A stretch of 64,000 nucleotides of DNA from Actinomycetota bacterium (GTDB lineage Bacteria; Actinomycetota; Actinomycetes; Streptosporangiales; Streptosporangiaceae). The stretch is from assembly GCA_027314515.1 (NCBI GenBank), contig DAHVAR010000092.1, forward strand, positions 1-64,000, read 5' to 3'. The notes below the pieces were generated by a model. That model ran no database searches. It saw nothing but the letters and a program-made list of their open reading frames with translations, and was not told the origin of the DNA. The position numbers and the translations under genes are program-made. Positions 1-64,000 of this stretch are shown piece after piece (positions within the stretch are counted from its first letter, which is position 1; each line of letters begins with the position of its first letter).

Positions 1-381
1 CGCGGCGCGGATGGCCTGGAGAGCCTGGTTCCAGTCATCGTCAGTGACGAAGACCTGCGCCACGTTCCCGGTCATCACCGCAAGGTCAGCATCGAATGCC
101 GGGGCCTTCGTGGCGTCGCCGTGGATCCAGGTGACCGCCTCGGCGTTGGCCTTCGACTTCGCGACCTCAAGCGAGGCCAGGGCCGGGTCGACGCCCACGA
201 CAGTGCGGCCACTTCGGGCAAGCAGGACCGCAAGGCATCCCGTCCCGCAGCCGATGTCGAGGACGCAGCCCGCGCCCAGTTCCCCGGCGAGGTTGAGGTA
301 AGCGGTCAGGTCATCCCGCTCGCCGTCGAAGGCATCGTAGATGCGGGCAAGGCGAGGATGAGCAAAGATCGCATCAGCCAC
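1..381 (-). CDS. Class I SAM-dependent methyltransferase, 3' part outside window
   Basis: The reverse strand from 381 to the window edge is open and reads as the N-terminal 127 residues of a class I methyltransferase. Motif I, VLDIGCGTG, lies near residues 40-48. An acidic post-motif strand (VVGVDPAL) lies near 61-68, followed by a TWIHGDATKAPAF stretch typical of the motif that contacts the adenine. The C-terminal substrate-binding part is lost beyond base 1, so the substrate cannot be named. I chose GTG at 381; the frame stays open further upstream (GLSPDGLKRGYGRR), so an earlier non-ATG start is possible. The gene diverges from the module that begins at 646. Confidence 0.7.
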   Translation of the reverse strand, partial: MADAIFAHPRLARIYDAFDGERDDLTAYLNLAGELGAGCVLDIGCGTGCLAVLLARSGRTVVGVDPALASLEVAKSKANAEAVTWIHGDATKAPAFDADLAVMTGNVAQVFVTDDDWNQALQAIRAA

Positions 382-645
382 CCGCCGACCATATCCGCGT
401 TTCAAACCGTCCGGCGACAGGCCTTCCGTCGCGACTGCAGGCGCCCGCGTCCCCGTACTGCGCTGCAAGGCTGGCCGGCGACGGTCTCGGACGCACCCGC
501 GGACGCGACGGCAGCGTGCGCAGCCGGTTCGCCGAGCTAGCGGGCTGACACGACGGCTCGCCGACGTCGGCCGGAGAACGTATCAGGCACTTTCGTTATG
601 CCTGCGATATTGCATGTTCTGTCCCATAGGTTCTAGCGTGCCTAT

Positions 646-1407
646 ATGGCCGCAGATGATCATTCCGCTGCAGCCGGCCGGCCCGGCGACGCGCGGCGGA
701 GCGGTCGCGGCCCGTTAGTGGCACTGTGCGTTGCCGCGATCGCCTGCCTGGCCGTCGCGATCACCGCTGGTATCGCGGCGCACGCCCAACTGGTGCGCCA
801 GCCGGACGCGGCGCAGAAGTCCGCGGCAGCCGCGCAAGCCGTTGCCGGCCGGTGGCGCAGCTGGCCGGCCGGCCGCATCTTCCCGGCCACGCTGTCCTAC
901 GACACCCAGCTGCTGACCACCGAAACGGCCAATCGGGTGGGCATATCGGCTGCATCGCGGTGCGCGACCGCACTGGACGCCAACTTCGCCGCGCTTGCCG
1001 CCGGCGATCGGTGCATGGCCGGGCTGCGCGCCGCTTACCTCGACCAGCTGCAAGGCGTCGTGTACACCGTCGGCGTGCTGGCATTCCCGAGCGCCCGCCT
1101 TGCTGCCGCATTCTGGGCAGGCCTGCACTCGGCGGCGGGCGGCGCGGTGCCGCTCCGCGCGCTGGCCCTGCCGGGGACGGCGACCGCCCGGTTCAGCGCA
1201 AGCGCGCGCCAGGCTGCCACCGCGATGCACGACGGACCGTTCGTCGTCCTCACGGTCGCCGGCTACGCCGACGGCCAGCCGGCCGGGGCTGGCCAGGAAC
1301 CGCGCCTGTCCGTCTTCGCGCCCGCAGCCCAGCTCGCCAGCGAGGTGGCCGGCCCGCTCAGCCGTCCGGTCACCGTCGACTGCGCCAGTCCGGCCTGGTC
1401 GTGCTGA
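646..1407 (+). CDS. Membrane-anchored four-cysteine protein, module copy 1
   Basis: 253 residues that I cannot assign to a named family. One hydrophobic segment (about 23-45) after a short basic N-terminus predicts a single-pass protein with its bulk outside the cell. The exported part has cysteines at 106, 123, 246 and 253 (CX16C near the front, CX6C at the very end). The protein at 2723 has the same spacing and shares the signatures RW-x3-PAG-x-IFPA-x-L-x-Y and DGP-x5-TV-x-GY-x-DG-x-P, so the two are paralogues. The stop TGA overlaps the ATG of the following subtilase by one base, which implies translational coupling and a shared function. I see no clear ribosome-binding site before ATG 646. 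Confidence 0.75.
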   Translation: MAADDHSAAAGRPGDARRSGRGPLVALCVAAIACLAVAITAGIAAHAQLVRQPDAAQKSAAAAQAVAGRWRSWPAGRIFPATLSYDTQLLTTETANRVGISAASRCATALDANFAALAAGDRCMAGLRAAYLDQLQGVVYTVGVLAFPSARLAAAFWAGLHSAAGGAVPLRALALPGTATARFSASARQAATAMHDGPFVVLTVAGYADGQPAGAGQEPRLSVFAPAAQLASEVAGPLSRPVTVDCASPAWSC

Positions 1408-2702
1408 TGCGCGCAACCTCCAGGCTCGCTGTGACACTCGGGATGCTGGCGGTCCTGTGCGCCGCGACCGGGACTGATGCGGCGCTGGCGCAGACCGTCG
1501 GCCAGCAGGTCAGGGCCGCGGATCTAGCCACACTGCGCCAGCTCGACGTGCCCGCCGCGTGGCGGGTCAGCAAGGGTGAAGGCGTCACCGTTGCCGTCCT
1601 CGACACCGGCGTCAACGGGAACGCGCCGGGATTGGCGGGCTCGGTCACGTACGGCCCGGATTACACGGCCGGCGCTGACCCGCCTGGCTACCACCCGCCG
1701 CACTTGCACGGCACGTACATCGCCTCGATCATCGCGGCTCACGGCAGCGGCCCTGGCGACTCGGCGGGGATGCTCGGGGTGGCTCCGGATGCGAAGATTC
1801 TCTCGGTGCGGGTGATCCTCGATGATCAGGAGCCCGGCTTCCAGGTCTACAACGAGAACGCCGATTACTACGGCGCGATCGCGGACGGCATCAGGTACGC
1901 CGTCCAGCACGGAGCCGGAGTGATCAACATGTCGCTCGGCAGCACGGTCGCTACCAGGAGTGTCCGGCTCGCGCTCGCCGATGCCGTTGCCCACGGCGTC
2001 GTCGTGGTGGCGTCCGCGGGTAACTCGGGGACCAGCGGCGGCGGTTTCACGGCGTACTCCTATCCGGCGTCCTTCACCGGCGTTATCTCGGTGGCCGCCG
2101 TCACTGCCAGCGGACGCCGTGCGTCGTTCTCCGACCGCAACTCGTCGGTCGTCGTCTGCGCGCCGGGAGTGAACATCGTCGGCGACGGGCCTGGTGGCAG
2201 CTATCTGTCCGGCAGCGGCACCAGCCCTGCCGCCGCGTTCGTCTCCGGAGTCGCTGCGCTCATCAGGTCCTCCTACCCCCGGCTCACGCCGGTCCAGGTG
2301 ATGCAGGCGCTCGTGACATCCACCCGGCGCCGTCCGGCCGGCGGCTACAGCCCGAGCGTCGGATTCGGTGAGGTCGACGCGGCAGCGGCGCTGCGGGCTG
2401 CAGGCCGGCTAGCCGCCGCACCGCCGCCGGCTGGCACGATCGCTGCTGCCGCGCGCTTCGGTACCGGAGCAATCGGTCCGGTCGTCGTGCTACGCCGCAA
2501 CGCCGCCCTCATCGCGCTATTGATCGTCGTCGCGGCAGTTGCCGCGATCGGCTTCATCGCCACCGCCTGGATGCTGGTCGCGCTGGCCAGGCGCCGACGG
2601 CGCAGGCCGTACCCGCCGTTCCCAAGCCCAGCCGCCCCGCCTGGACCAGCGGGTCCGCCAGGACCAGCGGGTCCGGACGTGCCCGCGACGACTGTCAGCT
2701 GA
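1407..2702 (+). CDS. Mycosin-like S8 subtilisin-family serine protease, catalytically intact
   Basis: 431 residues. The start at 1407 follows from a clean signal peptide (1-29, ending ALA-Q) and the one-base TGATG overlap with the upstream gene; the longer open frame before it is the upstream gene read out of phase. The S8 triad is complete: Asp66 in AVLDTGVNG, His101 in LHGTYIAS, Ser273 in GSGTSPAAA, with oxyanion Asn206 in ASAGNSG. A transmembrane segment (about 366-394) is followed by a run of arginines and a Pro/Gly-rich tail. This signal-protease-anchor layout matches mycosins (MycP) of type VII secretion and related actinobacterial membrane subtilases. No ESX ATPase or WXG100 gene is visible here, so a type VII role is only possible, not shown. 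Confidence 0.9.
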   Translation: MRATSRLAVTLGMLAVLCAATGTDAALAQTVGQQVRAADLATLRQLDVPAAWRVSKGEGVTVAVLDTGVNGNAPGLAGSVTYGPDYTAGADPPGYHPPHLHGTYIASIIAAHGSGPGDSAGMLGVAPDAKILSVRVILDDQEPGFQVYNENADYYGAIADGIRYAVQHGAGVINMSLGSTVATRSVRLALADAVAHGVVVVASAGNSGTSGGGFTAYSYPASFTGVISVAAVTASGRRASFSDRNSSVVVCAPGVNIVGDGPGGSYLSGSGTSPAAAFVSGVAALIRSSYPRLTPVQVMQALVTSTRRRPAGGYSPSVGFGEVDAAAALRAAGRLAAAPPPAGTIAAAARFGTGAIGPVVVLRRNAALIALLIVVAAVAAIGFIATAWMLVALARRRRRRPYPPFPSPAAPPGPAGPPGPAGPDVPATTVS

Positions 2703-2722
2703 GCCGACTACGGGAGGATTCG

Positions 2723-3697
2723 ATGACCCCGAGCAGCGAGCCGGAACCGATGACCCCCGATGTGGTTTCCGCGCACATCGCTGCGGGCGGCGATGCCGCA
2801 GCGGATCCAGGCCCGCCGGAGGTCCTGGCCGCCGAGCCTGTGCTGGCCGCCGAATCAGGGCTGGCCGCCGAGCCGGGGCTGCCTGTGAGCCCGGCAGAAC
2901 CGCTCCTGCCGGACAGCCCGGCCGTGGAGTCGCTCGCCATGGACCTGCCTGGCCAGGGCGGCGCCGGCGACAGTCCTGGCCACAGTCCCGGCCGGGAACG
3001 GCGCGGCACGGGACTGACGATGCTGATCACGCTGGTCGTGCTCGGGCTGGTCGCAGTGGCGGGCGGCGGGATGATGCTGGCCATCGAACTCACCCGGCAG
3101 CCGACGAAGGCCGAACTTGCCGCAGCGGTCGCCAAGGAGATCGCCAGTCGCTGGCAGCGCCTGCCAGCCGGCAAGATTTTCCCGGCCGTACTTGGCTACC
3201 AGAACGCTCAGGGCGATCACGCGACGGCCGTGCTGGCCGGGATCGGTCCGGCGGTGCCATGCCGGGCCGCGCTGGCTCCGAGTTCGTGGCGGCAGATACG
3301 CGGCCTCGGTTGCACGGCCATGCTCAGGGCCACCTATGTCGACCCGTCCGGCACCCTGGCCGCGACTGTTGCCATCGGCGCGATGACGTCGGCGGCCAGC
3401 GCGGCGGTCGCCCAGTCGGACCTCACCCCGATGCAGCCGACTGCAGGCTTGTACGCCCTGTCGTTCAGGGGCACCCTGACGGGCAAGTTCTCCAACGCCG
3501 ACCGCGCCATGTCGGGCGCCCTGTTCGATGGCCCCTACATCTTCGCCTATACCGTCGGCTATACCGACGGCATGCCGGGGGCAGCAGCGCGGTCGAACCC
3601 TGAGCTTGCCGCGCTGGGCACCGGGCTGCTCGGGCCGCTGGAGAAGATCATGACAAGTCACGGAGCACCCTGCGCGATGAAGGACATCCGGTGCTGA
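2723..3697 (+). CDS. Membrane-anchored four-cysteine protein, module copy 2
   Basis: 324 residues, paralogous to the protein at 646. The first 95 residues form a cytoplasmic, acidic, Ala/Pro-rich region with imperfect repeats of the type LAAEPxLAAExGL, absent from copy 1. A transmembrane segment follows (about 97-121), then an exported domain with RWQRLPAGKIFPA and DGPYIFAYTVGYTDG. Cysteines at 180, 197, 317 and 324 repeat the CX16C...CX6C pattern of copy 1, suggesting two disulfides. It begins 20 bases after the first subtilase with GGAGG ahead of ATG 2723, and overlaps the second subtilase by 7 bases. Function unknown; conserved pairing with a subtilase suggests a partner, chaperone or substrate-presenting subunit (inference). 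Confidence 0.75.
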   Translation: MTPSSEPEPMTPDVVSAHIAAGGDAAADPGPPEVLAAEPVLAAESGLAAEPGLPVSPAEPLLPDSPAVESLAMDLPGQGGAGDSPGHSPGRERRGTGLTMLITLVVLGLVAVAGGGMMLAIELTRQPTKAELAAAVAKEIASRWQRLPAGKIFPAVLGYQNAQGDHATAVLAGIGPAVPCRAALAPSSWRQIRGLGCTAMLRATYVDPSGTLAATVAIGAMTSAASAAVAQSDLTPMQPTAGLYALSFRGTLTGKFSNADRAMSGALFDGPYIFAYTVGYTDGMPGAAARSNPELAALGTGLLGPLEKIMTSHGAPCAMKDIRC

Positions 3698-4962
3698 CCC
3701 GCGGTCGGACCGCCGCCGTTTTGGCAGTCGGATCGATCATCGCGTTGACGAGCTCGATGGCAGCCAGTGCTGCGCCGGCCATGCCCGGCGCCCGGTCCGG
3801 GCGGCCAGCCGCAGCACGCGTACCGTCCTCCGCCAAGGCGCGGCTGATCAGCGAAACGCTCGGTGCCTGGCAGATCACTAAGGGCGCAGGGGCGACGGTT
3901 GCCGTGCTCGGCACGCCGATCGACGCCGTCACCGGCCTGTCCGGCAAGGTGACCTACGGCCCGGACTTCGCGCCGCTCGCCGGCGCCCCGGCGACGGACA
4001 GCACCGTGCTGGCGTCGCTGATCGCGGGCAGCGGTCCGACGGCGGCGAACCCGTTCGGAACTGTCGGTCGCGCGCCAGGAGCCAGGATTCTCGCCGAGCG
4101 GATCGTGGACTACAACGGCGGTCGCGGTGCCGCCAGGTACCAGCAGGACGGGACGTGGCAGGCCATAATGGCCCGCGCCATTCGCTACGCCGTGAATCAC
4201 GGCGCGAGCGTGATCGTTCCCTTCGAGTCCGGGTACGCCGACACCGCGGCTCTGGACTCTGCTGTGCAGTACGCAATCTCGAAGAACGTCGTCGTGCTCG
4301 GCACTGACGCGGAGTTCGGCAGCACGCCGAATGGGCCTATGTACCCGGACAGCCTGCCCGGAGTGATCAATTTCAGCGGCGTCACCATCAGCGGGCTGCC
4401 GAAACCGCCCAAGTCAGTGCGTTCCCCGGTGAACAACTCGATTCTCGTTACCGCGCCGGACAACATCCTGTTCGCGACAGGACCGGGCAACGCGTCGTAC
4501 TACGCCTATGGGGCGTACTGCGCCACGGCCTGGGTGGCAGGCACCGTGGCGCTGATCAAGTCGGTTTACCCGCAGATAACGCCTGCCGAGGTGGCGCTCG
4601 CGCTTGCCGACTCGGCCAGCTATCACCCGCCGGGCGGATACAACACCACGATCGGCTTCGGGCTCATCAACCCGCTCGGCGCCCTGCACGCGGCTACGGG
4701 CCTGCTGAAGCTGCATCGCACCGCTTCGCCTGGCCAAGGCTCGCTCGCAGCAAGCGCGCGGTTCAGCACTGCCACGCCAGGGGTCATCGACGCTGTCCAG
4801 AATTCGCCGATCGAACTTGGCCTGTACGGTGCCGCCATCGTGGTCGGCGTGATCCTGCTGGCTGTTGCGGCTCGGCTGAACCGCAAGCGGCGCCGGCGTG
4901 AGGCGATGGCGGCCGCGGCGCCGGTCAGCGACGCTGACCAGCCCTCCGCCGCGGTGGGCTGA
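3691..4962 (+). CDS. Subtilase-fold pseudoprotease with C-terminal membrane anchor
   Basis: 423 residues with the same layout as the S8 protease at 1407: signal peptide (about 1-28), subtilase core, transmembrane helix (about 376-396), then a basic tail. GTG 3691 is preceded by AAGGA and overlaps the upstream gene by 7 bases. Aligning the conserved blocks by eye, every catalytic position is changed: Asp to Gly74 (AVLGTPID), His to Asp103 (TDSTVLAS), the oxyanion Asn to Glu208 (TDAEFG) and Ser to Tyr276 (YGAYCATA). The scaffold motifs VTYGPD, AIRYAV, GGYN-x3-GFG and the anchor are retained, and the frame is intact over 424 codons. This is therefore a preserved non-catalytic paralogue rather than decay. 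A regulatory or structural role beside the active protease is inference. Confidence 0.85.
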   Translation: MLTRGRTAAVLAVGSIIALTSSMAASAAPAMPGARSGRPAAARVPSSAKARLISETLGAWQITKGAGATVAVLGTPIDAVTGLSGKVTYGPDFAPLAGAPATDSTVLASLIAGSGPTAANPFGTVGRAPGARILAERIVDYNGGRGAARYQQDGTWQAIMARAIRYAVNHGASVIVPFESGYADTAALDSAVQYAISKNVVVLGTDAEFGSTPNGPMYPDSLPGVINFSGVTISGLPKPPKSVRSPVNNSILVTAPDNILFATGPGNASYYAYGAYCATAWVAGTVALIKSVYPQITPAEVALALADSASYHPPGGYNTTIGFGLINPLGALHAATGLLKLHRTASPGQGSLAASARFSTATPGVIDAVQNSPIELGLYGAAIVVGVILLAVAARLNRKRRRREAMAAAAPVSDADQPSAAVG

Positions 4963-5354
4963 ACTAGTACCGACCCGACCCGACCCGAGCACCCGCAACT
5001 CGCAGGGCCGCGCGCAGCCAGAATCCGCTGCGCGGCCAGCGCCCGGACGGGCCTGTCCGAGGTTGTCCGGACATTGAGCGCCGTGCTCCGGCTGGACGCT
5101 TTCGGGAGAAAGATACGTGCTGTAGGGGAGGGTGCTTTGGCCCGCGGTCATTGCGGGGTCAGGGCAACGCGGTGAGCACGTTCGGTGATGGCCGATGCAT
5201 TGTCACGGCGCGACGTGCCCTGCATTCGCGCGCCTGCGAGGGGCCCTGCGAGGGGGCCCTCGGATGGCACTGATGCGAGGGTGCGCCACCGCCGCTGACG
5301 CCCGATCGACTAGCCCCGCACCGCTGATCACCGCTAACTGAAACGGATACCGCC
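4963..5354. other. Intergenic region after the subtilase module
   Basis: 392 bases without a convincing gene. Just after the subtilase stop is a pentamer run (CGACC three times, about 4973-4988). At 5235-5259 the unit TGCGAGGGG(G)CCC occurs twice in tandem and could fold into an imperfect GC hairpin that might end transcription of the module. The 3' part presumably holds the promoter of the gene at 5355, but I cannot place -35/-10 boxes with confidence. Confidence 0.4.
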
Positions 5355-5870
5355 ATGACCGCACAGAGGACTCCGGCCAAGACCGTAACGAACTACGGGC
5401 TGCTCCAGAGACGGGCAACGTTCGCCGCAGGCGGCGGACTCGTCGCGCTGATCATCGGCGTAGCTGTCGGCCACTTCACGGTCGGTATCTCCGGCTACGG
5501 CTCCGTCTCCGCTCTGCAGGCCAACCAACTGTGCTCCACCGGCATCGGCAGCCTCGTCCAGGGCTTCGACTCCACGGTGTCATCTGCCTGCTCCACCGCT
5601 GGTACCGTCGCCTCGATTCACGGTGCGCTGGTAGGTTTCGGCTGGTTCTTCCTCATCGTCGGGCTGCTGGGCATCGGCCTGGCGGTATGGGGAAAGTCGC
5701 AGAACGCCGTCGCGACGCCCGCAACCCTCACTGCTCCCTCGCAGCCGAGCACCCCGTTTACGCCTAGCGTGCCGGTACCGCCACAGCCGGGGACAACTCA
5801 GACGCAATCCGCATTCTTCACGCCCGAGGTACCCGACACTCCTTCGGCGGACGGCCCCTACGCTCAGTAA
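5355..5870 (+). CDS. Two-pass membrane protein with Pro/Ser/Thr-rich tail
   Basis: 171 residues, family not recognised. A hydrophobic helix (about 23-43) is followed by a roughly 45-residue loop with two cysteines (60 and 79), likely a disulfide on the outer face. A second helix follows (about 90-112), then a 59-residue Pro/Thr/Ser-rich tail. Both termini are predicted cytoplasmic. Third-position GC and the intact frame support a real gene. No close partner gene: it lies alone between the subtilase module and a PIN-domain relic. Confidence 0.65.
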   Translation: MTAQRTPAKTVTNYGLLQRRATFAAGGGLVALIIGVAVGHFTVGISGYGSVSALQANQLCSTGIGSLVQGFDSTVSSACSTAGTVASIHGALVGFGWFFLIVGLLGIGLAVWGKSQNAVATPATLTAPSQPSTPFTPSVPVPPQPGTTQTQSAFFTPEVPDTPSADGPYAQ

Positions 5871-5924
5871 CGCCGTATCGTCGCGGCGCCGTCAACCCGA
5901 TCGTGAGTCAGATTTAATGACTAC

Positions 5925-6185
5925 ATGACGGAGATAGCTGATCTGCCGGGCGCCCCAGCGCGTCTGTGGCTGCCCTTGCGGCGCTCGTTCCCGCACGCTC
6001 AGCCATCACCGCCGCCCGGATTCGCGGAGGACATGGATGCCGTGCTCGCTGACGTCGGACCACTTCCGGATGACCCGTGGGCACGCACGCTCCTAGACAC
6101 CGCCGTCTTCATCGACCCAGAGCGCGCTGTCCGGCTCCTGCCGTCGGCGACCGCAATAGCCGAGGTCAGTGCGCGGCTGGAATGA
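5925..6185 (+). pseudogene. Truncated PIN-domain (VapC-like) relic, possibly fused to antitoxin tail
   Basis: An 86-codon frame whose last third reads TLLDTAVFIDPE then a short loop and SATAIAEVSA. This resembles the first strand (LLDT-x-V-x-ID) and the following ...AI-x-E-x-SA helix of VapC-type PIN nucleases. It stops there, about 90 residues short, lacking the later acidic residues of the active site. The first 50 residues (FAEDMDAVLADVGPLPDDPW) look like an antitoxin C-terminus rather than a toxin, so two genes may have merged by deletion. A +1 frame after 6185 continues for about 50 codons without a clear PIN match. I regard it as debris; a small expressed protein cannot be excluded. Confidence 0.45.
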
Positions 6186-6392
6186 TCGGCCACCCGCAGG
6201 ACGCTGTCCCGGCGACCACTGGCGAGGACAGCAGCCGTATCTGGGGCCGCCTCGCCACACTTGGTTCGTTCGCCCGAAGGAGCCCGAGAAGGACTGCTAA
6301 TCGCACAAAGACAGGAGTTAGATCACGGCCCTATGCTCGGGCCGGTGGCCAGGCGCAGCACTGACCTGGCGTTAGCGTTCGCGGGAGGGCAA

Positions 6393-8126
6393 GTGGTTCA
6401 GATGGGCGCGGTAGCGCAGGGTGATCCGACTCCGTTCCGCAGCTGGATCCAGCGTGCCGAGGAGCTCGGCGACCGTGGCAGCTTCGAGATCGGCATTCCG
6501 ATGCGCGACGGCATCGAGCTGGCCGCCGATGTCTACCTTCCGCCTGGTGATCGCAATCGGGAAATGCCAGCCATCGTCCAGGTCACTCCTTACGGGAAGG
6601 ACAGCCCTTCGCTGGTGTCCGATGAGGCGCTGCTCTACCAGGAGCACGGATACGCGTTCGTGGCGGTCGACGTGCGCGGGCGCGGCAAGTCAGAGGGGGA
6701 GTGGCTGGCGTTCGTCAACGACGCCAGGGACACCCACGACGTCATCGAGTGGACCGCCGCCCAGCCGTGGTGCAACGGGAAGGTGGGCACCACAGGGCTC
6801 AGCTACATGGGCTGGGTTCAGTGGGCCGGCGCATCCGAGCGCCCCCCGCACCTGAGAGCGATGGTCTCCACGTCGGCAGCGGGCCGCTGGCAGCAGGAGA
6901 TCCCATACACCAACGGCGTCTTCCAGCTTTATTTCGGCTGGTGGGCCTACTCGACCCGGCGCCGCATCCTGGACTTTTACGGCCTGGAGCACGCCGACTG
7001 GGAGCAGATCCTGCGCACGCTGCCGTTCGAGGCGATCGGCGGGATAATCAACGCCACCGGGCCGAACTGGGAGACGCTCTGCCGCCACGACACGCTTGAC
7101 GACTACTGGCAGGCGCTTCGGTACGACGACCGCTACGACCAGTTCGACGTCCCGTGCCTGCACGTGACGGGCTGGTATGACCTTGAGGACCTGCTGGGCG
7201 CGTTCCATCACTACGAGCACATGCGCGCTGCCTCGCCAGCTCGCGACTCGCAGTACCTCCTGGTCGGTCCATGGAGTCACGTGAAGTCGCGGCATCCGGA
7301 CGCCGAATGCGGCGGCATCGAGTTCGGCCAGGCGGCCGCCCACGATATGAACGCCGAGCACCTCCGCTGGTTCGACCACTGGCTGAAGGGCATCGACACC
7401 GGCCTGGACGCAGTCGACCGGGTCCGCGTGTTCGAGCCAGGGCGCAATGCCTGGCGCGGCGCTTCTGCCTGGCCGCTGAGCGACACGGTGACGAGTCTCT
7501 ACCTGGGTCCGGCCAGTCTCAGCTCGGAGCCCGATGAGGCCGAGGGCAGCGACGAGTACCGCTATGACCCGCAGGACCCGGTACTCACCGGCCTTGATGT
7601 GCGCAAGTACCCGTACGAGGACGTTCCGCTCGAGCAGACAGACAACGAGGCGCGCGCGGACGTGCTCTGCTACACGAGCGAGCCGCTCACGGCGGAGCTC
7701 ACCATCTCTGGCTGGCCGACCCTGGAGCTCTACGCCAGCTCGGATGGCGATGACACCGACTGGCACGTCAAGCTCACTGACGTCGCGCCTGACGGCCGAT
7801 CGGTACGCGTCACGCAGGGGTGCCTGCGGGCGGCGTGCCGCGAGTCCCTGGCAGACCCCAAGCCGCTCGTTCCCGGCGAGGTCTACCGGTTCGACGTCGA
7901 GCTGTGGCCGACGCACCATGTCTTCCTCCCCGGCCACAGCGTCCGGGTCACGGTGACGAGCAGCGACTTCCCGTGGTTCGCCCGGAGCCTGAACCGCTTC
8001 GGCGCTGTGCGGGAGCAAGCCGAACCGCGGGTGGCGGTCAACATCGTCTGGCACGGAGGCGCGCGCTCATCGCGGGTCCTGCTGCCCGTTGACAGCGGCG
8101 GTAGCGCTGCCGTCAGGCTTCCTTGA
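6393..8126 (+). CDS. CocE/NonD family hydrolase (peptidase S15-like acyl hydrolase)
   Basis: 577 residues from GTG 6393, chosen because GGGAGG lies just upstream; ATG 6402 is the alternative. The alpha/beta-hydrolase core carries the S15/CocE nucleophile elbow GLSYMGW (Ser137), the acid in GWYDLEDLL (Asp263) and the histidine in GPWSHVKSR (His296). The VAVDVRGRGKSEGEW block before the nucleophile is also typical. The second half is the jelly-roll X-Pro dipeptidyl-peptidase C-terminal domain. Family members hydrolyse esters, amides (cocaine esterase, glutaryl-7-ACA acylase) or X-Pro peptides; the substrate here is unknown. No signal peptide, so it is cytoplasmic. Its closeness to peptide uptake genes could mean a peptide or amide substrate (inference). 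Confidence 0.9.
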   Translation: MVQMGAVAQGDPTPFRSWIQRAEELGDRGSFEIGIPMRDGIELAADVYLPPGDRNREMPAIVQVTPYGKDSPSLVSDEALLYQEHGYAFVAVDVRGRGKSEGEWLAFVNDARDTHDVIEWTAAQPWCNGKVGTTGLSYMGWVQWAGASERPPHLRAMVSTSAAGRWQQEIPYTNGVFQLYFGWWAYSTRRRILDFYGLEHADWEQILRTLPFEAIGGIINATGPNWETLCRHDTLDDYWQALRYDDRYDQFDVPCLHVTGWYDLEDLLGAFHHYEHMRAASPARDSQYLLVGPWSHVKSRHPDAECGGIEFGQAAAHDMNAEHLRWFDHWLKGIDTGLDAVDRVRVFEPGRNAWRGASAWPLSDTVTSLYLGPASLSSEPDEAEGSDEYRYDPQDPVLTGLDVRKYPYEDVPLEQTDNEARADVLCYTSEPLTAELTISGWPTLELYASSDGDDTDWHVKLTDVAPDGRSVRVTQGCLRAACRESLADPKPLVPGEVYRFDVELWPTHHVFLPGHSVRVTVTSSDFPWFARSLNRFGAVREQAEPRVAVNIVWHGGARSSRVLLPVDSGGSAAVRLP

Positions 8127-8419
8127 AAGGGAGCCACGAGAACTGGGCCGGCATCAAGTTCGGCGATGTCGAACTGGCGTTCATCCTGGTGGACGCTTAC
8201 CGCGCTCCGCAGTGGCCCGACAGCGAGCACCCTAAGCAGTTCCACCTCGACTTCGAAGTGGACGAGATCGAGTTCGAGCAGCGCCGCGTCCTCGACCTCG
8301 GCGCGACGCTGCAGCAGGACTTCATCGGCCCCGGCGGCTACGGCTGGCGGGTCTACACCGACCCGGTCGGCCACCCGTTCTGCCTGTGCCGCAACAAGGG
8401 CGTCATCTGGACCGGCTAG
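8123..8419 (+). pseudogene. N-terminally truncated VOC (glyoxalase-like) gene
   Basis: 98 codons from TTG 8123, overlapping the hydrolase stop by three bases. The residues PQWPDSEHPKQFHLDFEVD and GGYGWRVYTDPVGHPFCLC are strongly like the second half of the actinobacterial VOC proteins of the Glyoxalase_6 type. The first beta-alpha-beta module of about 25-35 residues, which normally opens these proteins, is missing, and no frame upstream supplies it because the hydrolase occupies that DNA. The fold needs both modules, so this is probably a decayed gene fused to the end of the hydrolase by deletion. A small protein made by read-on translation remains possible. Confidence 0.65.
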
Positions 8420-8480
8420 GGCCCGATCTGTCCCGAGTCTTCGAAACCTAGCCTGAGCTGTGATTTCAAGTTTCAGCGGC

Positions 8481-9326
8481 TCAGTCGTAGGTGTAACCCG
8501 AGGAGGCGGTGGTACCAGCCAGCGCCAGCAGGACGCGCAGGAGGCGGTAGATCTCCGGGTAATCAGAGCCGGTGTACTCGCTGTCCCTGGCGCCAACCCG
8601 GCGGACGCCCGGCACGGACGCACATAGCGCCGCGATGCTGGTCGAGTTCCACGACACCCGCAGGGTGGTCGGCGTGGTGACCTGGTAAGGCTCGTAGTCC
8701 GACAGCTTGGACACCGCCCGCGTGGCCGCGTCCCTGATCTGGTCCCTGGCCAGTTCCGGATGCAGGGACAGGGCAGTGTACTTGTCGATCGCCTCCTTCA
8801 CCTCGACAGCCTCGACGCTGCCCAGGCAGGCCCGGCCCTCGGCGCACAGCACGTCATCCCCGGTGATCATCGCGACCGGGACGCCGTGCCAGCCCGCCAG
8901 CGCGGCATTCAGCCGCAGTTCACCGGCCGGCTCATCGTTCAGGAAGACGCCGAGGACGTCCCTGCCGCGCATGGTGTGATTCAGCACGCCGCCGGCCTCG
9001 TTCCCGGCCCTCGCGTGATAGCCGACGAACAGCGTCGCCGCGGTGTCCTCGTCGATGCCCTGCATCATCCCGTATTCCTTGCTGCGGCCGCGGATGATGC
9101 GGGCCCGGCGGTCAAGCTTGTCCGGGATCAGGTTCAGCATGCCATCGTGCGAGTCGTTGACGATGACCTCGGTGGCTCCGCCGTCGAAACAGCCTTCAAT
9201 AGCGGCGTTGCACTCGCCGGTCATCAGCTCCCGGCTGTAGCTGAAGTGCGGCGCACCAGGAATCGTGTCAGCGGCATCGGCAATTCCGGCGATACCTTCC
9301 ATGTCGATCGAGATATGCACCTTCAT
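8481..9326 (-). CDS. dppA: M55 family D-aminopeptidase (DppA-like), copy 1
   Basis: 281 residues. The start at 9326 is chosen over ATG 9347 because GAGGAGAGGAG sits correctly before it. It also gives metal ligands Asp8, Glu10, His60 and His104, the same numbers as in Bacillus subtilis DppA (SIDMEG, NDSH, GYHA). A further His (LNHTM) and Glu (GELRLNA) complete the site. DppA is a binuclear zinc, decameric enzyme that releases N-terminal D-amino acids, preferring D-Ala-D-Ala and D-Ala-Gly-Gly. The gene is last in a reverse-strand series with a dipeptide-type solute-binding protein and two permeases, so it most likely digests what they import. Confidence 0.92.
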   Translation of the reverse strand: MKVHISIDMEGIAGIADAADTIPGAPHFSYSRELMTGECNAAIEGCFDGGATEVIVNDSHDGMLNLIPDKLDRRARIIRGRSKEYGMMQGIDEDTAATLFVGYHARAGNEAGGVLNHTMRGRDVLGVFLNDEPAGELRLNAALAGWHGVPVAMITGDDVLCAEGRACLGSVEAVEVKEAIDKYTALSLHPELARDQIRDAATRAVSKLSDYEPYQVTTPTTLRVSWNSTSIAALCASVPGVRRVGARDSEYTGSDYPEIYRLLRVLLALAGTTASSGYTYD

Positions 9327-9385
9327 CGGGCGCGCTCCTCTCCTCATCGGCCGGGCCGGCCTGGTGATCCGCTATCAGCTGCCTG

Positions 9386-10291
9386 TTACCTGCGCTGCAG
9401 TCTGACCTCGACTAGGTCGCGCAGGGCGTCGCCGACCAGATTGAACGCGACGACGACGATCACGATGCAGATTCCGGCCGGATAAATAAGCCACCAATAG
9501 CCGTCGAAGATGTAGTTGAGGCCAGTGGTCAGCATGCCGCCCCAGTTGGCGGCCGGGGGAGGCGGGCCGAGGCCGAGAAAGCTCAGCGCGGCAAACAGCA
9601 GGATCGCGTTGGCCACCTCGAAGGTCGCCTGCACCACCACGGTGCCGATGACGTTCGGCACCAGGTGCCTCAGCACGATCTGCCGGGCTGTGCCGCCCAG
9701 TGCGCGCGATGCATGCACGAAGTCGAGCTGCCGCAGTACCAGCACCTGGCCGCGGACCAGCCTGGCGGTGGTGAGCCAGGAGATCAGGCTGAGCACGATG
9801 ATCACCATGATCAGGCTCGGCGTCACCAGCGTCGACAGCAGCAGGACGAGCAGGAGCGCGGGGATCGCCAGCAGCGCGTCCACGATCCGCATCATGGCGC
9901 TGTCGAGCCAGCCGCCAAAGTACCCGGCGACGGATCCCCACAATGTGCCGAACACGCTCGCGATCACGGCCGCGGCAAGCCCGACCTCCATGGAGGACTG
10001 GCCCGCCACCATGAGCCGTCCGAGCACGTTGTAACCGACGTTGTCGGTGCCCAGCGGGAACTGAGCGCTCGGATGGAGCGTGATCCGGAGCAGGTTCGGC
10101 GTGGTCTGGTCGGTGTGGTAGAAGACCGGGCCGAGAAAGCTGAACAGCAGCATGATGATGATCGCGCCGAGCCCTATGCTGCCCATCGGATTGCGGAAGA
10201 ATTCCGCTACCTGCTTGCGCCACGACTTGCCGGGCCTGGCGGCGATCTGCGGTGCGTTCAGCGGCTGGGTGCTGACCGGTGCGGCGGTCAT
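9386..10291 (-). CDS. dppC: Peptide ABC transporter permease, DppC-like
   Basis: 301 residues. About six membrane helices and the inner-membrane permease signature (SRALGGTARQIVLRHLVPN, the EAA loop that docks on the ATPase) put it in the OppC/DppC family. The N-terminal cytoplasmic stretch WRKQVAEFFRNPMGSIGLG is the usual start of the OppC_N domain. It lies 31 bases after the DppB-like permease and 59 bases before the M55 aminopeptidase. It should form a heterodimer channel with the upstream permease. No ATPase gene is linked, so energising subunits must be encoded elsewhere. Confidence 0.92.
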   Translation of the reverse strand: MTAAPVSTQPLNAPQIAARPGKSWRKQVAEFFRNPMGSIGLGAIIIMLLFSFLGPVFYHTDQTTPNLLRITLHPSAQFPLGTDNVGYNVLGRLMVAGQSSMEVGLAAAVIASVFGTLWGSVAGYFGGWLDSAMMRIVDALLAIPALLLVLLLSTLVTPSLIMVIIVLSLISWLTTARLVRGQVLVLRQLDFVHASRALGGTARQIVLRHLVPNVIGTVVVQATFEVANAILLFAALSFLGLGPPPPAANWGGMLTTGLNYIFDGYWWLIYPAGICIVIVVVAFNLVGDALRDLVEVRLQRR

Positions 10292-10322
10292 CCGATGTCT
10301 CCGTCGCTCATGCTGTAAACGG

Positions 10323-11276
10323 TCATGCTGCCTGGTACCGGATCCGCGGGTCGGCCCACGCGTAGGCGATGTCGGCGAGCAGATTGCCGACTACCGTGGC
10401 GACGGCTACCACGACCGTGAAGCCCATCAGGACCGGGTAGTCGTGCGCGCCGGTAGCAGTCCAGAACAGCCATCCCATTCCCGGGTAGTTGAACAGCGCC
10501 TCGACGATGATGGCGCCAGAGAAGACAGTCGGCAGACTCAGACCGGCCAGCGTGATGATGGGCAGCACGCTGTTGCGGAGCACGTGCCTGCGGACCAGCT
10601 GCCAGCGCGAGTCGCCTTTCGCTAGCGCCGTCCGCACGAAGTCCTGCAGCATCGTCTCAATCGCCGAGGACCGCATGAACCGGCTGAACTGCGCCACCGT
10701 GACGATCGTCAGCGTCGCCACTGGCAGCACCAGGGCACTCGGGTCGGACAGCGAAGCAGACACCGACGCACCCTGCGGGCCCTCAGGCGGGAAGATGTGC
10801 AGCTTCGCGGAGAACAAGACGAGCAGCAGCATGCCCAGCCAGAACGTCGGCATCGCGTAGCCGACAAAGGACAGCGTCGTGACCGTGTGATCGGTGACCT
10901 TGTTCCGCTTGAGCGCCTGGATGATGCCGAGCGGGATCGCTAGCAGCAACGCGATGACGTAAGAGCTGCCGATCAGCAGGGCGCTTTTGGGCATGTCGAG
11001 CGAAAGCAGCGAGCCGACGGACTGGTCGAAGTGATAGGAGAAGCCCAGATTGCCGTGGACGAGCCGATCCAGATAGTCGATGTACTGAATGGGGAGCGCG
11101 CGGTTGTATCCGTTGGCGTCGTTGAATGCGCGGATCGCGCCCGGAGTTGCATGAATGCCGAGCAGTGCACGGGCTGGGCTGCCCGGCAGGAAGTGCAGGA
11201 TCGAGAACACAACGACCGTGACGATGAAGAGCACGACCAGAGCCTGTGCGCATCGTTTAACGAGGTACCCTCGCAT
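10323..11276 (-). CDS. dppB: Peptide ABC transporter permease, DppB-like
   Basis: 317 residues. The N-terminus MRGYLVKRCAQALVVLFIV and the N-terminal DppB loop with H-x-N-L-G-x-S are typical of OppB/DppB. The EAA loop reads VRTALAKGDSRWQLVRRHVLRNS, with the usual DFVRTA-x-AKG phrase. About six transmembrane helices. It lies between the solute-binding protein (81-base gap holding two hairpins) and the DppC-like permease. Substrate is probably short peptides, given the M55 D-aminopeptidase in the same series. Confidence 0.92.
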   Translation of the reverse strand: MRGYLVKRCAQALVVLFIVTVVVFSILHFLPGSPARALLGIHATPGAIRAFNDANGYNRALPIQYIDYLDRLVHGNLGFSYHFDQSVGSLLSLDMPKSALLIGSSYVIALLLAIPLGIIQALKRNKVTDHTVTTLSFVGYAMPTFWLGMLLLVLFSAKLHIFPPEGPQGASVSASLSDPSALVLPVATLTIVTVAQFSRFMRSSAIETMLQDFVRTALAKGDSRWQLVRRHVLRNSVLPIITLAGLSLPTVFSGAIIVEALFNYPGMGWLFWTATGAHDYPVLMGFTVVVAVATVVGNLLADIAYAWADPRIRYQAA

Positions 11277-11303
11277 CCGTCCTCTTCACTCCTTGCAGCT
11301 ACC

Positions 11304-11347
11304 GGCAGGCTGTGCCTGCCCTGGCCGGGCTAGCTGCCCGGCCAGGG
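11304..11347 (-). promoter_or_regulatory. Two tandem intercistronic hairpins between binding-protein and permease genes
   Basis: In the 81-base gap after the solute-binding-protein gene there are two perfect inverted repeats. One has 12-bp arms CCCTGGCCGGGC/GCCCGGCCAGGG (11319-11330 and 11336-11347) with a 5-base loop. The other has 7-bp arms GGCAGGC/GCCTGCC (11304-11310 and 11314-11320) with a 3-base loop. Transcription enters the 12-bp stem first. Such stems commonly protect the upstream mRNA from 3' decay or cause partial termination, giving more binding protein than permease. No T-tract follows, so strong intrinsic termination is unlikely. Confidence 0.7.
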
Positions 11348-11357
11348 CGAACTCTCG

Positions 11358-13211
11358 TCAGCCCTTGAGGTACCAGGTGCCCGGGTAGATGTGTGCGGTC
11401 GAGTCCTGCGCGGTCACGCCCCCCAGCTTCGGCGAGATCGCCGAGATCTGGTAAGCGGCGTTCGGGAACCACAGCACGGGGACCTGCTTGGCCAGCTGGA
11501 TCTGGTACTGAGACATCGCGGTCGCTGATTCGGCCGGGTCGCCAGCGATGATCTTGTTGATCTGCGCTTCGATCTGCTGGTTGCAGTAGTTGCCGCCGTT
11601 GGTGGACCCGCCGCAGCCAAAGAGGCTGTCGCCGTCCGGGTAGTAGATCGGCACGTAGGTGTAGGACGGTGAGGCGAACAGGCTCAGCGCGGTCGAGCTG
11701 GCCGGGCACTTAGCGGTCGTCTCGCCGAAGCACTGGTACGCCTCGGACAGCACGGTGTTCGCCGGCGCCTGGGTGAGCTGCAGCTGGATGCCGTTGGCGT
11801 CAAACGCTCCCTGCATCGCCTGGACCTCGTCGTCGAGCGACGGCACACCGGCTGTGTACAGCACCGGGAAGGTCAGCTTGGTTCCGGCCGGGATGCCGGC
11901 CCCGCAGGCCGTGCTGCCGGTGCCCGCCTTCGCGCACACTGCCGGCCCGCTCTTCGGGATCGTCCAGCCGTGCGAGGTAAGCAGGGCCCTGGCTGCCGTC
12001 GGGCTGTACGGGTAGGGGTTCGTCTTCTCTGCCGGGTTGAGGAACGAGCTCGACGGGAACGTCGGCACCGGACCGTAGGTTGGCGTCCCGTAGTTCAGCA
12101 GGATCCGGGAGATGTACGCAGGCTGGTTGATGAGTTCCTGCATGGCCTGGCGAATGTAGAGCTGATTCTCCAGCGCAGCGTACTTGGGGTTGCTGAAGTT
12201 GATCTCGGCGAAGGTAAAGCCCCACTCGTACCAGGGGTTGATCGTGTAGCCCTCGGCCTTCAGCGAGCCCAGGTCGCCGATGTCGGTCGTCGGCACGTAG
12301 CCGTAGTCGACGCTGCCCGCCTGGAGCGCGTTGAACTCTGCCTGCGCGCTGGTGAACGGCAGCTCTTCGAACTCGCTCGCATGTGGCTTGTCCGGCCCGG
12401 AGTACAGCTTGTTCGGCACCATGATCGTCTGCCCAGTGACCTGGAAACCGGTGTTGGGCTTGAGCCGCCATGGCCCGTCGACCACCTGCCAGAGCGGGTT
12501 GGTGTCCCAGGTGGACAGCGACATCGACTCCTTGTTCATGAAGTTGTAAACGGCCTTGGCGCCGGCTGTGGTCATGTCGTAGTTGCCGATGGCGCCGGTA
12601 GCCGAGGTCTTGTCCCAGACAGCCTGCGGGATTGGCTGCAAGATCGACAGGCCGTTGTAGAGCAGGTAGGTCGGGTTGTACTTCACGTTGAGGTTCAGCA
12701 CGAACGTGCTGGCGTTCGGCGTCGACATGCTCGCCACGTGGTCCATCCAGCCACCGGGCACGTACGCGGCGCTCTGGTTCTTCTCGGCAAGCAGGAGGTT
12801 CATCCAGAACAGCAAGTCACGCGAGGTCACCGGCTTGCCGTTGGACCACTCGTACTTCTTCAGCGTCATGGTCACTGTCTTGCCGTTGTTGGAGAACACC
12901 GGCGGATCGGCCATGCTCAGCTGGTAGTTGATGGTCGCCTGGTCGTTGTTGCTGTGCCCGAACCAGTACAGCGGCAGCCACATCAGCGGCTGGAGGTAGG
13001 TGATGTTGTTGTTACCGGAATTAGCGCCGTCATACAGCGGGAAAATATAAGTAGGCGGAGATCCCGGCTGCTCGGCGAACGTCACGATGCCGCCGGACTG
13101 CGGCTTGCCGGAGTTAGCGTTCTTGCCGGAAGAGCCGCCACAGGCGGCCAGGCCGAATATGGCAGCGGCAGCAGCAGCGGTGAAGGCGATCGCCCTGCGA
13201 TGACTTCTCAC
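11358..13211 (-). CDS. Peptide ABC transporter substrate-binding lipoprotein (SBP_bac_5)
   Basis: 617 residues. A signal peptide ends in the lipobox FGLAAC (Cys24 acylated), followed by a Gly/Ser/Asn linker. The body has family 5 binding-protein hallmarks: LKKYEWSNGKPVTSRDLLFW, INFSNPKYAALENQLYIRQAM and repeated tyrosine/tryptophan-rich strands. It would hold a peptide outside the membrane and pass it to the two permeases encoded next. First gene of the reverse-strand series; its promoter must be in 13212-13570. DppA, OppA and nickel or sugar binders share this fold; the adjoining D-aminopeptidase favours D-amino-acid dipeptides (inference). Confidence 0.92.
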   Translation of the reverse strand: MRSHRRAIAFTAAAAAAIFGLAACGGSSGKNANSGKPQSGGIVTFAEQPGSPPTYIFPLYDGANSGNNNITYLQPLMWLPLYWFGHSNNDQATINYQLSMADPPVFSNNGKTVTMTLKKYEWSNGKPVTSRDLLFWMNLLLAEKNQSAAYVPGGWMDHVASMSTPNASTFVLNLNVKYNPTYLLYNGLSILQPIPQAVWDKTSATGAIGNYDMTTAGAKAVYNFMNKESMSLSTWDTNPLWQVVDGPWRLKPNTGFQVTGQTIMVPNKLYSGPDKPHASEFEELPFTSAQAEFNALQAGSVDYGYVPTTDIGDLGSLKAEGYTINPWYEWGFTFAEINFSNPKYAALENQLYIRQAMQELINQPAYISRILLNYGTPTYGPVPTFPSSSFLNPAEKTNPYPYSPTAARALLTSHGWTIPKSGPAVCAKAGTGSTACGAGIPAGTKLTFPVLYTAGVPSLDDEVQAMQGAFDANGIQLQLTQAPANTVLSEAYQCFGETTAKCPASSTALSLFASPSYTYVPIYYPDGDSLFGCGGSTNGGNYCNQQIEAQINKIIAGDPAESATAMSQYQIQLAKQVPVLWFPNAAYQISAISPKLGGVTAQDSTAHIYPGTWYLKG

Positions 13212-13570
13212 TATGAAGACTCCGTAATCCGACGGCGCGACTGGTCTGCGACCAAATCAAGCGCTATGAATGCTCGCTGACAGCAGCATCGCTGTAGTGC
13301 CGCCTCCCAGACCCTAGGGGAGGCGGCTCGTGTGGACCCCGCGCAGTTCTACTTCTGTGCAGGACAGTTTCGTGCCACGCCCGTGGGCAGGCCATGTACC
13401 GATGACCGAACGTCGCGGCTGGTATTCGTCCGCCGCGACTAAGGTCCGACCAGGTGAGCCCGGCTGTCCGCGGCCTGGTCTGGCCGTTTGTCCCTGACGG
13501 CGAAGACCTCGCGCCGGCTTCGTCGGCCCGGCCCAAGCACTGGGGGCGGGCCCGGTGATAGATGTGCCTC
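13212..13570. promoter_or_regulatory. Divergent intergenic region between peptide transporter and second M55 gene
   Basis: 359 bases between the outward-facing transporter operon and the second D-aminopeptidase; it must hold both promoters. A perfect 10-bp inverted repeat GCCGCCTCCC/GGGAGGCGGC (13299-13308 and 13318-13327, 9-base spacer) is near the middle-left and could be a hairpin or a regulator site. I see no obvious -10/-35 pair and no coding potential of its own: the frames crossing it are shadows. Confidence 0.5.
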
Positions 13571-14410
13571 ATGGACGTAGTGATTTCGGTCGACATGGAA
13601 GGCGTGGCAGGCGTCGCCACCAGGCAGCAGACCCGGCCGGGCGGGCGCGACTACCAGCTGGCCCGGACGCTGATGACCGCCGAGGCGAATGCCGCGATCG
13701 CTGGCGCGTTCGACGGCGGCGCTACCTCGGTCGTGGTGAACGACAGCCATGGGCCGATGGACAACCTGCTCGGGGAGCAGCTCGACCCGCGAGCGGACTA
13801 CGTGGTCGGATCGCCCAAGCCGGCCATGATGATGCAGGAGGTGACGGCGGCAACGGGCGTGGCCCTGTTCGTTGGCTACCACGCCGGCGCATCCGACCCG
13901 GCTGGCGTGCTCGCGCACACCTATAACGGCCTCGGCTTCGCGGACGTGCGACTGAACGGGCACTCGGTCACTGAGGCCGAACTCAACGCACTGATGGCCG
14001 CCGAGCTGGGAGTCCCAGTCGGGCTGATCACCGGGGACACCGCTATCTGCGCGGTCGCCGAGAAGGCGCTGCCCGGCGTGGTGACCGTGCCGGTCAAGAC
14101 TGCGATCGGCTACACCGCGGCCAGGAGCAAGCATCCTTCGGCAGCCAGACAGGCCATCCAGGCAGGTGCGCAGCGTGCCGTGGCCGATGCCGTGGCTGGT
14201 GCCCTCCGGGTGGCGCCGGTCCCCGATGAGCTGATGATCGAGGTGGATCTGCGGCCGCACGGAGCGGCCGAACTCGCCGCGCGCGTGCCCGGCGCCGAGC
14301 GGCTAGGCGCCCGAACGGTCCGGCGCCGGGTGGCCGACACCCGGGAGATGATGAATGTCCTGGTGGTCTGGTACTCCCTGACCAGCCAGTTCATCGCCAG
14401 CCAGGCATGA
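13571..14410 (+). CDS. M55 family D-aminopeptidase (DppA-like), copy 2
   Basis: 279 residues from ATG 13571; ATG 13562 lies three codons earlier. The later start gives Asp8, Glu10 (SVDMEG), His60 (NDSHG) and His104 (GYHAG), numbered as in B. subtilis DppA and as in the copy at 8481. His116 (LAHTY) and Glu135 complete the metal and nucleophile set, so it should be active. The two copies are clearly diverged outside the motifs. It is transcribed away from the transporter operon, with 359 bases between. Probable role: release of D-amino acids from imported D-peptides. Confidence 0.9.
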   Translation: MDVVISVDMEGVAGVATRQQTRPGGRDYQLARTLMTAEANAAIAGAFDGGATSVVVNDSHGPMDNLLGEQLDPRADYVVGSPKPAMMMQEVTAATGVALFVGYHAGASDPAGVLAHTYNGLGFADVRLNGHSVTEAELNALMAAELGVPVGLITGDTAICAVAEKALPGVVTVPVKTAIGYTAARSKHPSAARQAIQAGAQRAVADAVAGALRVAPVPDELMIEVDLRPHGAAELAARVPGAERLGARTVRRRVADTREMMNVLVVWYSLTSQFIASQA

Positions 14411-14445
14411 GGGACGGATTGCTGAAGAAACGAGCCGCCGCTGAC

Positions 14446-15531
14446 TTAGTGCAACCTGAGGATGCGGCGGATCAGGGCGGCGGCTAGGGCGGCGCGCTGG
14501 GGCATGGCCGCCAGTGATGTCCATTCCCCTTCCGCATGAGCGTTGTCGCCAACCGCGCCGAGCCCGTCCAGCGTCGGAACTCCGGCCGCGGCGGTGCGGT
14601 TCCCGTCCGACCCGCCGCCGACCGCGACACCTTCTAGCGGCGGCAGGCCCTGCTCGGCCGCGACCTCGCGGGCGAGCGCGAAAAGCTCGCGTGACGACCC
14701 GGCCTCCAGGGGCGGAACCTTCATGCTCCGGTCGAGCGAGAGCGACGCATCCGCCAGGGCCGGGCTCATCGCCTGGAGCGCGGCTTCGACCCGCTGCTGC
14801 TCAGCTGCCGTGCTGGCCCGTACGTCGATGGCCACCGAGCCAGCGGCCGGAACAGCGTTAATGACCGTGCCGGCGCTGAGCACGGTCGGCGTGACAGTGG
14901 TGCCGGCCGCCGGGTCGGCCAGCCCTGCGATCGCCAGAACCTGGTGGGCGGCCTCGACGGCGGCGTTGACACCTCGCTCGGGCTCCAGCCCGGCATGAGC
15001 GGCGCGGCCGGCAATCCGCAGCGTGTACTGCGCGACGCCTTTCCTGGCAGTCTTGATGGCTCCCGCGGCGCTCGGCTCGAACACCAGCGCGGCGGCAGCA
15101 CCGCGCGCGGCCTCCTCGATCAGGCCCCCGGAGGTGGGCGAGCCGATCTCCTCGTCACAGTTCAGCAAGATCCAGACGCCCTCCAGGTCGTCGAGCTGGC
15201 TGGCTGCCGCGAACATCTGCACGACGCCGGCCTTCATATCGAACACTCCCGGCCCTGACGCCCGGTCGCCGGCCACGCTGAATGGCCATCGCGCCAGGGT
15301 TCCCGTCGGCCAGACGGTGTCGACGTGGCCGAGCAGCAGCACGCGGCAAGCGGAGCCGAATCGCCACATCAGGTGGGTCCGGCCGCCGCTGGCCAGTCTC
15401 TCCGGTGCCTGGCCGAGCCGTGCGCGGCCGAGCTCTGCGGCGATGTCGATGCATGCCGCGGTGCCAGCGAGGTCGGACGACGGGGACTCGCAGCAGACCA
15501 GCTCGGCAAGGTCATCAGCAAACGTCGGCAT
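14446..15531 (-). CDS. M20 family metallopeptidase (carboxypeptidase G2/deacylase-like)
   Basis: 361 residues with a full M20 di-metal set: His69 and Asp71 in GHVDTVWP, Asp98 in GVFDMKAG, Glu127-Glu128 in NCDEEIGSP, Glu152 in VFEPSAAG and His332 in GDNAHAEGE. An inserted dimerisation domain lies between about 165 and 275 (GRAAHAGLEPERGVNA). The ArgE/DapE/CPG2 family hydrolyses N-acyl amino acids or C-terminal glutamate. With the racemase-like enolase and acyltransferase encoded 3-5 kb away, an N-acyl-L-amino-acid deacylase role fits (inference). No signal peptide. It converges with the second M55 gene 35 bases away. Confidence 0.9.
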   Translation of the reverse strand: MPTFADDLAELVCCESPSSDLAGTAACIDIAAELGRARLGQAPERLASGGRTHLMWRFGSACRVLLLGHVDTVWPTGTLARWPFSVAGDRASGPGVFDMKAGVVQMFAAASQLDDLEGVWILLNCDEEIGSPTSGGLIEEAARGAAAALVFEPSAAGAIKTARKGVAQYTLRIAGRAAHAGLEPERGVNAAVEAAHQVLAIAGLADPAAGTTVTPTVLSAGTVINAVPAAGSVAIDVRASTAAEQQRVEAALQAMSPALADASLSLDRSMKVPPLEAGSSRELFALAREVAAEQGLPPLEGVAVGGGSDGNRTAAAGVPTLDGLGAVGDNAHAEGEWTSLAAMPQRAALAAALIRRILRLH

Positions 15532-15663
15532 GAGGCCATTCTCCGCGCGCCATGACGGGGAGAATTCGTGGTCCGGCGAGAAGGACAGCCGCGGAGTTCG
15601 TGCTGCCGCATCTCGCCAGCCTGGCGCCGGCGGCGCAGGATGAGGACGCGACTACTAGCTTGA

Positions 15664-16247
15664 CGAACCAGGCACGTCCTGCTCGAGCGGGTCGGCCTTG
15701 AGTTGGTCAACGACGGCCTGTGTGCTCTCGGGCTCACGGTGACCACGCTTGTCGGGGGACTGCCGGCGCCTGCTGGGGAGCTGACCGAGCGGCTCGGCGG
15801 CCTGGAGGCCGCGGAGCGGCTCGGCGCCGCCATCAGCCCGGCGAGCCTGGCCGGAGTCCGCTCCCTGGATCCCGCCAGCACGAACCGCACGACCGCCCGC
15901 GAGACGACCAGCCTGCCGGCGCGGATCTGGCAGGACACGGCTGGCCCGGCAGAAGCATGCGCGGAGGCCCGCGGGGTTCTTGACCTGCAGCTCTTCCGCG
16001 ACCGGCTGCGCAGCGGCTTCGGCGACGGCGTTGAGGTCAGCGGGAAGACCGGGACGCTGCCGGGATCAGGAACGAGGCGGGCGTGGTGGAGTACCCGGAC
16101 GGCCGGTGCTACGCGGTGGCCGTGGTCACCCGGGCGCGCTCGCTGGCGCGGGTGCAGCCGGCCATCGACGCGTTCATCGGCTCTGCCGCTGCCGCCGCTG
16201 TCGGCTACCTGCGCGCCGAGGCCGGGCTGGCAGCCGGCTCTGACTGA
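15664..16247 (+). pseudogene. Class A beta-lactamase-like serine hydrolase, N-terminal half missing, frameshifted
   Basis: From about 15664 the forward strand reads like the second half of class A beta-lactamase-related hydrolases: LDPASTNRTTARE, ARIWQDTAGPAEACAE and the KTG box in VSGKTGTLPG. The frame then breaks. If one G is added to the GGG run at 16062-16064, it continues as IRNEAGVVEYPDGRCYAVAVVTRA and ends at TGA 16245-16247. The front half with SxxK and SDN is absent: an in-frame TGA lies at 15661 and nothing recognisable precedes it. Two independent lesions make this a pseudogene. The frameshift alone could be a sequencing error, the missing half could not. Confidence 0.75.
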
Positions 16248-16267
16248 CCCCGGTGGCCAGGCAGGCC

Positions 16268-17995
16268 TTAGCGAGCGCGGGGCGAGGCGTCGAGCAGGCG
16301 CAGCTGGAGCATGGCAGCGAACCGCGAGTCTGCGTCGTCGAGGTCGAGCCCGCTCACCTCGGAGATACGACGGAGCCGGTAGCGGAAGGTGTTGGGGTGC
16401 ACGCGCACCGTTGCAGCCGCCGCGATCACGTCACCGAAGGCGTCGAGCCACGCTCGAAGTGTGGGAACGAGCACCCCTCCGTGCGCGGAGTCGTACTCGA
16501 GCAGCCGGGTTATCGGGCCAGCAGGCGGCGGGTCGGCCCCGATCAGGTCGCCGAGATCCAGCAGCAGGCAGTCCACGTGCACGTCGGCCGCACGCGCGAC
16601 GCGCTGCGAGCCGACCCGCGCGCGCAGCACCCGGAGCGCACGTTCGGCATCCGCCCGGGACCTGGCCAGTCCGGCGATGTCCTCGGCGACGCGACCGACC
16701 CCGATCAGCCCGGGGACCCGGCCGCCGGTGCGCTGCAGGAAGTCACGGGCAACGGCGGCGACTCGCTCGTCGCCGCTTCCGCGGCCCGGCGGCACCGGGA
16801 CGACGCCGTATGCCATCCCGCCGAGCAGCGCTACGGCCGTTCCTGAGTGCACCGCAGACAGGTGCAGGGCAAGCGCGTCGGCGGCTCGCTGCCGTTCCGC
16901 CTCTTGCCGGGCGAGCGACAGGGCGCCGCCGGGAGGTTCGTCCGGCAAGCCCATCGCGAGCACGACGACGGGCCGTCCTGCCAGGCCAAGCCGGGCTGCA
17001 GCGTCGGCCGCTCCCGGGCCCGCCTCCAGCACGGTAGCGACCAGGTCGGCGCGCAGCCGCCGTTCCACGTCGGCTCCTGCACGCAGCCGCAGCATGTGCA
17101 GCGCGACCAGCTTCGCGGAGTCGATCAGAGCCTGCTCCCTGACGGGGGCGAGGGGTGCCTTGGTCGCCACCCAGATCGAGCCGAGGATGTCGTCGCCGGC
17201 CCGCACGGCCACCGCAACCCGCGGCATCGACATCTGCGGCACCTCGGAGAACTTCGCATCGACGAAGACCGGGCGGCTCCCGCCGTAGAGCGCCCGGAAC
17301 ACGCCGTGCTCCTCAAGGACCCGGGTGTAACGGTCGGGGACCTGCCGTCCGAGGATCGTCTCGACCCTGGAGAGGTCAGCTTCGTCCTGCCTGCCGGAGA
17401 AGGCCAGCACCCGCGAGCTGCGGTCCTCGAAGGTCACCGGCGCGTCGAGCAGCGCCGCTACCGCGTTAGCCAGCGCGAAGAGGTCGCCGGCTGGCACTCC
17501 GCCGATGGTCTCGTGCGCGCCGGACTGCAGGTCGCCCTCGGCGAGCAGCGAACGGAGCAGGGCGGCGAGCTGATTCCAGGACGCGCCGCGGCTCAGAGCA
17601 CACAGGACGGTGCGAGTCCGTGCCACCGCGTCGCGTACGGCTTCGTCGACGAGTGCGGGAGCGCGGACCACCAGGCCTACGCCGCCGCGGGCGCCGATCG
17701 CGTCGATCAGCGCGGCTACCTGCTCGCTGCTGTGCACGCCGACGCCGAGCACCAGCGCATTTGGCGGCAGGGCGGGCTCGTCCAGCGGGTCGTAGATGAC
17801 CACGCCGCCGATCTCGACCGTCGGGTCTGGCTGCCCGGCGGCGATGTCCAGCAGGGTCGTACCCAGGTGGTCGAGGACGCGCCCGAAGCTTGCGGGCGAG
17901 CAGGTCATAGCGGTGGGCGGCAGGCTGTCCACGGCCGCCAGGCCAGGACTGCGCGGCCGGAGTGCGGATGAACCGGCTGGGACGACGGCGGTCAT
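16268..17995 (-). CDS. PucR-family transcriptional regulator (CdaR-like, C-terminal HTH)
   Basis: 575 residues. The order is an N-terminal PucR ligand-binding region (about 40-165, AGQPDPTVEIGGVVIYDP), a GAF-like middle (about 190-330), the GGDEF-like region of the family, and the C-terminal HTH_30: LEYDSAHGGVLVPTLRAWLD then VRVHPNTFRYRLRRISEV. The V-HPNT-RYR-RRI phrase is diagnostic. These regulators control purine, amino acid or polyamine catabolism in response to a bound metabolite. It follows the reverse-strand enolase gene by 153 bases, so it may sit at the end of that operon or be self-transcribed. ATG 17908 (residue 30) is an alternative start; neither has a clear ribosome-binding site. 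Confidence 0.9.
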   Translation of the reverse strand: MTAVVPAGSSALRPRSPGLAAVDSLPPTAMTCSPASFGRVLDHLGTTLLDIAAGQPDPTVEIGGVVIYDPLDEPALPPNALVLGVGVHSSEQVAALIDAIGARGGVGLVVRAPALVDEAVRDAVARTRTVLCALSRGASWNQLAALLRSLLAEGDLQSGAHETIGGVPAGDLFALANAVAALLDAPVTFEDRSSRVLAFSGRQDEADLSRVETILGRQVPDRYTRVLEEHGVFRALYGGSRPVFVDAKFSEVPQMSMPRVAVAVRAGDDILGSIWVATKAPLAPVREQALIDSAKLVALHMLRLRAGADVERRLRADLVATVLEAGPGAADAAARLGLAGRPVVVLAMGLPDEPPGGALSLARQEAERQRAADALALHLSAVHSGTAVALLGGMAYGVVPVPPGRGSGDERVAAVARDFLQRTGGRVPGLIGVGRVAEDIAGLARSRADAERALRVLRARVGSQRVARAADVHVDCLLLDLGDLIGADPPPAGPITRLLEYDSAHGGVLVPTLRAWLDAFGDVIAAAATVRVHPNTFRYRLRRISEVSGLDLDDADSRFAAMLQLRLLDASPRAR

Positions 17996-18148
17996 CGGAG
18001 CCGGTGGCCGCAGTCAGCGGTGCGGAGCACGTAGATCACCTTGGTGCCACCTCGGGAGATGATCGCCTCGACTGAGAGTTTCAGCGAGTATAGGTGGTTC
18101 GGCTAGCCCGTGCCGGGGTCTTCCGGCCGGTACGGAGGCCGCTGACCT

Positions 18149-19261
18149 TCACTTTAGGCTGATCCACTCGCTGTGGGTGGTGACGGAGTCAAGTGCCGCC
18201 TGGTCGGGCTCGACGCCGATTCCGGGCCCGGATGGCACGTCGAGGTGACCGTCCCGCAGCACGAACGGGGCGGTGATGTCCCGGTCGAAGTAGCGATCGG
18301 AGGCGCTCGTGTCGCCTGGAAGCGTGAATCCGGGCAGCGCGGCGAGCGCGACGTTGGCTGCCCGGCCGATGCCGGTTTCCAGCATCCCGCCGCACCAGAC
18401 GGGCACCCCGTGAGCGCTGCATACGTCGTGCACCCGCCGCGCCTCGAGGTAACCGCCCACCCGGCCCGGCTTGACATTGACGACACGGCACGCGCCGAGC
18501 GCGATCGCATCCGCCGCAGCCCGTGCTGAGGTGACCGACTCATCCAGGCAGACCGGGGTGCGGAGCAGCGCGGCCAGCGCCGCGTGGCCGCGCAGGTCGT
18601 CCTCGGGCAGCGGCTGCTCGATCAGCAGCAGGCCGAAGTCATCGAGCCGCGCCAGCTGCTGGGCGTCCGACAACGTGTAAGCGGTGTTGGCATCCACCTG
18701 CAGCAGCAGGTCGTCGCCAAACCGCTCGCGCACCGCGCGGACGGGCTGCAGGTCCCAGCCCGGCTTGATCTTCAGCTTGATCCGTACATAGCCGGCGTCG
18801 AGGTAACCCGCCACCGCGTCCAGCAGCTCGCCGATGCTGGCCATGATGCCGACCGACACGCCTGCCGCCACGCGGGTCCTGACGGCCCCCAGGTAGCTCG
18901 ACAGCGCCATGCCCGAGGCCCGCAGCTCCGCGTCAAGCACCGCCATCTCCACGGCCGCCTTGGCCATCGGGTGGCCCTTGATCTTGGCAAGCTGCTCGGC
19001 CACTGCAGGGCCGGTCAGCGCTGCCGCCGCAGGTACCAGCGCGGGGAGCAGGAACTCGCGGATGACCGCTGCTGCACCGTCGACCCACTCGGGGGAATAC
19101 AGCGGCGAGCCCATGGCCACGCACTCGCCCCAGCCTTCTGAGTCAGGGCCTGCCGCACGCAGCAGCAGCACGTCTCGTTCGGTCTGCGTGCCGAATGAGG
19201 TTTCGAAGGGGGCGACGAGTGGCATCCGCACGCGGCGCAGCTCAAAGCCGTTGACCTTCAT
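18149..19261 (-). CDS. menC: Enolase-superfamily N-acylamino-acid racemase / o-succinylbenzoate synthase
   Basis: 370 residues of the MenC/NSAR group. The capping-domain start RRVRMPLVAPFETSFGT is typical. Barrel residues are all present: the Lys-x-Lys pair Lys162/Lys164 (RIKLKIKPG), metal ligands Asp190 (QVDANTAY), Glu215 (IEQPLPEDD) and Asp240 (CLDESV), and the opposite Lys264 (VNVKPGRVGG). Two bases on opposite faces allow either OSB dehydration or 1,1-proton transfer on N-succinylamino acids. No other menaquinone gene is nearby, while a GNAT acyltransferase abuts it directly, as in the N-succinylamino-acid racemase operons described for Geobacillus. I therefore favour racemase; the gene symbol reflects family only. 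Confidence 0.88.
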   Translation of the reverse strand: MKVNGFELRRVRMPLVAPFETSFGTQTERDVLLLRAAGPDSEGWGECVAMGSPLYSPEWVDGAAAVIREFLLPALVPAAAALTGPAVAEQLAKIKGHPMAKAAVEMAVLDAELRASGMALSSYLGAVRTRVAAGVSVGIMASIGELLDAVAGYLDAGYVRIKLKIKPGWDLQPVRAVRERFGDDLLLQVDANTAYTLSDAQQLARLDDFGLLLIEQPLPEDDLRGHAALAALLRTPVCLDESVTSARAAADAIALGACRVVNVKPGRVGGYLEARRVHDVCSAHGVPVWCGGMLETGIGRAANVALAALPGFTLPGDTSASDRYFDRDITAPFVLRDGHLDVPSGPGIGVEPDQAALDSVTTHSEWISLK

Positions 19262-20215
19262 TTACTCAGCCTCCTGGCTACCGCCGTCCAGACGGTGGTA
19301 CTCGGTCCCGGGTTGCAGCAGGTAATAGCCGGGGCAGGCGAAGCCATCGACGCGATAACCGGCACGCATGGCGCCGCCCAGCGCGGCGCGGACCGCCTGC
19401 CGCCAGGCCAGTGCCAGCTGTGGATCCTCGCGCCGCATGAGCTCGATATCAGCGGGGACCGCGCAGGCCAGCGGCTCGTTTCCGGTTCGGATCGGGTCGA
19501 CGAGCTGCGGGGCTCCGCGTGCATCCCGGCTCAGCGCCAGGCGGCCGACTCCAGCCAGCCGGGCCAGGCCCACCTCGGCCAGGTCCGGGCTTGCATGCTT
19601 GTCATGGACCGCGAGCAGGGTGGACTCCGAGCTGAGGTCCCATTGCGCCAGCAGCCGGTCGCTACCCTGCCCGGCGTTAATGCCGTCGCTCATGTCCCCG
19701 TAGAAGTCGGCCAGATAGGCGACAGCCCGGGCGCCGAGCTTCGACAGGTTGAAATAGGCATTACGAGCCACCAGCGGGTCGAAAGTCCAGGTGACCTGGG
19801 TCATGCCGCGCGAGAGCGCCCATGCTCGCTGATGCAGCTTCAGTGCGAAGCCGACATGACGGCTGCGCGCGGCTTCAGCTACCCCCGCAATGTGCGAGTG
19901 CAGGTGAGCGGGTCCCAGCTCTGCGGTGTTCCCGGTGAGGAAGCCCGCCGCCGCGCCGAGCAGTTCGCCGTCGGCGTCGTAAGCCCCGGCGACGTAGCCA
20001 CCGATAAGCGCGAGGGTCCGGGTCACGTGCGCTGGCAGCGGCGACCTCACCGGATCGGCAGACCACACGCGTGCCAGCAGCTTCTCGGCCGCCTGATGCT
20101 CAGCGGCCCGCGTCATCTCCCTGACCTCGACGTCACTGGCGAGGGCGGCGGCTTCCGCGTCGGCCTGTGCCCGCCGGGCTGCGTCGCTGACGTCCGCCAG
20201 CGCGGTTGGCTCCAC
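19262..20215 (-). CDS. GNAT-fold N-acyltransferase (COG3375-like), racemase partner
   Basis: 317 residues. The N-terminal half carries the GNAT core: YVAGAYDADGELLGAAAGFL, then LGPAHLHSHIAGVAEAARSRHVGFALK, where the R-x-x-x-G-x-A turn contacts the CoA pyrophosphate, then MTQVTWTFDPLVARNAYFNLSKLGA. These blocks match the predicted acyltransferases found beside N-acylamino-acid racemases. In that characterised pathway the enzyme succinylates D-amino acids with succinyl-CoA. The stop is directly adjacent to the racemase start (19262/19261), implying translational coupling. It lies 103 bases after the aminotransferase. Cytoplasmic; specificity not deducible. Confidence 0.85.
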   Translation of the reverse strand: MEPTALADVSDAARRAQADAEAAALASDVEVREMTRAAEHQAAEKLLARVWSADPVRSPLPAHVTRTLALIGGYVAGAYDADGELLGAAAGFLTGNTAELGPAHLHSHIAGVAEAARSRHVGFALKLHQRAWALSRGMTQVTWTFDPLVARNAYFNLSKLGARAVAYLADFYGDMSDGINAGQGSDRLLAQWDLSSESTLLAVHDKHASPDLAEVGLARLAGVGRLALSRDARGAPQLVDPIRTGNEPLACAVPADIELMRREDPQLALAWRQAVRAALGGAMRAGYRVDGFACPGYYLLQPGTEYHRLDGGSQEAE

Positions 20216-20318
20216 GAGAACACAATCGAGGGCCGGCCTGAGCTAGCTCATCGTCGCCGGATTAGAAGTAGTGCCAGCTTGCTTGTACCGTCCGACAGCG
20301 CCCGCCCATACCGGGTCC

Positions 20319-21674
20319 TTATAGCCAGCCAGCCTTCCGCATCGTGACGACGGCCCGGCCGAGCGCCTCACACGTGGCGTCTACGTCGTCTTCGCTGTGT
20401 GCAGCGGACAGGAATCCCTGAGTACCCATCAGGTCGATGCCCTCGAGGATCATCGCCTTTTGCAGCACGGGGCCGACCGGGCCCCAGCCGGCGGCGAGTT
20501 GCCGGCCGTCGGCTCGCGCGGAGGAGTAGTCCTCGCGCACCAGGGGCGGCGCCTCGCCCGGGCACAACCTGACGATCGACGACCTGCCGTACGCGAACGC
20601 CTTCACGTCAAGGTCGCTGAAGAGCGTGTTGATGCTGCCGATAAGGCGCTGCGCGAGGGCGCGGGCGCGATCGCCAGCGCCAGTCTCGCGGACCAGCCGC
20701 AGAGCCGTCACGCCTGCTGCCGCGGTAACCGGCGCGGCATTCCAGGTTCCGGAGTGCGGGATCATGCGCGAGCGCTGCCAGCGCTGGTCCGCGCGCCACT
20801 CGAAGAGCTCCATGACCTTGCCTGCGCCCACAAGAGCCCCGCACGGCAGCCCGCCACCGATGATCTTGCCAAGCGCGGTCAGGTCTGGAATGACGCCGAA
20901 GAGCTCCTGAGCACCGCCGATTGCGTACCGGAACCCCGAGACCACCTCGTCGAAAATGAGCAGCACGCCGTGATGTGCGGTGAGCTCGCGGACGCCGCGC
21001 AGGAAGCCCGGGTCGATCGGGACGGTCTCGCTGTGCGGGCCTGTGGGTTCCATGATGACCGCGGCCACGTCGTCGCGGGTGCTCAGCGCACGCTCGGCTG
21101 CGGCCAGGTCGTTGACCGGCAGGAGCAGGAGCGTGTTGCCGACTGCATCAGGCACGCCCGGGGGACGCGTCGCGCCGTGCGGCGGGCCGCCGACCGCGGC
21201 GGCGTCGTGCCAGCCGTGCATCGACGACTCGAACTTGACCACGATCTCCTTCCCGGTGTAGGCGCGCGCGAGTCGCATCGCCATCTGGGTGGCCTCCCCG
21301 CCCGACGCGAAGAAGCGGACGAGCTCAGCCGATGGCACGCTCTGCTTGATGAGCGTGGCCCATTCGGTGGCCAGCTCAGTCTCGCCGCCAGCATGCGTGC
21401 CGCGCCCGGCCTGGTCAGCGATTGCCCGGGTGATTGCGGGGTGAGCGTGCCCGAGGAGCATCGCCCCGTGGCCCATCCAGTAGTCGATGTACTCGTGCCC
21501 GTCTGCGTCGCGCTTGCGCGCACCCCAGTTCTCCTGGATGAACAGCGGGAACGGCGCTAGCTGACGGGCCAGGTGGGAATAGCCGCCCGCGATGACCTTC
21601 CGCTGCCGCTCGAATGCCTCGTGTGACCGCGGGTTGGCGTCCCGGTACCGTTCGTCGATGGCGTCGGTCGTCAT
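20319..21674 (-). CDS. Class III PLP-dependent aminotransferase (glutamate-1-semialdehyde aminomutase-like)
   Basis: 451 residues. Fold type I, class III features are complete: FFASGGEATQMAMRLARAYTGK, the FDEVVSGFR box with Asp242 for the pyridine nitrogen, and Schiff-base Lys270 in LTALGKIIGGGLPCGAL. Similarity is highest to HemL-like enzymes, but the context has no tetrapyrrole gene, so a dedicated amino-acid aminotransferase or mutase is likelier than heme synthesis. The ATG overlaps the stop of the upstream dehydrogenase by four bases (ATGA, 21671-21674). It should act with that enzyme on an amino acid or oxo-acid released by the peptidases (inference). Confidence 0.88.
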   Translation of the reverse strand: MTTDAIDERYRDANPRSHEAFERQRKVIAGGYSHLARQLAPFPLFIQENWGARKRDADGHEYIDYWMGHGAMLLGHAHPAITRAIADQAGRGTHAGGETELATEWATLIKQSVPSAELVRFFASGGEATQMAMRLARAYTGKEIVVKFESSMHGWHDAAAVGGPPHGATRPPGVPDAVGNTLLLLPVNDLAAAERALSTRDDVAAVIMEPTGPHSETVPIDPGFLRGVRELTAHHGVLLIFDEVVSGFRYAIGGAQELFGVIPDLTALGKIIGGGLPCGALVGAGKVMELFEWRADQRWQRSRMIPHSGTWNAAPVTAAAGVTALRLVRETGAGDRARALAQRLIGSINTLFSDLDVKAFAYGRSSIVRLCPGEAPPLVREDYSSARADGRQLAAGWGPVGPVLQKAMILEGIDLMGTQGFLSAAHSEDDVDATCEALGRAVVTMRKAGWL

Positions 21675-22717
21675 CCGGTCGCCTCTGCAGCCAGGGGAAG
21701 GATGTCAGCCATGGTGAGCAGCCCGGGCCGGGCGGCTGCGACGACCGGCACCAGGTTGGCGATCACCGCGGCGGTCCCGATGTCGCCATTGATCCCGCCG
21801 GGAACGTGCTGGCGTATCGGCGGGTTGCCGTCGATCTCGATGTCGTCGCTGGCCGACGCTCCGGCGCTCATCTGCAGGTCGTAGCGCAGTACCTCGCGCC
21901 CGCCACTGAGCACGGTAGCACGCTGGTGCTGACCGATGACGTCGCCGGCTGGGATGATGCCCAGCCCGGTCTGCACCGGCGACTCTGCGATCACTGGCTC
22001 GATCTGCTCGGAGTAGTCATCAACCTGCCAGCCGAGGCGAGCCGCCACCAGCAGCGCCGATTGGCGCAGCCCCACGTGGCCGATGCGGCGGGCCTGCGCC
22101 CTTGCCCGGAACTCGGCTGACGTTAGTCCCACGCCGGCCTTCTGCTGAAGCGGCATCCGCCGGGCATTGGTGTCGACCACCCGGCGGACCTGCACCGCAC
22201 GCACAACCGTGCACGCGCCGCTCAGCACCAGAACCAGGGCGTCGAGCAGGAAGCCCGGGTTGATGCCAGCTCCGAGCAGCGTGCGTCCGTGCCGCCGGGC
22301 CAGTGCATTCAGTCGCTTGGCAATAGCCGGGTCGGCCGCCTGCGGGTAGACAAGCTCTTCGCAGGTCGACAGCACGTTCCAGCCGTTCTCGAGCAGCCCG
22401 GCTAGCTGTGGCTCTACTGCTGCCAGTTGCGAGCCGGTGGCGTGCACCGCCACGCCGTCTCTGAGCGATTGGCTCGCTTCACGGGCTATGATGGCCACCG
22501 GCGCCGGCCGGTCGAGCAGGTCTGAAAGATCTCCGCCGACCTTGGCCGGGTCGATGTCCACGGCACCGGTCACGCTCACCCCGGACCGCTCGCACAGCAC
22601 AGCTGCGATCGCCAGGCCGATCGGGCCGAGCCCGTAACACAGGACCGGGATGACCTCGCCTCGTCCGCCGGCCTCGGGCCCGGCCCCAGTCTCAATCGAG
22701 TCCTGTAGCGCGCTCAC
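21671..22717 (-). CDS. NAD(P)-dependent amine dehydrogenase, dihydrodipicolinate-reductase-like fold
   Basis: 348 residues. The N-terminal Rossmann motif VLCYGLGPIGLAIAAVL is followed by AVDIDPAKVGGDLSDLL. The middle has LENGWNVLSTCEELVYP and TLLGAGINPGFLLDALVL, and the C-terminal half ends ASDDIEIDGNPPIRQHVPGGINGD. These blocks match the family that includes 2,4-diaminopentanoate dehydrogenase of ornithine degradation, related to DapB. The true substrate here is not known; oxidative deamination of an amino acid derivative is plausible. It is the first gene of the reverse-strand set that runs dehydrogenase, aminotransferase, acyltransferase, racemase. Confidence 0.8.
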   Translation of the reverse strand: MSALQDSIETGAGPEAGGRGEVIPVLCYGLGPIGLAIAAVLCERSGVSVTGAVDIDPAKVGGDLSDLLDRPAPVAIIAREASQSLRDGVAVHATGSQLAAVEPQLAGLLENGWNVLSTCEELVYPQAADPAIAKRLNALARRHGRTLLGAGINPGFLLDALVLVLSGACTVVRAVQVRRVVDTNARRMPLQQKAGVGLTSAEFRARAQARRIGHVGLRQSALLVAARLGWQVDDYSEQIEPVIAESPVQTGLGIIPAGDVIGQHQRATVLSGGREVLRYDLQMSAGASASDDIEIDGNPPIRQHVPGGINGDIGTAAVIANLVPVVAAARPGLLTMADILPLAAEATG

Positions 22718-22867
22718 GTCACTTCCTCACCATTCAGGCTCTCGCCCACCTGACATCGGCATGCTGCTCGACTATCAGACCAGGTAAATGGTCGCCGCGC
22801 CTCGTCCCGATCAGCGAACCTGCGCTGACGGTTTCGTCATCCTGACCAACCAGCGCGCGATATTTAC

Positions 22868-23336
22868 ATGATTACCGGGCTGGCCAAGCGCCGGGCTGCG
22901 GTGTATACGAAGATCCACCATGCCGCAATCGATGGCGTGTCAGGCGCGGAACTGCTTACCGTGCTGCTCGACCTCAGTCCCGACGGCCGGGAGGCACCAG
23001 CGAGTGAGCCGTTCCGGCCCGCGGAGCCGCCGAGTCCGGCCATGAGAGCTCCCGCTGGCCGCGCTTGCCGCCGCCAGGCTGGCCTGGCGGCCCGTTCAGA
23101 CTGTGCGGATCACCAACGAGCTTGTCCGGGTAGTGCCGACGCTGGCGCCTGCCGGCAGCACCTTTGTCGGCGGGATGCTCGGGCTTGGCCGCGGCGACGG
23201 TGGCGTGATTCGCTCTGCGCCTGGCCGGGCGCCGGCAACGCCGGTCAACAAGGCGATCACCGCGCACCGCAGACCGGCGTTGCGCAGCGTCGACCTGTGC
23301 CGTCTACCCGGGTTCGCCCCCCTCAACGGGAGCTGA
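22868..23336 (+). pseudogene. Wax ester synthase/DGAT-type acyltransferase remnant
   Basis: The forward frame from 22868 reads AVYTKIHHAAIDGVSGAELL, which contains the HHxxxDG active-site motif of WS/DGAT acyltransferases (triacylglycerol and wax ester synthesis). Roughly 120 residues normally precede it and are missing. After about 23045 the match moves to another frame: GRGDGGVIRSAPGRAPATP then NKAITAHRRPA, resembling the conserved APATPFN-x-PITAHRR segment, and ends at a TGA near 23336. A truncated start plus a frameshift mark it as a dead fragment. It lies directly before the tRNA-His-associated island. Confidence 0.75.
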
Positions 23337-23437
23337 GTTTCAAGATCCGCTTCAAAATCGCTCCCGGAATGAGGGAGCGAGACCGGGAAGCTGCCCGCCG
23401 TGATCGGGAGGCAGGCCGCTGACCTGCGGTTTCATGA

Positions 23438-23481
23438 GGGTGAGCGATGGGATTCGAACCCACGACATCCAGGACCACAAC
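23438..23481 (-). repeat. Distal 44-bp attachment-site repeat (tRNA-His 3' end copy)
   Basis: These 44 bases are identical to 25571-25614, the 3' part of the intact tRNA-His gene from the anticodon loop to the discriminator end, in the same orientation. Beyond base 23481 the match breaks at once, so no complete tRNA is formed. A displaced tRNA 3' end facing an intact tRNA is the usual footprint of site-specific integration at a tRNA gene. Confidence 0.88.
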
Positions 23482-23505
23482 TGGGCAGGCCGACGCTGGA
23501 TCATG

Positions 23506-23551
23506 CAGTTCAACCGGGTTTCCGCAGCCAGTTCAACCGGGTTTCCGCAGC
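23506..23551. repeat. Two tandem 23-bp repeats at the island edge
   Basis: The 23-base unit beginning CAGTTCAACCGGG occurs twice head to tail (23506-23528 and 23529-23551) with no mismatch. It starts 24 bases inside the distal att repeat. Position and size would suit integrase arm or accessory sites of the lost element, or a replication slippage duplication. Confidence 0.7.
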
Positions 23552-23671
23552 TTAGGGGCGTCGCGATGAGTGCCTGCGGCAACTTCTGACCGCGTTTGAC
23601 GGCACCTGAAGGCGCATCGCCGCTCCCAATCTGCTCCCACGGCGGCCACCGGTCCCGAGCTGACCGGGTAG

Positions 23672-24571
23672 TCATTTCGGCTGCCACTGCCTCTCCGCAG
23701 CCTCCCATCTTCCCGATGCGCTGTGGTTGAGGAGCGGGTCCAGGCACGGACCTACGATCGCCAACGCCTCATCGAGGGTTGCCGCCACCGGAAGCGCTGT
23801 CCGCCTTGCTTCTGCCGAGTACCCCGGCGCCCAGATGCCTCGGTCCGGGACGTCGAACGCGGGTGGCAGCTGCACGCGGCGACGCTTTGCCTCGGAGGTA
23901 AGCGCCCGCATCGCTGCTTCGGCGTCGAGGCTCGCTCCTGCGACGATGCCGACCAGATCGACCAGGTCCTTGTACCGTGTCGATGGCAGCTGGTGCGGCC
24001 CGTACCGCTGGAACGTCGCGATCACCTTGTCAGCCAGGTGATCCGGCAGCGGGTAGGCCCGATAGCCGTGCTGCTGGATGTTCGGCATGACGATCCGCGC
24101 GAGCGGCGGCACTGGTTCCGGCTCGCCGGTCATGCGCAGGTCGGCGCCGACGAGGTCAACGTGGAACTGCGCCCAGGGCGTGGCGCCGACGTATGCGGCG
24201 ACCGGAAGACGAACTCCCGACTGACCTTCGCCCATCGCTCGCGTCAGCCGGATCTCGAACCGGAACCAGTCTCCAATGTCGCGGCCGGCCGCAGTTCGGA
24301 GGTCTGCCTCCGCGATTTCCGTCTCCTGCGCCCGGTACACGTCGATATCGATGGTCGCCCGCATGCCCAGATCACGCGCAAGCAGGGCCGTCGCACCTTT
24401 GACGATCCATCCGTCGTCGACCAGGTAGAGCCGCTCAAGCAGGCGGTCATAGGCCATTTGCCGTTGCAGTTGCGTCAGCGTCCACCTGCCCTTCTTTGCC
24501 AGCGCACTCAGCCGGTCGGTGAGGGCACGACGGAACGCCGCCGGGCTCGCGTAGCCGCGGTCGGCGGTCAT
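23672..24571 (-). CDS. abiEii: AbiEii-family nucleotidyltransferase toxin (type IV TA)
   Basis: 299 residues. The N-terminal third carries the nucleotidyltransferase signature of AbiEii/AbiGii toxins: WIVKGATALLARDLGMRAT followed by IDIDVYR, with catalytic-type acidic residues Asp75 and Asp77. The later RYKDLVDLVGIV corresponds to the family's conserved K-RD-xDL segment. Such toxins halt growth by nucleotide transfer, for some members onto tRNA ends, and can abort phage infection. The start overlaps the antitoxin stop by four bases (ATGA), the usual AbiE order with antitoxin first. Located inside the tRNA-His island. Confidence 0.88.
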   Translation of the reverse strand: MTADRGYASPAAFRRALTDRLSALAKKGRWTLTQLQRQMAYDRLLERLYLVDDGWIVKGATALLARDLGMRATIDIDVYRAQETEIAEADLRTAAGRDIGDWFRFEIRLTRAMGEGQSGVRLPVAAYVGATPWAQFHVDLVGADLRMTGEPEPVPPLARIVMPNIQQHGYRAYPLPDHLADKVIATFQRYGPHQLPSTRYKDLVDLVGIVAGASLDAEAAMRALTSEAKRRRVQLPPAFDVPDRGIWAPGYSAEARRTALPVAATLDEALAIVGPCLDPLLNHSASGRWEAAERQWQPK

Positions 24572-25278
24572 GATGGACGCGTTCCGGCCCGTGAGTGGCC
24601 CAGCGACTTCTCAGCGAGCGCAAGCCAATCAGCAGCATGCGGATCACCGATCAGCTCGAGAAGCCAGCGGAGTGTGGCCAAGCCATCGCCGTTGCGCAGT
24701 CCAAGCCGAGAGGCGTATGGCGCCAGTTCTTGGGCGAACGTCCCTGGGTAGTCGAAGACGCCCTGGATCGCGTCTGTCACGAGCTGGCCGACCGCCTGTG
24801 GGTCATTCCGCTCCGCAAGCAGATCGGCCGCGATTCGCGACGGCCTGGTGACGGGGAGGCTGCGAAGCGCGATCCATTCCCCGTCGTCGAGTCGTCCGGT
24901 GTGCAGCCGGACGTCCGGTCGGCGGGACTGTTTGCGGCCGGGCAGGGTGAATTCGTGCCGGTCGGCGGGAAGGTCGCCGATACCGTACAGCGCTGCGGCT
25001 GAGCGATGGGACACAACACCCTGGGCAGCGGTCCGTTGCCATGCCGGGACTTCGGGTGCGAGCTGGAGCCAAGCGGCGCACAAATCTAGCTGGTCAGCCG
25101 GGGGCACGCCGACAAGCCTGTACACGCCATGCGCCACCCGTTCGAGTACGCCGCTGCCGACGAGCCTCGTGATGGTCGCTGGCGGCACACGTGCCGCCTC
25201 GGCCTGCCGGCGTGTGATCAGACCCCACTGGTCCTCAGCGACCTCGGCGAGCCGAGAGAGGGTAGAAGCGAAGGGCAT
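24568..25278 (-). CDS. abiEi: AbiEi-family antitoxin with winged-helix N-terminus (type IV TA)
   Basis: 236 residues. The N-terminal domain (about 15-58) reads QWGLITRRQAEAARV then ITRLVGSGVLERVAHGVYRL, the winged-helix AbiEi_4 type DNA-binding segment. The middle carries VVSHRSAAALYGIGDLPA and EFTLPGRKQSRRPDVRLH, typical of the AbiEi C-terminal region. Known relatives bind inverted repeats in their own promoter and neutralise the toxin without touching it. Promoter should lie in 25279-25570. Translationally coupled to the toxin. Confidence 0.88.
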   Translation of the reverse strand: MPFASTLSRLAEVAEDQWGLITRRQAEAARVPPATITRLVGSGVLERVAHGVYRLVGVPPADQLDLCAAWLQLAPEVPAWQRTAAQGVVSHRSAAALYGIGDLPADRHEFTLPGRKQSRRPDVRLHTGRLDDGEWIALRSLPVTRPSRIAADLLAERNDPQAVGQLVTDAIQGVFDYPGTFAQELAPYASRLGLRNGDGLATLRWLLELIGDPHAADWLALAEKSLGHSRAGTRPS

Positions 25279-25570
25279 ACTTCAGTCTAGCTCAGAGTTG
25301 AGCCACTTTGCAGTAGCCGAACTGATTAGCCGCTGCAAAGCAGTTCAGAAGCGACGGGCTTTGAAGTCATGCCATCCGAGTCGCCCGTCAGGATGCCACT
25401 GTCCCGGAGGTTCCTGCTCCCAGGCAGACCAGTGAAGAAATGACCGTTATCCCTGGTCAGCCAGGCCGACCGCAGTCATGCGGCGCCCGCTTCGCTCCCA
25501 GGCTTGGCAGCCGGGGACAATCGCGACCCGGCACTGAGTACGAAAATCACGGTTTACCTGCAGTATCTTG
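25279..25570. other. Non-coding flank between AbiE operon and tRNA-His
   Basis: 292 bases, less GC-rich than the surrounding genes, between the AbiEi start and the proximal att repeat. It must contain the AbiE promoter and its operator. I see GCTGCAAAGC-type short dyads near 25331 but no perfect long inverted repeat. Frames crossing it lack coding character. Confidence 0.4.
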
Positions 25571-25614
25571 GGGTGAGCGATGGGATTCGAACCCACGACA
25601 TCCAGGACCACAAC
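25571..25614 (-). repeat. Proximal 44-bp attachment-site repeat within tRNA-His
   Basis: Identical to 23438-23481. It spans the tRNA from the anticodon loop through the T arm to the 3' end, so the inserted element restored a complete tRNA on this side. Confidence 0.88.
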
Positions 25615-25646
25615 CTGGCGCTCTAACCAGCTGAGCTACGCCCACC
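25571..25646 (-). tRNA. tRNA-His (anticodon GUG)
   Basis: Read on the reverse strand: acceptor arm GTGGGCG pairs with CGCTCAC near the 3' end, the D arm GCTCAGCTGGTTAGAGC and the T arm GTGGGTTCGAATCCCAT follow the standard pattern, and the anticodon loop contains TTGTGGT, giving GUG for histidine. The extra 5' G (position 25646) opposite the discriminator C is the -1 guanosine specific to tRNA-His. CCA is not encoded. Its 3' 44 bases double as the proximal attachment site of the island. Confidence 0.95.
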
Positions 25647-25703
25647 ACGACCGCCCGGCACCGTTTGGCGACATGGCGGCCTACGAAGCATACCGGGCCT
25701 TGG

Positions 25704-26333
25704 TCACTGCGCAGAACCGGATTGGCCGCCCGCGGCAGAATCGCCGGCGAACTGAGCCGCAAGCTGCCGCGCGGTGGCGGTATCCGGGCCCGGCCGGGGC
25801 ACGAACACGGCCTGCCGGTAGTACTGAAGCTCCCGGATGCTCTCCCGGATGTCGGCGAGCGCCCGGTGCCCGCCGTGCTTCTCCGGGCTGGCGAAGTAGG
25901 TCCGCGGGTACCAGCGCCTGGCCAGCTCCTTGATGCTGGACACGTCGACCATCCGGTAATGCAGGAACGCGTCCAGCCCGGGCATGTCCCTGGCCAGGAA
26001 CGCCCGGTCGGTGGCGATGGAGTTGCCGCACAGCGGCACCTTCCGCGATTCGGACACATGCTGCCTGATGTAGCCGAGCACCAGGTCCTGAGCCTCGGCA
26101 AGGGTCAGCCCGGCCGGGAGCTCGGCCAGCAAGCCCGAGGTCGTGTGCATTTCCCTGACAACGTCCTGCATGCCGTCCAGCGCCTCAGCCGGGGGCTTGA
26201 TCAGCACGTCGATCCCGTCGTCGAGCGGGTTGAGCTCACCGTCGGTGACAATGCAGGCAATCTCCACGAGCGCGTCGCTGGTGAGATCAAGCCCGGTCAT
26301 CTCGCAGTCGATCCAGACGAGCCGGTCAGTCAT
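25704..26333 (-). CDS. orn: Oligoribonuclease
   Basis: 209 residues. DEDDh exonuclease residues are all present: Asp9 and Glu11 ([10 protein letters not shown]), Asp109 (SIATDRAFL), His156 and Asp161 ([11 protein letters not shown]). The enzyme degrades 2-5-nucleotide RNAs, including pGpG from cyclic-di-GMP turnover, to mononucleotides in the cytoplasm. A short Gly/Ser/Gln-rich tail extends beyond the catalytic domain. It lies 57 bases upstream of tRNA-His on the same strand, a neighbourhood common in actinomycetes. Confidence 0.95.
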
Positions 26334-26342
26334 TGGCTCAGC

Positions 26343-27023
26343 CTAAGTGATCGGGGCGGTACCGCGCGCCCGGCCGGCCAGCGCGGCGATATGAGCGGGA
26401 ACGGGCACCTCACCGGTCAGCGCCGGATCCGGCTCGGCCGCTCCGAAGGTCAGTGCGGCAGGGAGCACCCCAGCCCAGATGCCGGAGTCGTAGTCCTCGT
26501 CCTCGTCCTTCGGGGCGCCCGCCCTGACCTTGACCGAGGCCTCGTCCAGCGGCACGGCGAGCACGGCGGTCGCGGCCAGTTCCTTGCGGTTGGGCTCCCT
26601 GACGTGCGCCCAGCGGCCGGGAACCAGGTGGTCGGTCACCGCCCGGAGTGCTGCCAGTTTCTCCGCCGCATCGGTCACCAGCCGGGCCGTCCCGAAGATC
26701 ACCGCGCTGCGGTAGTTCATCGAGTGATGGAACACGGCCCTGGCGCAGACCAGGCCGTCCAGCAGCGTGACCGTGACGCACACCTGCTGCCCGGCAGCGG
26801 TCAGCAGCGACCGGTTGGCGGATGAGCCATGCAGGTACAGCGTGTCGCCGATCCGGCCGTACCCCGTCGGCAGCACGACGGGCACGCCGTCGATGACCAC
26901 GCCAAGGTGGCAGACCAGCCCTGCCTCGAGCACGGCGTGCAGGTCCGCGCGGTCGGTACGGGCCCGTTCCCGCAGCCGGTGCAGCGTGGTCCTGGGGGTC
27001 GTGGAGAGACTCTCGGCGCTCAT
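26343..27023 (-). CDS. PPOX-family flavin-nucleotide-binding protein
   Basis: 226 residues. The split-barrel flavoprotein pattern is clear: AGLVCHLGVVIDGVPVVLPTGYGRIGDTLYLHGSSANRSLL, then VTLLDGLVCARAVFHHSMNYRSAVIFGTARLV. This is the COG3467-type family related to pyridoxamine-phosphate oxidase and to nitroimidazole-resistance proteins, often binding FMN or F420. An acidic loop KDEDEDYDSG occurs near 172-181. The reaction is unknown. It ends 9 bases before the orn start on the same strand, so the two may be co-transcribed. Confidence 0.85.
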   Translation of the reverse strand: MSAESLSTTPRTTLHRLRERARTDRADLHAVLEAGLVCHLGVVIDGVPVVLPTGYGRIGDTLYLHGSSANRSLLTAAGQQVCVTVTLLDGLVCARAVFHHSMNYRSAVIFGTARLVTDAAEKLAALRAVTDHLVPGRWAHVREPNRKELAATAVLAVPLDEASVKVRAGAPKDEDEDYDSGIWAGVLPAALTFGAAEPDPALTGEVPVPAHIAALAGRARGTAPIT

Positions 27024-27185
27024 GCTGCATACCGTACCTTCGCTCCCGTACGGCGCATATCACCCGGCAACCCTGTGCCGTTGGCCGCCGATAAGGAATC
27101 ATTACCGGCATGTGCTTCAGGTACGGGCTCGGCGGCGAGCCCGGCACCGGGGCCGGAACAGGTCCGATGAGTCCAGACGAGGTGA

Positions 27186-28274
27186 ATGGTGACAGGCGGA
27201 GTCGAGGTTCCGGGCGGCATCGAACGCGTCCCCGGCGTTCCCGGCGTAGCGGACCCGGTCGCGCTGGCTCGCTGGATGGCCGGGGCTGGCCTGGCTGACC
27301 TGGGCGAGTTGCGCGGCGTCCAGCTCATTTCCGGGGGGCGCTCCAACCTCACCTACCGGCTGGACCTCGCTGGCGGCACGATAGTGCTGCGCCGCCCGCC
27401 TCTTGGCCACGTGCTGCCCACCGCGCACGACATGAGCCGCGAGTACCGGGTGCTGTCGGCACTGGGAGCCGGCACCGCGGTGCCGGTGCCACGGCCGCTG
27501 GCCAGCTGCCAGGATCCCGATGTCATCGGCGCCCCGTTCTACCTCATGCGGCATGTCGAGGGCCAGGTGCTGCGGACGACACAGGACGGCGAGCTGCTGT
27601 CGCCCGCCCAGGCCGCTGAGCTGTCGGAGTTGCTGGCGCAGATGCTCGCGGCCATCCACGGCGTCGACCTGGCGGCGGCTGGCCTGGAAACCTTCGGGCG
27701 TCCCGAGGGCTACCTGGCCCGTCAGCTATCCCGCTGGCAGCGTCAGTGGGAGCTGTCGAACTCCAGGCAGATGCCGGGCTACGACGACCTAGTCGCCCGG
27801 CTTACCGCCGCGCTGCCCGATCCGGCGAAGGCCGAAGGCACCCTGGTGCACGGAGACTTCCGGCTGGACAACACGCTAGTGCAGCTCACCACGCCGGCCC
27901 GGATCGCGGCGGTCGTCGACTGGGAGATGTCCACTCTCGGCGACCCGCTGGCCGACCTGGGCCTGACCCTGTCGTACTGGGCCGACGCAGGGGAGGCGTT
28001 CCCGAACCTGAATGTCGGCGCCACCGTCACCAGCCTGCCGGGCTTCTATACCCGCGGCCAGTTCGCGGCCAGGTACGCGGACCTGACCGGCCGGGACGTC
28101 AGCGGCATCGGTTATTACATCGCCTTCGGCTACTTCAAGCTCGCCGTGGTCATGGAGGGCATCCATGCCCGCTACCTGCTGCAGCAGACCGTCGGCGAGG
28201 GCTTCGAGCGGGAAGGCCCGGCAGTGCCGGGCCTGATCGCGCGGGCGCATCAGATGCTGGACGCGGTCACCTGA
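27186..28274 (+). CDS. Phosphotransferase family protein (APH fold, ACAD10-like)
   Basis: 362 residues. The aminoglycoside-phosphotransferase/choline-kinase fold is shown by LISGGRSNLTYRLDL (nucleotide loop), VLRRPP with the ATP-binding lysine replaced by Arg-Arg as in many of this group, catalytic loop VHGDFRLDNTLV and metal loop VVDWEMSTLGDPLADLG. These last two blocks match the ACAD10/11 N-terminal kinase-like subgroup, which phosphorylates 4-hydroxyacyl-CoAs in mammals; bacterial homologues often sit with acyl-CoA dehydrogenases. None is adjacent here. Divergent from the PPOX gene; ends at a strong hairpin terminator. Confidence 0.88.
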   Translation: MVTGGVEVPGGIERVPGVPGVADPVALARWMAGAGLADLGELRGVQLISGGRSNLTYRLDLAGGTIVLRRPPLGHVLPTAHDMSREYRVLSALGAGTAVPVPRPLASCQDPDVIGAPFYLMRHVEGQVLRTTQDGELLSPAQAAELSELLAQMLAAIHGVDLAAAGLETFGRPEGYLARQLSRWQRQWELSNSRQMPGYDDLVARLTAALPDPAKAEGTLVHGDFRLDNTLVQLTTPARIAAVVDWEMSTLGDPLADLGLTLSYWADAGEAFPNLNVGATVTSLPGFYTRGQFAARYADLTGRDVSGIGYYIAFGYFKLAVVMEGIHARYLLQQTVGEGFEREGPAVPGLIARAHQMLDAVT

Positions 28275-28303
28275 CCTGGCGCGCCGGCCGGCGCCCGCTG
28301 ACG

Positions 28304-28345
28304 TGCAAAGACTCCGGGCCCCGTACGGGACCCGGAGTCTTTGCA
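28304..28345. terminator. Bidirectional hairpin terminator
   Basis: Perfect 15-bp inverted repeat TGCAAAGACTCCGGG/CCCGGAGTCTTTGCA (28304-28318 and 28331-28345). The 12-base centre contains its own CCGTACGG palindrome, so it folds almost fully. The AAAG/CTTT base of the stem gives a short T run in both directions. It lies between two convergent genes and should end both transcripts. Confidence 0.88.
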
Positions 28346-28349
28346 GTGA

Positions 28350-28376
28350 GGCCCGGCGCCCCGCTCTCGCCGGGCC
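28350..28376. terminator. Second hairpin behind the bidirectional terminator
   Basis: A 9-bp GC-only stem, GGCCCGGCG/CGCCGGGCC (28350-28358 and 28368-28376), with a 9-base loop, five bases beyond the first hairpin. Probably a back-up terminator for the convergent gene pair. Confidence 0.6.
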
Positions 28377-28494
28377 CCATGCATAGATGACGCACGGTGC
28401 CCGCAACGGGTTCACACGAATCCGCGGCTGATTTCCGGCAAGTTCGGGGCGGGAACGCGCCGCTGGCCGTGACTCGCGAGCGGGCCGCAGCGCG

Positions 28495-30258
28495 CTACGG
28501 TGCCGCGCAGCCCTGATCGCACACTCGCTGTGAGACCGCCTCGATGAAGATCTTGCCGACCGAGGCCGGGTTGCTGACCTGGTAGGCCGCGCCGCCGGTC
28601 GCGTTCGCGATCTGCTGCAGCGCGGTGAAGTCACCCCGCCGGCCGAACATCAGGATGACGATCTCGACTTTCCTGCCCGGGTTGTACAGCGCTCTGAGCT
28701 TGCCGAGCAGCGAGGACAGTGGCAGGTCATGGCGCGCGCTGTCGACGCCCGCGGTGAGCACGAGCACGGCGTTGGCGTAGTTCGGCGCGTAGGTCCGGGT
28801 CATCTGCTGGTAGGCGGCCAGGATCGCGGCGTGCAGCGCGAGCGTGCCGTGACCGGTGGTCAGCGTTCCGGTGAGCTCCTGGAGCTGGGTCCGGCGAGTG
28901 ATCACGCCGTAGTCGGCCGGCAGCGGCCCGATCGTCACCATCTGGTCATAGGGCTTGCTGACCGACCGGCTGGCGCCCATCTCCCACAGGCCCATCCGGG
29001 TGGAGTCAGGGAACAGCGCCAGGCCGCGGGCCGCCGTCTGGCTGAGTTCCTGTTCCAGCGTCTGGGTGCCGTTGCCATCGGGCTGGTTCATCGCGGGCGA
29101 CACATCGATGAGGGTCAGGTCGCGTGACCCGAGCCCTAGCCTCTGCCAGGCCTGCAGGTTCGAAGCTGCCTCGCTGGCGGTGGCTGCGCTGGCCAGCTGC
29201 AGCGGCTGGGAACTCAGCCCGGCGAAGGCGGGCAGCACGTCCGGCACGCCGTCGGCGGACCGGAATCCGTAGTAGCGGATGGCCGACTTGGCATAGCTGG
29301 ACTGCAGGTAGTTGCCGAACTCGGTGGCCGCCTGCAACGGCCCGGGCTTCGAGGTGGTCAGCACGTACGGGTAGTCGAGTTCCGGGCTGCCGAGCGAGCT
29401 GCTCGGGCCGACCGGGTACCGCGCCGCCAGCGGCGCGCGCGGATTCGCCTTGTCGTAGGCGAGCACGGCTTGCTCGCTGGCCACCGTCACTGCCTGCCGG
29501 AAGAACGGCGCTTCCGTGCTCGCGACGAACTGCTGCAGCGCCGAGACCGAGTCGAAATTCTCGGTCGCCTCGACGTCGAAGACGAACTGGGTGAACGCTG
29601 TCCTGGCCGTGGCGCTATTCCCGAGCCGGCGGCTCACCTCGATCAGGGCGGCCAGGCCGGCGGCGCTGTCTGTCGGGTCCGGCAGGTCCACGGACAGCCG
29701 CAGGCTGGCGGGCGGTCCGCCATAGGCCGGCGGCAGCAGCAGGGTCCAGCCGGGCGGCGTGCCGAAGATGCGTGTCCTGGCAGCCACCGCGGCGGTGGTG
29801 ACGAGCATCAACGGTGACCGGGCCACGCTCTTGCCGGTGGGCTGCACGTTCTCGGCACCCAGCGGGTAGCTGCGGGCCATGTCTACCCACAGGCTTGAGT
29901 CCGGTATCCAGGCGTCGATGGCCGGCAGCCCGCGAAGTGCGGCCTGGCCGTCGATCTGGCTCGCCACGGCCGCCGAATCGCCCTCGGTGATCTGCACCTG
30001 CACGCAGTGCCCGGCGGCCGTGAAGTTCTGGTTGTTGAATGCGCGGGCGACGGTTTCGACAGCCGGGGCGATGTCGTAGCTGACCGCGATGTTTGCCAGC
30101 ACCGGAGCGTCGGAGCAGGAGGCGCGCGAGATCACCGCCCTGGCCGTGAGGGTGATCATGCAGACGGCAGCCACGGCGACGGCGATCGCCACCAGCTTCG
30201 CCACGCCGACGCGGCGGGACCGCTCACGACGGCCCGAGCCCGATGCCCGTTGTGCCAC
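28495..30258 (-). CDS. Membrane-anchored protein with solute-binding-like and VWA-like domains
   Basis: 587 residues. An arginine-rich start is followed by one transmembrane helix (about 21-43), placing the rest outside. Residues about 52-350 look like an extracellular solute-binding protein (AVETVARAFNNQNF, AIDAWIPDSSLWVDMARSY, ARSPLMLVT, DYPYVLTT). Residues about 375-570 form a VWA domain with LTLIDVSPAMNQ in place of the usual D-x-S-x-S metal site, and VLVLTAGVDS later. The third metal-site residue is Ala, so metal binding may be weak. C-terminal cysteines CDQGC close the domain. Function unknown; adhesion or surface sensing is possible. Confidence 0.8.
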   Translation of the reverse strand: MAQRASGSGRRERSRRVGVAKLVAIAVAVAAVCMITLTARAVISRASCSDAPVLANIAVSYDIAPAVETVARAFNNQNFTAAGHCVQVQITEGDSAAVASQIDGQAALRGLPAIDAWIPDSSLWVDMARSYPLGAENVQPTGKSVARSPLMLVTTAAVAARTRIFGTPPGWTLLLPPAYGGPPASLRLSVDLPDPTDSAAGLAALIEVSRRLGNSATARTAFTQFVFDVEATENFDSVSALQQFVASTEAPFFRQAVTVASEQAVLAYDKANPRAPLAARYPVGPSSSLGSPELDYPYVLTTSKPGPLQAATEFGNYLQSSYAKSAIRYYGFRSADGVPDVLPAFAGLSSQPLQLASAATASEAASNLQAWQRLGLGSRDLTLIDVSPAMNQPDGNGTQTLEQELSQTAARGLALFPDSTRMGLWEMGASRSVSKPYDQMVTIGPLPADYGVITRRTQLQELTGTLTTGHGTLALHAAILAAYQQMTRTYAPNYANAVLVLTAGVDSARHDLPLSSLLGKLRALYNPGRKVEIVILMFGRRGDFTALQQIANATGGAAYQVSNPASVGKIFIEAVSQRVCDQGCAAP

Positions 30259-30387
30259 GTCTGCGTCCTTCGGTGCGTCCGCATTCCACCCGGCCAGCCC
30301 CGACTATATCGGGCTTCTGATCACAGATCGGCTCACTTTGCCGGCTTCGGCGCCTGCCCGCTGCCGTGTGCCCGGCAGCGGACCACA

Positions 30388-31218
30388 ATGGCTCACATGG
30401 CAGCCGACCAGGCCTGCGGCCCGCTCCTGATCACCGACGCCAGTGACCCGCGGCTGGCCGACTACGTCGGCCTCACCGACGTGCGCTTGCGCCGCAGCCT
30501 GGAGTCCGAGCACGGGTTGTTCATCGCCGAGGGCGAGAAGGTCATCGCCAGGGCTATCGCAGCCGGTTACCCGGTCCGCTCGATGCTGGTAGCTGCGGAC
30601 AAGCAGGCGAGCCTCGCAGCCGTCGCGGCCGGCTGCGAGGCCCCGTTGTACGTACTGCCGCCCGAGGTCGCCGAGCGGCTCACCGGCTACCACGTGCACC
30701 GCGGCGCGCTGGCCTCGATGCAGCGCGTGCCGCTGCCGCCGGTGGCCGACCTGGTGGCGTCCGCCCGCCGGATCGTCGTGCTGGAGGACATCGTGGATCA
30801 CGCCAACGTCGGCGCGATCTTCCGCTGCGTGGCCGCGCTCGGCTTCGACGCCGTGCTGCTGGCGCCTCGGTGCGCTGACCCGCTCTACCGGCGGTCAGTA
30901 CGGGTGTCCATGGGCGCGGTACTGGCGGTGCCCTATGCCCGGCTGCCGGACTGGCGCGGCGGCCTGGCCGGGCTGCGGGCGGCGGGCTTCCGGCTGCTGG
31001 CGCTGACTCCCGATCCGGCCGCGCTCCCGATCGGCGAGCTGGCCGGGGCGGCGGCGCAGGACAGGAAGATAGCCCTGCTCATGGGAGGCGAGGGGACCGG
31101 ACTGTCCGGCCGCTGGCTCGCTGCCGCCGATCAGCCTGTGCGGATTCCGATGAGCCGCGGCATCGACTCGCTCAACGTTGCCGCGGCGGCTGCCATTGCC
31201 TGCTACCTGCTGAGCTAG
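30388..31218 (+). CDS. SpoU/TrmH-family RNA 2'-O-methyltransferase
   Basis: 276 residues from ATG 30388 (a second ATG lies three codons later); the long frame upstream is read through the divergent neighbour and lacks coding character. N-terminal substrate-binding domain: SEHGLFIAEGEKVIARAIAAG. C-terminal SPOUT knot: IVVLEDIVDHANVGAIFRCVAALGFDAVLL (motif 1 Asn and Arg), LLMGGEGTGLSGRWL (motif 2) and IPMSRGIDSLNVAAAAAI (motif 3). Family members methylate ribose in rRNA or tRNA; the target base cannot be read from sequence. Confidence 0.93.
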   Translation: MAHMAADQACGPLLITDASDPRLADYVGLTDVRLRRSLESEHGLFIAEGEKVIARAIAAGYPVRSMLVAADKQASLAAVAAGCEAPLYVLPPEVAERLTGYHVHRGALASMQRVPLPPVADLVASARRIVVLEDIVDHANVGAIFRCVAALGFDAVLLAPRCADPLYRRSVRVSMGAVLAVPYARLPDWRGGLAGLRAAGFRLLALTPDPAALPIGELAGAAAQDRKIALLMGGEGTGLSGRWLAAADQPVRIPMSRGIDSLNVAAAAAIACYLLS

Positions 31219-31403
31219 CGCCGGCCGCTCGGCCGTGCCCCGCCGCGAGCTGTACCCGCCGTCCGGCTCGCCGTCAGCACCGCAGCCACGATGTCCTCGC
31301 CGGCCGGGGTCTCCGCACCGCCCACTGGACTCACGTCGCTCCGCTGACGACTGCTCATCACGCACGGCCCGTCTCATCCCGGGTTAGCAAGCGCAATCAG
31401 CGG

Positions 31404-32435
31404 ATGGCATCTGCGGTCAGGAACGATAGCGTCTGCGATCATGTCCAGGTGTCGTCATCACACCTGCACTGGGCCGTAGCTGGCGGGCTGGCGGCCTGGG
31501 CGGGTGCCCGGCTATCCGGCGCTGACCGATTGCACGCCGCGGAGGGCTGGGCAGTCCCGGCGCTGTCCTTCACTCCCCAGGTCACGGCGGCAGCACTGGC
31601 CGCCCTGCCGCTGCTACGGGGCAGCAGCCGCGGTGCGGCCACGCTGGCTGCCGCCGCCCTCGCCGCCTCGGTAGCGCCGCGGGCGATCCCGCGCCCCCAG
31701 CCGCCAGTCGATGGCGCGGAACTGCGGGTGCTGACGTCGAACATGCTGGTCGGCAGGGCCGACGCGGAGACGATCGTCCGGCTCGTGGTCGTCACCGGCG
31801 CTGATGTGCTGTTCCTGCAGGAGCTGACGGCCGGCGCCGCAGCGCGGCTGCAGCAGGCCGGGCTCGGCAGCGTGCTTCCGTATCAGGTGTTCGAGTCGGC
31901 CGCCAGCGGCCCGAAAGGCAGCGGCATCTGGGCGCGCTATCCGCTTCGCGAGGGGCTGGAGGTCCGGCCCGTGTCCCGATCGATGCCGGTGGCCCGCATC
32001 GACCTGCCCGGCGGCGAGTCCGCTCAGCTAGTGTGCGTCCACCTGCGCCCGCCCCGGCCGTCGCACTCGCCCAGCGGCGCAGCCCGCTGGCGCGCCGAGA
32101 TGGAATTGCTGCCCGGGCCCGGCGATGTCCCGGTGATCCTGGCCGGCGACTTCAACGCGACGGTCGACCACGCCCGCTTCCGCGCCTTGCTGCGCCAGGG
32201 CTATGTGGACGCGGCCGTTCAGGCTGGCCGCGGGCTCGTCCCGACCTGGGGCCCGCGGCCCGGCGGCAAGCTGGCCATGCTGGCAATCGACCACATCCTG
32301 CTTGATCCGCGCTGCGCCGTGCGAAGTGTCTCGGCACACAGCGTGCCCGGCACCGACCACCGCGCCCTCTACGCGCAGCTCCAGCTGCCGGCAGTGTCAC
32401 GTCCGTGCGACCGCCCGCCAGGCGAGGCGGCTTAG
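31404..32435 (+). CDS. Endonuclease/exonuclease/phosphatase (EEP) family membrane protein
   Basis: 343 residues. The first 90 residues contain alanine- and leucine-rich helices that are probably two or three membrane segments, then a Pro-rich linker. The EEP domain from about 105 has each catalytic block: LRVLTSNMLVG (Asn), VLFLQEL (Glu), VCVHLRPP (His), LAGDFNATVDH (Asp-x-Asn), LAIDHILLD and GTDHRAL (Asp-His). The outward-facing EEP domain may act on nucleic acids or phosphoesters; the family includes extracellular nucleases and sphingomyelinases. Start ambiguous between 31404 and later GTG codons. Confidence 0.82.
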   Translation: MASAVRNDSVCDHVQVSSSHLHWAVAGGLAAWAGARLSGADRLHAAEGWAVPALSFTPQVTAAALAALPLLRGSSRGAATLAAAALAASVAPRAIPRPQPPVDGAELRVLTSNMLVGRADAETIVRLVVVTGADVLFLQELTAGAAARLQQAGLGSVLPYQVFESAASGPKGSGIWARYPLREGLEVRPVSRSMPVARIDLPGGESAQLVCVHLRPPRPSHSPSGAARWRAEMELLPGPGDVPVILAGDFNATVDHARFRALLRQGYVDAAVQAGRGLVPTWGPRPGGKLAMLAIDHILLDPRCAVRSVSAHSVPGTDHRALYAQLQLPAVSRPCDRPPGEAA

Positions 32436-32510
32436 CACTCGAAACGTGCGCTTGGAATTGCGCATAAGGGTATATAGCGCCGATGTGAGCGACCGTGCGG
32501 AGTGCTAAGT
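32432..32510. terminator. Long-range inverted repeat across convergent gene ends
   Basis: CTTAGCACTC (32432-32441) and GAGTGCTAAG (32501-32510) are perfect 10-bp arms 59 bases apart. Each arm contains the stop codon of one of the two convergent genes. The enclosed DNA is AT-richer than the surroundings (TATATAG). It may fold as a terminator for both genes. Confidence 0.45.
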
Positions 32511-33566
32511 CAGCAAAGATGCGCCGTCGCGCAGCCGCGCGGCGGCACTCGGCGGCGCGCCGACGTGATCGAGGCCGAGGAGCGCGGCCCCGGCTACCGG
32601 CGGGACGCTGACGATCCGGATCTGCGCGTCCGGGATGCTGGCTGTCACCCGGTCAGTTATGGCGCCGGTGAGCAGCGGATCGCGCGCGGTCATCAGGCTG
32701 CCGCCGAGCACGACCGGCACCGGCTGGCCGTCCAGGGCCTTGCGGTCGGTCAGGCCGAGCCGGCGGGCCGCTACCTCGACCATGAGGAAGATCTCCTCGG
32801 CCTGCCGGGTCAGCAGGTCCCTGGCGACCTGATCGCCCGCCGCGGCGACTGCGAACAGCACCGGCACCAGGCCGCGCAGGTCCTGGTGCGGAATCTTGCC
32901 CAGGTAAACGCCGGTCACCACGTCCTCGACCCGCTCGAGACAAAAGTGCGCGGGAACGGCACGGCGCAGCCCGGTCGTTGGGCCGCGCCCGTCTTCTGCC
33001 CGTACTGCCCACCAGAGCGCCTGCGGCCCTAGCTCGCCGCCGCCGCCCCAGTCCCCGGACAGCTGGCCCAGTGACAGGAACCGGGTCGTCCGGCCGTCGG
33101 GGGCAACACCGACGCAGTTGATGCCGGCGCCGCAGACCACCCCGATGCCCCAGCGCGGGCTGGCGCCGTCATCCAGCCCTGCCCGCAGGACCGCGAAGGT
33201 GTCGTTCTGCACGTGGCTGGTCTGTGACCAGCCGAGCGAGGCGACCAGCCGGTTCAGGTCCGCTTCCTCAGCCGGCAGGTCGGCGCCTGCCAGGCAGGCC
33301 GAGGTGTGCTGCGCGACGGGGCCGCCGGCCGGCAGCCCTGCCGCGGCGGCAGCCGACCGCACCAGCCCGGACAGCACGGTGACCATGCCGTCGATGCCGA
33401 TGCCCTGGTGGTTGGAGTTGCCGCCGCGGGCTACCCCGAGGATGGCGCCGTCGGCGCCGATCAGCGCCACGTCGGTTTTGCTGTTCCCCCCGTCGATAGC
33501 CAGCACAGCCGCTCGCCGGGGCGCCGCGGTGCCCAATCGATCAGTGCTCACCCGATCGGTGCTCAC
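32505..33566 (-). CDS. BadF/BadG/BcrA-type ATPase, N-acetylglucosamine kinase-like
   Basis: 353 residues of the ASKHA kinase superfamily. Phosphate-1 loop AVLAIDGGNSKTDVALI, GARGGNSNHQGIG-type sugar contact, VQNDTFAVLRAG (catalytic Asp), GIGVVCGAGINCVG (phosphate-2) and VVLGGSLM (adenosine motif) match NAGK-like kinases. Likely phosphorylates an amino sugar or glucose. Last gene of the reverse-strand sugar operon; GTG 33566 overlaps the GH4 stop by four bases (GTGA). Co-occurrence with a second kinase of the ROK type in the same operon suggests two different sugar units are processed. Confidence 0.87.
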   Translation of the reverse strand: MSTDRVSTDRLGTAAPRRAAVLAIDGGNSKTDVALIGADGAILGVARGGNSNHQGIGIDGMVTVLSGLVRSAAAAAGLPAGGPVAQHTSACLAGADLPAEEADLNRLVASLGWSQTSHVQNDTFAVLRAGLDDGASPRWGIGVVCGAGINCVGVAPDGRTTRFLSLGQLSGDWGGGGELGPQALWWAVRAEDGRGPTTGLRRAVPAHFCLERVEDVVTGVYLGKIPHQDLRGLVPVLFAVAAAGDQVARDLLTRQAEEIFLMVEVAARRLGLTDRKALDGQPVPVVLGGSLMTARDPLLTGAITDRVTASIPDAQIRIVSVPPVAGAALLGLDHVGAPPSAAARLRDGASLLT

Positions 33567-34828
33567 TGGCTAGCGGTCCACGGCAGGAACTGCGCGTTCT
33601 CCGCCAGCAGCCGGTCGGTCAGCTTCTCGGCCAGGTCGTACTGCCCGACCAGCGGGTGGGCCAGCAGCGCGCGGGCGACCCGGTCCCGGCCCCCGCGCAG
33701 CGCCGCGTCCAGCGCCAGTTCCTCGTATGCCGAGACGTGCGCGATCAGCCCGCTGAACAGCGGGCTTACCGGCGCGAGAGGCAACGGCGCAGCGCCAGCC
33801 GAGCCGATCGTGGCAGGCACCTCGATCACCGCCTGATCGGCGAGGAACGGCAGCGTCCCGCTGTTCCTGACGTTCACCACCTGGCGGTCGCCGGCGCCCG
33901 TGACGAGTGAGGCCAGCAGCGCGATCGCGGCCTCAGAGTAGTACGCGCCGCCGCGATGCTGCAGTAGTTCCGGTTTAGCGTCCAGGGCGGGGTCGGCGTA
34001 CATCGCCAGTAGCTGCCGCTCGATCTCGGCGACGGCCTGCGCCCGGGTCGGCCGGCCGCGCTCTTCCCCGACCACCGCGTCGTGCGCCCAGAAGTACCGC
34101 AGGTAATAGGAGGGAACGGCGCCGACAGCGCGGGTCACCGCAAGCGGCAGCCCGGTGTGCGCGGCAATCTCCTCGCCGTGGCTGTCGAGCAGTTCCGGCA
34201 GCCGGTCGCTGCCGTCAACCAGCGCGGCGCGTTCCCAGGTCAGATGGTTCAGGCCGACGTGGTCAAGCGCGACCGCCTCGGGCGGCACGCCGAGCAGGCC
34301 GGCGAACGTCCGCTGGTACCCGATCGCCACGTTGCACAGGCCGATGGCCCGGTGGCCGGCGTCCAGCAGCGCCCTCGTGACGATGCCGACGGGATTGGTG
34401 AAGTCGATGATCCAGGCGTTGCTGGCAGCTCGCTGGCGCACTCGCTCTGCCACGTCCAGCACGACCGGTACCGTGCGCAGTGCCTTGGCGAATCCGCCCG
34501 CCCCTGTCGTCTCCTGGCCCACGCAGCCGCACTCCAGCGGCCAGGTCTCGTCCCGGTGCCTGGTGGCCTGCCCGCCGACCCGCAGCTGCAGCAGGACGGC
34601 GCCGGCCCCGTCGGCCGCGGCGTCCAGGTCAGAGGTCCACGAGACGGTAGCCGGATGGCCGTACCTGGCCATGATCCGCGCGGAGAACGGCCCGACGACC
34701 GACAGCCGCTCGGCGTCCGGATCGACCAGGACGAGCTCGGTGACCTTGATGTCCCCGGTCAGCCGGGCGAGCCCGTCGACCAGCTCCGGGGTGTAGGTGG
34801 AGCCGCCGCCGACAACCGCGAGTTTCAT
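33563..34828 (-). CDS. GH4 family 6-phospho-beta-glucosidase-like glycosidase
   Basis: 421 residues from ATG 34828, preferred to ATG 34843 because AAGGCGG precedes it. GH4 signatures: NAD-binding MKLAVVGGGSTYTPELVDGL, DFTNPVGIVT, metal ligands Cys in IGLCNVAIGY and His in GLNHLTW, and EELALDAALRGGRDRVARALLAHPLV at the end. GH4 enzymes need NAD+ and Mn2+ and cleave glycosides by oxidation-elimination, usually on 6-phosphorylated substrates. There is no PTS here and import is by ABC transporter, so phosphorylation would have to follow import via one of the two kinases, or the enzyme acts on unphosphorylated glycosides (inference). Confidence 0.92.
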   Translation of the reverse strand: MKLAVVGGGSTYTPELVDGLARLTGDIKVTELVLVDPDAERLSVVGPFSARIMARYGHPATVSWTSDLDAAADGAGAVLLQLRVGGQATRHRDETWPLECGCVGQETTGAGGFAKALRTVPVVLDVAERVRQRAASNAWIIDFTNPVGIVTRALLDAGHRAIGLCNVAIGYQRTFAGLLGVPPEAVALDHVGLNHLTWERAALVDGSDRLPELLDSHGEEIAAHTGLPLAVTRAVGAVPSYYLRYFWAHDAVVGEERGRPTRAQAVAEIERQLLAMYADPALDAKPELLQHRGGAYYSEAAIALLASLVTGAGDRQVVNVRNSGTLPFLADQAVIEVPATIGSAGAAPLPLAPVSPLFSGLIAHVSAYEELALDAALRGGRDRVARALLAHPLVGQYDLAEKLTDRLLAENAQFLPWTASQ

Positions 34829-34870
34829 CTCAACCGCCTTCATCTGGATGAGCAGGCCTGCACTTCTGCG

Positions 34871-35887
34871 CTAGAACGCCATCACCTCGGCACCGGACTG
34901 CGCGACCAGGCACGCGACGTCGTGGCCGGGGGAGAGCTCGAGCAGTTCCGGGGTCTGGCTATGACAGCCGGTCATCGCCAGCGGGCACCGGAACCTGAAG
35001 CGGCAGCCCGGCACCGGGTCGATCACCCGCGGCGGCTCGCCCCGGTCGGTGCCGGCGCCCATGGTGAGCTCGGCCTTCGGGTCGGGCACCGCGGATAGCA
35101 GCAGCTGGGTGTACGGGTGCCGCGGTGCGGCGAGCACATCCTCGACTGGCCCCTGCTCGGTGACCTGACCCGCGTACATCACGATCAGCCGGTCGGCGAC
35201 GTACCGCGCGCTGGCGATGTCGTGCGTGATATAGAGGATGGAAACGCCCTGTTCGTCGCGAAGCTGTTTCATCAGGTTCAGCAGTCCGATCCTGATGGAC
35301 ACGTCGAGCATCGAGACCGGCTCGTCGGCCAGGATCAGCTTGGGGTGCATGGCCAGTGCCTGCGCGAAGCCGACCCGCTGGCGCTGGCCGCCGCTGAGCT
35401 CGTGCGGGTAACCGCTCAGCACCCCGGCCGCCGGAGTGAGTCCGACGATCTCGAAGACCCGCCTGGCTTCCTCGGTTCGCTCGGCAGCTGACAGCTGCGG
35501 CCGGTGCAGCTTGAGACTGCGCTGCACCCCGTGCGACACCCGGAATACCGGGTTAATCGAGCCGAACGGGTCCTGGAACACCATCGGCACATCGCTGCGG
35601 TATCGCAGCACATCCGATCGCGACCGCAGTTTCGACAGCGGAGCGCCCTGGAAATAGATCTCGCCATGGGTCGGCCGGTAGATCCTGGCCAGCAGCCGGG
35701 CGATCGTGCTCTTCCCGCTGCCGCTCTCGCCGACCAGCGCGACGATCTCCCGGTCGCCGATCTCAAGGCTGACGTCGTCGACGGCATGCAGCGTCTCGCG
35801 ACGCAGGCCGCCGCCGATCCGGAAGTGCCTGGTCAGTCCCTCGGTACGCAGCAGCGGCTGACCTGAAGCCCGGAGATCGTCAGTCAC
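34871..35887 (-). CDS. Oligopeptide-type ABC transporter ATPase, OppF-like
   Basis: 338 residues from GTG 35887, which overlaps the OppD-like stop by eight bases; the longer frame upstream lies inside that gene. Walker A GESGSGKST, signature LSGGQRQR, Walker B LILADEP, H-loop ITHD. The C-terminal oligo_HPY extension (HPYTQLLLSAVPDP, then CRFRFRCPLAM) is specific to peptide/nickel/oligosaccharide importers and often binds an iron-sulfur cluster. Pairs with the ATPase encoded directly upstream. Confidence 0.93.
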   Translation of the reverse strand: MTDDLRASGQPLLRTEGLTRHFRIGGGLRRETLHAVDDVSLEIGDREIVALVGESGSGKSTIARLLARIYRPTHGEIYFQGAPLSKLRSRSDVLRYRSDVPMVFQDPFGSINPVFRVSHGVQRSLKLHRPQLSAAERTEEARRVFEIVGLTPAAGVLSGYPHELSGGQRQRVGFAQALAMHPKLILADEPVSMLDVSIRIGLLNLMKQLRDEQGVSILYITHDIASARYVADRLIVMYAGQVTEQGPVEDVLAAPRHPYTQLLLSAVPDPKAELTMGAGTDRGEPPRVIDPVPGCRFRFRCPLAMTGCHSQTPELLELSPGHDVACLVAQSGAEVMAF

Positions 35888-36905
35888 CCTGGATCGCCCC
35901 GTTCCCGCGAAGAAGACAGCGGACCTGGACGCCGTCGACGCTGAGAAGCTCGACCGGCCGCTGCCGGCACGCATCGTGCACCCGCGGGCAGCGCGGCGCG
36001 AACCGGCAGCCGTCGGGCTGCCGGGCCAGGTCGGGCGGGCTGCCGGGGATCCCGGTCAGCGGCACCTTCGGCCCGCGGATCGACGGGAACGCGTCGAGCA
36101 GGCCGGCGCTGTAGGGATGGCGGGGGGTGTCGAACACGCTGCGAGTAGCGCCGAGCTCGGCGATCTGGCCCGCGTACATCACCATGAGCCGGTCGGAGAA
36201 ATGGCTGACCAGGGACATGTCGTGGGTGACGAAGATGACCGCGAAGCCGAGTTGCTGCTGCAGTTCCTTGATCTGGATCATCAGCGAGCGCTGCGCGACC
36301 ACGTCGAGCGCCGAGGTCGGCTCGTCCATGATCACCAGGTCCGGGGTGAACAGCAGCGCCATGGCGATCATGGACCGCTGCCGCATGCCGCCCGACAGCT
36401 GATGCGGGTAGCTCCTCAGGTGCACCGGATCGATGCCGACCATGCGCAGCACCTCGACCGAGCGCTCGGTAATTTCTGCCTTCGACCGGACGCCGTGCGC
36501 GCGCATCGCGTCGTAGAACTGGGCAGCGATCGTCTTGACCGGGTTCATCGCGTTCATCGCGCTCTGCATCACCAGCGACAGCTTCTTCCAGCGGATGCTG
36601 GCGAGCTGATCGTCGGACAGGCCGACGAGGTTGACTCCCTGGAACACCACGCTGCCGCCGTTGAGCACCGCAGGAGCCGACAGCAGCTGGGCGATCGCGA
36701 ACAGCAGCGTGGACTTGCCGCAGCCAGACTCGCCGACGATGCCGAGAAACTCACCACGGCCCAGGTCGAAGCTGATGTCCTCGACGGCGCGGACCTCGCC
36801 GCGCTTGGTCAGGTAGCTGACGGAAACGTCCCTGACTTCCAGCGCCGGACCGACGGCGGTCCCGGCCGGTCCGGCGCCCAGCCACTCAGTTTGCCCGGTT
36901 CGCAC
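35880..36905 (-). CDS. Oligopeptide-type ABC transporter ATPase, OppD-like
   Basis: 341 residues from GTG 36905, overlapping the permease stop by 20 bases. Walker A GESGCGKST, signature LSGGMRQRSMIA, Walker B LVIMDEP, H-loop VTHD, and oligo_HPY tail HPYSAGLLDAFPSI with cysteines in CRFAPRCPRVHDAC and VRCLL. Second ATPase of the heterodimer that drives the permeases at 36886 and 37880. Confidence 0.93.
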   Translation of the reverse strand: MRTGQTEWLGAGPAGTAVGPALEVRDVSVSYLTKRGEVRAVEDISFDLGRGEFLGIVGESGCGKSTLLFAIAQLLSAPAVLNGGSVVFQGVNLVGLSDDQLASIRWKKLSLVMQSAMNAMNPVKTIAAQFYDAMRAHGVRSKAEITERSVEVLRMVGIDPVHLRSYPHQLSGGMRQRSMIAMALLFTPDLVIMDEPTSALDVVAQRSLMIQIKELQQQLGFAVIFVTHDMSLVSHFSDRLMVMYAGQIAELGATRSVFDTPRHPYSAGLLDAFPSIRGPKVPLTGIPGSPPDLARQPDGCRFAPRCPRVHDACRQRPVELLSVDGVQVRCLLRGNGAIQGD

Positions 36906-37872
36906 TGAGCCTCCTCAACACGGGGTTCAGCTGGCGGGTGCGGGTCAGCGAGACGCGTGCCAGCGCGGGGTTGCTGATCTCGTCGAAGGCATAGTTGATG
37001 AGCGCGAAGGCGGCGCCGAGCAAGCCGATCAGGGCGCCGGGGATGATGGCCCACAGGTACTGGTCGGTCTGCAGCGCCTCGTTGTTCTGCGCCCAGTAGA
37101 GCATCGTGCCCCAGCTCACCGAGTCCGGGTTACCGAGGCCGAGGAACTGCAGGCCGGCCGCGGCGAGCACGTTGTAGACCGCGGTCCCGAGGAAGGTCGC
37201 GACGATCAATGAAGTCATCGACGGGATGATCTCCACCAGGATCACGTAGATGCTGCGCTCGCCGCGGACCCTGGCGGCCTCCAGGTAGTCACGGCCGCGG
37301 ATCGACAGGGTCTGCGCCCTCAGTTGCCTCGCGCCGTAGGAGTAGCCGGTGATCACCAGCACGGTGATGAGGCCGGGGACGCCGATCCCGGGCAGGTAGG
37401 CCACGATGATGATCAGCAGCGGGAAGGTGGGGATCACCAGCAGCACGTCGGTGATGAAGTTGAGCACCGCGTCCCACAGGCCGCCGAGGTAGCCGGCGGC
37501 GAGCCCCATGATCACCGACAGGAAGGTCGACAGCGCGCCGGAAACGACGGCGATGATGAGGGTCTCCCTGGTACCCCAGACTGCCTGGGCAAACAGGTCC
37601 TGGCCGTAGTAGGTGGTGCCGAACCAGTGCGCGGCAGATGGCCCGAGGCTGCGCCCGTAGATCTCGGCCTGAGGATTGTCGCGGGCGATCGCCCACGGGA
37701 AGATGGCGAGCAGGGTGAAGATCGCCAGCAATATCGCGCCGGCGAACGCCTTCTTGTTCGACCGGATCGCCCGCCAGATGCGGCCGAGGGCCTGGCCGGC
37801 CTGGGGCTGACCGCCCTGCTGGGTGATACCGGGGGCTGGCTCGCCGATTGCTGCGCCCGTCAGGATGGCCAT
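36886..37872 (-). CDS. ABC transporter permease, DppC/OppC-like (sugar operon)
   Basis: 328 residues with a cytoplasmic OppC_N-type start (GRIWRAIRSNKKAFAGAILL), about six helices and the coupling loop DYLEAARVRGERSIYVILVEIIPS. Eight bases separate it from the DppB-like permease before it. Although of the peptide family, this transporter type also imports cello-, xylo- and other oligosaccharides in actinobacteria and Thermotoga, which fits the GH4 and kinase genes downstream. Confidence 0.92.
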   Translation of the reverse strand: MAILTGAAIGEPAPGITQQGGQPQAGQALGRIWRAIRSNKKAFAGAILLAIFTLLAIFPWAIARDNPQAEIYGRSLGPSAAHWFGTTYYGQDLFAQAVWGTRETLIIAVVSGALSTFLSVIMGLAAGYLGGLWDAVLNFITDVLLVIPTFPLLIIIVAYLPGIGVPGLITVLVITGYSYGARQLRAQTLSIRGRDYLEAARVRGERSIYVILVEIIPSMTSLIVATFLGTAVYNVLAAAGLQFLGLGNPDSVSWGTMLYWAQNNEALQTDQYLWAIIPGALIGLLGAAFALINYAFDEISNPALARVSLTRTRQLNPVLRRLSANRAN

Positions 37873-37879
37873 CGCGATA

Positions 37880-38863
37880 TCACCTCGCCGACCTGGTGCG
37901 CGGATCCAGGATGGCAGTGACGATGTCGGCGAGCAGGATCGCTATCAGCACCGCGACCGTGATCAGCAGGAACAGCGCTTGCATCAGCGGGTAGTCCTCG
38001 GCGTTGAGGGCCTGGACCAGCAGGTAGCCGAGGCCGTTGTAATTGAAGACGTACTCGACGAGCACAGCGCCGCTGACGATGAAGCCAACTGACATCGCGA
38101 AGCCGGACAGGTTCGGCAGTATCGCGTTACGCGCCGCGTAGTCGAACATGATCCGGCGGCTGGACAGGCCCTTGGCCCTGGCCATTTTGACGTAGTCCTC
38201 GGCCAGCGTGGTGATCATGGTGTTGCGCATCGTCAGGATCCAGCCGCCGATCGAGGTGATCAGGATCGCGATGGCCGGCAATATCGAATGGACGATCACG
38301 TTGCCGATGAAGGGCAAGGTCAGGCTCGGCGACAGGGACGGATCGTAGGCGAAGTCATAAGGGAACCAGTTCAGCTTTACCCCGAACACCAGGATCAGCA
38401 GCATGCCGACCCAGAAGTAGGGGATTGCCGAGGTGATGACGAACACCGGCGGCAGGATGCTGTCCAGCCACCCGCCGCGTCGCCAGGCCCCCGCGACCCC
38501 GATCAGCGTGCCGATGATGAAGGCAAGGATGGTGGTGACGCCGACCAGGCCGAGCGTGTAAAGGATGGCACCGCGGATGACGACGCTGACCGGGGTCGGG
38601 AAGAAGGTCAGCGAGGTGCCGAGATTACCGGTGACCAGGTCGTGCAGGTAGCTGACGTACTGCGCGGCCAGGTTCTCATTGGTGTTGACGCCGAAGGCAA
38701 TCTCGATCGCCTTGAGCGCTGCTGGATTCAGCCGGCCGTGGAACTTGGCCATCAGCGCGATCGCCGGGTTGCCCGGCATCAGCCGGGGCAGCAGGAAGTT
38801 GAGCGTCACGCAGGCCCACAGGGTGAGCACGAAGAATCCGGCTCGGCGCAGTACGAATCTCAC
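37880..38863 (-). CDS. ABC transporter permease, DppB/OppB-like (sugar operon)
   Basis: 327 residues. N-terminus MRFVLRRAGFFVLTLWACV, the DppB loop VTGNLGTSLTFFPTPV, about six helices, and coupling loop DYVKMARAKGLSSRRIMFDYAARN. Lies 71 bases after the solute-binding protein and forms the channel with the downstream permease. Confidence 0.92.
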   Translation of the reverse strand: MRFVLRRAGFFVLTLWACVTLNFLLPRLMPGNPAIALMAKFHGRLNPAALKAIEIAFGVNTNENLAAQYVSYLHDLVTGNLGTSLTFFPTPVSVVIRGAILYTLGLVGVTTILAFIIGTLIGVAGAWRRGGWLDSILPPVFVITSAIPYFWVGMLLILVFGVKLNWFPYDFAYDPSLSPSLTLPFIGNVIVHSILPAIAILITSIGGWILTMRNTMITTLAEDYVKMARAKGLSSRRIMFDYAARNAILPNLSGFAMSVGFIVSGAVLVEYVFNYNGLGYLLVQALNAEDYPLMQALFLLITVAVLIAILLADIVTAILDPRTRSAR

Positions 38864-38934
38864 GCTCTGCTCCTTGGTGTCATCGGTTCCTCGCGCTCAC
38901 CCTGTGCGCTCGGCAGTGCGGGGTCAAGATGCAG

Positions 38935-40602
38935 TTACTTCTTGGGCGCCAGGTGCAGCAGCATGATGCCGAGGTCTGGCGTCTGGTAGGCGGCCGGCTG
39001 AGCGTAGGCGTTCGCCGGAGTGGCCCAGCCGGTGAAGGCCGCGGTGTCGTACTGGTACCAGTCGACCTCCTCGGTCACCGGGATCAGCGGCACGTCCTTG
39101 AGCATGACCTGCTCAAGCTGGTCCATGATGTTGTGCTGCGTCGCTACCGAGGTGGTGGTGGCGTACTCGTTGATCAGTTGGTCGGTAGCCGGGTTGCTGT
39201 ACCGCTCGAAGTTGGTCGTCGCTTGCTTGCCGATCGGCGCCGTGTTCGCCGAGTACAGCCACTGACGGAACTCGTAGTAAGGGCTCGGGCCGCCGGTCTC
39301 GTCGTAGTAGGCGAGGTCGAAGGAGCCGTCGAACAGCCTGGTGTCGTAGTCGGTGCCGGCCAGGTTCTCCGGCGTGATCTGGATGCCGACTGCCCTCAGC
39401 TCCGACTGGATGACCTGCATCGAGGCAACCCAGTCCGAGTAGCCGCCCTCGTTGATGATGGTGAACGACAGCGGCTTGCCTGACGGCGATACGAAGATCC
39501 CGCTGGAGTTCTTCTTGAACCCGGCATTGGTCAGGATCTGCTCGGCCTTGGCCGGGTTGTAGGTGTAGTTGTACTGGGCCGCCGCGGCCGTGTCTTCCCA
39601 GGAGGAGAACGTCGGGGTCACTACTCCGGTCTGGTTCGCGGCCGGCTCGTAACCGGACTCACCGATCTGCGAGACCTTGGTCCTGTTGATGGCGTAGGCC
39701 ATGGCCTGGCGGACGGCGACGTTCGACAGGATCGGGTTCTTGAGGTTGATGAAGATAGAGACGTTGGAGATCGGCGGGAACCAGTAGTGGTAAGCCGGGC
39801 TCTTGCTGGCGTAGAACGTCTTGATCGACGGAATGTACTGGGCACCCCACTGGGCCTGGCCGGTCGCCAGCTCAGTGTTCGCCGGGTCGTTGCTGGTGAA
39901 CGCCGGCTCGTTGACCTGCGCGATCTTGGGCTCGCCTGGCTGCCAGTAACGCTTGTTCGCCAGGAAGGTGATCTGCTCGGGCTTGCACTTCACCGTGTAG
40001 GCGCCGGTGCCGACCGGGTTCGGGTCGTTGTAAGTGACCGGGTTCGTCAGCTTGGACCAGATGTGCTCGGGCACGATCGGCACCTGGTCGGCGACATAGT
40101 AGAAGTACGGCACGGCCGCGTTCTTGAAGTTCACCGCGACCTGGTCCGAGCCCTTCTGGGTGACGCTGGACAGCACCGACCAGATGGCGTTGACGTCGAG
40201 CGCCGGGTACTTCTTCAGCAGGTTGAAGGTGTACACAACGTCGGCGGCGCTGAACGGCTTGCCGTCCGACCACGTCACGCCCTTGCGGATGGTGAAGGTG
40301 ACGGTCTTGTTCCCGTTACTCCAGCTGTAGCCGGTCGCCAGCCACGGCGTCACCTTGGCGTTCTCCAGGGTGTCGACGAACATGAGCGGCTCGTACACCG
40401 GGCCGAAGTCGAGGTAGCTGACCGAGGAGTTGAACGGGTTGAATCCGCAGGTCCACAGCGCGCCGCTCTCGTCGGAAAGAGTCAGCACGCCACTGGGGCC
40501 AGCACCCGAGCTGGACCCCGGGGACGTGCTGCTACCGCAGGCGGCGATCGCCGTCAGCAGGCCTGCGCCGATGATGGCCGCGACTGACTTGAAGCGTCTC
40601 AT
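38935..40602 (-). CDS. ABC transporter solute-binding lipoprotein (SBP_bac_5), sugar operon
   Basis: 555 residues. Signal peptide with lipobox TAIAAC (Cys22), then a Ser/Gly-rich linker. Family 5 hallmarks: TFTIRKGVTWSDGKPFSAADVVYTF, NLKNPILSNVAVRQAMAYAI and many Trp/Tyr residues. The family covers peptides, nickel and oligosaccharides; the linked GH4, ROK kinase and BadF-type kinase point to an oligosaccharide or beta-glucoside. It begins five bases after the ROK kinase stop, with AGGAAGGG of the kinase tail as ribosome-binding site. Confidence 0.92.
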   Translation of the reverse strand: MRRFKSVAAIIGAGLLTAIAACGSSTSPGSSSGAGPSGVLTLSDESGALWTCGFNPFNSSVSYLDFGPVYEPLMFVDTLENAKVTPWLATGYSWSNGNKTVTFTIRKGVTWSDGKPFSAADVVYTFNLLKKYPALDVNAIWSVLSSVTQKGSDQVAVNFKNAAVPYFYYVADQVPIVPEHIWSKLTNPVTYNDPNPVGTGAYTVKCKPEQITFLANKRYWQPGEPKIAQVNEPAFTSNDPANTELATGQAQWGAQYIPSIKTFYASKSPAYHYWFPPISNVSIFINLKNPILSNVAVRQAMAYAINRTKVSQIGESGYEPAANQTGVVTPTFSSWEDTAAAAQYNYTYNPAKAEQILTNAGFKKNSSGIFVSPSGKPLSFTIINEGGYSDWVASMQVIQSELRAVGIQITPENLAGTDYDTRLFDGSFDLAYYDETGGPSPYYEFRQWLYSANTAPIGKQATTNFERYSNPATDQLINEYATTTSVATQHNIMDQLEQVMLKDVPLIPVTEEVDWYQYDTAAFTGWATPANAYAQPAAYQTPDLGIMLLHLAPKK

Positions 40603-40607
40603 GTGCC

Positions 40608-41693
40608 CTAACCCTTCCTAGCTAAGTTGTTCGGTGCAGGAATGGAGACACTATTTGTACTATTAGTACTGTAGTGCCCGATTGACTTTTCGGTGGGTGA
40701 GTCGATCGGCTGGATCGGCTGATTGCCGGTGTGCGATGTCGCCTCGCCGGCCGCGTCGACGGCGAGCGCGACCGCGCCGAGCAGGGGCGCTTCGTGCGGG
40801 AAGTGCGCCAGGACCAGTTCGGGCGGATAAGGCACCGCGCTGAGCAGAGCCTGCTCAAGCCGCGGCCGGATCCGGTCCCAGGACCCGGTGATTCCGCCGC
40901 CGACCGCGATCCGTGCCGGGTTGACGACGATGGCCAGGTTCACGACGTGGAAGGCAAGCTCGTCCACGAACTCGGTGATCAGGTCGTTCAGATCGGCGTC
41001 CGTCGCCGCGGCGGCGAACACCTCCGCGGCGGTCAGCCGGCGTGGCTGCGGGCTGGTCCCGTCCGGGCTGGTCCCGTCCGCCGGGCTGGCACGCCGCAGG
41101 CTGGCACGCCGCTGCAGTGCCTGGCCGCTGATCATGTCCTCGAGCAGGATCCGCTGCCCGTGCGCGAGCCCGACGTCGCCGGGTCCGCGCAGGCTATAGC
41201 CGATCTCGCCGGCTGCGCCATGGCTGCCGGACAGTACCCTGCCGCCGGTCACGATCGCGGCCGCGAGGCCAGTGCCGAGGTTGAGGTAGACGGCCGGGTC
41301 GCAGCCAGCCAGGGCTCCCCACCGCACCTCGGCCCGGGCCGCGGCCTTGGTGTCGGTGCCCACTCTGATGACCGCGCCGGGGAATGTCCGCTGCAGCTCG
41401 CGGCCGAGTGCCAGCCGCTCCCAGCCGTCGATGGCCGGGGCTAGCTCGACCCGGTCATCGAACGGGATGCCGAAGGTCGCTACTCCGACTGCCGCCACGG
41501 CAGCCCCGGCCGCATGCGCGGCGAGCAGGCCGACCGCGGTGGCGACACCGTGGTCGAAGCTGGCCTGCGCGCCGCGCTCGGCGAGGCTGTCGACTACGGC
41601 AGAAGCAAGCTGGTTGCCGGAGAGGTCACAGACCGATGTCGCGATCTTCGTGCCGCCGAAGTCGATGCCGAGCAGGACGGGGGGGTGGGTCAT
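40608..41693 (-). CDS. ROK-family sugar kinase
   Basis: 361 residues. Phosphate-1 motif LLGIDFGGTKIATSV, DTKAAARAE with catalytic-type Asp, LNLGTGLAAAIV, GAAGEIGYSL and VAVGGGI identify an ROK sugar kinase. The zinc motif C-x-CG-x2-GC of glucokinase-type ROKs is absent. Two oddities: a 25-residue Ala/Arg/Ser/Pro insert encoded by tandem 15-bp DNA repeats, and a low-GC tail STNSTNS-like stretch that overlaps a dyad near the next gene's start. First gene of the operon; divergent from the ROK regulator, with a palindromic site in between. Confidence 0.87.
   Translation of the reverse strand: MTHPPVLLGIDFGGTKIATSVCDLSGNQLASAVVDSLAERGAQASFDHGVATAVGLLAAHAAGAAVAAVGVATFGIPFDDRVELAPAIDGWERLALGRELQRTFPGAVIRVGTDTKAAARAEVRWGALAGCDPAVYLNLGTGLAAAIVTGGRVLSGSHGAAGEIGYSLRGPGDVGLAHGQRILLEDMISGQALQRRASLRRASPADGTSPDGTSPQPRRLTAAEVFAAAATDADLNDLITEFVDELAFHVVNLAIVVNPARIAVGGGITGSWDRIRPRLEQALLSAVPYPPELVLAHFPHEAPLLGAVALAVDAAGEATSHTGNQPIQPIDSPTEKSIGHYSTNSTNSVSIPAPNNLARKG
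40649..40676 (-). promoter_or_regulatory. AT-rich dyad in the ROK-kinase tail upstream of the binding-protein gene
   Basis: Within the last codons of the kinase, CACTA (40649-40653) and TAGTG (40672-40676) enclose two GTAC copies (40657-40660, 40666-40669) around TATTA. Base composition drops sharply compared with the gene. About 45 bases separate it from the ATG of the binding protein, so it could be a second operator or internal promoter. It encodes protein as well, which weakens the case. Confidence 0.4.
41050..41113. repeat. Two adjacent pairs of 15-bp tandem repeats inside the ROK kinase gene
   Basis: GGGCTGGTCCCGTCC occurs twice head to tail at 41050-41064 and 41065-41079. GGCTGGCACGCCGC(A/T) occurs twice at 41084-41098 and 41099-41113. 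Both units are five codons, giving DGTSP twice and RRAS(L/P) twice in the kinase. They keep the frame and form an insert in a region where ROK kinases vary. Confidence 0.85.
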
Positions 41694-41758
41694 GCGGTGT
41701 CCGGCTTTCGAGGGTGTCCGGCTCTTGAGGTGTCCGGGTGGCTGTTCCGGCCAAGATT

Positions 41759-41777
41759 GTTAGGACAGTATCCTAAC
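41759..41777. promoter_or_regulatory. Palindromic operator candidate for the ROK regulator
   Basis: GTTAGGA-N5-TCCTAAC is a perfect 7-bp inverted repeat (41759-41765 and 41771-41777) in the 201-base gap between the divergent ROK kinase operon and the ROK repressor. ROK repressors bind AT-leaning palindromes of this size and symmetry. The site is the only such palindrome I see in the gap and could control both directions. No -10/-35 boxes are certain. Confidence 0.72.
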
Positions 41778-41894
41778 TATGTGCGCCGCTACAAGCACGG
41801 TTTGATATCAGTCCGCTCGGCCCGAGCCGTCGGCGGCTTCGACGCCCATGCGCCGGTATTCGCCCGCTGACCTGCAGTGCGACAGGATGAGGAC

Positions 41895-43172
41895 GTGACG
41901 GTGACGACATGGACGCAGGCAGCCGAGAGTGCCAGCGCCGCTGGCCCGCGGCCGGCCCAGGCAGCCGGGCAGCGGGCCGGGCCAGCCGCGGGGCCGCTGC
42001 GGACTGGCCAGGCGGCCAGGCCGCAGCTGCTGCGCGCACTGAACGAGCAGCTCCTGCTGCGGCACATCCGCCAGCTCGGCCGGTGCTCGCGGGCTGAGCT
42101 AGCCCGTGTCTCCGGGCTGTCCAAGCCGACCGTCTCGCTCGCGCTCGCCAACGTGGAGCGGTCTGGCCTGGTGCGCGAGGCGGGCCAGCGGACTGGGATG
42201 CCCGGCCGGTCCGCGGTGCTGTACGAAGTGCGCCCCGAGGCCGGCTACGTGCTCGGGCTGGACGTCGGCCGCCAGTACCTGCGTGGCGCGCTGGCCGACC
42301 TGACCGGCGCGGCGATCGCAAGGTCGCAGCTGCGCGCCAGGGCGTCAAGCGCGACCGGCCGGGTCGCCGAGCTGACCAGGCTGGCGGACGAGCTGTGCGC
42401 GGACGCAGGGATCGGCCGGTCGGCCGTCACCCAGACCGTGATCGGCGCTCCCGGCGTCTACGATCCGCGCCGCAACGCGATCTCGCTGGCCGGCGAGCTG
42501 TCCGGGTGGGGCAGGCCGGCCGTGCTGGAAGGGCTGAGGGCGGCTTTCGGCCAGCAGCTCGTGGTGGAAAACGACGCCGACGCGGCGACGCTGGCCGAGC
42601 GCGAGCAAGGGCACGGGCGCGACGTCGGCACGTTCGCCTTCGTGCAGATCGGCACGGGCATCGGCATGGGCCTGATGATCGACGGCCGCCTGCATCGCGG
42701 CGTCCACGGCGTGGCCGGCGAGATCGCCTACATGCCGATCTCGGCCGGACAGGGATCCGATCCGCACGATGCCAGGCGCCGTGGCACCCTGGAGGCCGCG
42801 GGCTCGGCCGCCGCGGTGGTGCGTGCCGCCCGCCGCGCGGGGATGCGCGGGCCGGTGTCGGCTCGCCGGGTGTTCGCGGCCGCGCAGTCGGGTGACGAGC
42901 GCGCGGCCGCGGTGGTGGCCGGCGAGGCCGAGCTGGTCGCCCGGGCAGTCTGCGCGATCATCACCGTGATCGACCCTGCCCTCGTCGTGCTGGGCGGCGG
43001 CATCGGGCAGGCCCCCGGTTTCGCCGCCGCGGTCGAGGCCGAGCTGCGCAAGCTGGCCCCGGTCATGCCAGCGGTCCGGGTCAGCGCGCTCGGCACCGAG
43101 GCGATCGTCGACGGCTGCCTCGCTTCCGGCGCCGACCTGGCGTGGCAGCGGCTGACCGCGCTGCTGCCGTAG
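41895..43172 (+). CDS. ROK-family transcriptional repressor (NagC/XylR-like)
   Basis: 425 residues from GTG 41895, which has GGATGAGGA at proper distance; GTG 41877 is an alternative. After an Ala/Gly/Pro-rich leader comes the MarR-like wing: LLLRHIRQLGRCSRAELARVSGLSKPTVSLALANVERSGLV. The ROK body has LGLDVGRQYLRGAL, VENDADAATLAEREQG, QIGTGIGMGLMIDG, HGVAGEIAYMPI and VVLGGGI. The zinc-binding cysteine motif is missing. Likely represses the divergent sugar operon and is released by its sugar or sugar phosphate. Confidence 0.9.
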   Translation: MTVTTWTQAAESASAAGPRPAQAAGQRAGPAAGPLRTGQAARPQLLRALNEQLLLRHIRQLGRCSRAELARVSGLSKPTVSLALANVERSGLVREAGQRTGMPGRSAVLYEVRPEAGYVLGLDVGRQYLRGALADLTGAAIARSQLRARASSATGRVAELTRLADELCADAGIGRSAVTQTVIGAPGVYDPRRNAISLAGELSGWGRPAVLEGLRAAFGQQLVVENDADAATLAEREQGHGRDVGTFAFVQIGTGIGMGLMIDGRLHRGVHGVAGEIAYMPISAGQGSDPHDARRRGTLEAAGSAAAVVRAARRAGMRGPVSARRVFAAAQSGDERAAAVVAGEAELVARAVCAIITVIDPALVVLGGGIGQAPGFAAAVEAELRKLAPVMPAVRVSALGTEAIVDGCLASGADLAWQRLTALLP

Positions 43173-43245
43173 CCAGTGCTGGCGAAGGTCCGGTTGCGCC
43201 GGCGCTGGCGATGCTGGCCCGGGCGCGCGCACCCGCTACAGTCCT

Positions 43246-44067
43246 GTGGTGACTGCCGGTGATGATGCCCGGCGCTGTGATGCGCCCGGGACCCCAGAAA
43301 GCCAGCACGGCACCCTGAGCCTGCCGCCGCCGAGCTACCTGCGGTGGGAGATCTTCGCAGTGTTCGCGGTGTCACTCGGCGCCAGCGGCCTGAACGCCCT
43401 GCTGGACCTGATCGGCGCGCTGCTTTCCCGGCAGCCGCTCAGCAGCCAGCAGGCGCTGCTGATCGGGACGTTGTCCTCGGTCAGCTGGTTCGACCTGGTA
43501 CTGCAGCTGGTCAGCATTGCCGAGGCGCTGGCACCAGTGGTGCTCGTGCTGTACCTGATGGCGAGGTCGGGGGAGCGGCCATCGGTGATCGGCCTGGACC
43601 TGAGTCAGCCCGGCCGGGATCTGCGGCGCGGCATTGTTCTCGCGGCAATCATCGGCGGTGCCGGACTGGGTCTGTATGTAGCCGCGTTCCGGCTTGGAAT
43701 GAGCTTGAACATCGTGCCGGAATCGCTGCCGGCGGTCTGGTGGCGGATCCCGGTGCTGCTACTCAGCGCGGCCCACGACGGGCTGCTGGAAGAGATCCTG
43801 GTCATCGGCTACCTGCTGCGGCGGCTGGATCAGCTCGGCTGGACGCCGTGGAAGGCCATCGCCGTTGCCGCGGTGCTGCGCGGCTCCTACCACCTCTACC
43901 AGGGGTTCGGCGCGTTCGCCGGGAACGCCGCGATGGGCGTCATCTTCGGTGTCCTGTACCGCCGGTGGGGGCGGGTGACGCCGCTGATCATCGCGCACAC
44001 CTTGATCGACGCGGTGACGTTCGTTGGCTACGCGGCACTCGCCCACAAGGTCTCGTGGCTGCCGTGA
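43246..44067 (+). CDS. CPBP-family intramembrane glutamic protease
   Basis: 273 residues, about eight hydrophobic segments. The Abi/CaaX-type motifs are present: motif 1 HDGLLEEILVIGYLLRRL (Glu-Glu and following Arg), motif 2 RGSYHLYQGFGAFAGNAAMG (His) and motif 4 TPLIIAHTLIDAV (His). The family includes prenyl-protein protease Rce1 and bacteriocin self-immunity proteins; bacterial substrates are mostly unknown. It starts 73 bases after the ROK regulator with no evident functional link. Confidence 0.87.
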   Translation: MVTAGDDARRCDAPGTPESQHGTLSLPPPSYLRWEIFAVFAVSLGASGLNALLDLIGALLSRQPLSSQQALLIGTLSSVSWFDLVLQLVSIAEALAPVVLVLYLMARSGERPSVIGLDLSQPGRDLRRGIVLAAIIGGAGLGLYVAAFRLGMSLNIVPESLPAVWWRIPVLLLSAAHDGLLEEILVIGYLLRRLDQLGWTPWKAIAVAAVLRGSYHLYQGFGAFAGNAAMGVIFGVLYRRWGRVTPLIIAHTLIDAVTFVGYAALAHKVSWLP

Positions 44068-44080
44068 CGCGGGCCCGACG

Positions 44081-44629
44081 CTACCGGCCGAGCGCCTTGA
44101 GCACGACCGCGCCGGGCAGGCTGGCCAGCGCGGCACCGGGCAGGGTCAGCTTCGAGTGCCGCACCCCGCTGCCGATGACCACACGTTGTGCCTGTGCTAC
44201 CGCCGCGTCCACGAAGACCGGCCAGTCGGCCGGCAGCCCGATCGGGGTGATCCCGCCGTACTCCATCCCGGTCAGTTCGACTGCCTGATCCGCCGGCGCG
44301 AACGACGCCTTGCGGACGTCCAGCTCGCGCTTTACCAGCCCGTTAACGTCCGCCCTCGTGGTGGCGAGCACCATGCACGCGGCCATCCTGGCTTCCCCGC
44401 CACGGCGGCCAGCGACGACCACGCAGTTCGCGGACTCATTCAGCGCGACCGCGTACCGCTGGCAGAACGCGGCCGTGTCCGCCAGCGCGGGGTCGATCTC
44501 GGCTACGCCCACTTCGCCGACGTCGATCTTGCCGTCCAGGCTGGCCAGCGCGGCCGCCACCGGCGCACCCAGCAGGTCGAGGCGGTCCAGGGCGGGAACG
44601 GCGGCCAGGCTGCCGATGCGCATGCTCAC
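44081..44629 (-). CDS. YbaK/EbsC-family aminoacyl-tRNA deacylase-like protein
   Basis: 182 residues. The YbaK fold is marked by YAVALNESANCVVVAGRRGGEARMAACMVLATTRADVNGLVKREL and GMEYGGITPIGLPADWPVFVDAAVA. The family removes mischarged amino acids from tRNAs (for example Cys-tRNA-Pro) in trans. The conserved lysine is present in LVKRELDVRKASFA. Converges with the CPBP gene, 13 bases apart. Confidence 0.87.
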   Translation of the reverse strand: MSMRIGSLAAVPALDRLDLLGAPVAAALASLDGKIDVGEVGVAEIDPALADTAAFCQRYAVALNESANCVVVAGRRGGEARMAACMVLATTRADVNGLVKRELDVRKASFAPADQAVELTGMEYGGITPIGLPADWPVFVDAAVAQAQRVVIGSGVRHSKLTLPGAALASLPGAVVLKALGR

Positions 44630-44724
44630 CCGCCAGAGTCTAGGGGCAATGCTGGGGAGGTAAGGGGTTGCGGCGTGCTGTCAAGCGGCTCGGCTGAGTT
44701 CGCGGTGTTCGCCGGACATGAGCG

Positions 44725-44781
44725 ACGGAGGTCCGGTATGACGGGTGTCGACCAAGATCACCTGCCGCGAAGGACCTCCGT
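44725..44781. repeat. 10-bp inverted repeat before the IS4 fragment
   Basis: ACGGAGGTCC (44725-44734) and GGACCTCCGT (44772-44781) are perfect arms separated by 37 bases. They lie just before the transposase-like reading frame, and could be part of the insertion sequence's left end or a control hairpin for its transposase. Confidence 0.6.
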
Positions 44782-45120
44782 TGCGCGTTCAGTCAGCCAT
44801 CAGTTCTGCGGTTGTGGCCATTACCAGGACGATCGCGGTGGCTGCGGGGGCGTTCGGCCCGGGGCATCTGGGTGAGCTGACGCAGATCGTGCCGTTCGGG
44901 CTGGCGGATGCGGTGCTGGAGGAGGCCGGTGCCACCGAGCGGCGCCTGCGGCTGCTGCCCTCGCGGGTCGGGCTGTATTTCGTGCTCGGGATGGTCTTGT
45001 TCCCCGGTACCGGGTACCGGGGGTCTGGGCGAGACTGACAGCTGCGCTGGAGGCGGCGTGTCCGGACCTGAAGGCGCTGCGGGACCTGCGGCGAGGCCGT
45101 GCCGGGAAGCTCTGCTTGGA
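44781..45120 (+). pseudogene. IS4-family transposase N-terminal fragment
   Basis: From TTG 44781 the frame reads GAFGPGHLGELTQIVPFGLADAVLEE, RRLRLLPSRVGLYFVLGMVLFP, as in the N-terminal domain of actinobacterial IS4 transposases. Near 45020 the match moves to the next frame (VWARLTAALEAACPDLKALRDLRRGRAG), then is cut off where the hipBA operator begins. The DDE catalytic domain is absent. A dead remnant, about one quarter of a full element. Confidence 0.8.
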
Positions 45121-45121
45121 C

Positions 45122-45147
45122 TTAACGACTGGTAAGACCGTCGTTAA
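45122..45147. promoter_or_regulatory. Inverted repeat, probable HipB operator
   Basis: TTAACGAC (45122-45129) and GTCGTTAA (45140-45147) form a perfect 8-bp dyad with a 10-base spacer, ending nine bases before the first ATG of hipB. HipB-type antitoxins repress their own operon by binding such dyads. A TACTAT box follows at 45152-45157, placed to serve as a -10 element for a near-leaderless message starting at ATG 45165. Confidence 0.75.
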
Positions 45148-45155
45148 ATGTTACT

Positions 45156-45482
45156 ATGGAGGCTATGGTCGCCAGTAAGACTGCTACGCATGTGACTCCT
45201 CTCGCGGTGTCGCGCGCCCTTCGGGTGCTTGGCACGCACCTGTCGGACTGGCGGAAACTGCAGCGCCTGACTACGGCGCAGGTCGCCGAGCGGGCGGGCA
45301 TCTCCCGGGATACGCTGCGCTCGATCGAGCAGGGCAGGGGCACCGCGAGCACGGAGAACCTAGTGCGCGTGCTCCGGGTTCTGGGAATCCTCGATAGTGC
45401 CGTTACCGCGACGGACCCCTACCAGACGGACGTCGGACGGCTGCGTGCGGACGAGATCCTGCCCAGGCGGGTGCGCGGCTGA
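45156..45482 (+). CDS. hipB: HipB-like XRE-family antitoxin
   Basis: 108 residues (105 if ATG 45165 is used; neither ATG has a well-spaced ribosome-binding site). The helix-turn-helix reads LSDWRKLQRLTTAQVAERAGISRDTLRSIEQGRG, followed by a Leu/Val-rich dimerisation helix. It should bind the dyad just upstream and neutralise the HipA kinase encoded next. The TGA overlaps the hipA ATG by one base. Confidence 0.88.
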   Translation: MEAMVASKTATHVTPLAVSRALRVLGTHLSDWRKLQRLTTAQVAERAGISRDTLRSIEQGRGTASTENLVRVLRVLGILDSAVTATDPYQTDVGRLRADEILPRRVRG

Positions 45483-46738
45483 TGGCACCGCGGGATCCAG
45501 TCGAGGTCACCGTGCAGGTCGGCGGGCGGGAACTGGTCGCCGGCCTGCTCTGGGTGCATGAGCGCGGCGGGCCGTCGGCGTCGTTCCGTTACTCCGATTC
45601 TTTTCTGTCCGGCCCGGACGCTTACGCGCTCGATCCCGCTCTGCCGAAGTCATCCGGCATCTTCCACACGCCGCCGGGCAAGGCCATGTTCGGCTCGTTC
45701 GCCGACAGCGCGCCGGATCGCTGGGGTGAGAACCTCGTGCGCCGCGCGGAACGCGAGCGCGCCCGCGCGGCCTCGGTTGCCCCGCGAACGCTGGGCAAGG
45801 CAGATTTCCTGCTCGGGGTACGCGACGACGCGCGCCAGGGCGCCATCCGGTTCCGCCAGCCGGGAACCACCGCCTACTTTTCCTCGCATCGGCAGGCGGT
45901 GCCCCGCATGATTGAACTGCCTAGATTGCTGCGCGCGATTGATCACCTGGACGTCGAGGATGCCGATGACCGTGACCTGACGGACCTGATCGACGCTGGC
46001 AGCTCACTCGGCGGCGCACGCCCCAAGGCCGCGGTGATCGATGGCTCGGGCAGGCTGGCGATCGCGAAGTTTCCCCGCTCGGGCAGCGACGAGTGGGATA
46101 TCGCCGGATGGGAAGAGGTTCAGCTCCGCCTGGCCCGCCTAGCGGGACTCTCCGCCGCGGCGTCGGAGCTTTTGCTCGTGGCCGGACGCCGGGTGCTGCT
46201 CGTGCACCGCTTCGACCGGCGAGACGGATCCCGGACAGGGTTCGCCAGCGCGCTCACCATGCTCGAAGCAGCCGATGGCGAGCTGCGCAGCTACCTGGAG
46301 ATCGCTGAGGTCATCGAGTTGCACTCCACCAGGCCAGCTGCCGACCTGCGAGAACTGTACCGGCGTGTGATCTTCTCGATCCTCACCGCTAACACCGATG
46401 ATCACCTGCGCAACCATGCATTCCTCAGGGAACGGCGCGGCTGGGCGCTGTCCCCGGCATATGACCTCAACCCGAATCCGAATGCGCCAGGGCGTCTCAG
46501 CACCGCCATCGACATCGATGACACTACAGCCAGCGTCGAGCTGGCCCTGTCTGTCAGCGGCCACTTTCGTCTGTCATCTGCCGAGGCGCGGGAGCTCACC
46601 GGCGAGATCGAGCGGGCAACTGCGGGCTGGCGTCGCGAAGCCCTCGGTCTCGGTTTGCCGAGGCAGCAGATCGACCTGATGGCTGCCGCCTATGAGACCA
46701 GTCAGCGCCAAGCGGCCCGCGCCATTGCCCTGGGCTAG
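45482..46738 (+). CDS. hipA: HipA-family serine/threonine kinase toxin
   Basis: 418 residues. N-terminal HipA_N domain: VHERGGPSASFRYSDSFL and MFGSFADSAPDRWGENLVRR. Kinase domain: AGSSLGGARPKAAV (nucleotide loop), LAIAKFPRSGSDEWDI, LLVHRFDRR, catalytic segment ANTDDHLRNHAFL and metal segment LSPAYDLNPNP. All family blocks are present, so the toxin is probably active. HipA phosphorylates glutamyl-tRNA synthetase in E. coli, giving growth arrest; the target here is unknown. Coupled to hipB. Confidence 0.92.
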   Translation: MAPRDPVEVTVQVGGRELVAGLLWVHERGGPSASFRYSDSFLSGPDAYALDPALPKSSGIFHTPPGKAMFGSFADSAPDRWGENLVRRAERERARAASVAPRTLGKADFLLGVRDDARQGAIRFRQPGTTAYFSSHRQAVPRMIELPRLLRAIDHLDVEDADDRDLTDLIDAGSSLGGARPKAAVIDGSGRLAIAKFPRSGSDEWDIAGWEEVQLRLARLAGLSAAASELLLVAGRRVLLVHRFDRRDGSRTGFASALTMLEAADGELRSYLEIAEVIELHSTRPAADLRELYRRVIFSILTANTDDHLRNHAFLRERRGWALSPAYDLNPNPNAPGRLSTAIDIDDTTASVELALSVSGHFRLSSAEARELTGEIERATAGWRREALGLGLPRQQIDLMAAAYETSQRQAARAIALG

Positions 46739-46843
46739 CGAAGCCCCTGCGGGACGGTCGTCAAGCCGACGCCGGGGTCGCACGCTCGTCTTTCACGCGG
46801 CTCAGTAGCTAGCAAGGCCGATTCTCGGTCCGGCCCGCCAACG

Positions 46844-47899
46844 CTAACCGGAGGGCAGGCTGCCCAGTTTCGCGCTGCCCGCGTGAACTGCGGCGCTGCC
46901 CCGCGTGTAGCGGATGGTCACCGACGTTCCGGGCTGGAGCCCGGACAGGGTGGCCTCGAGCTGCTCGAGGCTGGCAACGCTGCGACGGTTGATGCCGACG
47001 ATGATGTCGCCCTTACGCAGCCCGGCGCTGGCGGCGGTGCCGCCGGCCGTGACCCCGAGCACGGCGACGCCGGCCGGCTCGCCGGACTCGCTGGCCGCCG
47101 TCTGCGCCGTGATCCCGAGGGTCCCGCGGCCGGTGCTGACGACCTTCCCGTACTTGATGATCTGGTTGGCGATGTTCCGCACGGTATTGCTGGGGATGGC
47201 GAAGCCGATCCCGGGCGCGGCGCCGGCCTCGCCGGGCAGCCTGGCCGCGAGCGTGGGTATCCCGATGACCTCGCTGCCGAGAGTCACGAGCGCGCCGCCG
47301 CTGTTGCCCGGGTTGATCGCGGCGCTGGTCTGGATCGCGGGGCTGATCAGTGCCCGCGCCCCGGTCGGCTCGCCGGCGCCGACGATCCTGCCGGTAGCCG
47401 AGATGATGCCCTGGGTAACGCTGTCGGTGAGGCCCAGCGGGTTACCCATCGCCAGCACGATCTCGCCGATCTGCGCGGTGTTCGAGTCGGCGAACTTAGC
47501 CGGCTTCAGGCTGCCGGCGTCGCTGTTTACCCGGATCACGGCCAGGTCGTCCGGGGGGGAGGTGCCGACGACCGTCCCGGTCAGTGACTTGTTCCCCACC
47601 GCCTCCTGTATCTTCACGCTCTTGGCGGTGCCGACAACGTGCTCGTTGGTGACGATGTGACCGTGCCGGTCATAGACCACGCCAGATCCCGTCGAAGTGG
47701 CGGTAGTGATCTGCACGACCGACGGCAGGACGCTGCGAACGGCCTGCTCGTACTGCATCTGGAGCCTGGACGGGGAGACGCTCGTGCTGGCCGCGCCGCC
47801 GCCCGCGCACCCGGCCAGCACGGCCACCGTCGCGACGGCCGCTGCCATCGCCGCCAGGCCCGAGAATCCGGGCGCGCGTGATCTGGACCACGACCCCAC
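46844..47899 (-). CDS. HtrA/DegP-like serine protease lipoprotein with PDZ domain
   Basis: 351 residues. Signal peptide with lipobox AVLAGC (Cys31) tethers it to the outer membrane face. S1C triad: His87 (VTNEHVVG), Asp118 (PDDLAVIRV), Ser200 (INPGNSGGAL). One PDZ domain (about 255-345) has GLRKGDIIVGINRRSV. It likely degrades or refolds damaged exported proteins. Actinobacterial HtrA proteins are more often helix-anchored; here the anchor is a lipid. It converges with hipA and diverges from the amidase with a 47-base gap. Confidence 0.92.
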   Translation of the reverse strand: MGSWSRSRAPGFSGLAAMAAAVATVAVLAGCAGGGAASTSVSPSRLQMQYEQAVRSVLPSVVQITTATSTGSGVVYDRHGHIVTNEHVVGTAKSVKIQEAVGNKSLTGTVVGTSPPDDLAVIRVNSDAGSLKPAKFADSNTAQIGEIVLAMGNPLGLTDSVTQGIISATGRIVGAGEPTGARALISPAIQTSAAINPGNSGGALVTLGSEVIGIPTLAARLPGEAGAAPGIGFAIPSNTVRNIANQIIKYGKVVSTGRGTLGITAQTAASESGEPAGVAVLGVTAGGTAASAGLRKGDIIVGINRRSVASLEQLEATLSGLQPGTSVTIRYTRGSAAVHAGSAKLGSLPSG

Positions 47900-47946
47900 G
47901 GAAATCCCCCCGGTGACGATTCGCCTATGGCCCTATTCTGTCCAGC

Positions 47947-49437
47947 ATGTCGTTGACTGAATCACTTGCGGAGGCCGTGGGCGCGACCGGTCTCACGGCC
48001 GCGAACGCCACCGCGGCCGGCCTCGGCCAGGCACTGGAGCGCGGCACGATTACCGCCGCTGAGCTGGCCGGCTTCTACCTGGCCAGGATTGAGCGCCTGA
48101 ACCCGGCCCTGAACGCGGTCATCACGGTGAGCCCGGACGTCGCGGCGGAGGCGGCGGCAAGCGACGGACGCCGGGCTGCCGGGGCAGGACGGGGGCCACT
48201 TGAGGGCATCCCGGTGCTGATCAAGGACAATGTGTCGGCAGCCGGGCTGCCGGGCACCGCGGGGTCTCCGGCGCTGCTGGGAGCCGACGCGGCCGATGCG
48301 TTCCTGGTCACCGGGCTGCGCGCAGCCGGCGCGGTGATCCTCGGCAAGGCGAACCTGTCGGAGTGGGCCAACTTCCGCTCGCGGCCGTCAAGCAGCGGGC
48401 TCAGCACCCTCGGCGGCCAGGCGGTGAACCCGCATGGCAGCGGTCGCAGCCCATCCGGTTCGAGTTCGGGCTCGGCGGTCGCGGTGGCGGCCGGGCTGGC
48501 GCCCGTCGCGGTCGGCACCGAGACCGACGGCTCGATCGTCTCCCCCGCCGCCGCCTGCGGCGTGGTCGGGATCAAGCCGACGGTCGGCCTGGTCAGCAGG
48601 TCCGGCATCGTGCCGATCTCGGCCGCTCAGGACACTGCCGGGCCGATGGCGGCCACCGTGGCCGACGCGGCCGCCCTGCTGACGGCCATGGCCGGCGCCG
48701 ATCCGGCCGATCAGGCGACGCAGGCCGCGACGGCCAACGCGACCAGCTACGCCGCGTTCCTTGACCCGGCCGGCCTGGACGGCGCGCGAGTCGGGGTCTG
48801 GCGGGCCGGCTCGGCGCAGGCGGGAGCGGGCACGACAGCCGTGCTCGACGCGGCACTGGCGGTGCTGCGCGGGCAGGGCGCGGTGGTCGTGGACCCGGTC
48901 GAGCTGACCGGCGCGGACCAGCTGGGCGAGCCGGAGTTCGCCGCCCTGACGCACGAGTTCAAGCACGACCTCAACGCGTACCTGTCGGGACTAGGCGGCG
49001 ACCATCCCGCTGACCTGGCCGGCTTGATTGCCTTTAATTCCCGGAACGCGGCCCGCGTGCTCGCTCACTTCGGCCAGGAACTGTTCGAGGCAGCGCAGGC
49101 AACCAGCGGTGACCTCGGCGACCCGGATTATCTCGAGGCCAGGTCGGCAGCGAACCGGATAGCCCGCGACGCCCTCGACGCGGCGCTCGCCACCCACCGG
49201 CTCGATGCCGTGATCGCACTGACCGGGCACCCGGCCTGGCTTATCGACCACGTGCTGGGCGATTACCACGGATGGGGCACGTCGGGACCGGCCGCCGTCG
49301 CGGGCTACCCGGCTATCACCGTCCCCGCTGGCCGGGTGAGCGGGCTTCCGGTCGGCCTGTCGTTCATGGGCCCTGCCTGGAGTGAGCCCAGGCTGATCGA
49401 ACTGGCGTACGCCTATGAGCTCGCCCGGCAGCGCTAG
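47947..49437 (+). CDS. Amidase signature family hydrolase
   Basis: 496 residues. The Ser-cisSer-Lys triad is seen as Lys93 ([11 protein letters not shown]), the Gly/Ser-rich signature [16 protein letters not shown] (about 169-184) and nucleophile Ser196 ([13 protein letters not shown]). Closest by eye to stand-alone amidases of secondary metabolism rather than GatA, since GatB/C genes are absent and the C-terminus has [23 protein letters not shown]. No signal peptide. Its end overlaps the region before mshC by a few tens of bases at most. Confidence 0.9.
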
Positions 49438-49453
49438 CGATAACCTGGCACCC

Positions 49454-50749
49454 ATGATGTCCTGGCCCGCCGCTGACCTGCCCGATCTGCCTGGCACCGG
49501 CCCCGAGCCGCTGATCTGGGACACGGCGACCGGCTCGCTGGCCGTCGCAGCGCCAGGCCCGACGGCGACGCTGTACGCCTGCGGGATCACGCCTTATGAC
49601 GCGACCCACGTCGGGCATGCGGCCACCTACCTGGCCTGGGACCTGCTGGTCCGCTCCTGGCGGGATGCCGGGAAGCGAGTGCGGTATGTCCAGAACGTTA
49701 CCGACGTCGACGACCCGTTGCTCGAGCGCGCTGCCCGCGACGGGGAGGACTGGCGCGACCTCGCCGACCGGGAAATAGCTGACTTCCGGGCTGACATGGC
49801 CGCACTGCGGATACTGCCGCCGGCGCATTACATCGGGGCTGTCGAGGCCCTGCCGCTGATCGAGACCTTCAACCAGCGGCTGTCGGAGCGGGGGTCGCTG
49901 TACGAGCTTGACGGCGACACCTACTTCTCCCGCGCCGCCGATCCTGCCTTCGGCTCGGTGTCCGGGCTGGACAGCGAGACGATGGTGAGGCTATGTGCGG
50001 AGAACGGCGGAGACCCGGCACGGCCCGGCAAGAAAGATCCGGTCGATCCGCTGGTCTGGCTCGGGCAGCGGCCGGGTGAGCCGTCCTGGCCGTCTGCTCT
50101 CGGCGAGGGCAGGCCAGGATGGCACGTGGAATGCGCAGCCATCGCTACCCACTACCTCGGCCGCACATTCGACGTTCAGGCCGGCGGCCGGGACCTGATC
50201 TTCCCGCATCACGAGATGAGCGCGGCGCACGCCAGGGTGGCGCTTGACGGCGACGGGGAGCCGCCGTTCGCGCGCCGCTACGCGCACTCGGCCATGGTCC
50301 GGTTCGACGGCGAGAAGATGTCGAAGTCGCGCGGGAACCTGGTGTTCGTCTCTGCGCTGCTGGCGGCTGGCAACGATCCGATGGCAATCCGACTGGCGAT
50401 CATCTCGCATCACTACCGGCCCGACTGGGACTGGACTGCTGACTCGCTTGAGTCGGCGTCGTCCCGTCTGACCGCCTGGCGCACGGCCGTTGCCGCAGCC
50501 ACGCCAGCCGGCTGGCCCGCTGCCGCCGACGGCCGCGCTGGCTATCCCGCCGACGGCCCCGCTGCCGGTGACGGGGCAGGTCAGCGGGTGCTGGCCAGGA
50601 TGCGCGAGCGACTCGCTGACGATCTTGACGCGCCCGGCGCGATCGAGGTCATCGACGAGTGGGCGCGGGTAGCGGCGGCGGGGCAAGCGGAAGGGTCGGG
50701 GCCGCTCGTTCGCGCCGCCGTCGACGCGCTGCTGGGCATCGCGCTCTAG
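49454..50749 (+). CDS. mshC: L-cysteine:GlcN-Ins ligase MshC (mycothiol biosynthesis)
   Basis: 431 residues from ATG 49454; earlier start codons would run into the amidase. Cysteinyl-tRNA-synthetase-like catalytic domain: zinc ligands Cys43 ([16 protein letters not shown]), Cys227 ([13 protein letters not shown]) and the following His, HIGH-like THVGH (51-55), [10 protein letters not shown] and KMSKS at 288-292. It couples cysteine to glucosaminyl-inositol in the penultimate step of mycothiol synthesis, in the cytoplasm. The missing anticodon-binding domain separates it from CysS. Strong sign of an actinomycete. Confidence 0.95.
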
Positions 50750-50885
50750 CCGGGCAGGCCGCCTTTTCCCGCGAAGGCGCCAGTTGTCAACGCGATTCCC
50801 CGCGCTGTGTGCCACCTGCCTTCGCCCCCACCGGGCAGTGATTATCCCGTCGCTGCCGCTGGCTGCCGGTTCCGATGCTGGTTTC

Positions 50886-52262
50886 ATGACGAACATCAAT
50901 CCTGCGGGTGCCAGCGCCCCGCGCACGTTAACTCCCTCATCAGGCGGCCGGCCCGCTGGCCTGGCCGGCCGGGTGCAACTGCAAGCCGCTACTCCGGACG
51001 CCGTCCTGGCGGTCGTCCCGCACCTGCTCGGCTTCTACCCGAGCAGGAGCCTGGTGGTGCTCGGCCTCGGCGAGCGGAACCGGGTGATGGTCACTTTCCG
51101 GTACGACCTGCCGGAGCCACCCGACTCCTCGCTTGCCGACGACATCGCCGAGCATGCCTGTTACGTGCTTGACCGCGAGCGGATCGGCTCTGCCCTGCTG
51201 GTCGGCTACGGGCCGGAGGATCTCGTGAATCCTGTCATCGCCTCGACAGCCGTCCGGCTGATCGGCAGCGGTGTCGAGCTGCGAGAGGTGCTGCGGGCCG
51301 ACTCGGGCAGGTACTGGTCGATGCTCTGCGACGATCCGGCCTGCTGCCCGCCGGGCGGCCGGTCCTACGATCCGGGCTCTCACCCGGCTGCGGCAGCGAT
51401 GACTAAGGCCGGCCTGGCCGCGCAGCCCGATCGCGACGCGCTCGCCCGGACCCTTGCCCGGCCCGCCGGGTCCGCTGACCTGATCGCGCAAGCCACGAGC
51501 GGTGCCCTGCTCAGGCTGTCCCGGCTGGCTGAACTCGGCGTGGCTGCCCAGGACAGGGATCCGCGGCTACGAGCCACCAGGATCGGCCGCAGAGAGGTTC
51601 AGCGCGCGATCCGCCGGTACCGTGCCGGTGCGACGATCGACAGCACCGAGCACCTGGCCTGGCTGGCCGTGCTGCTGGCAGACCTTCGGGTCCGCGACGA
51701 CGCCTGGGCTCGGATGGACCCTGCTTGCCGCGATCACCACTGCCGGCTCTGGACCGATGTGCTCCGGTGCGCGGCTCTCGACTACGCGCCCGCGCCGGCG
51801 TCACTGCTGGCGTTCACGGCGTGGCAGTCAGGGAACGGGGTCCTGGCGGCCATGGCCGTTGATCGCGCGCTGAGTGCTGACCCGAGCTACTCGATGGCCA
51901 AGTTGCTGGCCGGAGTCGTTGAAGCGGCACTGCCGCCATCGGCGGCGCGGCTGCCGATGACCCCTGCCGCGGTCGCGGCGAGCTACGCGGCCTCGCCGGC
52001 TGATCTGCCCGGCGACCTGGCCGCGCGATCACGGCCGGAGGCGCAGTCACGGCAGCGGCGTTCTGGTTCAGCCGGGCGGCCTGCCGGAACTGCCGACGAC
52101 AGGCAGGGCATTCCGGCCAGCCGCGCGGCAGTGCAGCCGGGCCGGGCACCCGATGGGCCCAGGGCAACGAACATGCAGGGCATCCGCGATCCGCGCGCCG
52201 GACAGCGGCGGCCGCAGGCGGCGGCTCGCCGGGCGCGCTCGCGGGGCCGAGTGGGCAACTGA
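50886..52262 (+). CDS. DUF4192 domain-containing protein
   Basis: 458 residues from ATG 50886. The DUF4192 opening AVLAVVPHLLGFYPSRSLVVLGL and VTFRYDLPEPP are unmistakable, followed by AHGVLDRERIG-like and DDPACCPPGGRSYDP blocks and a helical C-terminal half (LLAFTAWQSGNGVLAAMAVDRALSADPSYSMAKLL). The last 90 residues are a low-complexity Arg/Gln/Pro/Ala tail. Function is unknown for this actinobacterial family. Confidence 0.88.
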   Translation: MTNINPAGASAPRTLTPSSGGRPAGLAGRVQLQAATPDAVLAVVPHLLGFYPSRSLVVLGLGERNRVMVTFRYDLPEPPDSSLADDIAEHACYVLDRERIGSALLVGYGPEDLVNPVIASTAVRLIGSGVELREVLRADSGRYWSMLCDDPACCPPGGRSYDPGSHPAAAAMTKAGLAAQPDRDALARTLARPAGSADLIAQATSGALLRLSRLAELGVAAQDRDPRLRATRIGRREVQRAIRRYRAGATIDSTEHLAWLAVLLADLRVRDDAWARMDPACRDHHCRLWTDVLRCAALDYAPAPASLLAFTAWQSGNGVLAAMAVDRALSADPSYSMAKLLAGVVEAALPPSAARLPMTPAAVAASYAASPADLPGDLAARSRPEAQSRQRRSGSAGRPAGTADDRQGIPASRAAVQPGRAPDGPRATNMQGIRDPRAGQRRPQAAARRARSRGRVGN

Positions 52263-52304
52263 GACCGCACGTCAGGATGGGCGGCCGGCCTTGGCGGGCT
52301 GGAC

Positions 52305-53159
52305 CTAGCCCCCGGCAACCGGGCTAGCAGCCGGCTCGCGCTCCTCGCCAGTCACGACCAGCGGAGCCAGCAGCCGGCCTTCTGGATAACGCAGCGCAGC
52401 CTGCGGCAATCCGGCGGGCCGGCCGCTGAGCAGTACGCGGACCGTACCGAGGCGGCCATTGGCCGTCCCAGTGCCGGACGCGAGGGCCGGCTCGCCGTCT
52501 GCGTGCCCGACCGGGCCGGCCGGCGGAATCCGGCGGAGTGCTTGAGCGGCGACGGCTGCCGCCGAGCCGAAGGTCACGACACCGGGGACAGCCTGGCGGA
52601 TCTGCCCGGTGACCAGTTCGTACTCGGTGCAGCCGAGCACCACGGCTCCGCACCCCGCTGGCGTCTGGCAGGCGGCAGCGGCCACTGCCGCAGCGGTGCC
52701 TGCATCGTCACCGGCGTCGACGGCGTCCGCCAGGCCCGGGCAGGCCACCGCAGTGACGCTGGCCGATCCGGCGAACTCGGCGATCAGCCTGCGCTGATAG
52801 GCGCTGGCGGTGGTGGCGGCAGTCGCCCAGATGGCGACGTTCCGGTACGCGGCCGCTGCTGGCTTGATGGCGGGGACCGTGCCGATCACCGGGATGTCTG
52901 GCTCGAACTCGTCCCGCATGCGGCCGAGGGCGTGGACCGAGCCGGTGTTACAGGCCATCACGAGGATGTCTGGCTGGTACCTCAAGGTCGCGTGGGCGCA
53001 CAGCAGGGCACGGTCAGCGATGTCGTCCGGCGTCCGCGGTCCCCACGGCATTCCGTCGGGGTCGGGGGCAAGCACCAGGTCAGCGTCCGGTCGCATCCGG
53101 TGCAGCACTGCCGCGGGCGCCAGCAGGCCGAGTCCTGAGTTGATCAGCGCGATTCGCAT
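52305..53159 (-). CDS. Aspartate/glutamate-racemase-fold protein, MurI-like with altered active site
   Basis: 284 residues. Both catalytic-type cysteines of MurI are present at expected places: Cys70 (VMACNTGSVHAL) and Cys177 (VLGCTEYELV). Two usual partners differ: Asp7 of the DSG motif is Asn7 (INSGLG), and the His of GCTHY is Glu179. The Glu is seen in aspartate-racemase-type members, so a changed substrate is as likely as loss of function. The C-terminal 60 residues (ASGTGTANGRLGTVRVLLSGRPAGLP) are an extra strand-rich tail seen in actinobacterial MurI-like proteins. Cytoplasmic; role in D-glutamate supply for peptidoglycan uncertain. Confidence 0.8.
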   Translation of the reverse strand: MRIALINSGLGLLAPAAVLHRMRPDADLVLAPDPDGMPWGPRTPDDIADRALLCAHATLRYQPDILVMACNTGSVHALGRMRDEFEPDIPVIGTVPAIKPAAAAYRNVAIWATAATTASAYQRRLIAEFAGSASVTAVACPGLADAVDAGDDAGTAAAVAAAACQTPAGCGAVVLGCTEYELVTGQIRQAVPGVVTFGSAAAVAAQALRRIPPAGPVGHADGEPALASGTGTANGRLGTVRVLLSGRPAGLPQAALRYPEGRLLAPLVVTGEEREPAASPVAGG

Positions 53160-53335
53160 GCGCCAACTGTAGGAGCCCGATCGGAAACTCAGGACCAGGG
53201 GCAGAGCTCGCCCTGGCCGCGTCCGTGACCTGGCCAGCTCGGTTGCGTCCCGGTTGGCGGCCCGCAGGATCGCCGGCCGGGATCGTGCAGGCGCGGCTAG
53301 TCGCGCTCCGGCTGAGCCCGGGTAAGACTGCTGGC

Positions 53336-53893
53336 ATGACGACCGGTGCCGAGATCCTTCGTACTGCCTACGCCGCGTCCTGCGAATCGTTGCGGCGCGT
53401 GCTGTCCGGGGTCGGTGAGCAGGAGTTCTTCTGGGAGCCGGTCGCCGGATGCTGGACTGTGCACCGCCGGTCAGAGTCTCGCGGCGTCAGCGCCGACGGC
53501 AGCGGGGAGTGGGTCATCGACTACGACCCGGCCCAGCCGCAGCCTGCGCCGTTCACCACGATTGCCTGGCGGACCCTGCACATAGCCAGCGTGAATTACC
53601 TCTACTGGGACTACGCGTTCGGCTCGGCCTCGCTGACCTTCGACCTTGAGATGCCAGGAGACGTGGCCGAGGCAACGGACTGGCTGTTCGCCAGTCACCA
53701 GCCGGTAACGGACGCGCTCACCGACCTGAGCGACGCCGACCTGGACAAGCTGGTGCCGACGAACCGGGGCGAGCGGTGGCCAGTGCACCGCGTGATCAGC
53801 ACGCTGATCAACGAGCAAGTGCATCATGGGGCGGAGATCAGCCTGCTGCGGGACTTGTACGCCTACCGCGGCTCGCTGGCTCCGCAGAGCTGA
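53336..53893 (+). CDS. DinB-family protein
   Basis: 185 residues from ATG 53336. The four-helix DinB fold is suggested by LRTAYAASCESLRRVLSGVGEQEFFWEP, a metal histidine in WRTLHIASVNYLYWDY and two more in INEQVHHGAEISLLRDLY. In actinomycetes many DinB proteins are mycothiol-dependent S-transferases, which fits the nearby mshC. The 3' end overlaps the convergent PPOX-family gene by 56 bases. Confidence 0.85.
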   Translation: MTTGAEILRTAYAASCESLRRVLSGVGEQEFFWEPVAGCWTVHRRSESRGVSADGSGEWVIDYDPAQPQPAPFTTIAWRTLHIASVNYLYWDYAFGSASLTFDLEMPGDVAEATDWLFASHQPVTDALTDLSDADLDKLVPTNRGERWPVHRVISTLINEQVHHGAEISLLRDLYAYRGSLAPQS

Positions 53894-54512
53894 GATCCCG
53901 GACGGCCGGCAGAGCCAGATCTCCGGCGGCATCCGGCCCATCCAGAGCCGGGAATCCGTCGACGCTGACCGCGTTCTTCTCGGCGCGGTAGGCGGCCAGT
54001 TGTGCGGCCGACTTCCTCCCATCTGATCTGACCAGCACATCCCGCTCCGCCGCGACTTCCATCAGCGGCACCGCGTAGCCGCAGGAGTCGGCAATCCGGT
54101 CCAGGTCGACGACGATGATCGCGCGCCGGCTCGCCGGGTTGCTGCCGTATCCGGTGGCGGGAAACCGGGCGGCCGCCTCCGCCCAGCCGGGAGCGCCTGG
54201 AAGGACGATCCGGCCGGTGCCGTAAAGCCGCAGGATCTTCGGCTCCCGGTCGAATGAGCAGAACATGATCGTGATCTTGCCGTTCTGCCGCAGGTGCGCG
54301 ATGGTTTCCGCGCCGCTGCCGGTCAGGTCGATATAGGCAACTCGCCGCGGGCCGAGAACCGCGAAAGTGTCCCGGTAGCCTTTCGGCGAGAGGTTGACGT
54401 GACCGCCATCGCCGTCATCGCTCAGGCAAGGAGCAGTCGCCACGAAGAAGACAGGCTGCGTGCCGATAAACTTCCTGAGCCGCTCGTCCAGCTCCGGGTA
54501 GACCTTGCCCAT
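53838..54512 (-). CDS. PPOX-family pyridoxamine-phosphate-oxidase-like flavoprotein
   Basis: 224 residues from ATG 54512, chosen for GGAAGG five bases before it and because the frame upstream of this lies in the divergent oxidoreductase. Split-barrel blocks: FIGTQPVFFVATAP, HVNLSPKGYRDTFAVLGPRRVAYIDL, ETIAHLRQNGKITIMFCSFDREPKILRLYGTGRIV. Members bind FMN or F420 and reduce varied substrates. The C-terminal 25 residues are low complexity and lie in the overlap with dinB. Confidence 0.87.
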   Translation of the reverse strand: MGKVYPELDERLRKFIGTQPVFFVATAPCLSDDGDGGHVNLSPKGYRDTFAVLGPRRVAYIDLTGSGAETIAHLRQNGKITIMFCSFDREPKILRLYGTGRIVLPGAPGWAEAAARFPATGYGSNPASRRAIIVVDLDRIADSCGYAVPLMEVAAERDVLVRSDGRKSAAQLAAYRAEKNAVSVDGFPALDGPDAAGDLALPAVRDLSSAEPASRGRRTSPAAG

Positions 54513-54672
54513 GATGCCTTCCCAAGGTATGACGGGGACATGCCCCGCCTCGCACGGGTATCCGGAGGCTGATCGGCCTCCCGTGTCCCGATGCGGGGAG
54601 CCGAGAGCACGTCCGGGGACGTGACTATCTTGCGATGGGCAAGCGGCCAGAGCCAAGCGCAGAGGAGAACGG

Positions 54673-56067
54673 GTGACTGAGGTCAGTGGCTTGCCCAGGC
54701 CAGGTTCGCTGCTGGAACAGCACCAGGCGGCGGTCGCGGCCATCCAGCGGGCGTACGCCGCAATCCCGTCCGGCAGCGCGGTCCGGCTGGCGAAGAGCAC
54801 TTCCAACCTGTTCAGGTTCCGCTCCGGCGCGCCGGGCCACCAGCTTGACGTGTCCCAGTTCGGGCACGTGATCTCGGTGGACCCGGCGGCCAGGACAGCG
54901 CTGGCCGGCGGCATGACTAGCTACGAGGATCTCACTGCGGCTACGCTGCGCCACGGCCTGATGCCGCTGGTCGTGCCCCAGCTGAAGACGATCACGCTGG
55001 GCGGCGCGGTGTCCGGCCTGGGCATTGAGTCGACGTCGCTGCGCAACGGCATGCCGCACGAGTCGGTACTGGCGATGGAGATCCTCACCGGGGACGGCCG
55101 CGTGGTCACCGCGACGCCCTCGGGCGAGCATGCTGCGCTCTACCGCGGGTTCCCGAACTCCTACGGGACGCTCGGCTACACCCTGGCGCTCACGATCGAG
55201 CTCGAGCCGGTCAAGCCCTATGTGCACCTGCGGCACTTCGGGTTCACCGACCCGGCCGAGTGCTTCGCGGCGGTCGCGCACGCGGCAGCGCACGGCAGCT
55301 ACGAAGGGCACCGGGCCGACTTCATCGACGGCGTGGCATTCAGCCTGGACGAGATGTACCTGACCATCGGCGCGTTCAGCGACGTGGCTCCGTGGAGAAG
55401 CGATTACACCCGGAGCCGGATCTACTACCAGTCGCTGCGCGGCCCGAAGGAGGACTTCCTGACGATCAGCGACTACCTGTGGCGATGGGACACCGACTGG
55501 TTCTGGTGCTCGCGGCCGTTCGGGGTGCAGCGCCCGCTGGTCCGCGCGCTCTGGCCACGCCGGTACCGGCGCTCCGACGTCTACCGCAAGCTTGTCGCCC
55601 TCGATCGCAAGCATGGCTTCACCCGGAAGCTCGATGCTCGCCTCGGTAAGCCCCAGACAGAGATGGTGATCCAGGATGTCGAGATACCGGTCGGGCAGTC
55701 GGCGGCGTTCGCGACCTATTTCCTGACCGAGGTCGGCATGAGCCCGGTGTGGCTCTGCCCGTTGCGGCTGCGCGGCGACACGACGTGGCCGCTGTACCCG
55801 ATGCAGCCCGGGCAGGTCTACGTCAACTTCGGATTCTGGGGTACCGTCGCGCTGCCGCCAGGAGCGACCGACGGTCACTTCAACCGGCGGATCGAGGACA
55901 AGGTGACTGAACTTGGCGGTCACAAGGGGCTGTACTCGACATCGTTTTACTCCAGGCAGGAGTTCTGGGACCGGTACAACGGACCGGAATACGCCGGGCT
56001 GAAGCGTGCCTACGATCCGGACGGCCGGCTAGCCGACCTTTACGACAAGTGCGTGCGCGGCGTGTGA
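54673..56067 (+). CDS. tmsA: FAD-binding oxidoreductase of 10-methyl fatty acid synthesis (TmsA/BfaA-like)
   Basis: 464 residues from GTG 54673. FAD_binding_4-type oxidoreductase resembling sterol delta-24 reductase: AVRLAKSTSNLFRFR, VISVDPAARTALAGGMTSYEDL, LKTITLGGAVSGLGIESTSLRNGMPHESV and YGTLGYTLALTIEL. The gene 42 bases downstream is a cyclopropane-synthase-type methyltransferase. This pair is known from mycobacteria and other actinomycetes to turn oleoyl lipids into 10-methylstearoyl lipids: the methyltransferase forms a 10-methylene product and the flavoenzyme reduces it. Acts at the inner face of the membrane on phospholipids. Confidence 0.87.
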   Translation: MTEVSGLPRPGSLLEQHQAAVAAIQRAYAAIPSGSAVRLAKSTSNLFRFRSGAPGHQLDVSQFGHVISVDPAARTALAGGMTSYEDLTAATLRHGLMPLVVPQLKTITLGGAVSGLGIESTSLRNGMPHESVLAMEILTGDGRVVTATPSGEHAALYRGFPNSYGTLGYTLALTIELEPVKPYVHLRHFGFTDPAECFAAVAHAAAHGSYEGHRADFIDGVAFSLDEMYLTIGAFSDVAPWRSDYTRSRIYYQSLRGPKEDFLTISDYLWRWDTDWFWCSRPFGVQRPLVRALWPRRYRRSDVYRKLVALDRKHGFTRKLDARLGKPQTEMVIQDVEIPVGQSAAFATYFLTEVGMSPVWLCPLRLRGDTTWPLYPMQPGQVYVNFGFWGTVALPPGATDGHFNRRIEDKVTELGGHKGLYSTSFYSRQEFWDRYNGPEYAGLKRAYDPDGRLADLYDKCVRGV

Positions 56068-56109
56068 GCGCCGGGCGATTATCGAGGGAACGAGCGAAAG
56101 AGGTCGCAG

Positions 56110-57405
56110 ATGGCTCTGGCGGAGGTATTCGAGCGGGTCGCGGGCCCGGATGCCCCAGTCGGTTTCGAAGCTTATGACGGGAGTTCCGCGGGTCGAAACG
56201 ACTCGCCCATCAAGATCACCGTGAAGTCCCCGACGGCGGTGGCGTATCTGGCTCAGGCGCCCGGCGCACTCGGGCTTGCCCGAGCATACGTCTCCAGCCA
56301 CCTCGACGTGGCCGGCGACATGTACACGGCGCTGGCCCGGATGGCCAATGCCCAGGACGTGGACATGAGCCTGACGCAGAAGCTCAAGCTGCTCACGAGC
56401 CTGGGCGGGCCAAAGGTGCTGTTCCCCCGGGTAGCGCCGCCGCCGCAGGAGGTGCGGGTCAACAGCAGCTGGCTGGCTGGCCGCAGGCACTCCAAGCGGC
56501 GTGACGCGACGGCGATCGCGCATCACTACGACGTGTCCAACACCTTCTACGAGTGGGTACTCGGGCCGTCCATGGCCTACACGTGCGCGTGTTACCCGTC
56601 GGAGGACGCGACTCTGGAGCAGGCGCAGGGCACCAAGTTCGACCTGGTGGCACGAAAGCTCGCGCTGAAGCCGGGCATGCGGCTGCTGGATGTCGGCTGC
56701 GGCTGGGGCGGCATGGTCATGCACGCCGCGCAGCACTACGGAGTCCGCGCCCTTGGCGTGACGCTGTCTGCCGAACAGGCTTCCTGGGCACAGCGGGCGA
56801 TCAAGGAACGCGGCCTTTCCGACCTCGCCGAGGTGCGCCACCTGGACTACCGCGAGGTGACCGAGACCGGATTCGACGCGGTCAGCTCGATCGGGCTGTC
56901 AGAGCACATCGGCAAGGCTCAGCTGCCTGGCTACTTCCGGTTCCTGCACGGCAAGCTGGTGCCGCAAGGCCGGCTGCTGAACCACTGCATTACCCGGCCG
57001 GACAATACCGGTCCGGCGCGGGTCACCGACGGATTCATCTACCGTTACGTCTTCCCCGACGGTGAGCTCGAGGGTCCCGGCTTCCTGATGTCGCTGATGC
57101 ACGACAACGGCTTCGAGGTCCGGCACGCCGAGAACCTGCGCGAGCATTACGCCAGGACCCTGGCTGCGTGGTGCGCGAACCTCGACGAGCACTGGGACGA
57201 GGCGGTCGCCGAGGTAGGCGAGGGCACGGCGCGCGTGTGGCGGCTGTACATGGCGGGGTCACGGCTGGGCTTCGAGCGCAATCAGATCCAGCTGCACCAG
57301 ATGCTCGGGGTCAAGCTCGGCAACGGCGGGGAGTCCGGCATGCCGCTGCGCCCGGACTGGGAGCCCGCGCGCCTGTTTCCGCCCAGTTACCCAGCCGTCA
57401 GCTAG
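56110..57405 (+). CDS. tmsB: CFA-synthase-family fatty acid methyltransferase (TmsB/BfaB-like)
   Basis: 431 residues with GGGAACGAGCGAAAGAGG upstream. SAM motif RLLDVGCGWGG (191-201) and the cyclopropane-synthase blocks HHYDVSNTFYEWVLGPSMAYTCACY, EEH-like SIGLSEHIGKAQL and RRLLNHCI identify the family. N-terminal SCP2-like lipid-binding region about 1-110. With tmsA upstream it should methylate oleoyl chains to the 10-methylene form. A separate tmsC gene is not seen downstream; the next gene is convergent. Confidence 0.88.
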   Translation: MALAEVFERVAGPDAPVGFEAYDGSSAGRNDSPIKITVKSPTAVAYLAQAPGALGLARAYVSSHLDVAGDMYTALARMANAQDVDMSLTQKLKLLTSLGGPKVLFPRVAPPPQEVRVNSSWLAGRRHSKRRDATAIAHHYDVSNTFYEWVLGPSMAYTCACYPSEDATLEQAQGTKFDLVARKLALKPGMRLLDVGCGWGGMVMHAAQHYGVRALGVTLSAEQASWAQRAIKERGLSDLAEVRHLDYREVTETGFDAVSSIGLSEHIGKAQLPGYFRFLHGKLVPQGRLLNHCITRPDNTGPARVTDGFIYRYVFPDGELEGPGFLMSLMHDNGFEVRHAENLREHYARTLAAWCANLDEHWDEAVAEVGEGTARVWRLYMAGSRLGFERNQIQLHQMLGVKLGNGGESGMPLRPDWEPARLFPPSYPAVS

Positions 57406-57503
57406 CGGTTAGCTGGCCGGCTTTCGCGCTCGCCGGAATCGGGCCGGCCGGCTTGCCGGATTGCGACGGCCGGTGGTGGCGTGGGGGCAACTCGCGGCGG
57501 GAG

Positions 57504-58838
57504 TTAGCCCGGCAGCGTCCGGTAGCTTTCGGCCACCGTGAACGCCAGGTCAAGGGCCTGACCGCGGTTGAGCCGGGGATCGCACGCCGTCTCGTAACGC
57601 TGATGCAAGTCCGCCGGGTTGATCTCGTGGCTGCCGCCGACGCACTCGGTTACGTTGTCGCCGGTGAACTCGATGTGGATGCCGCCAGGATGGGTGCCGG
57701 CGCTCCGGTGCACCTCGAAGAAGCCCTGCACCTCGTCGAGCACGTCGGCCAGCCGCCGGGTCTTGTGGCCGCTTGGCGCCTCGAAGGTGTTGCCGTGCAT
57801 CGGGTCGCATATCCAGGCGACCGGGGTGTCCTCTTCCTGGACCGCCTTGATCAGCGGCGGCAGCAGGGTGCGGATCGCATCCGCGCCGAGCCGGGTGATG
57901 AGCGTCAGCCGGCCGGGCTCGCCGTCCGGGTTAAGCCGCCGGATCAGCGCTCGCACCTCGTCCGGCGTCGCCTCCGGCCCGATCTTCACCCCGACCGGAT
58001 TGCGGATGCTGGCCGCGAACTCCACATGCGCGCCATCCAGCGCCCTTGTCCGCTCGCCAATCCAGAGGAAATGAGCCGAGACGTCGTACGCCAGGCCGGT
58101 GCGCGAGTCGATCCGGGTCAGCGCCTGTTCGTAGGGCAAGAGCAGGGCCTCGTGGCTGGAGTAGAACTCGACCGAGCGCAGTTCCTCGGACTCCGCGCCG
58201 CAGGCCCGCATAAACGACAGCGCCCGGTCGATCTCGCCGGCCAGCCGTTCGTAGCGCCGGCCGGACGGGCTGTTCCGGACGAAGTCCCGGTTCCAGGCGT
58301 GTACCTGGTGCAAGTCGGCGTACCCGCCGGTGGTGAACGCGCGGCACAGGTTGAGCGTTACCGCGGCGCAGTGGTAAGCACGCAGCATCCGGGCGGGATC
58401 ATGGGCCCGCGCCTGCGGAGTGAAGTCGAACCCGTTGATGGCGTCGCCCCGGTAGGCCGGCAACTCGACGCCGTCTCTTATCTCGGTCGGCCGTGACCTG
58501 GGCTTGGCGAACTGGCCGGCCAGCCTGCCGATCTTGACGACCGGGACGCTGGCTCCGTAGGTCAGCACGACCGCCATCTGCAGGATCGTCTGCAGCTTCG
58601 CGCGGACCGCGTCGGCGTTGGCACCGGCAAAGGTCTCGGCGCAGTCGCCGCCCTGAAGGACGAATGCCTCCCCGCGGCTGACCGCTGCCAGCCGCTCGCG
58701 CAATTGATCGCACTCGCCGGCGAACACCAGCGGCGGCAGCCCTGCAAGCTCGGTCACGACGGCCTCCGCCTCGGCCGGGTCGGGCCAGTCCGGCTGCTGA
58801 GCCGCGGGACTGCTGAGGGTGACGACGGGGTAGCGCAC
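57504..58838 (-). CDS. aroG: 3-Deoxy-7-phosphoheptulonate synthase, class II
   Basis: 444 residues, the normal length of class II DAHP synthase. Diagnostic blocks: PPLVFAGECDQLRERL, FVLQGGDCAETFAGANAD, KIGRLAGQFAKPRS, LPAYRGDAINGFDF, SSHEALLLPYEQALTR, GVKIGPEATPDEV, WICDPMHGNTFEAPSGHKTR and EFTGDNVTECVGGSHEI with conserved metal Cys, His, Glu and Asp. It condenses phosphoenolpyruvate with erythrose 4-phosphate, the first step of aromatic amino acid synthesis. Alone, divergent from dxr. Confidence 0.95.
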   Translation of the reverse strand: MRYPVVTLSSPAAQQPDWPDPAEAEAVVTELAGLPPLVFAGECDQLRERLAAVSRGEAFVLQGGDCAETFAGANADAVRAKLQTILQMAVVLTYGASVPVVKIGRLAGQFAKPRSRPTEIRDGVELPAYRGDAINGFDFTPQARAHDPARMLRAYHCAAVTLNLCRAFTTGGYADLHQVHAWNRDFVRNSPSGRRYERLAGEIDRALSFMRACGAESEELRSVEFYSSHEALLLPYEQALTRIDSRTGLAYDVSAHFLWIGERTRALDGAHVEFAASIRNPVGVKIGPEATPDEVRALIRRLNPDGEPGRLTLITRLGADAIRTLLPPLIKAVQEEDTPVAWICDPMHGNTFEAPSGHKTRRLADVLDEVQGFFEVHRSAGTHPGGIHIEFTGDNVTECVGGSHEINPADLHQRYETACDPRLNRGQALDLAFTVAESYRTLPG

Positions 58839-58965
58839 GGAGTAACGCTACCCACCAGGCGCGGCTGCCCCGTACTCGCGGGCGCTGCCGCCTGGGTACT
58901 CCGGGCACCGTCGCACTGGTACTCGCCCGGTGCGGTGCGGCCGGCGGCTGGTGAAGAATGACTAG

Positions 58966-60201
58966 GTGGAATCCTCGAGCACCGGCCAGCGCCGGGACGT
59001 CATCCTGTTGGGGTCGACGGGATCGATCGGGACCCAGGCCGTCGACATCATCTGCCGTAACCCGGAGCGCTTCAGGCTGGCCGGGATCGCGGCCGCCGGC
59101 GGTAACCCTGGCCTGCTGGCCCGGCAGGCGATTGAGCTCGGCGCCGAGGTGGTGGCGGTGGCCAGTCCCGCCGCAGTGCCAGAGCTGCGCGAGGCCCTTG
59201 CCGCCATCGGGTCAGCCGGCGGCGCCCGGCGAAAGCTTCCGGAGCTGCAGGCAGGCCCGGATGCCGTGGCCGAACTGGCTGCCCGGCAGTGTGACGTAGT
59301 GCTGAACGCGGTCACCGGCGCGGTCGGCCTGGCCGCGACGCTGTCCGCGCTCTCGGCTGGCCGCGTGCTGGCGCTGGCAAACAAGGAGTCGCTGATCATG
59401 GGCGGCCCGCTGGTTGCCGGCCTTGCCGCCGACGGTCAGATCGTCCCGGTTGACTCTGAGCACTCAGCAATCGCTCAGTGCCTGCGCGGCGGCCGCTCAG
59501 CTGAGGTTGCCAGGCTGATCGTGACCGCCAGCGGCGGGCCGTTCCTGCACCGCAGCCGCGCCGACCTGGCCGGTGTGACGCCCGCCCAGGCGCTCGCTCA
59601 TCCCACCTGGTCAATGGGCCCGGTGATCACGGTAAACAGCGCGACCCTAGTGAACAAGGGGCTGGAAATCATCGAGGCGCACTTGCTGTTCGGAATCGGA
59701 TTCGACCGGATCGAGGTGGTGGTGCACCGCCAGTCGGTGATCCACTCGATGGTCGAGTTCACCGACGGATCCACGCTTGCCCAGGCCAGCCCGCCGGATA
59801 TGCGCATCCCGATAGCGCTCGGGCTGGGCTGGCCGGACCGGGTGCCGGGCGCGGCGCCCGCGGTGGACTGGACGGCCTCGCAAACCTGGACGTTCGAGCC
59901 GCTCGATGAGGAGGCTTTCCCGGCCGTGCCGCTGGCCAGGCACGTGGGCGCGGCGGGCGGCACGATGCCGGCGGTCTATAACGCGGCCAACGAGGTATGC
60001 GTGGACGCATTCCTGGCCGGGCAGATCCCGTTCGCCGGAATAGTCGATACCGTTGCCCAGGTAGTCTCAGAGCATCACGACTCAGCAGGGGCTGCCGCGA
60101 CGCTGGCAGACGTGCTAAGCGCTGACGGCTGGGCCAGAGACCGCGCACGAGAGCTGACGGGGAAGGAGGCGCCGCCTGATGGGTCTGACGGGCCCGGCTG
60201 A
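58966..60201 (+). CDS. dxr: 1-Deoxy-D-xylulose 5-phosphate reductoisomerase
   Basis: 411 residues. NADPH motif [30 protein letters not shown], catalytic [54 protein letters not shown] and [19 protein letters not shown] are all present. It forms methylerythritol 4-phosphate, the committed MEP-pathway step to isoprenoids. The 3' end overlaps the M50 protease gene by 23 bases, and ispG of the same pathway follows it. Confidence 0.96.
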
Positions 60202-61540
60202 TCCCAGCGATCAGAACGGTAACAGCCAGGACGGGAATAACCGCCAGCGCCGGCGGACCACAGGCTCGCGCGCGCAGCTTCGGGCCTGGCTCATCATCGT
60301 CGCCCTCGTGGTGGCGCTGCTCATCATCGAGCGCCAGCGGCTGGCCTTCCTGTTCGGCGTCCTGATCTTCGTCGTCGCCCTGCTCACCTCGGTCATGCTG
60401 CACGAGTTCGGCCATTTCGCCACGGCGAAGAAGTTCGGCATGCGGGTCACCCAGTTCTTCGTCGGCTTCGGCCGGACGCTGTGGTCCACCTTCCGCGGGG
60501 AGACCGAGTACGGCGTCAAGGCGCTGCCTTTCGGCGGATTCGTGAAGATCACCGGGATGACCTCGGTCGAGGACGTCGACGTCGCCGACGAGCCTCGGTC
60601 GTTCCGTAACCAGCCAGGCTGGCAGCGCATCATCGTGCTGGCAGCCGGGTCGTTCATGCACTTCGTGCTGGCGCTGGTCCTGCTCTTCCTGGTCGCGTTC
60701 GCGATCGGGCAGCCGAACTACGGCACCAGCGTGGTCGCTAGCGCCGGCTGCGTGCCGGCCACCGCGAAAGCGCTGAACAGCACTCACCCATGCGCCGGGC
60801 ACAACCTGGGGGAGTCGCCCGCGCAGCGAGCCGGGCTCAAGGCGGGCGACAAGATCGTCTCCGTGAACGGCCGGCCGGTCGGGTCGTGGAATCAGCTGCA
60901 CACGGTGCTGAAGGCACAGAAGGCAGGGGTCGCCGTCCCGGTCGTCGTCGAGCGGAATGGCCGCGACGTGCACCTCACGGTCACGCTTGCCGCCATCCCG
61001 CGGGATGCCGTCCCCTACCTGGGCGTCGAGCCGATGGTGGTGTACCAGCGAAGCGGCTTCTTCGGCGCCTGGGGCTACGCGGGCGATCAGTTCGCCGGCA
61101 CGCTGACGGCCTCAGCCTCGGATATCGCCAGGCTGCCCGCGGCGATCCCGAGCCTGTTTAACAAGAACCGGTCGAAGACCGCGGCCGGCCAGGTCAGCAG
61201 CGTGGTGGGCATCGGCCAGCTGACCGGAGACGTGGTGCAGGCGGCGCTGCCCTGGCAGGCGAAGGTGAGCGTGCTGCTGCTCATCATTGCCTCGCTGAAC
61301 ATCTTCGTCGGGGCGTTCAACTTGCTGCCGCTGCTGCCGCTGGACGGTGGTCACCTGGCGGTGGTGATCTTCGAGCGGATCAGGGCATGGTTTAACCGGC
61401 TTCGCGGTCGGCCAGACCCCGGAGTTGTGGACATCCAGCGGCTGGTGCCGCTGAGCTTGCTGGTCTTTGCTGTGCTGGTTGGCCTCGGCACGCTGCTCAT
61501 AGCTGCCGATATCTTCAATCCCGTTCACCTTCCGGTGTGA
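60179..61540 (+). CDS. Site-2 intramembrane metalloprotease (Rip1/RseP-like, M50)
   Basis: 453 residues. Zinc motif HEFGH (75-79) lies in the first core helix, and [11 protein letters not shown] supplies the third ligand. One PDZ domain (about 205-295) has [24 protein letters not shown] longer hydrophilic N-terminus (1-35) than usual precedes the first helix. It cleaves membrane-embedded anti-sigma factors after a site-1 cut. Sandwiched between dxr and ispG, the standard actinobacterial arrangement. Confidence 0.93.
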
Positions 61541-61554
61541 GGCGAAATCGAGTC

Positions 61555-62685
61555 ATGACAGTAGACCTAGGCATCCCTCAGCTCCCGCCAGAGCCGCTGG
61601 CTGCCCGCCGGCCGTCGCGCCAGATCATTGTCGGTCGCGGCAAGCATGCCGTCCCGGTCGGCGGCGGCGCTCCGGTGTCGGTGCAGTCGATGACCACCAC
61701 GCTGACCGCGAACGTCAACGCCACGCTGCAGCAGATCGCCGAGCTCACCGCGGCTGGCTGCCAGATAGTCAGGGTTGCCGTGCCGTCACAGGACGACGCG
61801 GACGCGCTGCCGGAGATCGCGCGCAAGTCGCAGATCCCGGTGATCGCCGATATTCACTTCCAGCCGAAGTACGTCTTCGCTGCGATCGACGCGGGCTGTG
61901 CCGCGGTCCGGGTCAACCCCGGCAACATCAAGGCATTCGATGACAAAGTCGGCGAGATAGCTAAGGCCGCGTCGGCGGCCGGCGTGCCCATCCGGATCGG
62001 CGTCAACGCCGGCTCGCTGGACAAGCGGTTGCTGGCCAAGCACGGCAGGGCCACGCCCGAGGCGCTGGTGGAATCGGCGCTCTGGGAGTGCTCGCTGTTC
62101 GAGGAGCATGGCTTCAACGACATCAAGATCTCCGTCAAGCACCATGACCCGGTCGTCATGATCAACGCCTACCGGCTGCTCGCCGAGCGCTGCGGTTACC
62201 CGCTGCATCTCGGCGTCACCGAGGCCGGGCCGGCCTTCCAGGGGACGGTCAAGTCGGCGGTGGCCTTCGGTGCGCTGCTGGCCGAGGGCATCGGCGACAC
62301 CATCCGGGTGTCGCTGTCGGCGCCGCCGGTCGAGGAAGTCAAGGTGGGCATCGCGATTCTGGAGTCGCTCGGCCTGCGGCAGCGGGGCCTGGAAATCGTC
62401 TCCTGCCCATCCTGCGGCCGGGCCCAGGTAGACGTCTACACACTGGCCGACGAGGTGACCGCCGCCCTGGACGGGCTGGAAGTGCCGCTGCGAGTCGCGG
62501 TCATGGGCTGTGTAGTGAACGGGCCAGGCGAGGCCAGGGAGGCTGACCTCGGGGTGGCGTCCGGCAACGGCAAGGGCCAGATTTTCGTTCGGGGCGAGGT
62601 TATCAAGACCGTGCCCGAGGCCCAGATCGTCGAGACTCTGATCGAAGAGGCGCTGAAGCTGGCGGCGGCCGAGCCGGTCCAGTGA
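61555..62685 (+). CDS. ispG: 4-Hydroxy-3-methylbut-2-enyl-diphosphate synthase (flavodoxin-type)
   Basis: 376 residues from ATG 61555; GTG 61537 overlapping the protease stop is the alternative. TIM-barrel blocks [68 protein letters not shown] and [19 protein letters not shown]. Iron-sulfur cysteines are in [12 protein letters not shown] and [18 protein letters not shown]. Carries out the penultimate MEP-pathway step. Ends before a 26-bp perfect palindrome. Confidence 0.95.
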
Positions 62686-62719
62686 GCTAGCCCAGCCCGC
62701 GAGCGGCCGCCCGCGGTGG

Positions 62720-62745
62720 CGGCACTGGCTGGCCAGCCAGTGCCG
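62720..62745. terminator. 26-bp perfect palindrome after ispG
   Basis: Arms CGGCACTGGCTGG and CCAGCCAGTGCCG (62720-62732 and 62733-62745) are fully complementary with no spacer, 35 bases after the ispG stop. As RNA it would give a stable stem with a tight loop, probably ending the dxr-ispG transcript. No T run follows. Confidence 0.65.
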
Positions 62746-62828
62746 AGCGCGACCTGACTGAGTCCGGCCGTCTAGCGCGTTTGCTGCCCGCACGGATCAC
62801 GCCGCGCCTGGCTGGGCAAGATGGCGCT

Positions 62829-64000
62829 ATGCGCAGAGCGATGACTGCGGCCGTTGCCGCCATTGCGGCCGCGGCTGCACTGACCGCATGCTCGCCTTCC
62901 ACGCCTCCGGCGTCGCGGGCGAGCGCTCCGCCGGCTGGCCGGCCGCCGGCGGGCGGCCAGCTTGCCGCGAGCGCGCCGGCGGTCGCCGCCAGAGCGCAGC
63001 GGCTGACCTGGCACCGCTGCCCGGAAGTCACGATCGGCGCGCCGTCTCCAGGCCGGCTGCAGTGCGCCAGTCTCCAGGTCCCGCTCAACTACGCCGATCC
63101 TGGCGGGCGCAAGATCACCCTGGCTCTGTCGGAGGTCCCCGCGACCTCGCCGCCCGCGCAGCGGCAGGGCGTGCTGCTGGTGAATCCGGGCGGACCTGGC
63201 GCCAGCGGCCTGTCCATGGCGGCAACCGTGGCGGCCGGCCTGGCGCCCAGCGTGGCGAGGCAGTACGACATCGTGGGCTTCGACACGCGCGGCGTCGGGG
63301 CGTCCAGGCCCGCGCTGAGCTGCGAACCGGGCTTCTTCGCCAGACCGCGCCCGCCCTACCGGCCGGCTAATGCCGCGGCCGAGCAGGTCCTGGTCGACCG
63401 GGCGAAGCAGTACGCCGCCGCCTGCGAGCAGCGCTACGGCTGGCTGCTGCCCTACATGACGACCGAGGATCTTGCCAGGGACATGGACTCGATCCGGGCG
63501 GCGCTCGGCCAGGGCCAGATCAGCTATTACGGCGTCTCCTACGGCACGTACCTCGGCCAGGTGTATGCGACGCTGTTCCCGCACCGGGTCCGGCGGATGG
63601 TGCTCGACAGCGTCGTCGATCCGAACGGCGTCTGGTACGGCGACAACATCGCCCAGGACTACGCCTTCCAAAGCCGGATCAAAGCCTTTTTCGCATGGAT
63701 CGCCCGCTATAACGTGGTTTACCATCTCGGTGGCACCGAGGCGGCGATCAATTCATCCTTCAGCAGCGTGATGGCCCGGCTGGCTGCCCATCCGATCTCG
63801 GGGCCGTCGGGTCCGCTGATCGGACCCGACGAGCTCAACGACACGTTCCTGGTGGCGGGTTACAGCAACGACTGGTGGCCGTATCTGGCCGCCGCGCTGT
63901 CGAGCTATGCTCGCACCGGGTCGGGGGCCGAGCTGATCCCGCTGTACCAGCAGATCGGCCGCCAGGGCGAGAACGAGTTCGCCGTCTACACGGCGGTCGA
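62829..64000 (+). CDS. Secreted tripeptidyl-aminopeptidase-like alpha/beta hydrolase lipoprotein, 3' end outside window
   Basis: From ATG 62829 the frame stays open to the right edge (390 codons, no stop), so it is a partial gene. Signal peptide with lipobox AALTAC (Cys21), then a Pro/Ala/Ser-rich linker. The fold is that of the tripeptidyl aminopeptidase/SlpD-SlpE group: LQVPLNYADPGGRKITLAL, GVLLVNPGGPGASG (oxyanion region), YDIVGFDTRGVGAS and nucleophile elbow YYGVSYGTYLGQ. The catalytic Asp and His lie past the edge. It would cut N-terminal tripeptides from extracellular peptides. Confidence 0.9.
   Translation, partial: MRRAMTAAVAAIAAAAALTACSPSTPPASRASAPPAGRPPAGGQLAASAPAVAARAQRLTWHRCPEVTIGAPSPGRLQCASLQVPLNYADPGGRKITLALSEVPATSPPAQRQGVLLVNPGGPGASGLSMAATVAAGLAPSVARQYDIVGFDTRGVGASRPALSCEPGFFARPRPPYRPANAAAEQVLVDRAKQYAAACEQRYGWLLPYMTTEDLARDMDSIRAALGQGQISYYGVSYGTYLGQVYATLFPHRVRRMVLDSVVDPNGVWYGDNIAQDYAFQSRIKAFFAWIARYNVVYHLGGTEAAINSSFSSVMARLAAHPISGPSGPLIGPDELNDTFLVAGYSNDWWPYLAAALSSYARTGSGAELIPLYQQIGRQGENEFAVYTAV

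Follow-up and report, generated by a model that had tools for sequence, protein, structure and literature searches.

In mycobacteria, the mycosin MycP is indispensable and gives stability to the ESX membrane complex, and secretion does not need the protease activity of MycP1 (PMC5082899). The essential role of mycosins in the type VII secretion system (T7SS) is separate from their protease activity, and its nature has been left open (PMC5082899). Among subtilases without activity, the pseudo-subtilases CspC and CspA of Clostridioides difficile form a signalling heterodimer (PMC12880746). These dead subtilases signal via protein contacts (PMC12880746, PMC4619724) and belong to one pathway with the active CspB. 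Here I describe a locus in which a live and a dead subtilase are encoded in succession, each with a membrane protein. By analogy, CspA and CspC appear to offer the nearest parallel for a dead subtilase that signals, and they resemble the present case in that dead and live subtilases would act in one pathway. Unlike the present proteins, CspA and CspC are soluble spore proteins from another subtilase branch and have no such membrane partner; the NCBIfam CspC and CspBA models score the live subtilase of the locus (g2) weakly and give the dead one (g4) no score. In the open-licence literature on mycosins together with pseudoproteases or a missing triad, no description of this arrangement was found.

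Gene layout of the locus

The window, i.e. the whole stretch of DNA analysed here, is the first 64 kb of a 73.6-kb contig (C19) in a 5.86-Mb, 280-contig draft genome that is 97.9% complete. At positions 646-4962, it was found that four co-directional genes, all on the plus strand, form two successive units. Each unit consists of a single-pass membrane protein with two cysteine pairs (MEM) and a tail-anchored S8 subtilase (SUB). The active unit begins with g1 (646-1407), encoding a MEM of 253 aa with one N-terminal transmembrane segment (TM) and an ectodomain with two cysteine pairs (C106/C123 and C246/C253); two further cysteines lie within the TM. Its active SUB, g2 (1407-2702), is a 431-aa mycosin-like S8 subtilase with a signal segment and a C-terminal TM anchor. 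The pseudo unit consists of g3 (2723-3697), a MEM of 324 aa with one N-terminal TM and an ectodomain with the cysteine pairs C180/C197 and C317/C324, and the pseudoenzyme SUB g4 (3691-4962), 423 aa in length with a predicted mycosin-like fold. A hydrophobic, signal-like segment at the N-terminus (residues 7-25) and a C-terminal TM (372-390) are retained in g4. Since the genes are co-directional, with a 1-base overlap between g1 and g2, a 20-base gap between g2 and g3, and a 7-base overlap between g3 and g4, they probably form a single transcript. The gene calls and the alignment of g4 with g2 reproduced all coordinates, residues and overlaps given in a preliminary description of this DNA.

Mycosin-like subtilases in a genome with no recognisable T7SS

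Both SUBs match peptidase family S8 (PF00082) above the cut-off of 21.8 bits, g2 with 165.8 bits and g4 with 32.4 bits. With TIGR03921, the equivalog model for T7SS mycosins, g2 scores 254.2 bits and g4 146.7 bits, both under the cut-off of 278.75. By these scores, the SUBs appear nearest to T7SS mycosins, so that the earlier label of S8 subtilase holds and can be refined to mycosin-like. They are like the mycosins MycP1, MycP3 and MycP5 in having an S8 subtilase fold, a signal segment and a C-terminal TM. They are unlike them in being paired with a membrane protein that is probably PknH-like, in falling below the TIGR03921 cut-off and in belonging to a genome with no detected EccB or WXG100; g4 is further distinguished by the absence of any catalytic residue.

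Are g2 and g4 ordinary T7SS mycosins that serve an ESX system elsewhere in the genome? Their mycosin-like TIGR03921 scores would fit, but neither reaches the cut-off. EccB was not detected in the window's genome or in five congeners by a search that was positive in 71 of 151 genomes of the family. WXG100 was likewise not detected in the window's genome; at 97.9% completeness, neither absence from this genome is absolute. Because neither EccB nor WXG100 was detectable, the window's genome has no recognisable T7SS as judged by these two markers. Of the 119 family genomes with a match to g4, 63 have no EccB, and a search around the units found no T7SS context, the neighbours being moeZ, helicases or unrelated genes. 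Service to a distant ESX system is thus a very improbable explanation and one already largely refuted.

The predicted structure of g4 has a mean pLDDT of 79, with values above 90 across much of the core. Its best Foldseek match is MycP5 in the ESX-5 complex (7np7, E 1.8e-18), and the comparison with MycP1 (4m1z) gives a Z of 31.5, level with many subtilisins, while identity to the solved MycP chains is 21-28%. These matches to MycP5, MycP1 and subtilisins indicate that the fold is kept: g4 is predicted to have an intact mycosin/subtilisin core, in agreement with the retained core that had been proposed for the second subtilase.

Loss of the catalytic apparatus

In g2, the catalytic residues Asp66 (codon at 1602-1604), His101 (1707-1709) and Ser273 (2223-2225) and the oxyanion Asn206 (2022-2024) are all intact. 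In the alignment of g4 to g2, these positions are occupied by Gly74 (3910-3912), Asp103 (3997-3999), Tyr276 (4516-4518) and Glu208 (4312-4314), respectively; all codons are on the plus strand. Thus, the Asp-His-Ser triad and the oxyanion Asn are absent from g4, and the alignment confirms the replacement at four positions that had been read from the sequence beforehand. A triad moved elsewhere in g4, which would have undone that reading, was ruled out: the conserved columns of Psi1, the clade of dead SUBs to which g4 belongs, include no His or Ser, and the triad is lost.

Among the active SUBs, 80 columns are at least 90% conserved. In Psi1, 57 of them are kept alike and 18 are lost, including all four catalytic or oxyanion positions and, among their neighbours, S176, G205 and T272. 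By my own calculation, the chance that all four catalytic columns would be among 18 of 80 columns lost at random is about 0.002. The loss in Psi1 appears from these alignments to be centred on the catalytic apparatus, the catalytic positions varying freely and the core being retained. Residues conserved only in Psi1 include W281, N327, P328 and G330, and none lies at the four catalytic positions.

It may be asked whether g4 is a decoy or an inhibitor, one that would limit g2 by binding either to this enzyme or to its substrates and cleaving neither. A dead paralogue with a predicted intact fold, encoded right behind the live enzyme across overlaps of 1 and 7 bases and a gap of 20, is what this reading calls for. 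A substrate decoy, however, should retain the cleft, and S176, G205 and neighbouring residues, invariant in the active SUBs, have been lost. I regard the decoy or inhibitor as distinctly improbable.

Selection

By the Nei-Gojobori method, the comparison of G000 with the nearest genome (G024) gave a dN/dS of 0.19 for g2 (bootstrap 0.11-0.31), 0.23 for g4 (bootstrap 0.14-0.38), 0.28 for g1 and 0.36 for g3. Within genera, the dN/dS of second SUBs is 0.18-0.50 for dead and 0.31-0.86 for live ones, with the rows of locus L087, which compare unit 1 with unit 2 through an artefact of ORF order, omitted; the dead SUBs are no more relaxed.

Another possibility is that g4 is a decaying relic in which stop codons have not yet gathered. 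The freedom of its catalytic positions to vary is in keeping with decay. Against this, the g4 value of 0.23, with an upper bound of 0.38, indicates purifying selection and not the neutral drift that would have spoken against the preliminary description; the frames are open across genera and families; and Psi1 and the active SUBs share their conservation at the 57 core columns. A relic has next to no probability and is refuted by the present data. On the sequence evidence, g4 appears to be a genuine conserved pseudoenzyme under purifying selection, with proteolytic inactivity predicted. The second subtilase thus stands as the real pseudoenzyme it was taken for: its catalytic residues are gone, its fold is kept, it is under purifying selection and it is present in relatives. 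That selection keeps a dead SUB suggests that it does a non-cutting job.

Distribution of MEM-SUB units

All four genes are conserved in G024, with 96% identity for g2 and 94% for g4. The four-gene order with a dead second SUB is also present in a congener, G079 (g4 56% identical), and in a genome of another genus, G019. Conservation of the order in relatives had been left as a check, and it was found in G024, G079 and other genera. Thus, of the three outcomes that the preliminary description had named as refuting it (a module absent from relatives, neutral dN/dS, a moved triad), none was observed. The letters at the four positions of the dead second SUB differ among G024, G079 and G019 (GDAY, NDAY and SEGG, respectively). 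Because the four-gene order and the dead second SUB recur across genera without internal stops, neither chance nor faulty sequencing accounts for the state of g4.

Among named genomes, 79 loci were retrieved; because the query was the g4-family alignment, this set favours relatives of g4. In the annotated fetched loci, MEM-SUB tandems of two or three units occur across Streptosporangiaceae and Thermomonosporaceae, in Nonomuraea, Streptosporangium, Microbispora, Planotetraspora, Acrocarpospora, Actinomadura and other genera. moeZ is near 63 loci, a count in which a few loci duplicate one place, and the window's genome itself has an additional live MEM-SUB unit adjoining moeZ on contig C170. Units are also present in Streptomyces, where the MEMs are distant and the gene context is different. 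Where units stand in a row, the first SUB has DHNS; the second has DHNS in many genera and is dead in others. The second SUB is live in Nonomuraea, Streptosporangium and most Actinomadura, and dead in Microbispora, Acrocarpospora, Planotetraspora and the window's genus. Thus, the claim that the second subtilase is a pseudoenzyme is upheld for the window's genus, and its state varies by genus. The pseudoenzyme module is widely distributed, more generally than the preliminary description could see.

Longer rows were also observed. At L050:5712-12177, three successive MEM-SUB units are live, live and dead, and likewise in Actinomadura craniellae (L129). In Rhizohabitans arisaemae (L109:4181-8092), three dead subtilases stand in a row with one detected MEM and with live units on both sides. 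Because Rhizohabitans has three dead SUBs and one detected MEM, a strict 1:1 MEM-SUB pairing is not universal.

Most Psi1 loci have an active unit immediately upstream; the fetched stretches of L065, L074 and L058 have a Psi1 unit and no active unit. This bears on the reading in which g3-g4 is independent of the active unit: a surface receptor or binding pair, with a ligand (a peptide or a wall fragment, for instance) bound in the former substrate cleft of g4, and adjacent to the active unit only by descent. The Psi1 units alone in the fetched stretch (L065 and L074) accord with it, as do the differences between genera in and around the old cleft, which fit diverse ligands, and CspC is described as a ligand-sensing pseudo-subtilase (PMC6636752). 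On the other hand, most Psi1 units are directly behind an active unit, and no conserved set of cleft residues was found, W281, N327, P328 and G330 being off the four catalytic positions. An independent receptor is therefore unlikely, if a more serious candidate than the decoy or inhibitor.

Origins of the dead subtilases

In SUB trees computed without the catalytic columns, dead SUBs occupy three positions: Psi1, Psi2 and a lone protein of the window's genome (L055). Psi1 is an old group of 16 dead subtilases with 100/100 support; besides g4, it has members from several MAGs and from Rhizohabitans, Actinomadura craniellae and Sphaerisporangium perillae. Psi2 has 18 dead SUBs in the full tree and 10 in the reduced tree (100/99 support); it includes Microbispora, Planotetraspora, Acrocarpospora and others, and is nested in the otherwise active, moeZ-linked second-unit lineage. 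Three changes between live and dead are needed on the SUB tree and across the whole 5-95% bootstrap range. Catalysis has therefore been lost in more than one lineage. Forcing Psi1 and Psi2 together costs 29.6 log units with an AU p of 0.058, so that a single origin is not formally rejected. Such an origin would be hard to maintain, because three Psi1 proteins in the Rhizohabitans locus stand side by side with a live first unit and with a live unit of the second lineage, and because the Psi2 MEMs fall within the second-unit MEM clade of the MEM tree.

The unit clades of the SUB tree reappear in the MEM tree, which is what would be expected of MEMs inherited together with their own SUBs. Identity between the two units of the window is 36% for g1/g3 and 37% for g2/g4. 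By their tree positions, g2 and g4 are members of deep paralogous clades, and the duplication is ancient. Of the tandemly duplicated module described earlier, the two-unit order stands; a recent tandem duplication is rejected by both the SUB and the MEM trees, in which the units are old paralogues.

The lone protein is encoded on another contig of the window's genome (C265; L055:5942-8326, minus strand). It is mycosin-like, about 794 aa in length, with S/Q/D/S at the four positions, has no MEM partner and adjoins an SAM hydroxide adenosyltransferase. It is probably a second pseudo-mycosin in this genome.

The MEM proteins

Neither g1 nor g3 matched a Pfam or NCBIfam family, and a MEM profile search found no solved-structure relative by sequence. 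The AlphaFold2 model of the g3 ectodomain has pLDDT values mostly above 90 and gave no significant Foldseek match (best E 0.022). In a second structural comparison (VIA), the PknH ectodomain (4esq) came first, with Z 8.6 over 137 residues, rmsd 4.2 and 9% identity; the matches after it have Z from 7.3 to 6.0, with an Rv0999 orthologue, RseB and TiME at about 7. PF14032 (PknH_C) matched 3 of 20 MEM members weakly and neither g1 nor g3, and a few MEM homologues have weak matches to PknH_C or DUF7373. A PknH-like sensor fold of the MEM ectodomain is likely on the basis of the model, and g1 would share it by homology to g3. The MEM ectodomain may resemble the extracellular PknH_C sensor domains, the match of its model to 4esq being modest; MEM differs in having no kinase domain.

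In the second-unit lineage, 84 of 98 MEM columns are conserved between the partners of live and dead SUBs, with four consensus letters changed. Such conservation of the MEM partner irrespective of the state of its SUB speaks for a MEM-SUB relation that is independent of cleavage. MEM conservation in this lineage barely shifts upon SUB death, which makes it less likely that a MEM serves its own SUB as a substrate or as an inhibitor at the active site.

Proposed role

From the sequences, the operon structure and the congruent trees, I infer a topology in which the two proteins of each MEM-SUB pair would form a unit at the external surface of the cytoplasmic membrane. The MEM would cross the membrane once and have a PknH-like ectodomain stabilised by disulfides, and the SUB would be a mycosin-like subtilase exported via its signal segment and held by its C-terminal anchor. 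As with T7SS mycosins, the SUB may have a structural role separate from proteolysis, exerted with a MEM instead of Ecc proteins. Old duplications may then have led to specialisation, the first unit retaining cleavage and the pseudo unit g3-g4 retaining a structural or regulatory role alone. Most likely, g3-g4 would be a non-catalytic subunit that joins the active unit and adjusts how it assembles, how substrates reach it or how active it is. The dead site, the kept fold, the purifying selection, the conserved neighbourhood and the loss in more than one lineage are features of the data; MEM-SUB binding, assembly of the two units with each other and regulation of g2 are what I infer from them. 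That SUB and MEM have a non-catalytic structural or regulatory surface role, to which dead units are confined, probably as partners of the active unit, is a proposition whose chances I put as evenly balanced. The match of the g4 model to MycP5 within the ESX-5 complex, the dispensable protease activity of MycP1 and the CspA-CspC heterodimer favour it; the Psi1 units with no active unit in their fetched stretch, the unequal SUB and MEM numbers in Rhizohabitans, the AU result and the modest MEM fold match weigh against it.

A broader proposal, to which I give somewhat less than an even chance, is that in Streptosporangiales the MEM-mycosin units form a surface machine that is independent of the T7SS and can do without proteolysis, and that pseudo-mycosins became fixed in it on more than one occasion as subunits of the live protease, in a structural or regulatory capacity. 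If true, it would be a natural separation of the two mycosin functions. Here, outside the T7SS, mycosin relatives of more than one lineage have become non-catalytic and have kept fold, anchor, partner and selection; bacterial pseudo-subtilases, of which few are known, thereby gain a membrane-bound example. Because live and dead versions of the unit can be compared in culturable genera, the non-proteolytic role is directly testable.

Two minor features of the locus were also observed. The part of g3 before its TM (window 2723-2990) encodes a low-complexity N-terminus rich in Ala, Pro and Glu, with indel differences from G024. Beyond g4, window positions 5355-5870 encode a 171-aa protein with two hydrophobic stretches and cysteines and no Pfam match; a gene of the same length lies at the same place in G024 (L046:12506-13021).

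Follow-up and report, generated by a model that had tools for sequence, protein, structure and literature searches.

An actinobacterial gene cluster that probably imports and cuts D-amino-acid peptides and turns the freed D-residues to L-amino acids

Results

Positions 8481-22717 of the window, by which we mean the whole 64,000-nucleotide stretch analyzed, hold a cluster whose products probably import D-amino-acid peptides, cut them and turn the freed D-residues to L. A peptide-type solute-binding protein (SBP) gene, two permease genes and, in final position, the gene of an M55 D-aminopeptidase-like metallopeptidase (M55a) form one minus-strand unit, and a second M55 gene (M55b) lies on the plus strand, 350 bp from the divergent importer and 35 bp from the convergent gene of an M20 deacylase/carboxypeptidase-like protein. 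These are followed by a decayed beta-lactamase-like gene, a PucR-family transcription regulator, an enolase superfamily gene and an abutting GNAT N-acyltransferase gene (0 bp gap). The initial annotation had placed the M55 pair, the M20, the GNAT-enolase pair and PucR in this span, and the open reading frames and family scans, together with the modelled fold in the case of GNAT, bore it out; a class-III aminotransferase, an amine-dehydrogenase-like reductase and the decayed gene were absent from that description. The 11 genes of the locus and CocE gave dN/dS values of 0.05-0.30 against the sister genome G006, at a dS of only 0.03-0.10. Elsewhere in the window, a tRNA-His was called at 30166-30264.

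Both M55 proteins matched Pfam PF04951 (M55a, 8481..9347, minus strand, 309.7 bits; M55b, 13562..14410, plus strand, 307.1 bits) and aligned to B. subtilis DppA (1hi9) with 144 and 142.7 bits, respectively. All residues that we take to be metal ligands in 1hi9 were intact in both, in agreement with the complete metal sites claimed for them, and their scores against the NCBI equivalog for D-aminopeptidase DppA (205.7 and 182.1 bits) lay below its cut-off of 430 bits. The dipeptide-type ABC importer that had been proposed was recovered in part: a DppC/OppC-type permease (9386..10291, minus strand; NCBIfam Opp4C, 279.8 bits, under the cut-off of 350), a DppB/OppB-type permease (10323..11276, minus strand; Opp2B, 262.8 bits, under the cut-off of 350) and an SBP_bac_5 lipoprotein with the lipobox LAAC (11358..13211, minus strand; PF00496, 124 bits) are present, and no ATPase gene was found after the SBP gene or anywhere in the locus. 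As encoded, the importer is incomplete. Each of the genome's 19 oligo_HPY matches fell outside the locus, two of them at 34.9-36.2 kb of the window in a sugar-type operon; the window has no OppD/F ATPases other than those of this GH4/ROK operon (34.9-36.9 kb), which were for that reason rejected as partners. A better candidate source of ATPases is the closest paralogue of the importer, on contig C248, which includes ATPases and shares 61% (DppB), 57% (DppC) and 44% (SBP) identity.

The enolase (18149..19261, minus strand) was assigned to the N-succinylamino acid racemase/o-succinylbenzoate synthase (NSAR/OSBS) subgroup by TIGR01928 (312.4 bits, cut-off 200.65), and it aligned over its full length (residues 1-367) with the Amycolatopsis NSAR 1sja at 562.9 bits, which is in line with the N-acylamino-acid-racemase-like identity first given to it. 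K164, D190, E215, D240, K264 and R267 (numbering of the window protein, alignment to 1sja) are all kept; we take these to be the catalytic Lys pair, the three acidic metal ligands and the second-shell Arg that follows the second Lys in the K-x-x-R motif. Against models of L-Ala-D/L-Glu epimerase the protein scored 54.6-63.4 bits, far under their cut-offs (343 and 500), as compared with 312.4 for the NSAR/OSBS model. TIGR01928 is itself named for o-succinylbenzoate synthase, an activity common in this subgroup, which could suggest that the enolase is a working OSBS of menaquinone synthesis with incidental neighbors. We consider this very improbable: the enolase is accompanied by GNAT and M20 in many genera, its match to the Amycolatopsis racemase is strong, and the genome has a dedicated menC (L137:4068-5057) on contig C70, adjacent to menB and menD and with menE beside them on the opposite strand, which completes the set. 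Because of this gene set the enolase is not the only o-succinylbenzoate synthase of the genome, and an OSBS role for it was rejected. By its sequence, the enolase is an Amycolatopsis-type NSAR and not the genome's menC; as far as the sequence tells, the initial annotation's concern that it might be solely a menC product does not apply.

The GNAT gene (19262..20215, minus strand) gave no Pfam or NCBIfam match. Its AlphaFold model (pLDDT 88.6) matched GNAT structures in Foldseek with E values from 1.9e-6, so that the protein is predicted to have a GNAT fold; a PDB sequence search returned de novo TIM-barrel repeats alone (E about 1e-3), which were judged spurious. We propose it as a candidate acyl-CoA:D-amino acid N-succinyltransferase, with an acyl donor and substrates that we infer. 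The M20 protein (14446..15531, minus strand; PF01546) aligned with carboxypeptidase G2 (1cg2) at 139.7 bits, including the residues that presumably form its active site, and it shares a subgroup with the M20 proteins of other NSAR cassettes (51-61% identity, tblastn to NSAR loci), making it a candidate N-succinyl-L-amino acid desuccinylase. It does not adjoin GNAT in this locus, but sits beyond PucR and the decayed gene. PucR (16268..17995, minus strand; PF13556 and PF17853) is mostly 48-64% identical to the PucR proteins that adjoin other NSAR genes.

To place these genes in context, 80 named actinobacterial-type NSAR loci, which come from related species and are not independent, were compared with 40 control regions taken from chosen positions of long contigs rather than random draws. 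Connected-component clustering of open reading frames split or fused some genes, and the counts were therefore redone with HMMs, which were seeded from the same NSAR loci that they counted. In view of these limits, the Fisher values of the comparison are not read as probabilities. GNAT was found around NSAR in 70/80 loci (0/40 controls), M20 in 47/80 (0/40), PucR in 46/80 (4/40) and DppBC in 32/80 (0/40). Hydrolases were also recurrent: S12 (41/80 against 2/40), S9 (24/80 against 0/40), M19 (12/80 against 0/40), Amidohydro_3 (10/80 against 0/40) and class-A beta-lactamase-like proteins (8/80 against 0/40). GNAT immediately preceded NSAR in 66 of the 78 named loci with room for it, and M20 upstream of GNAT in 41 of 75; under a narrower gap, with named and unnamed loci pooled, the counts were 81/95 for GNAT upstream, 46/90 for M20 and 24/89 for PucR downstream. 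The recurrence of GNAT, M20 and PucR far above the controls argues that a GNAT-NSAR-M20-PucR module for D-to-L inversion is real and conserved across Actinomycetota, often preceded by a complete peptide importer and by S9, S12, M19 or D-aminoacylase-type hydrolases.

The co-conservation expected by the initial annotation thus held for these four genes and failed for M55, which was seen beside NSAR in none of the 80 named loci and none of 17 other loci also scanned, and was rejected as a conserved partner. Among 60 genomes searched, this one included, a close NSAR was present in 17, and 13 of these also encode M55, the two being linked only in G000; in the sister G006 the two halves of the locus are on two contigs that both end within it. 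As an addition of this lineage, the M55/importer part was confirmed in this species and, in this split form, in the sister, and in no other. This pattern could also mean that two unrelated units are neighbors here by chance and share no route, one of them (M55, importer and M20) handling peptidoglycan-type peptides and the other built around NSAR. In this regard, relatives have a recurrent M55 set of its own, which also comprises a different M20, LD-carboxypeptidase, RpiR and importer genes (L148, L151, L155 and L158, most genes in each), and in our locus M55b is read in the opposite direction to the importer, with the NSAR unit apart. However, the M20 gene 35 bp from M55b is of the NSAR-cassette subgroup, which makes the two units immediate neighbors. 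M20 is separated from PucR by the decayed beta-lactamase-like gene, likewise a member of the cassette, and other NSAR cassettes also hold importers and peptidases, although of different families. On balance we regard two unrelated units as rather unlikely, though as the most serious competitor to a single D-residue peptide locus.

Lastly, the class-III aminotransferase (20319..21674, minus strand; PF00202, 165 bits) overlaps by 4 bp the 2,4-diaminopentanoate dehydrogenase/native amine dehydrogenase-like reductase (21671..22717, minus strand; PF19328, 114 bits) that heads the minus-strand unit. The closest solved structure to the aminotransferase was the stereo-inverting D-phenylglycine aminotransferase 2cy8 (249.6 bits, as compared with 233.4 for the best glutamate-1-semialdehyde aminomutase), and none of the 25 NCBIfam matches listed out of 68 reached its cut-off. 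The dehydrogenase matched 7xdu (184.5 bits) and stayed below the cut-off of the 2,4-diaminopentanoate dehydrogenase equivalog ornith_Ord (NF040740; 238.3 bits, cut-off 400). Neither was retained as a conserved NSAR partner: close dehydrogenase homologues among the 60 genomes were found only in G006, with one of 42% identity (G058) and four of about 30%, and the aminotransferase HMM matched 3/80 NSAR loci at about 28-32% identity, matches judged paralogous. The class-A beta-lactamase-like gene (PF13354; about 15676..16214, plus strand) was located by tblastn with a homologue from L049, in which PF13354 was identified. Residues 115-296 of the 297 of this homologue were covered, in two frames, and the gene is decayed, with the N-terminal third missing and one frame change; intact copies are present in some other NSAR loci. 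S12 serine hydrolases recur in the cassette, as do beta-lactamase-like genes and families of D-specific hydrolases, and the aminotransferase is nearest to a D-phenylglycine enzyme, which could point to degradation of D-residue antibiotics (nonribosomal peptides, beta-lactam-type) for resistance or nutrition, rather than to use of peptidoglycan or of D-amino acids in free form. Semi-synthetic beta-lactams carry D-phenylglycine and D-hydroxyphenylglycine as side chains (PMC3503884, in excerpt). We find such a role improbable, as the scan of the locus genes identified no biosynthetic or resistance gene, the beta-lactamase-like gene has decayed in this locus and matches to characterised beta-lactamase models were far under their cut-offs.

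Discussion

We favor the reading that the locus is an island for scavenging D-residue peptides, built on the conserved inversion module, and judge it somewhat better supported than all its alternatives together. Peptides would enter through the SBP and DppBC with ATPases borrowed from another importer, perhaps the C248 paralogue, and the two M55 enzymes would remove N-terminal D-residues. GNAT would then N-succinylate the free D-amino acid, NSAR would racemise the N-succinyl compound and M20 would strip succinate from the L form, pulling the reaction one way to the L-amino acid, with the unit under control of PucR. The aminotransferase and the amine-dehydrogenase-like enzyme could form a side route that deaminates D-residues poorly handled by the racemase, the weakest step of this scheme. 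The combined D-peptide-to-L-amino-acid locus that had been proposed is partly supported: it stands in its conserved inversion module, and is weakened where M55 is not a conserved partner and the importer is incomplete.

Regarding substrates, the excerpts available of two papers report NSAR activity on N-succinyl-phenylglycine, N-succinyl-phenylalanine and N-acetyl-methionine (PMC8142540) and a GNAT acting on D-Phe/Tyr/Trp (PMC8762209). Because of these known substrates, hydrophobic or aromatic residues (D-Phe, D-Tyr, D-Met, D-Leu class) are more likely than D-Ala to be inverted here, by analogy. Additionally, a separate M55 locus on contig C24, with LD-carboxypeptidase, a D-aminoacylase-type hydrolase, an RpiR regulator and importer subunits, looks like this genome's peptidoglycan-peptide locus. 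D-Ala dipeptides, previously suggested as the feed, are no longer the obvious choice.

Amycolatopsis-type N-acylamino acid racemases serve as biocatalysts, and the portions of PMC8142540, PMC8762209 and PMC7431475 at hand describe neither a natural role nor physiological partners for them. In our literature search we recognised no publication on such an NSAR/importer/peptidase cluster. A widespread actinobacterial D-peptide island would give this enzyme a physiological role, which we put forward as a new lead. Opinion is evenly divided for us on the fullest form of this idea, a widespread and unrecognised utilisation island of importer, swappable D-residue peptidases, GNAT/NSAR/M20 inversion and PucR, as the physiological setting of the racemase, with the aminotransferase and reductive-amination pair as an extra outlet for D-residues in this lineage; the same balance applies, as part of it, to S12, M19 and D-aminoacylase-type proteins, and M55 in this lineage, being its D-residue peptidases. 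The recurrent cassette, with its importer and D-residue peptidases, suggests that many soil actinobacteria salvage D-amino acids of peptides and convert them irreversibly to the L form; what varies is the peptidase slot (S9/S12, M19, M55), which may set the diet.

Comparison with known systems

The D-to-L pathway of Geobacillus kaustophilus consists of a GNAT succinyltransferase, NSAR and L-desuccinylase (Sakai et al. 2006, as cited in the part of PMC8762209 consulted; the NSAR/L-succinylase also appears in an excerpt of PMC7431475). Its three enzyme types are shared by our locus, where GNAT lies immediately upstream of NSAR, and PucR, importer subunits, two M55 enzymes, the aminotransferase and the amine-dehydrogenase-like enzyme are added. 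Unlike in the gene organization that we take the Geobacillus pathway to have, M20 is displaced here, and the NSAR is of the Amycolatopsis type. With the N-acylamino acid racemase of Amycolatopsis sp. itself (1sja, 4a6g, 7s8w) the enolase shares its catalytic residues and the match over 367 residues described above, and differs in source organism and neighbors.

The B. subtilis ykf genes are, we assume, linked to dppA, with the M55 enzyme DppA and a peptide importer. Like our locus, dpp-ykf combines M55, a peptide importer and an enolase-superfamily epimerase or racemase. The ykf operon encodes the LdcA-like YkfA and the Ala-Glu epimerase YkfB (PMC3305447, in the part seen), whereas the enolase here is NSAR and not a dipeptide epimerase, and the locus is without LdcA, NlpC/P60 and ATPase; the C24 locus (L133) of the same genome is the nearer analogue.

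The canonical actinobacterial NSAR cassette reads SBP-DppB-C-D-F-S9-S12-M20-GNAT-NSAR-PucR, as in Microbacterium sp. MYb54 (L087), Kibdelosporangium persicum (L045) and Arthrobacter sp. (L094). Its importer is complete, ATPases included, and its peptidases are S9/S12, whereas our locus has M55 peptidases, the aminotransferase and the dehydrogenase, and an importer of a different lineage, with permeases about 26-41% identical and without ATPases. In both, M20, GNAT, NSAR and PucR are of the same subgroups.

Organization of the locus

The genome under study (G000) is a 5.86-Mb draft in 280 contigs, and the window corresponds to G000:C19:1-64000. The genes that the initial annotation had assigned to a D-peptide import, hydrolysis and stereo-inversion locus (8481-22717) were all present, with additions. 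Their order is M55a (8481-9347, minus strand), the peptide importer genes DppC, DppB and SBP (9386-13211, minus), M55b (13562-14410, plus), M20 (minus), a decayed class-A beta-lactamase-like gene (15676-16214, plus), PucR (minus), the N-succinylamino acid racemase (NSAR) enolase (18149-19261, minus), GNAT (minus), a class-III aminotransferase (minus) and an amine-dehydrogenase-like reductase (minus). The SBP-DppB-DppC-M55a unit has intergenic gaps of 38, 31 and 81 bp; SBP and M55b diverge across 350 bp, and M55b and M20 converge with 35 bp between them. PucR lies 153 bp from the enolase, which abuts GNAT (0 bp), followed by a 103-bp gap to the aminotransferase and a 4-bp aminotransferase/reductase overlap. 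Some other NSAR cassettes hold intact copies of the decayed beta-lactamase-like gene found here in the M20/PucR interval.

Several neighbouring features were also recorded. A CocE/NonD-type S15 hydrolase gene (6261-8126, plus; TIGR00976, 416 bits), 96% conserved in the sister genome G006, adjoins M55a. On the other side lie a wax ester synthase/DGAT catalytic-domain fragment (22868-23422, plus; positions 121-171 of 263), apparently a gene remnant, and, just upstream of the locus, an AbiEii-type nucleotidyltransferase toxin and AbiEi antitoxin pair (23672-25278, minus; PF08843, PF13338). Further along, a sugar-type operon (32505-43172) encodes a GH4 glycosidase, kinase/ROK-like proteins (assigned by eye) and, ATPases included, a full Opp-type importer, with a ROK repressor-like gene at its far end. 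A second tRNA-His prediction (99 bases; 30166-30264, minus) overlaps the start of the ORF at 28495-30258 and is probably spurious.

Identity of the enolase and the acyltransferase

The enolase scored 312.4 bits against TIGR01928 (cut-off 200.65), a model of the NSAR/OSBS subgroup that bears the name o-succinylbenzoate synthase (OSBS), the menC product. It also matches Amycolatopsis N-acylamino acid racemase (1sja) along its length with 562.9 bits, and the alignment keeps both catalytic lysines, the three acidic ligands and an arginine three residues past the second lysine. Elsewhere in G000 a menD gene (395.5 bits) is directly preceded by a menB-like gene and an enolase-fold menC, while a menE-like gene occupies the opposite strand; the menB, menC and menE names come from reading of translations and gene order, and for menC also from Pfam enolase domains. 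That menC is just 31% identical to the window enolase over 148 residues. Since the classical menaquinone gene set, menC included, is found elsewhere, the window enolase is predicted to carry no menaquinone duty.

The GNAT protein matched no Pfam or NCBIfam family. An AlphaFold model built from an alignment of 40 rows (the window protein and 39 homologues) reached a mean pLDDT of 88.6 and a pTM of 0.88, and GNAT acetyltransferases ranked top when it was compared with the PDB by Foldseek (E 1.9e-6, probability 1.00), which supports a GNAT fold.

Conservation of the inversion module

Three sets were compared. The first comprised 80 named loci surrounding close NSAR homologues, kept as the top 80 of 585 enolase matches and drawn from actinobacteria plus a few Dormibacterota MAGs; the second, 17 loci (L116-L132) of unnamed relatives; and the third, as controls, 40 stretches of roughly 20 kb at chosen positions in genomes of the same class. 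HMMs were seeded from window and cassette genes, and families were named by Pfam scans of window genes and cassette representatives. In this survey, in which the seeds came from these same loci, controls were picked by position, species are related and contig ends cut some loci, GNAT occurred in 70/80 named loci, 15/17 unnamed loci and 0/40 controls, followed, in the same order of counts, by OppDF ATPases (57/80, 11/17, 13/40), M20 (47/80, 8/17, 0/40), PucR (46/80, 8/17, 4/40), S12 (41/80, 7/17, 2/40), DppBC (32/80, 8/17, 0/40), S9 (24/80, 4/17, 0/40), M19 (12/80, 4/17, 0/40), SBP (10/80, 6/17, 0/40), Amidohydro_3 (10/80, 3/17, 0/40), class-A beta-lactamase-like genes (8/80, 1/17, 0/40) and the aminotransferase (3/80, 0/17, 0/40). 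M55, the dehydrogenase, LdcA and CocE were found in none of the three sets (0/80, 0/17, 0/40).

Gene order was also conserved. In 66 of the 78 named loci with room, and in 15/17 unnamed ones, the gene immediately upstream of NSAR is a co-directional GNAT gene; M20 plus GNAT lie upstream in 41/75 and 7/17, and PucR immediately downstream in 24/72 and 2/17. The order DppB-DppC-ATPase-ATPase-S9-S12-M20-GNAT-NSAR-PucR recurs in L045, L046, L047, L065, L066, L072, L085, L086, L087 and L094, among others, and a second recurrent order is M19-M20-GNAT-NSAR. The D-to-L inversion module is real and conserved, with GNAT, M20 and PucR recurring at NSAR; its extension by M55 and the importer is lineage-specific and unproven. 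The combined-locus reading of the initial annotation is partly supported.

Linkage of M55 to NSAR

Across the named and unnamed loci, M55 was not found beside NSAR outside this lineage. A close NSAR (>400 bits) was present in 17 of the 60 genomes searched, our own included, and 13 of these also encode M55, with the two genes within 20 kb in G000 only. In G006, whose proteins are 95-99% identical to those of G000, the M55a-to-M20 part closes contig C89 and the PucR-to-reductase part opens contig C238, an arrangement that fits the G000 gene order and is no proof of it. In the other 11 genomes NSAR and M55 are on separate contigs or 3.9 Mb apart (G020), several of these contigs being short enough that a few linkages could be missed. 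Between G000 and G006, dN/dS was 0.05-0.30 for the 11 intact genes of the locus and for the adjoining CocE, at a dS of only 0.03-0.10. Among the titles listed in searches of open-access literature, none concerned an actinobacterial cluster of NSAR, peptidase and importer genes, which does not establish its absence from print.

Importers and a second M55 locus

The window permeases share about 26-41% identity with their counterparts in other NSAR cassettes, but 61% and 57% with those of an importer on G000 contig C248, a set that has ATPases. Nine SBP matches with E <1e-60 occur in G000, counting that of the window, and two of its importer sets (C19 and C24) have no ATPase genes next to them, which suggests that its importers share ATPases.

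The C24 set belongs to a second M55 locus (L133, G000:C24:3000-22900, about 513-13064). Side by side with DppC, DppB and SBP, which share 51%, 54% and 38% identity with their window counterparts, this locus has a D-aminoacylase-type amidohydrolase, an RpiR regulator, diaminopimelate-decarboxylase-like and LD-carboxypeptidase-like genes, M55, a further M20 and a GlcD-like oxidase. Of 13 stretches selected around M55 genes, four (L148, L151, L155, L158) repeat parts of it, namely M55 together with this further M20, LD-carboxypeptidase, RpiR and an ATPase-bearing importer. Among queried genes, L147 had just M55 and LD-carboxypeptidase and seven stretches (L149, L150, L152, L153, L154, L156, L157) M55 alone; L146 is the G006 copy of the window locus. 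L133 looks like the peptidoglycan-peptide scavenging locus of the lineage, which weakens the case for D-Ala dipeptides as the main feed of the window locus.

Proposed route and substrates

Sequence or modelling shows the gene families, intact active-site residues in the enolase, both M55 proteins and M20, the GNAT fold, and the gene order with its recurrence; the route built on these is inferred. Under PucR control, D-residue peptides would be taken up through the importer, M55 would free the D-residue, GNAT would N-succinylate it, NSAR would racemise the N-succinyl compound and M20 would desuccinylate it L-selectively. The aminotransferase and reductase head the GNAT-NSAR unit. The former has D-phenylglycine aminotransferase as its nearest match (249.6 bits, against 233.4 for the best glutamate-1-semialdehyde aminomutase). 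The latter, otherwise rare among the 60 genomes, most resembles 7xdu as well as dihydrodipicolinate-reductase-like and amine dehydrogenase chains, and scores below the equivalog threshold set for 2,4-diaminopentanoate dehydrogenase. A side route for D-residue deamination is our guess for this pair, and a rather doubtful one.

Measured NSAR substrates include N-succinyl-phenylglycine, N-succinyl-phenylalanine and N-acetyl-methionine (PMC8142540), and the GNAT of Sakai et al. 2006 is described as acylating D-Phe, D-Tyr and D-Trp from acetyl- or succinyl-CoA (PMC8762209). These ranges, in which the measured substrates were the researchers' choice, favour hydrophobic or aromatic D-residues as those that would be inverted, as a lean rather than a proof. 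For M55 the comparison counts the other way, since DppA of B. subtilis prefers D-Ala-D-Ala.
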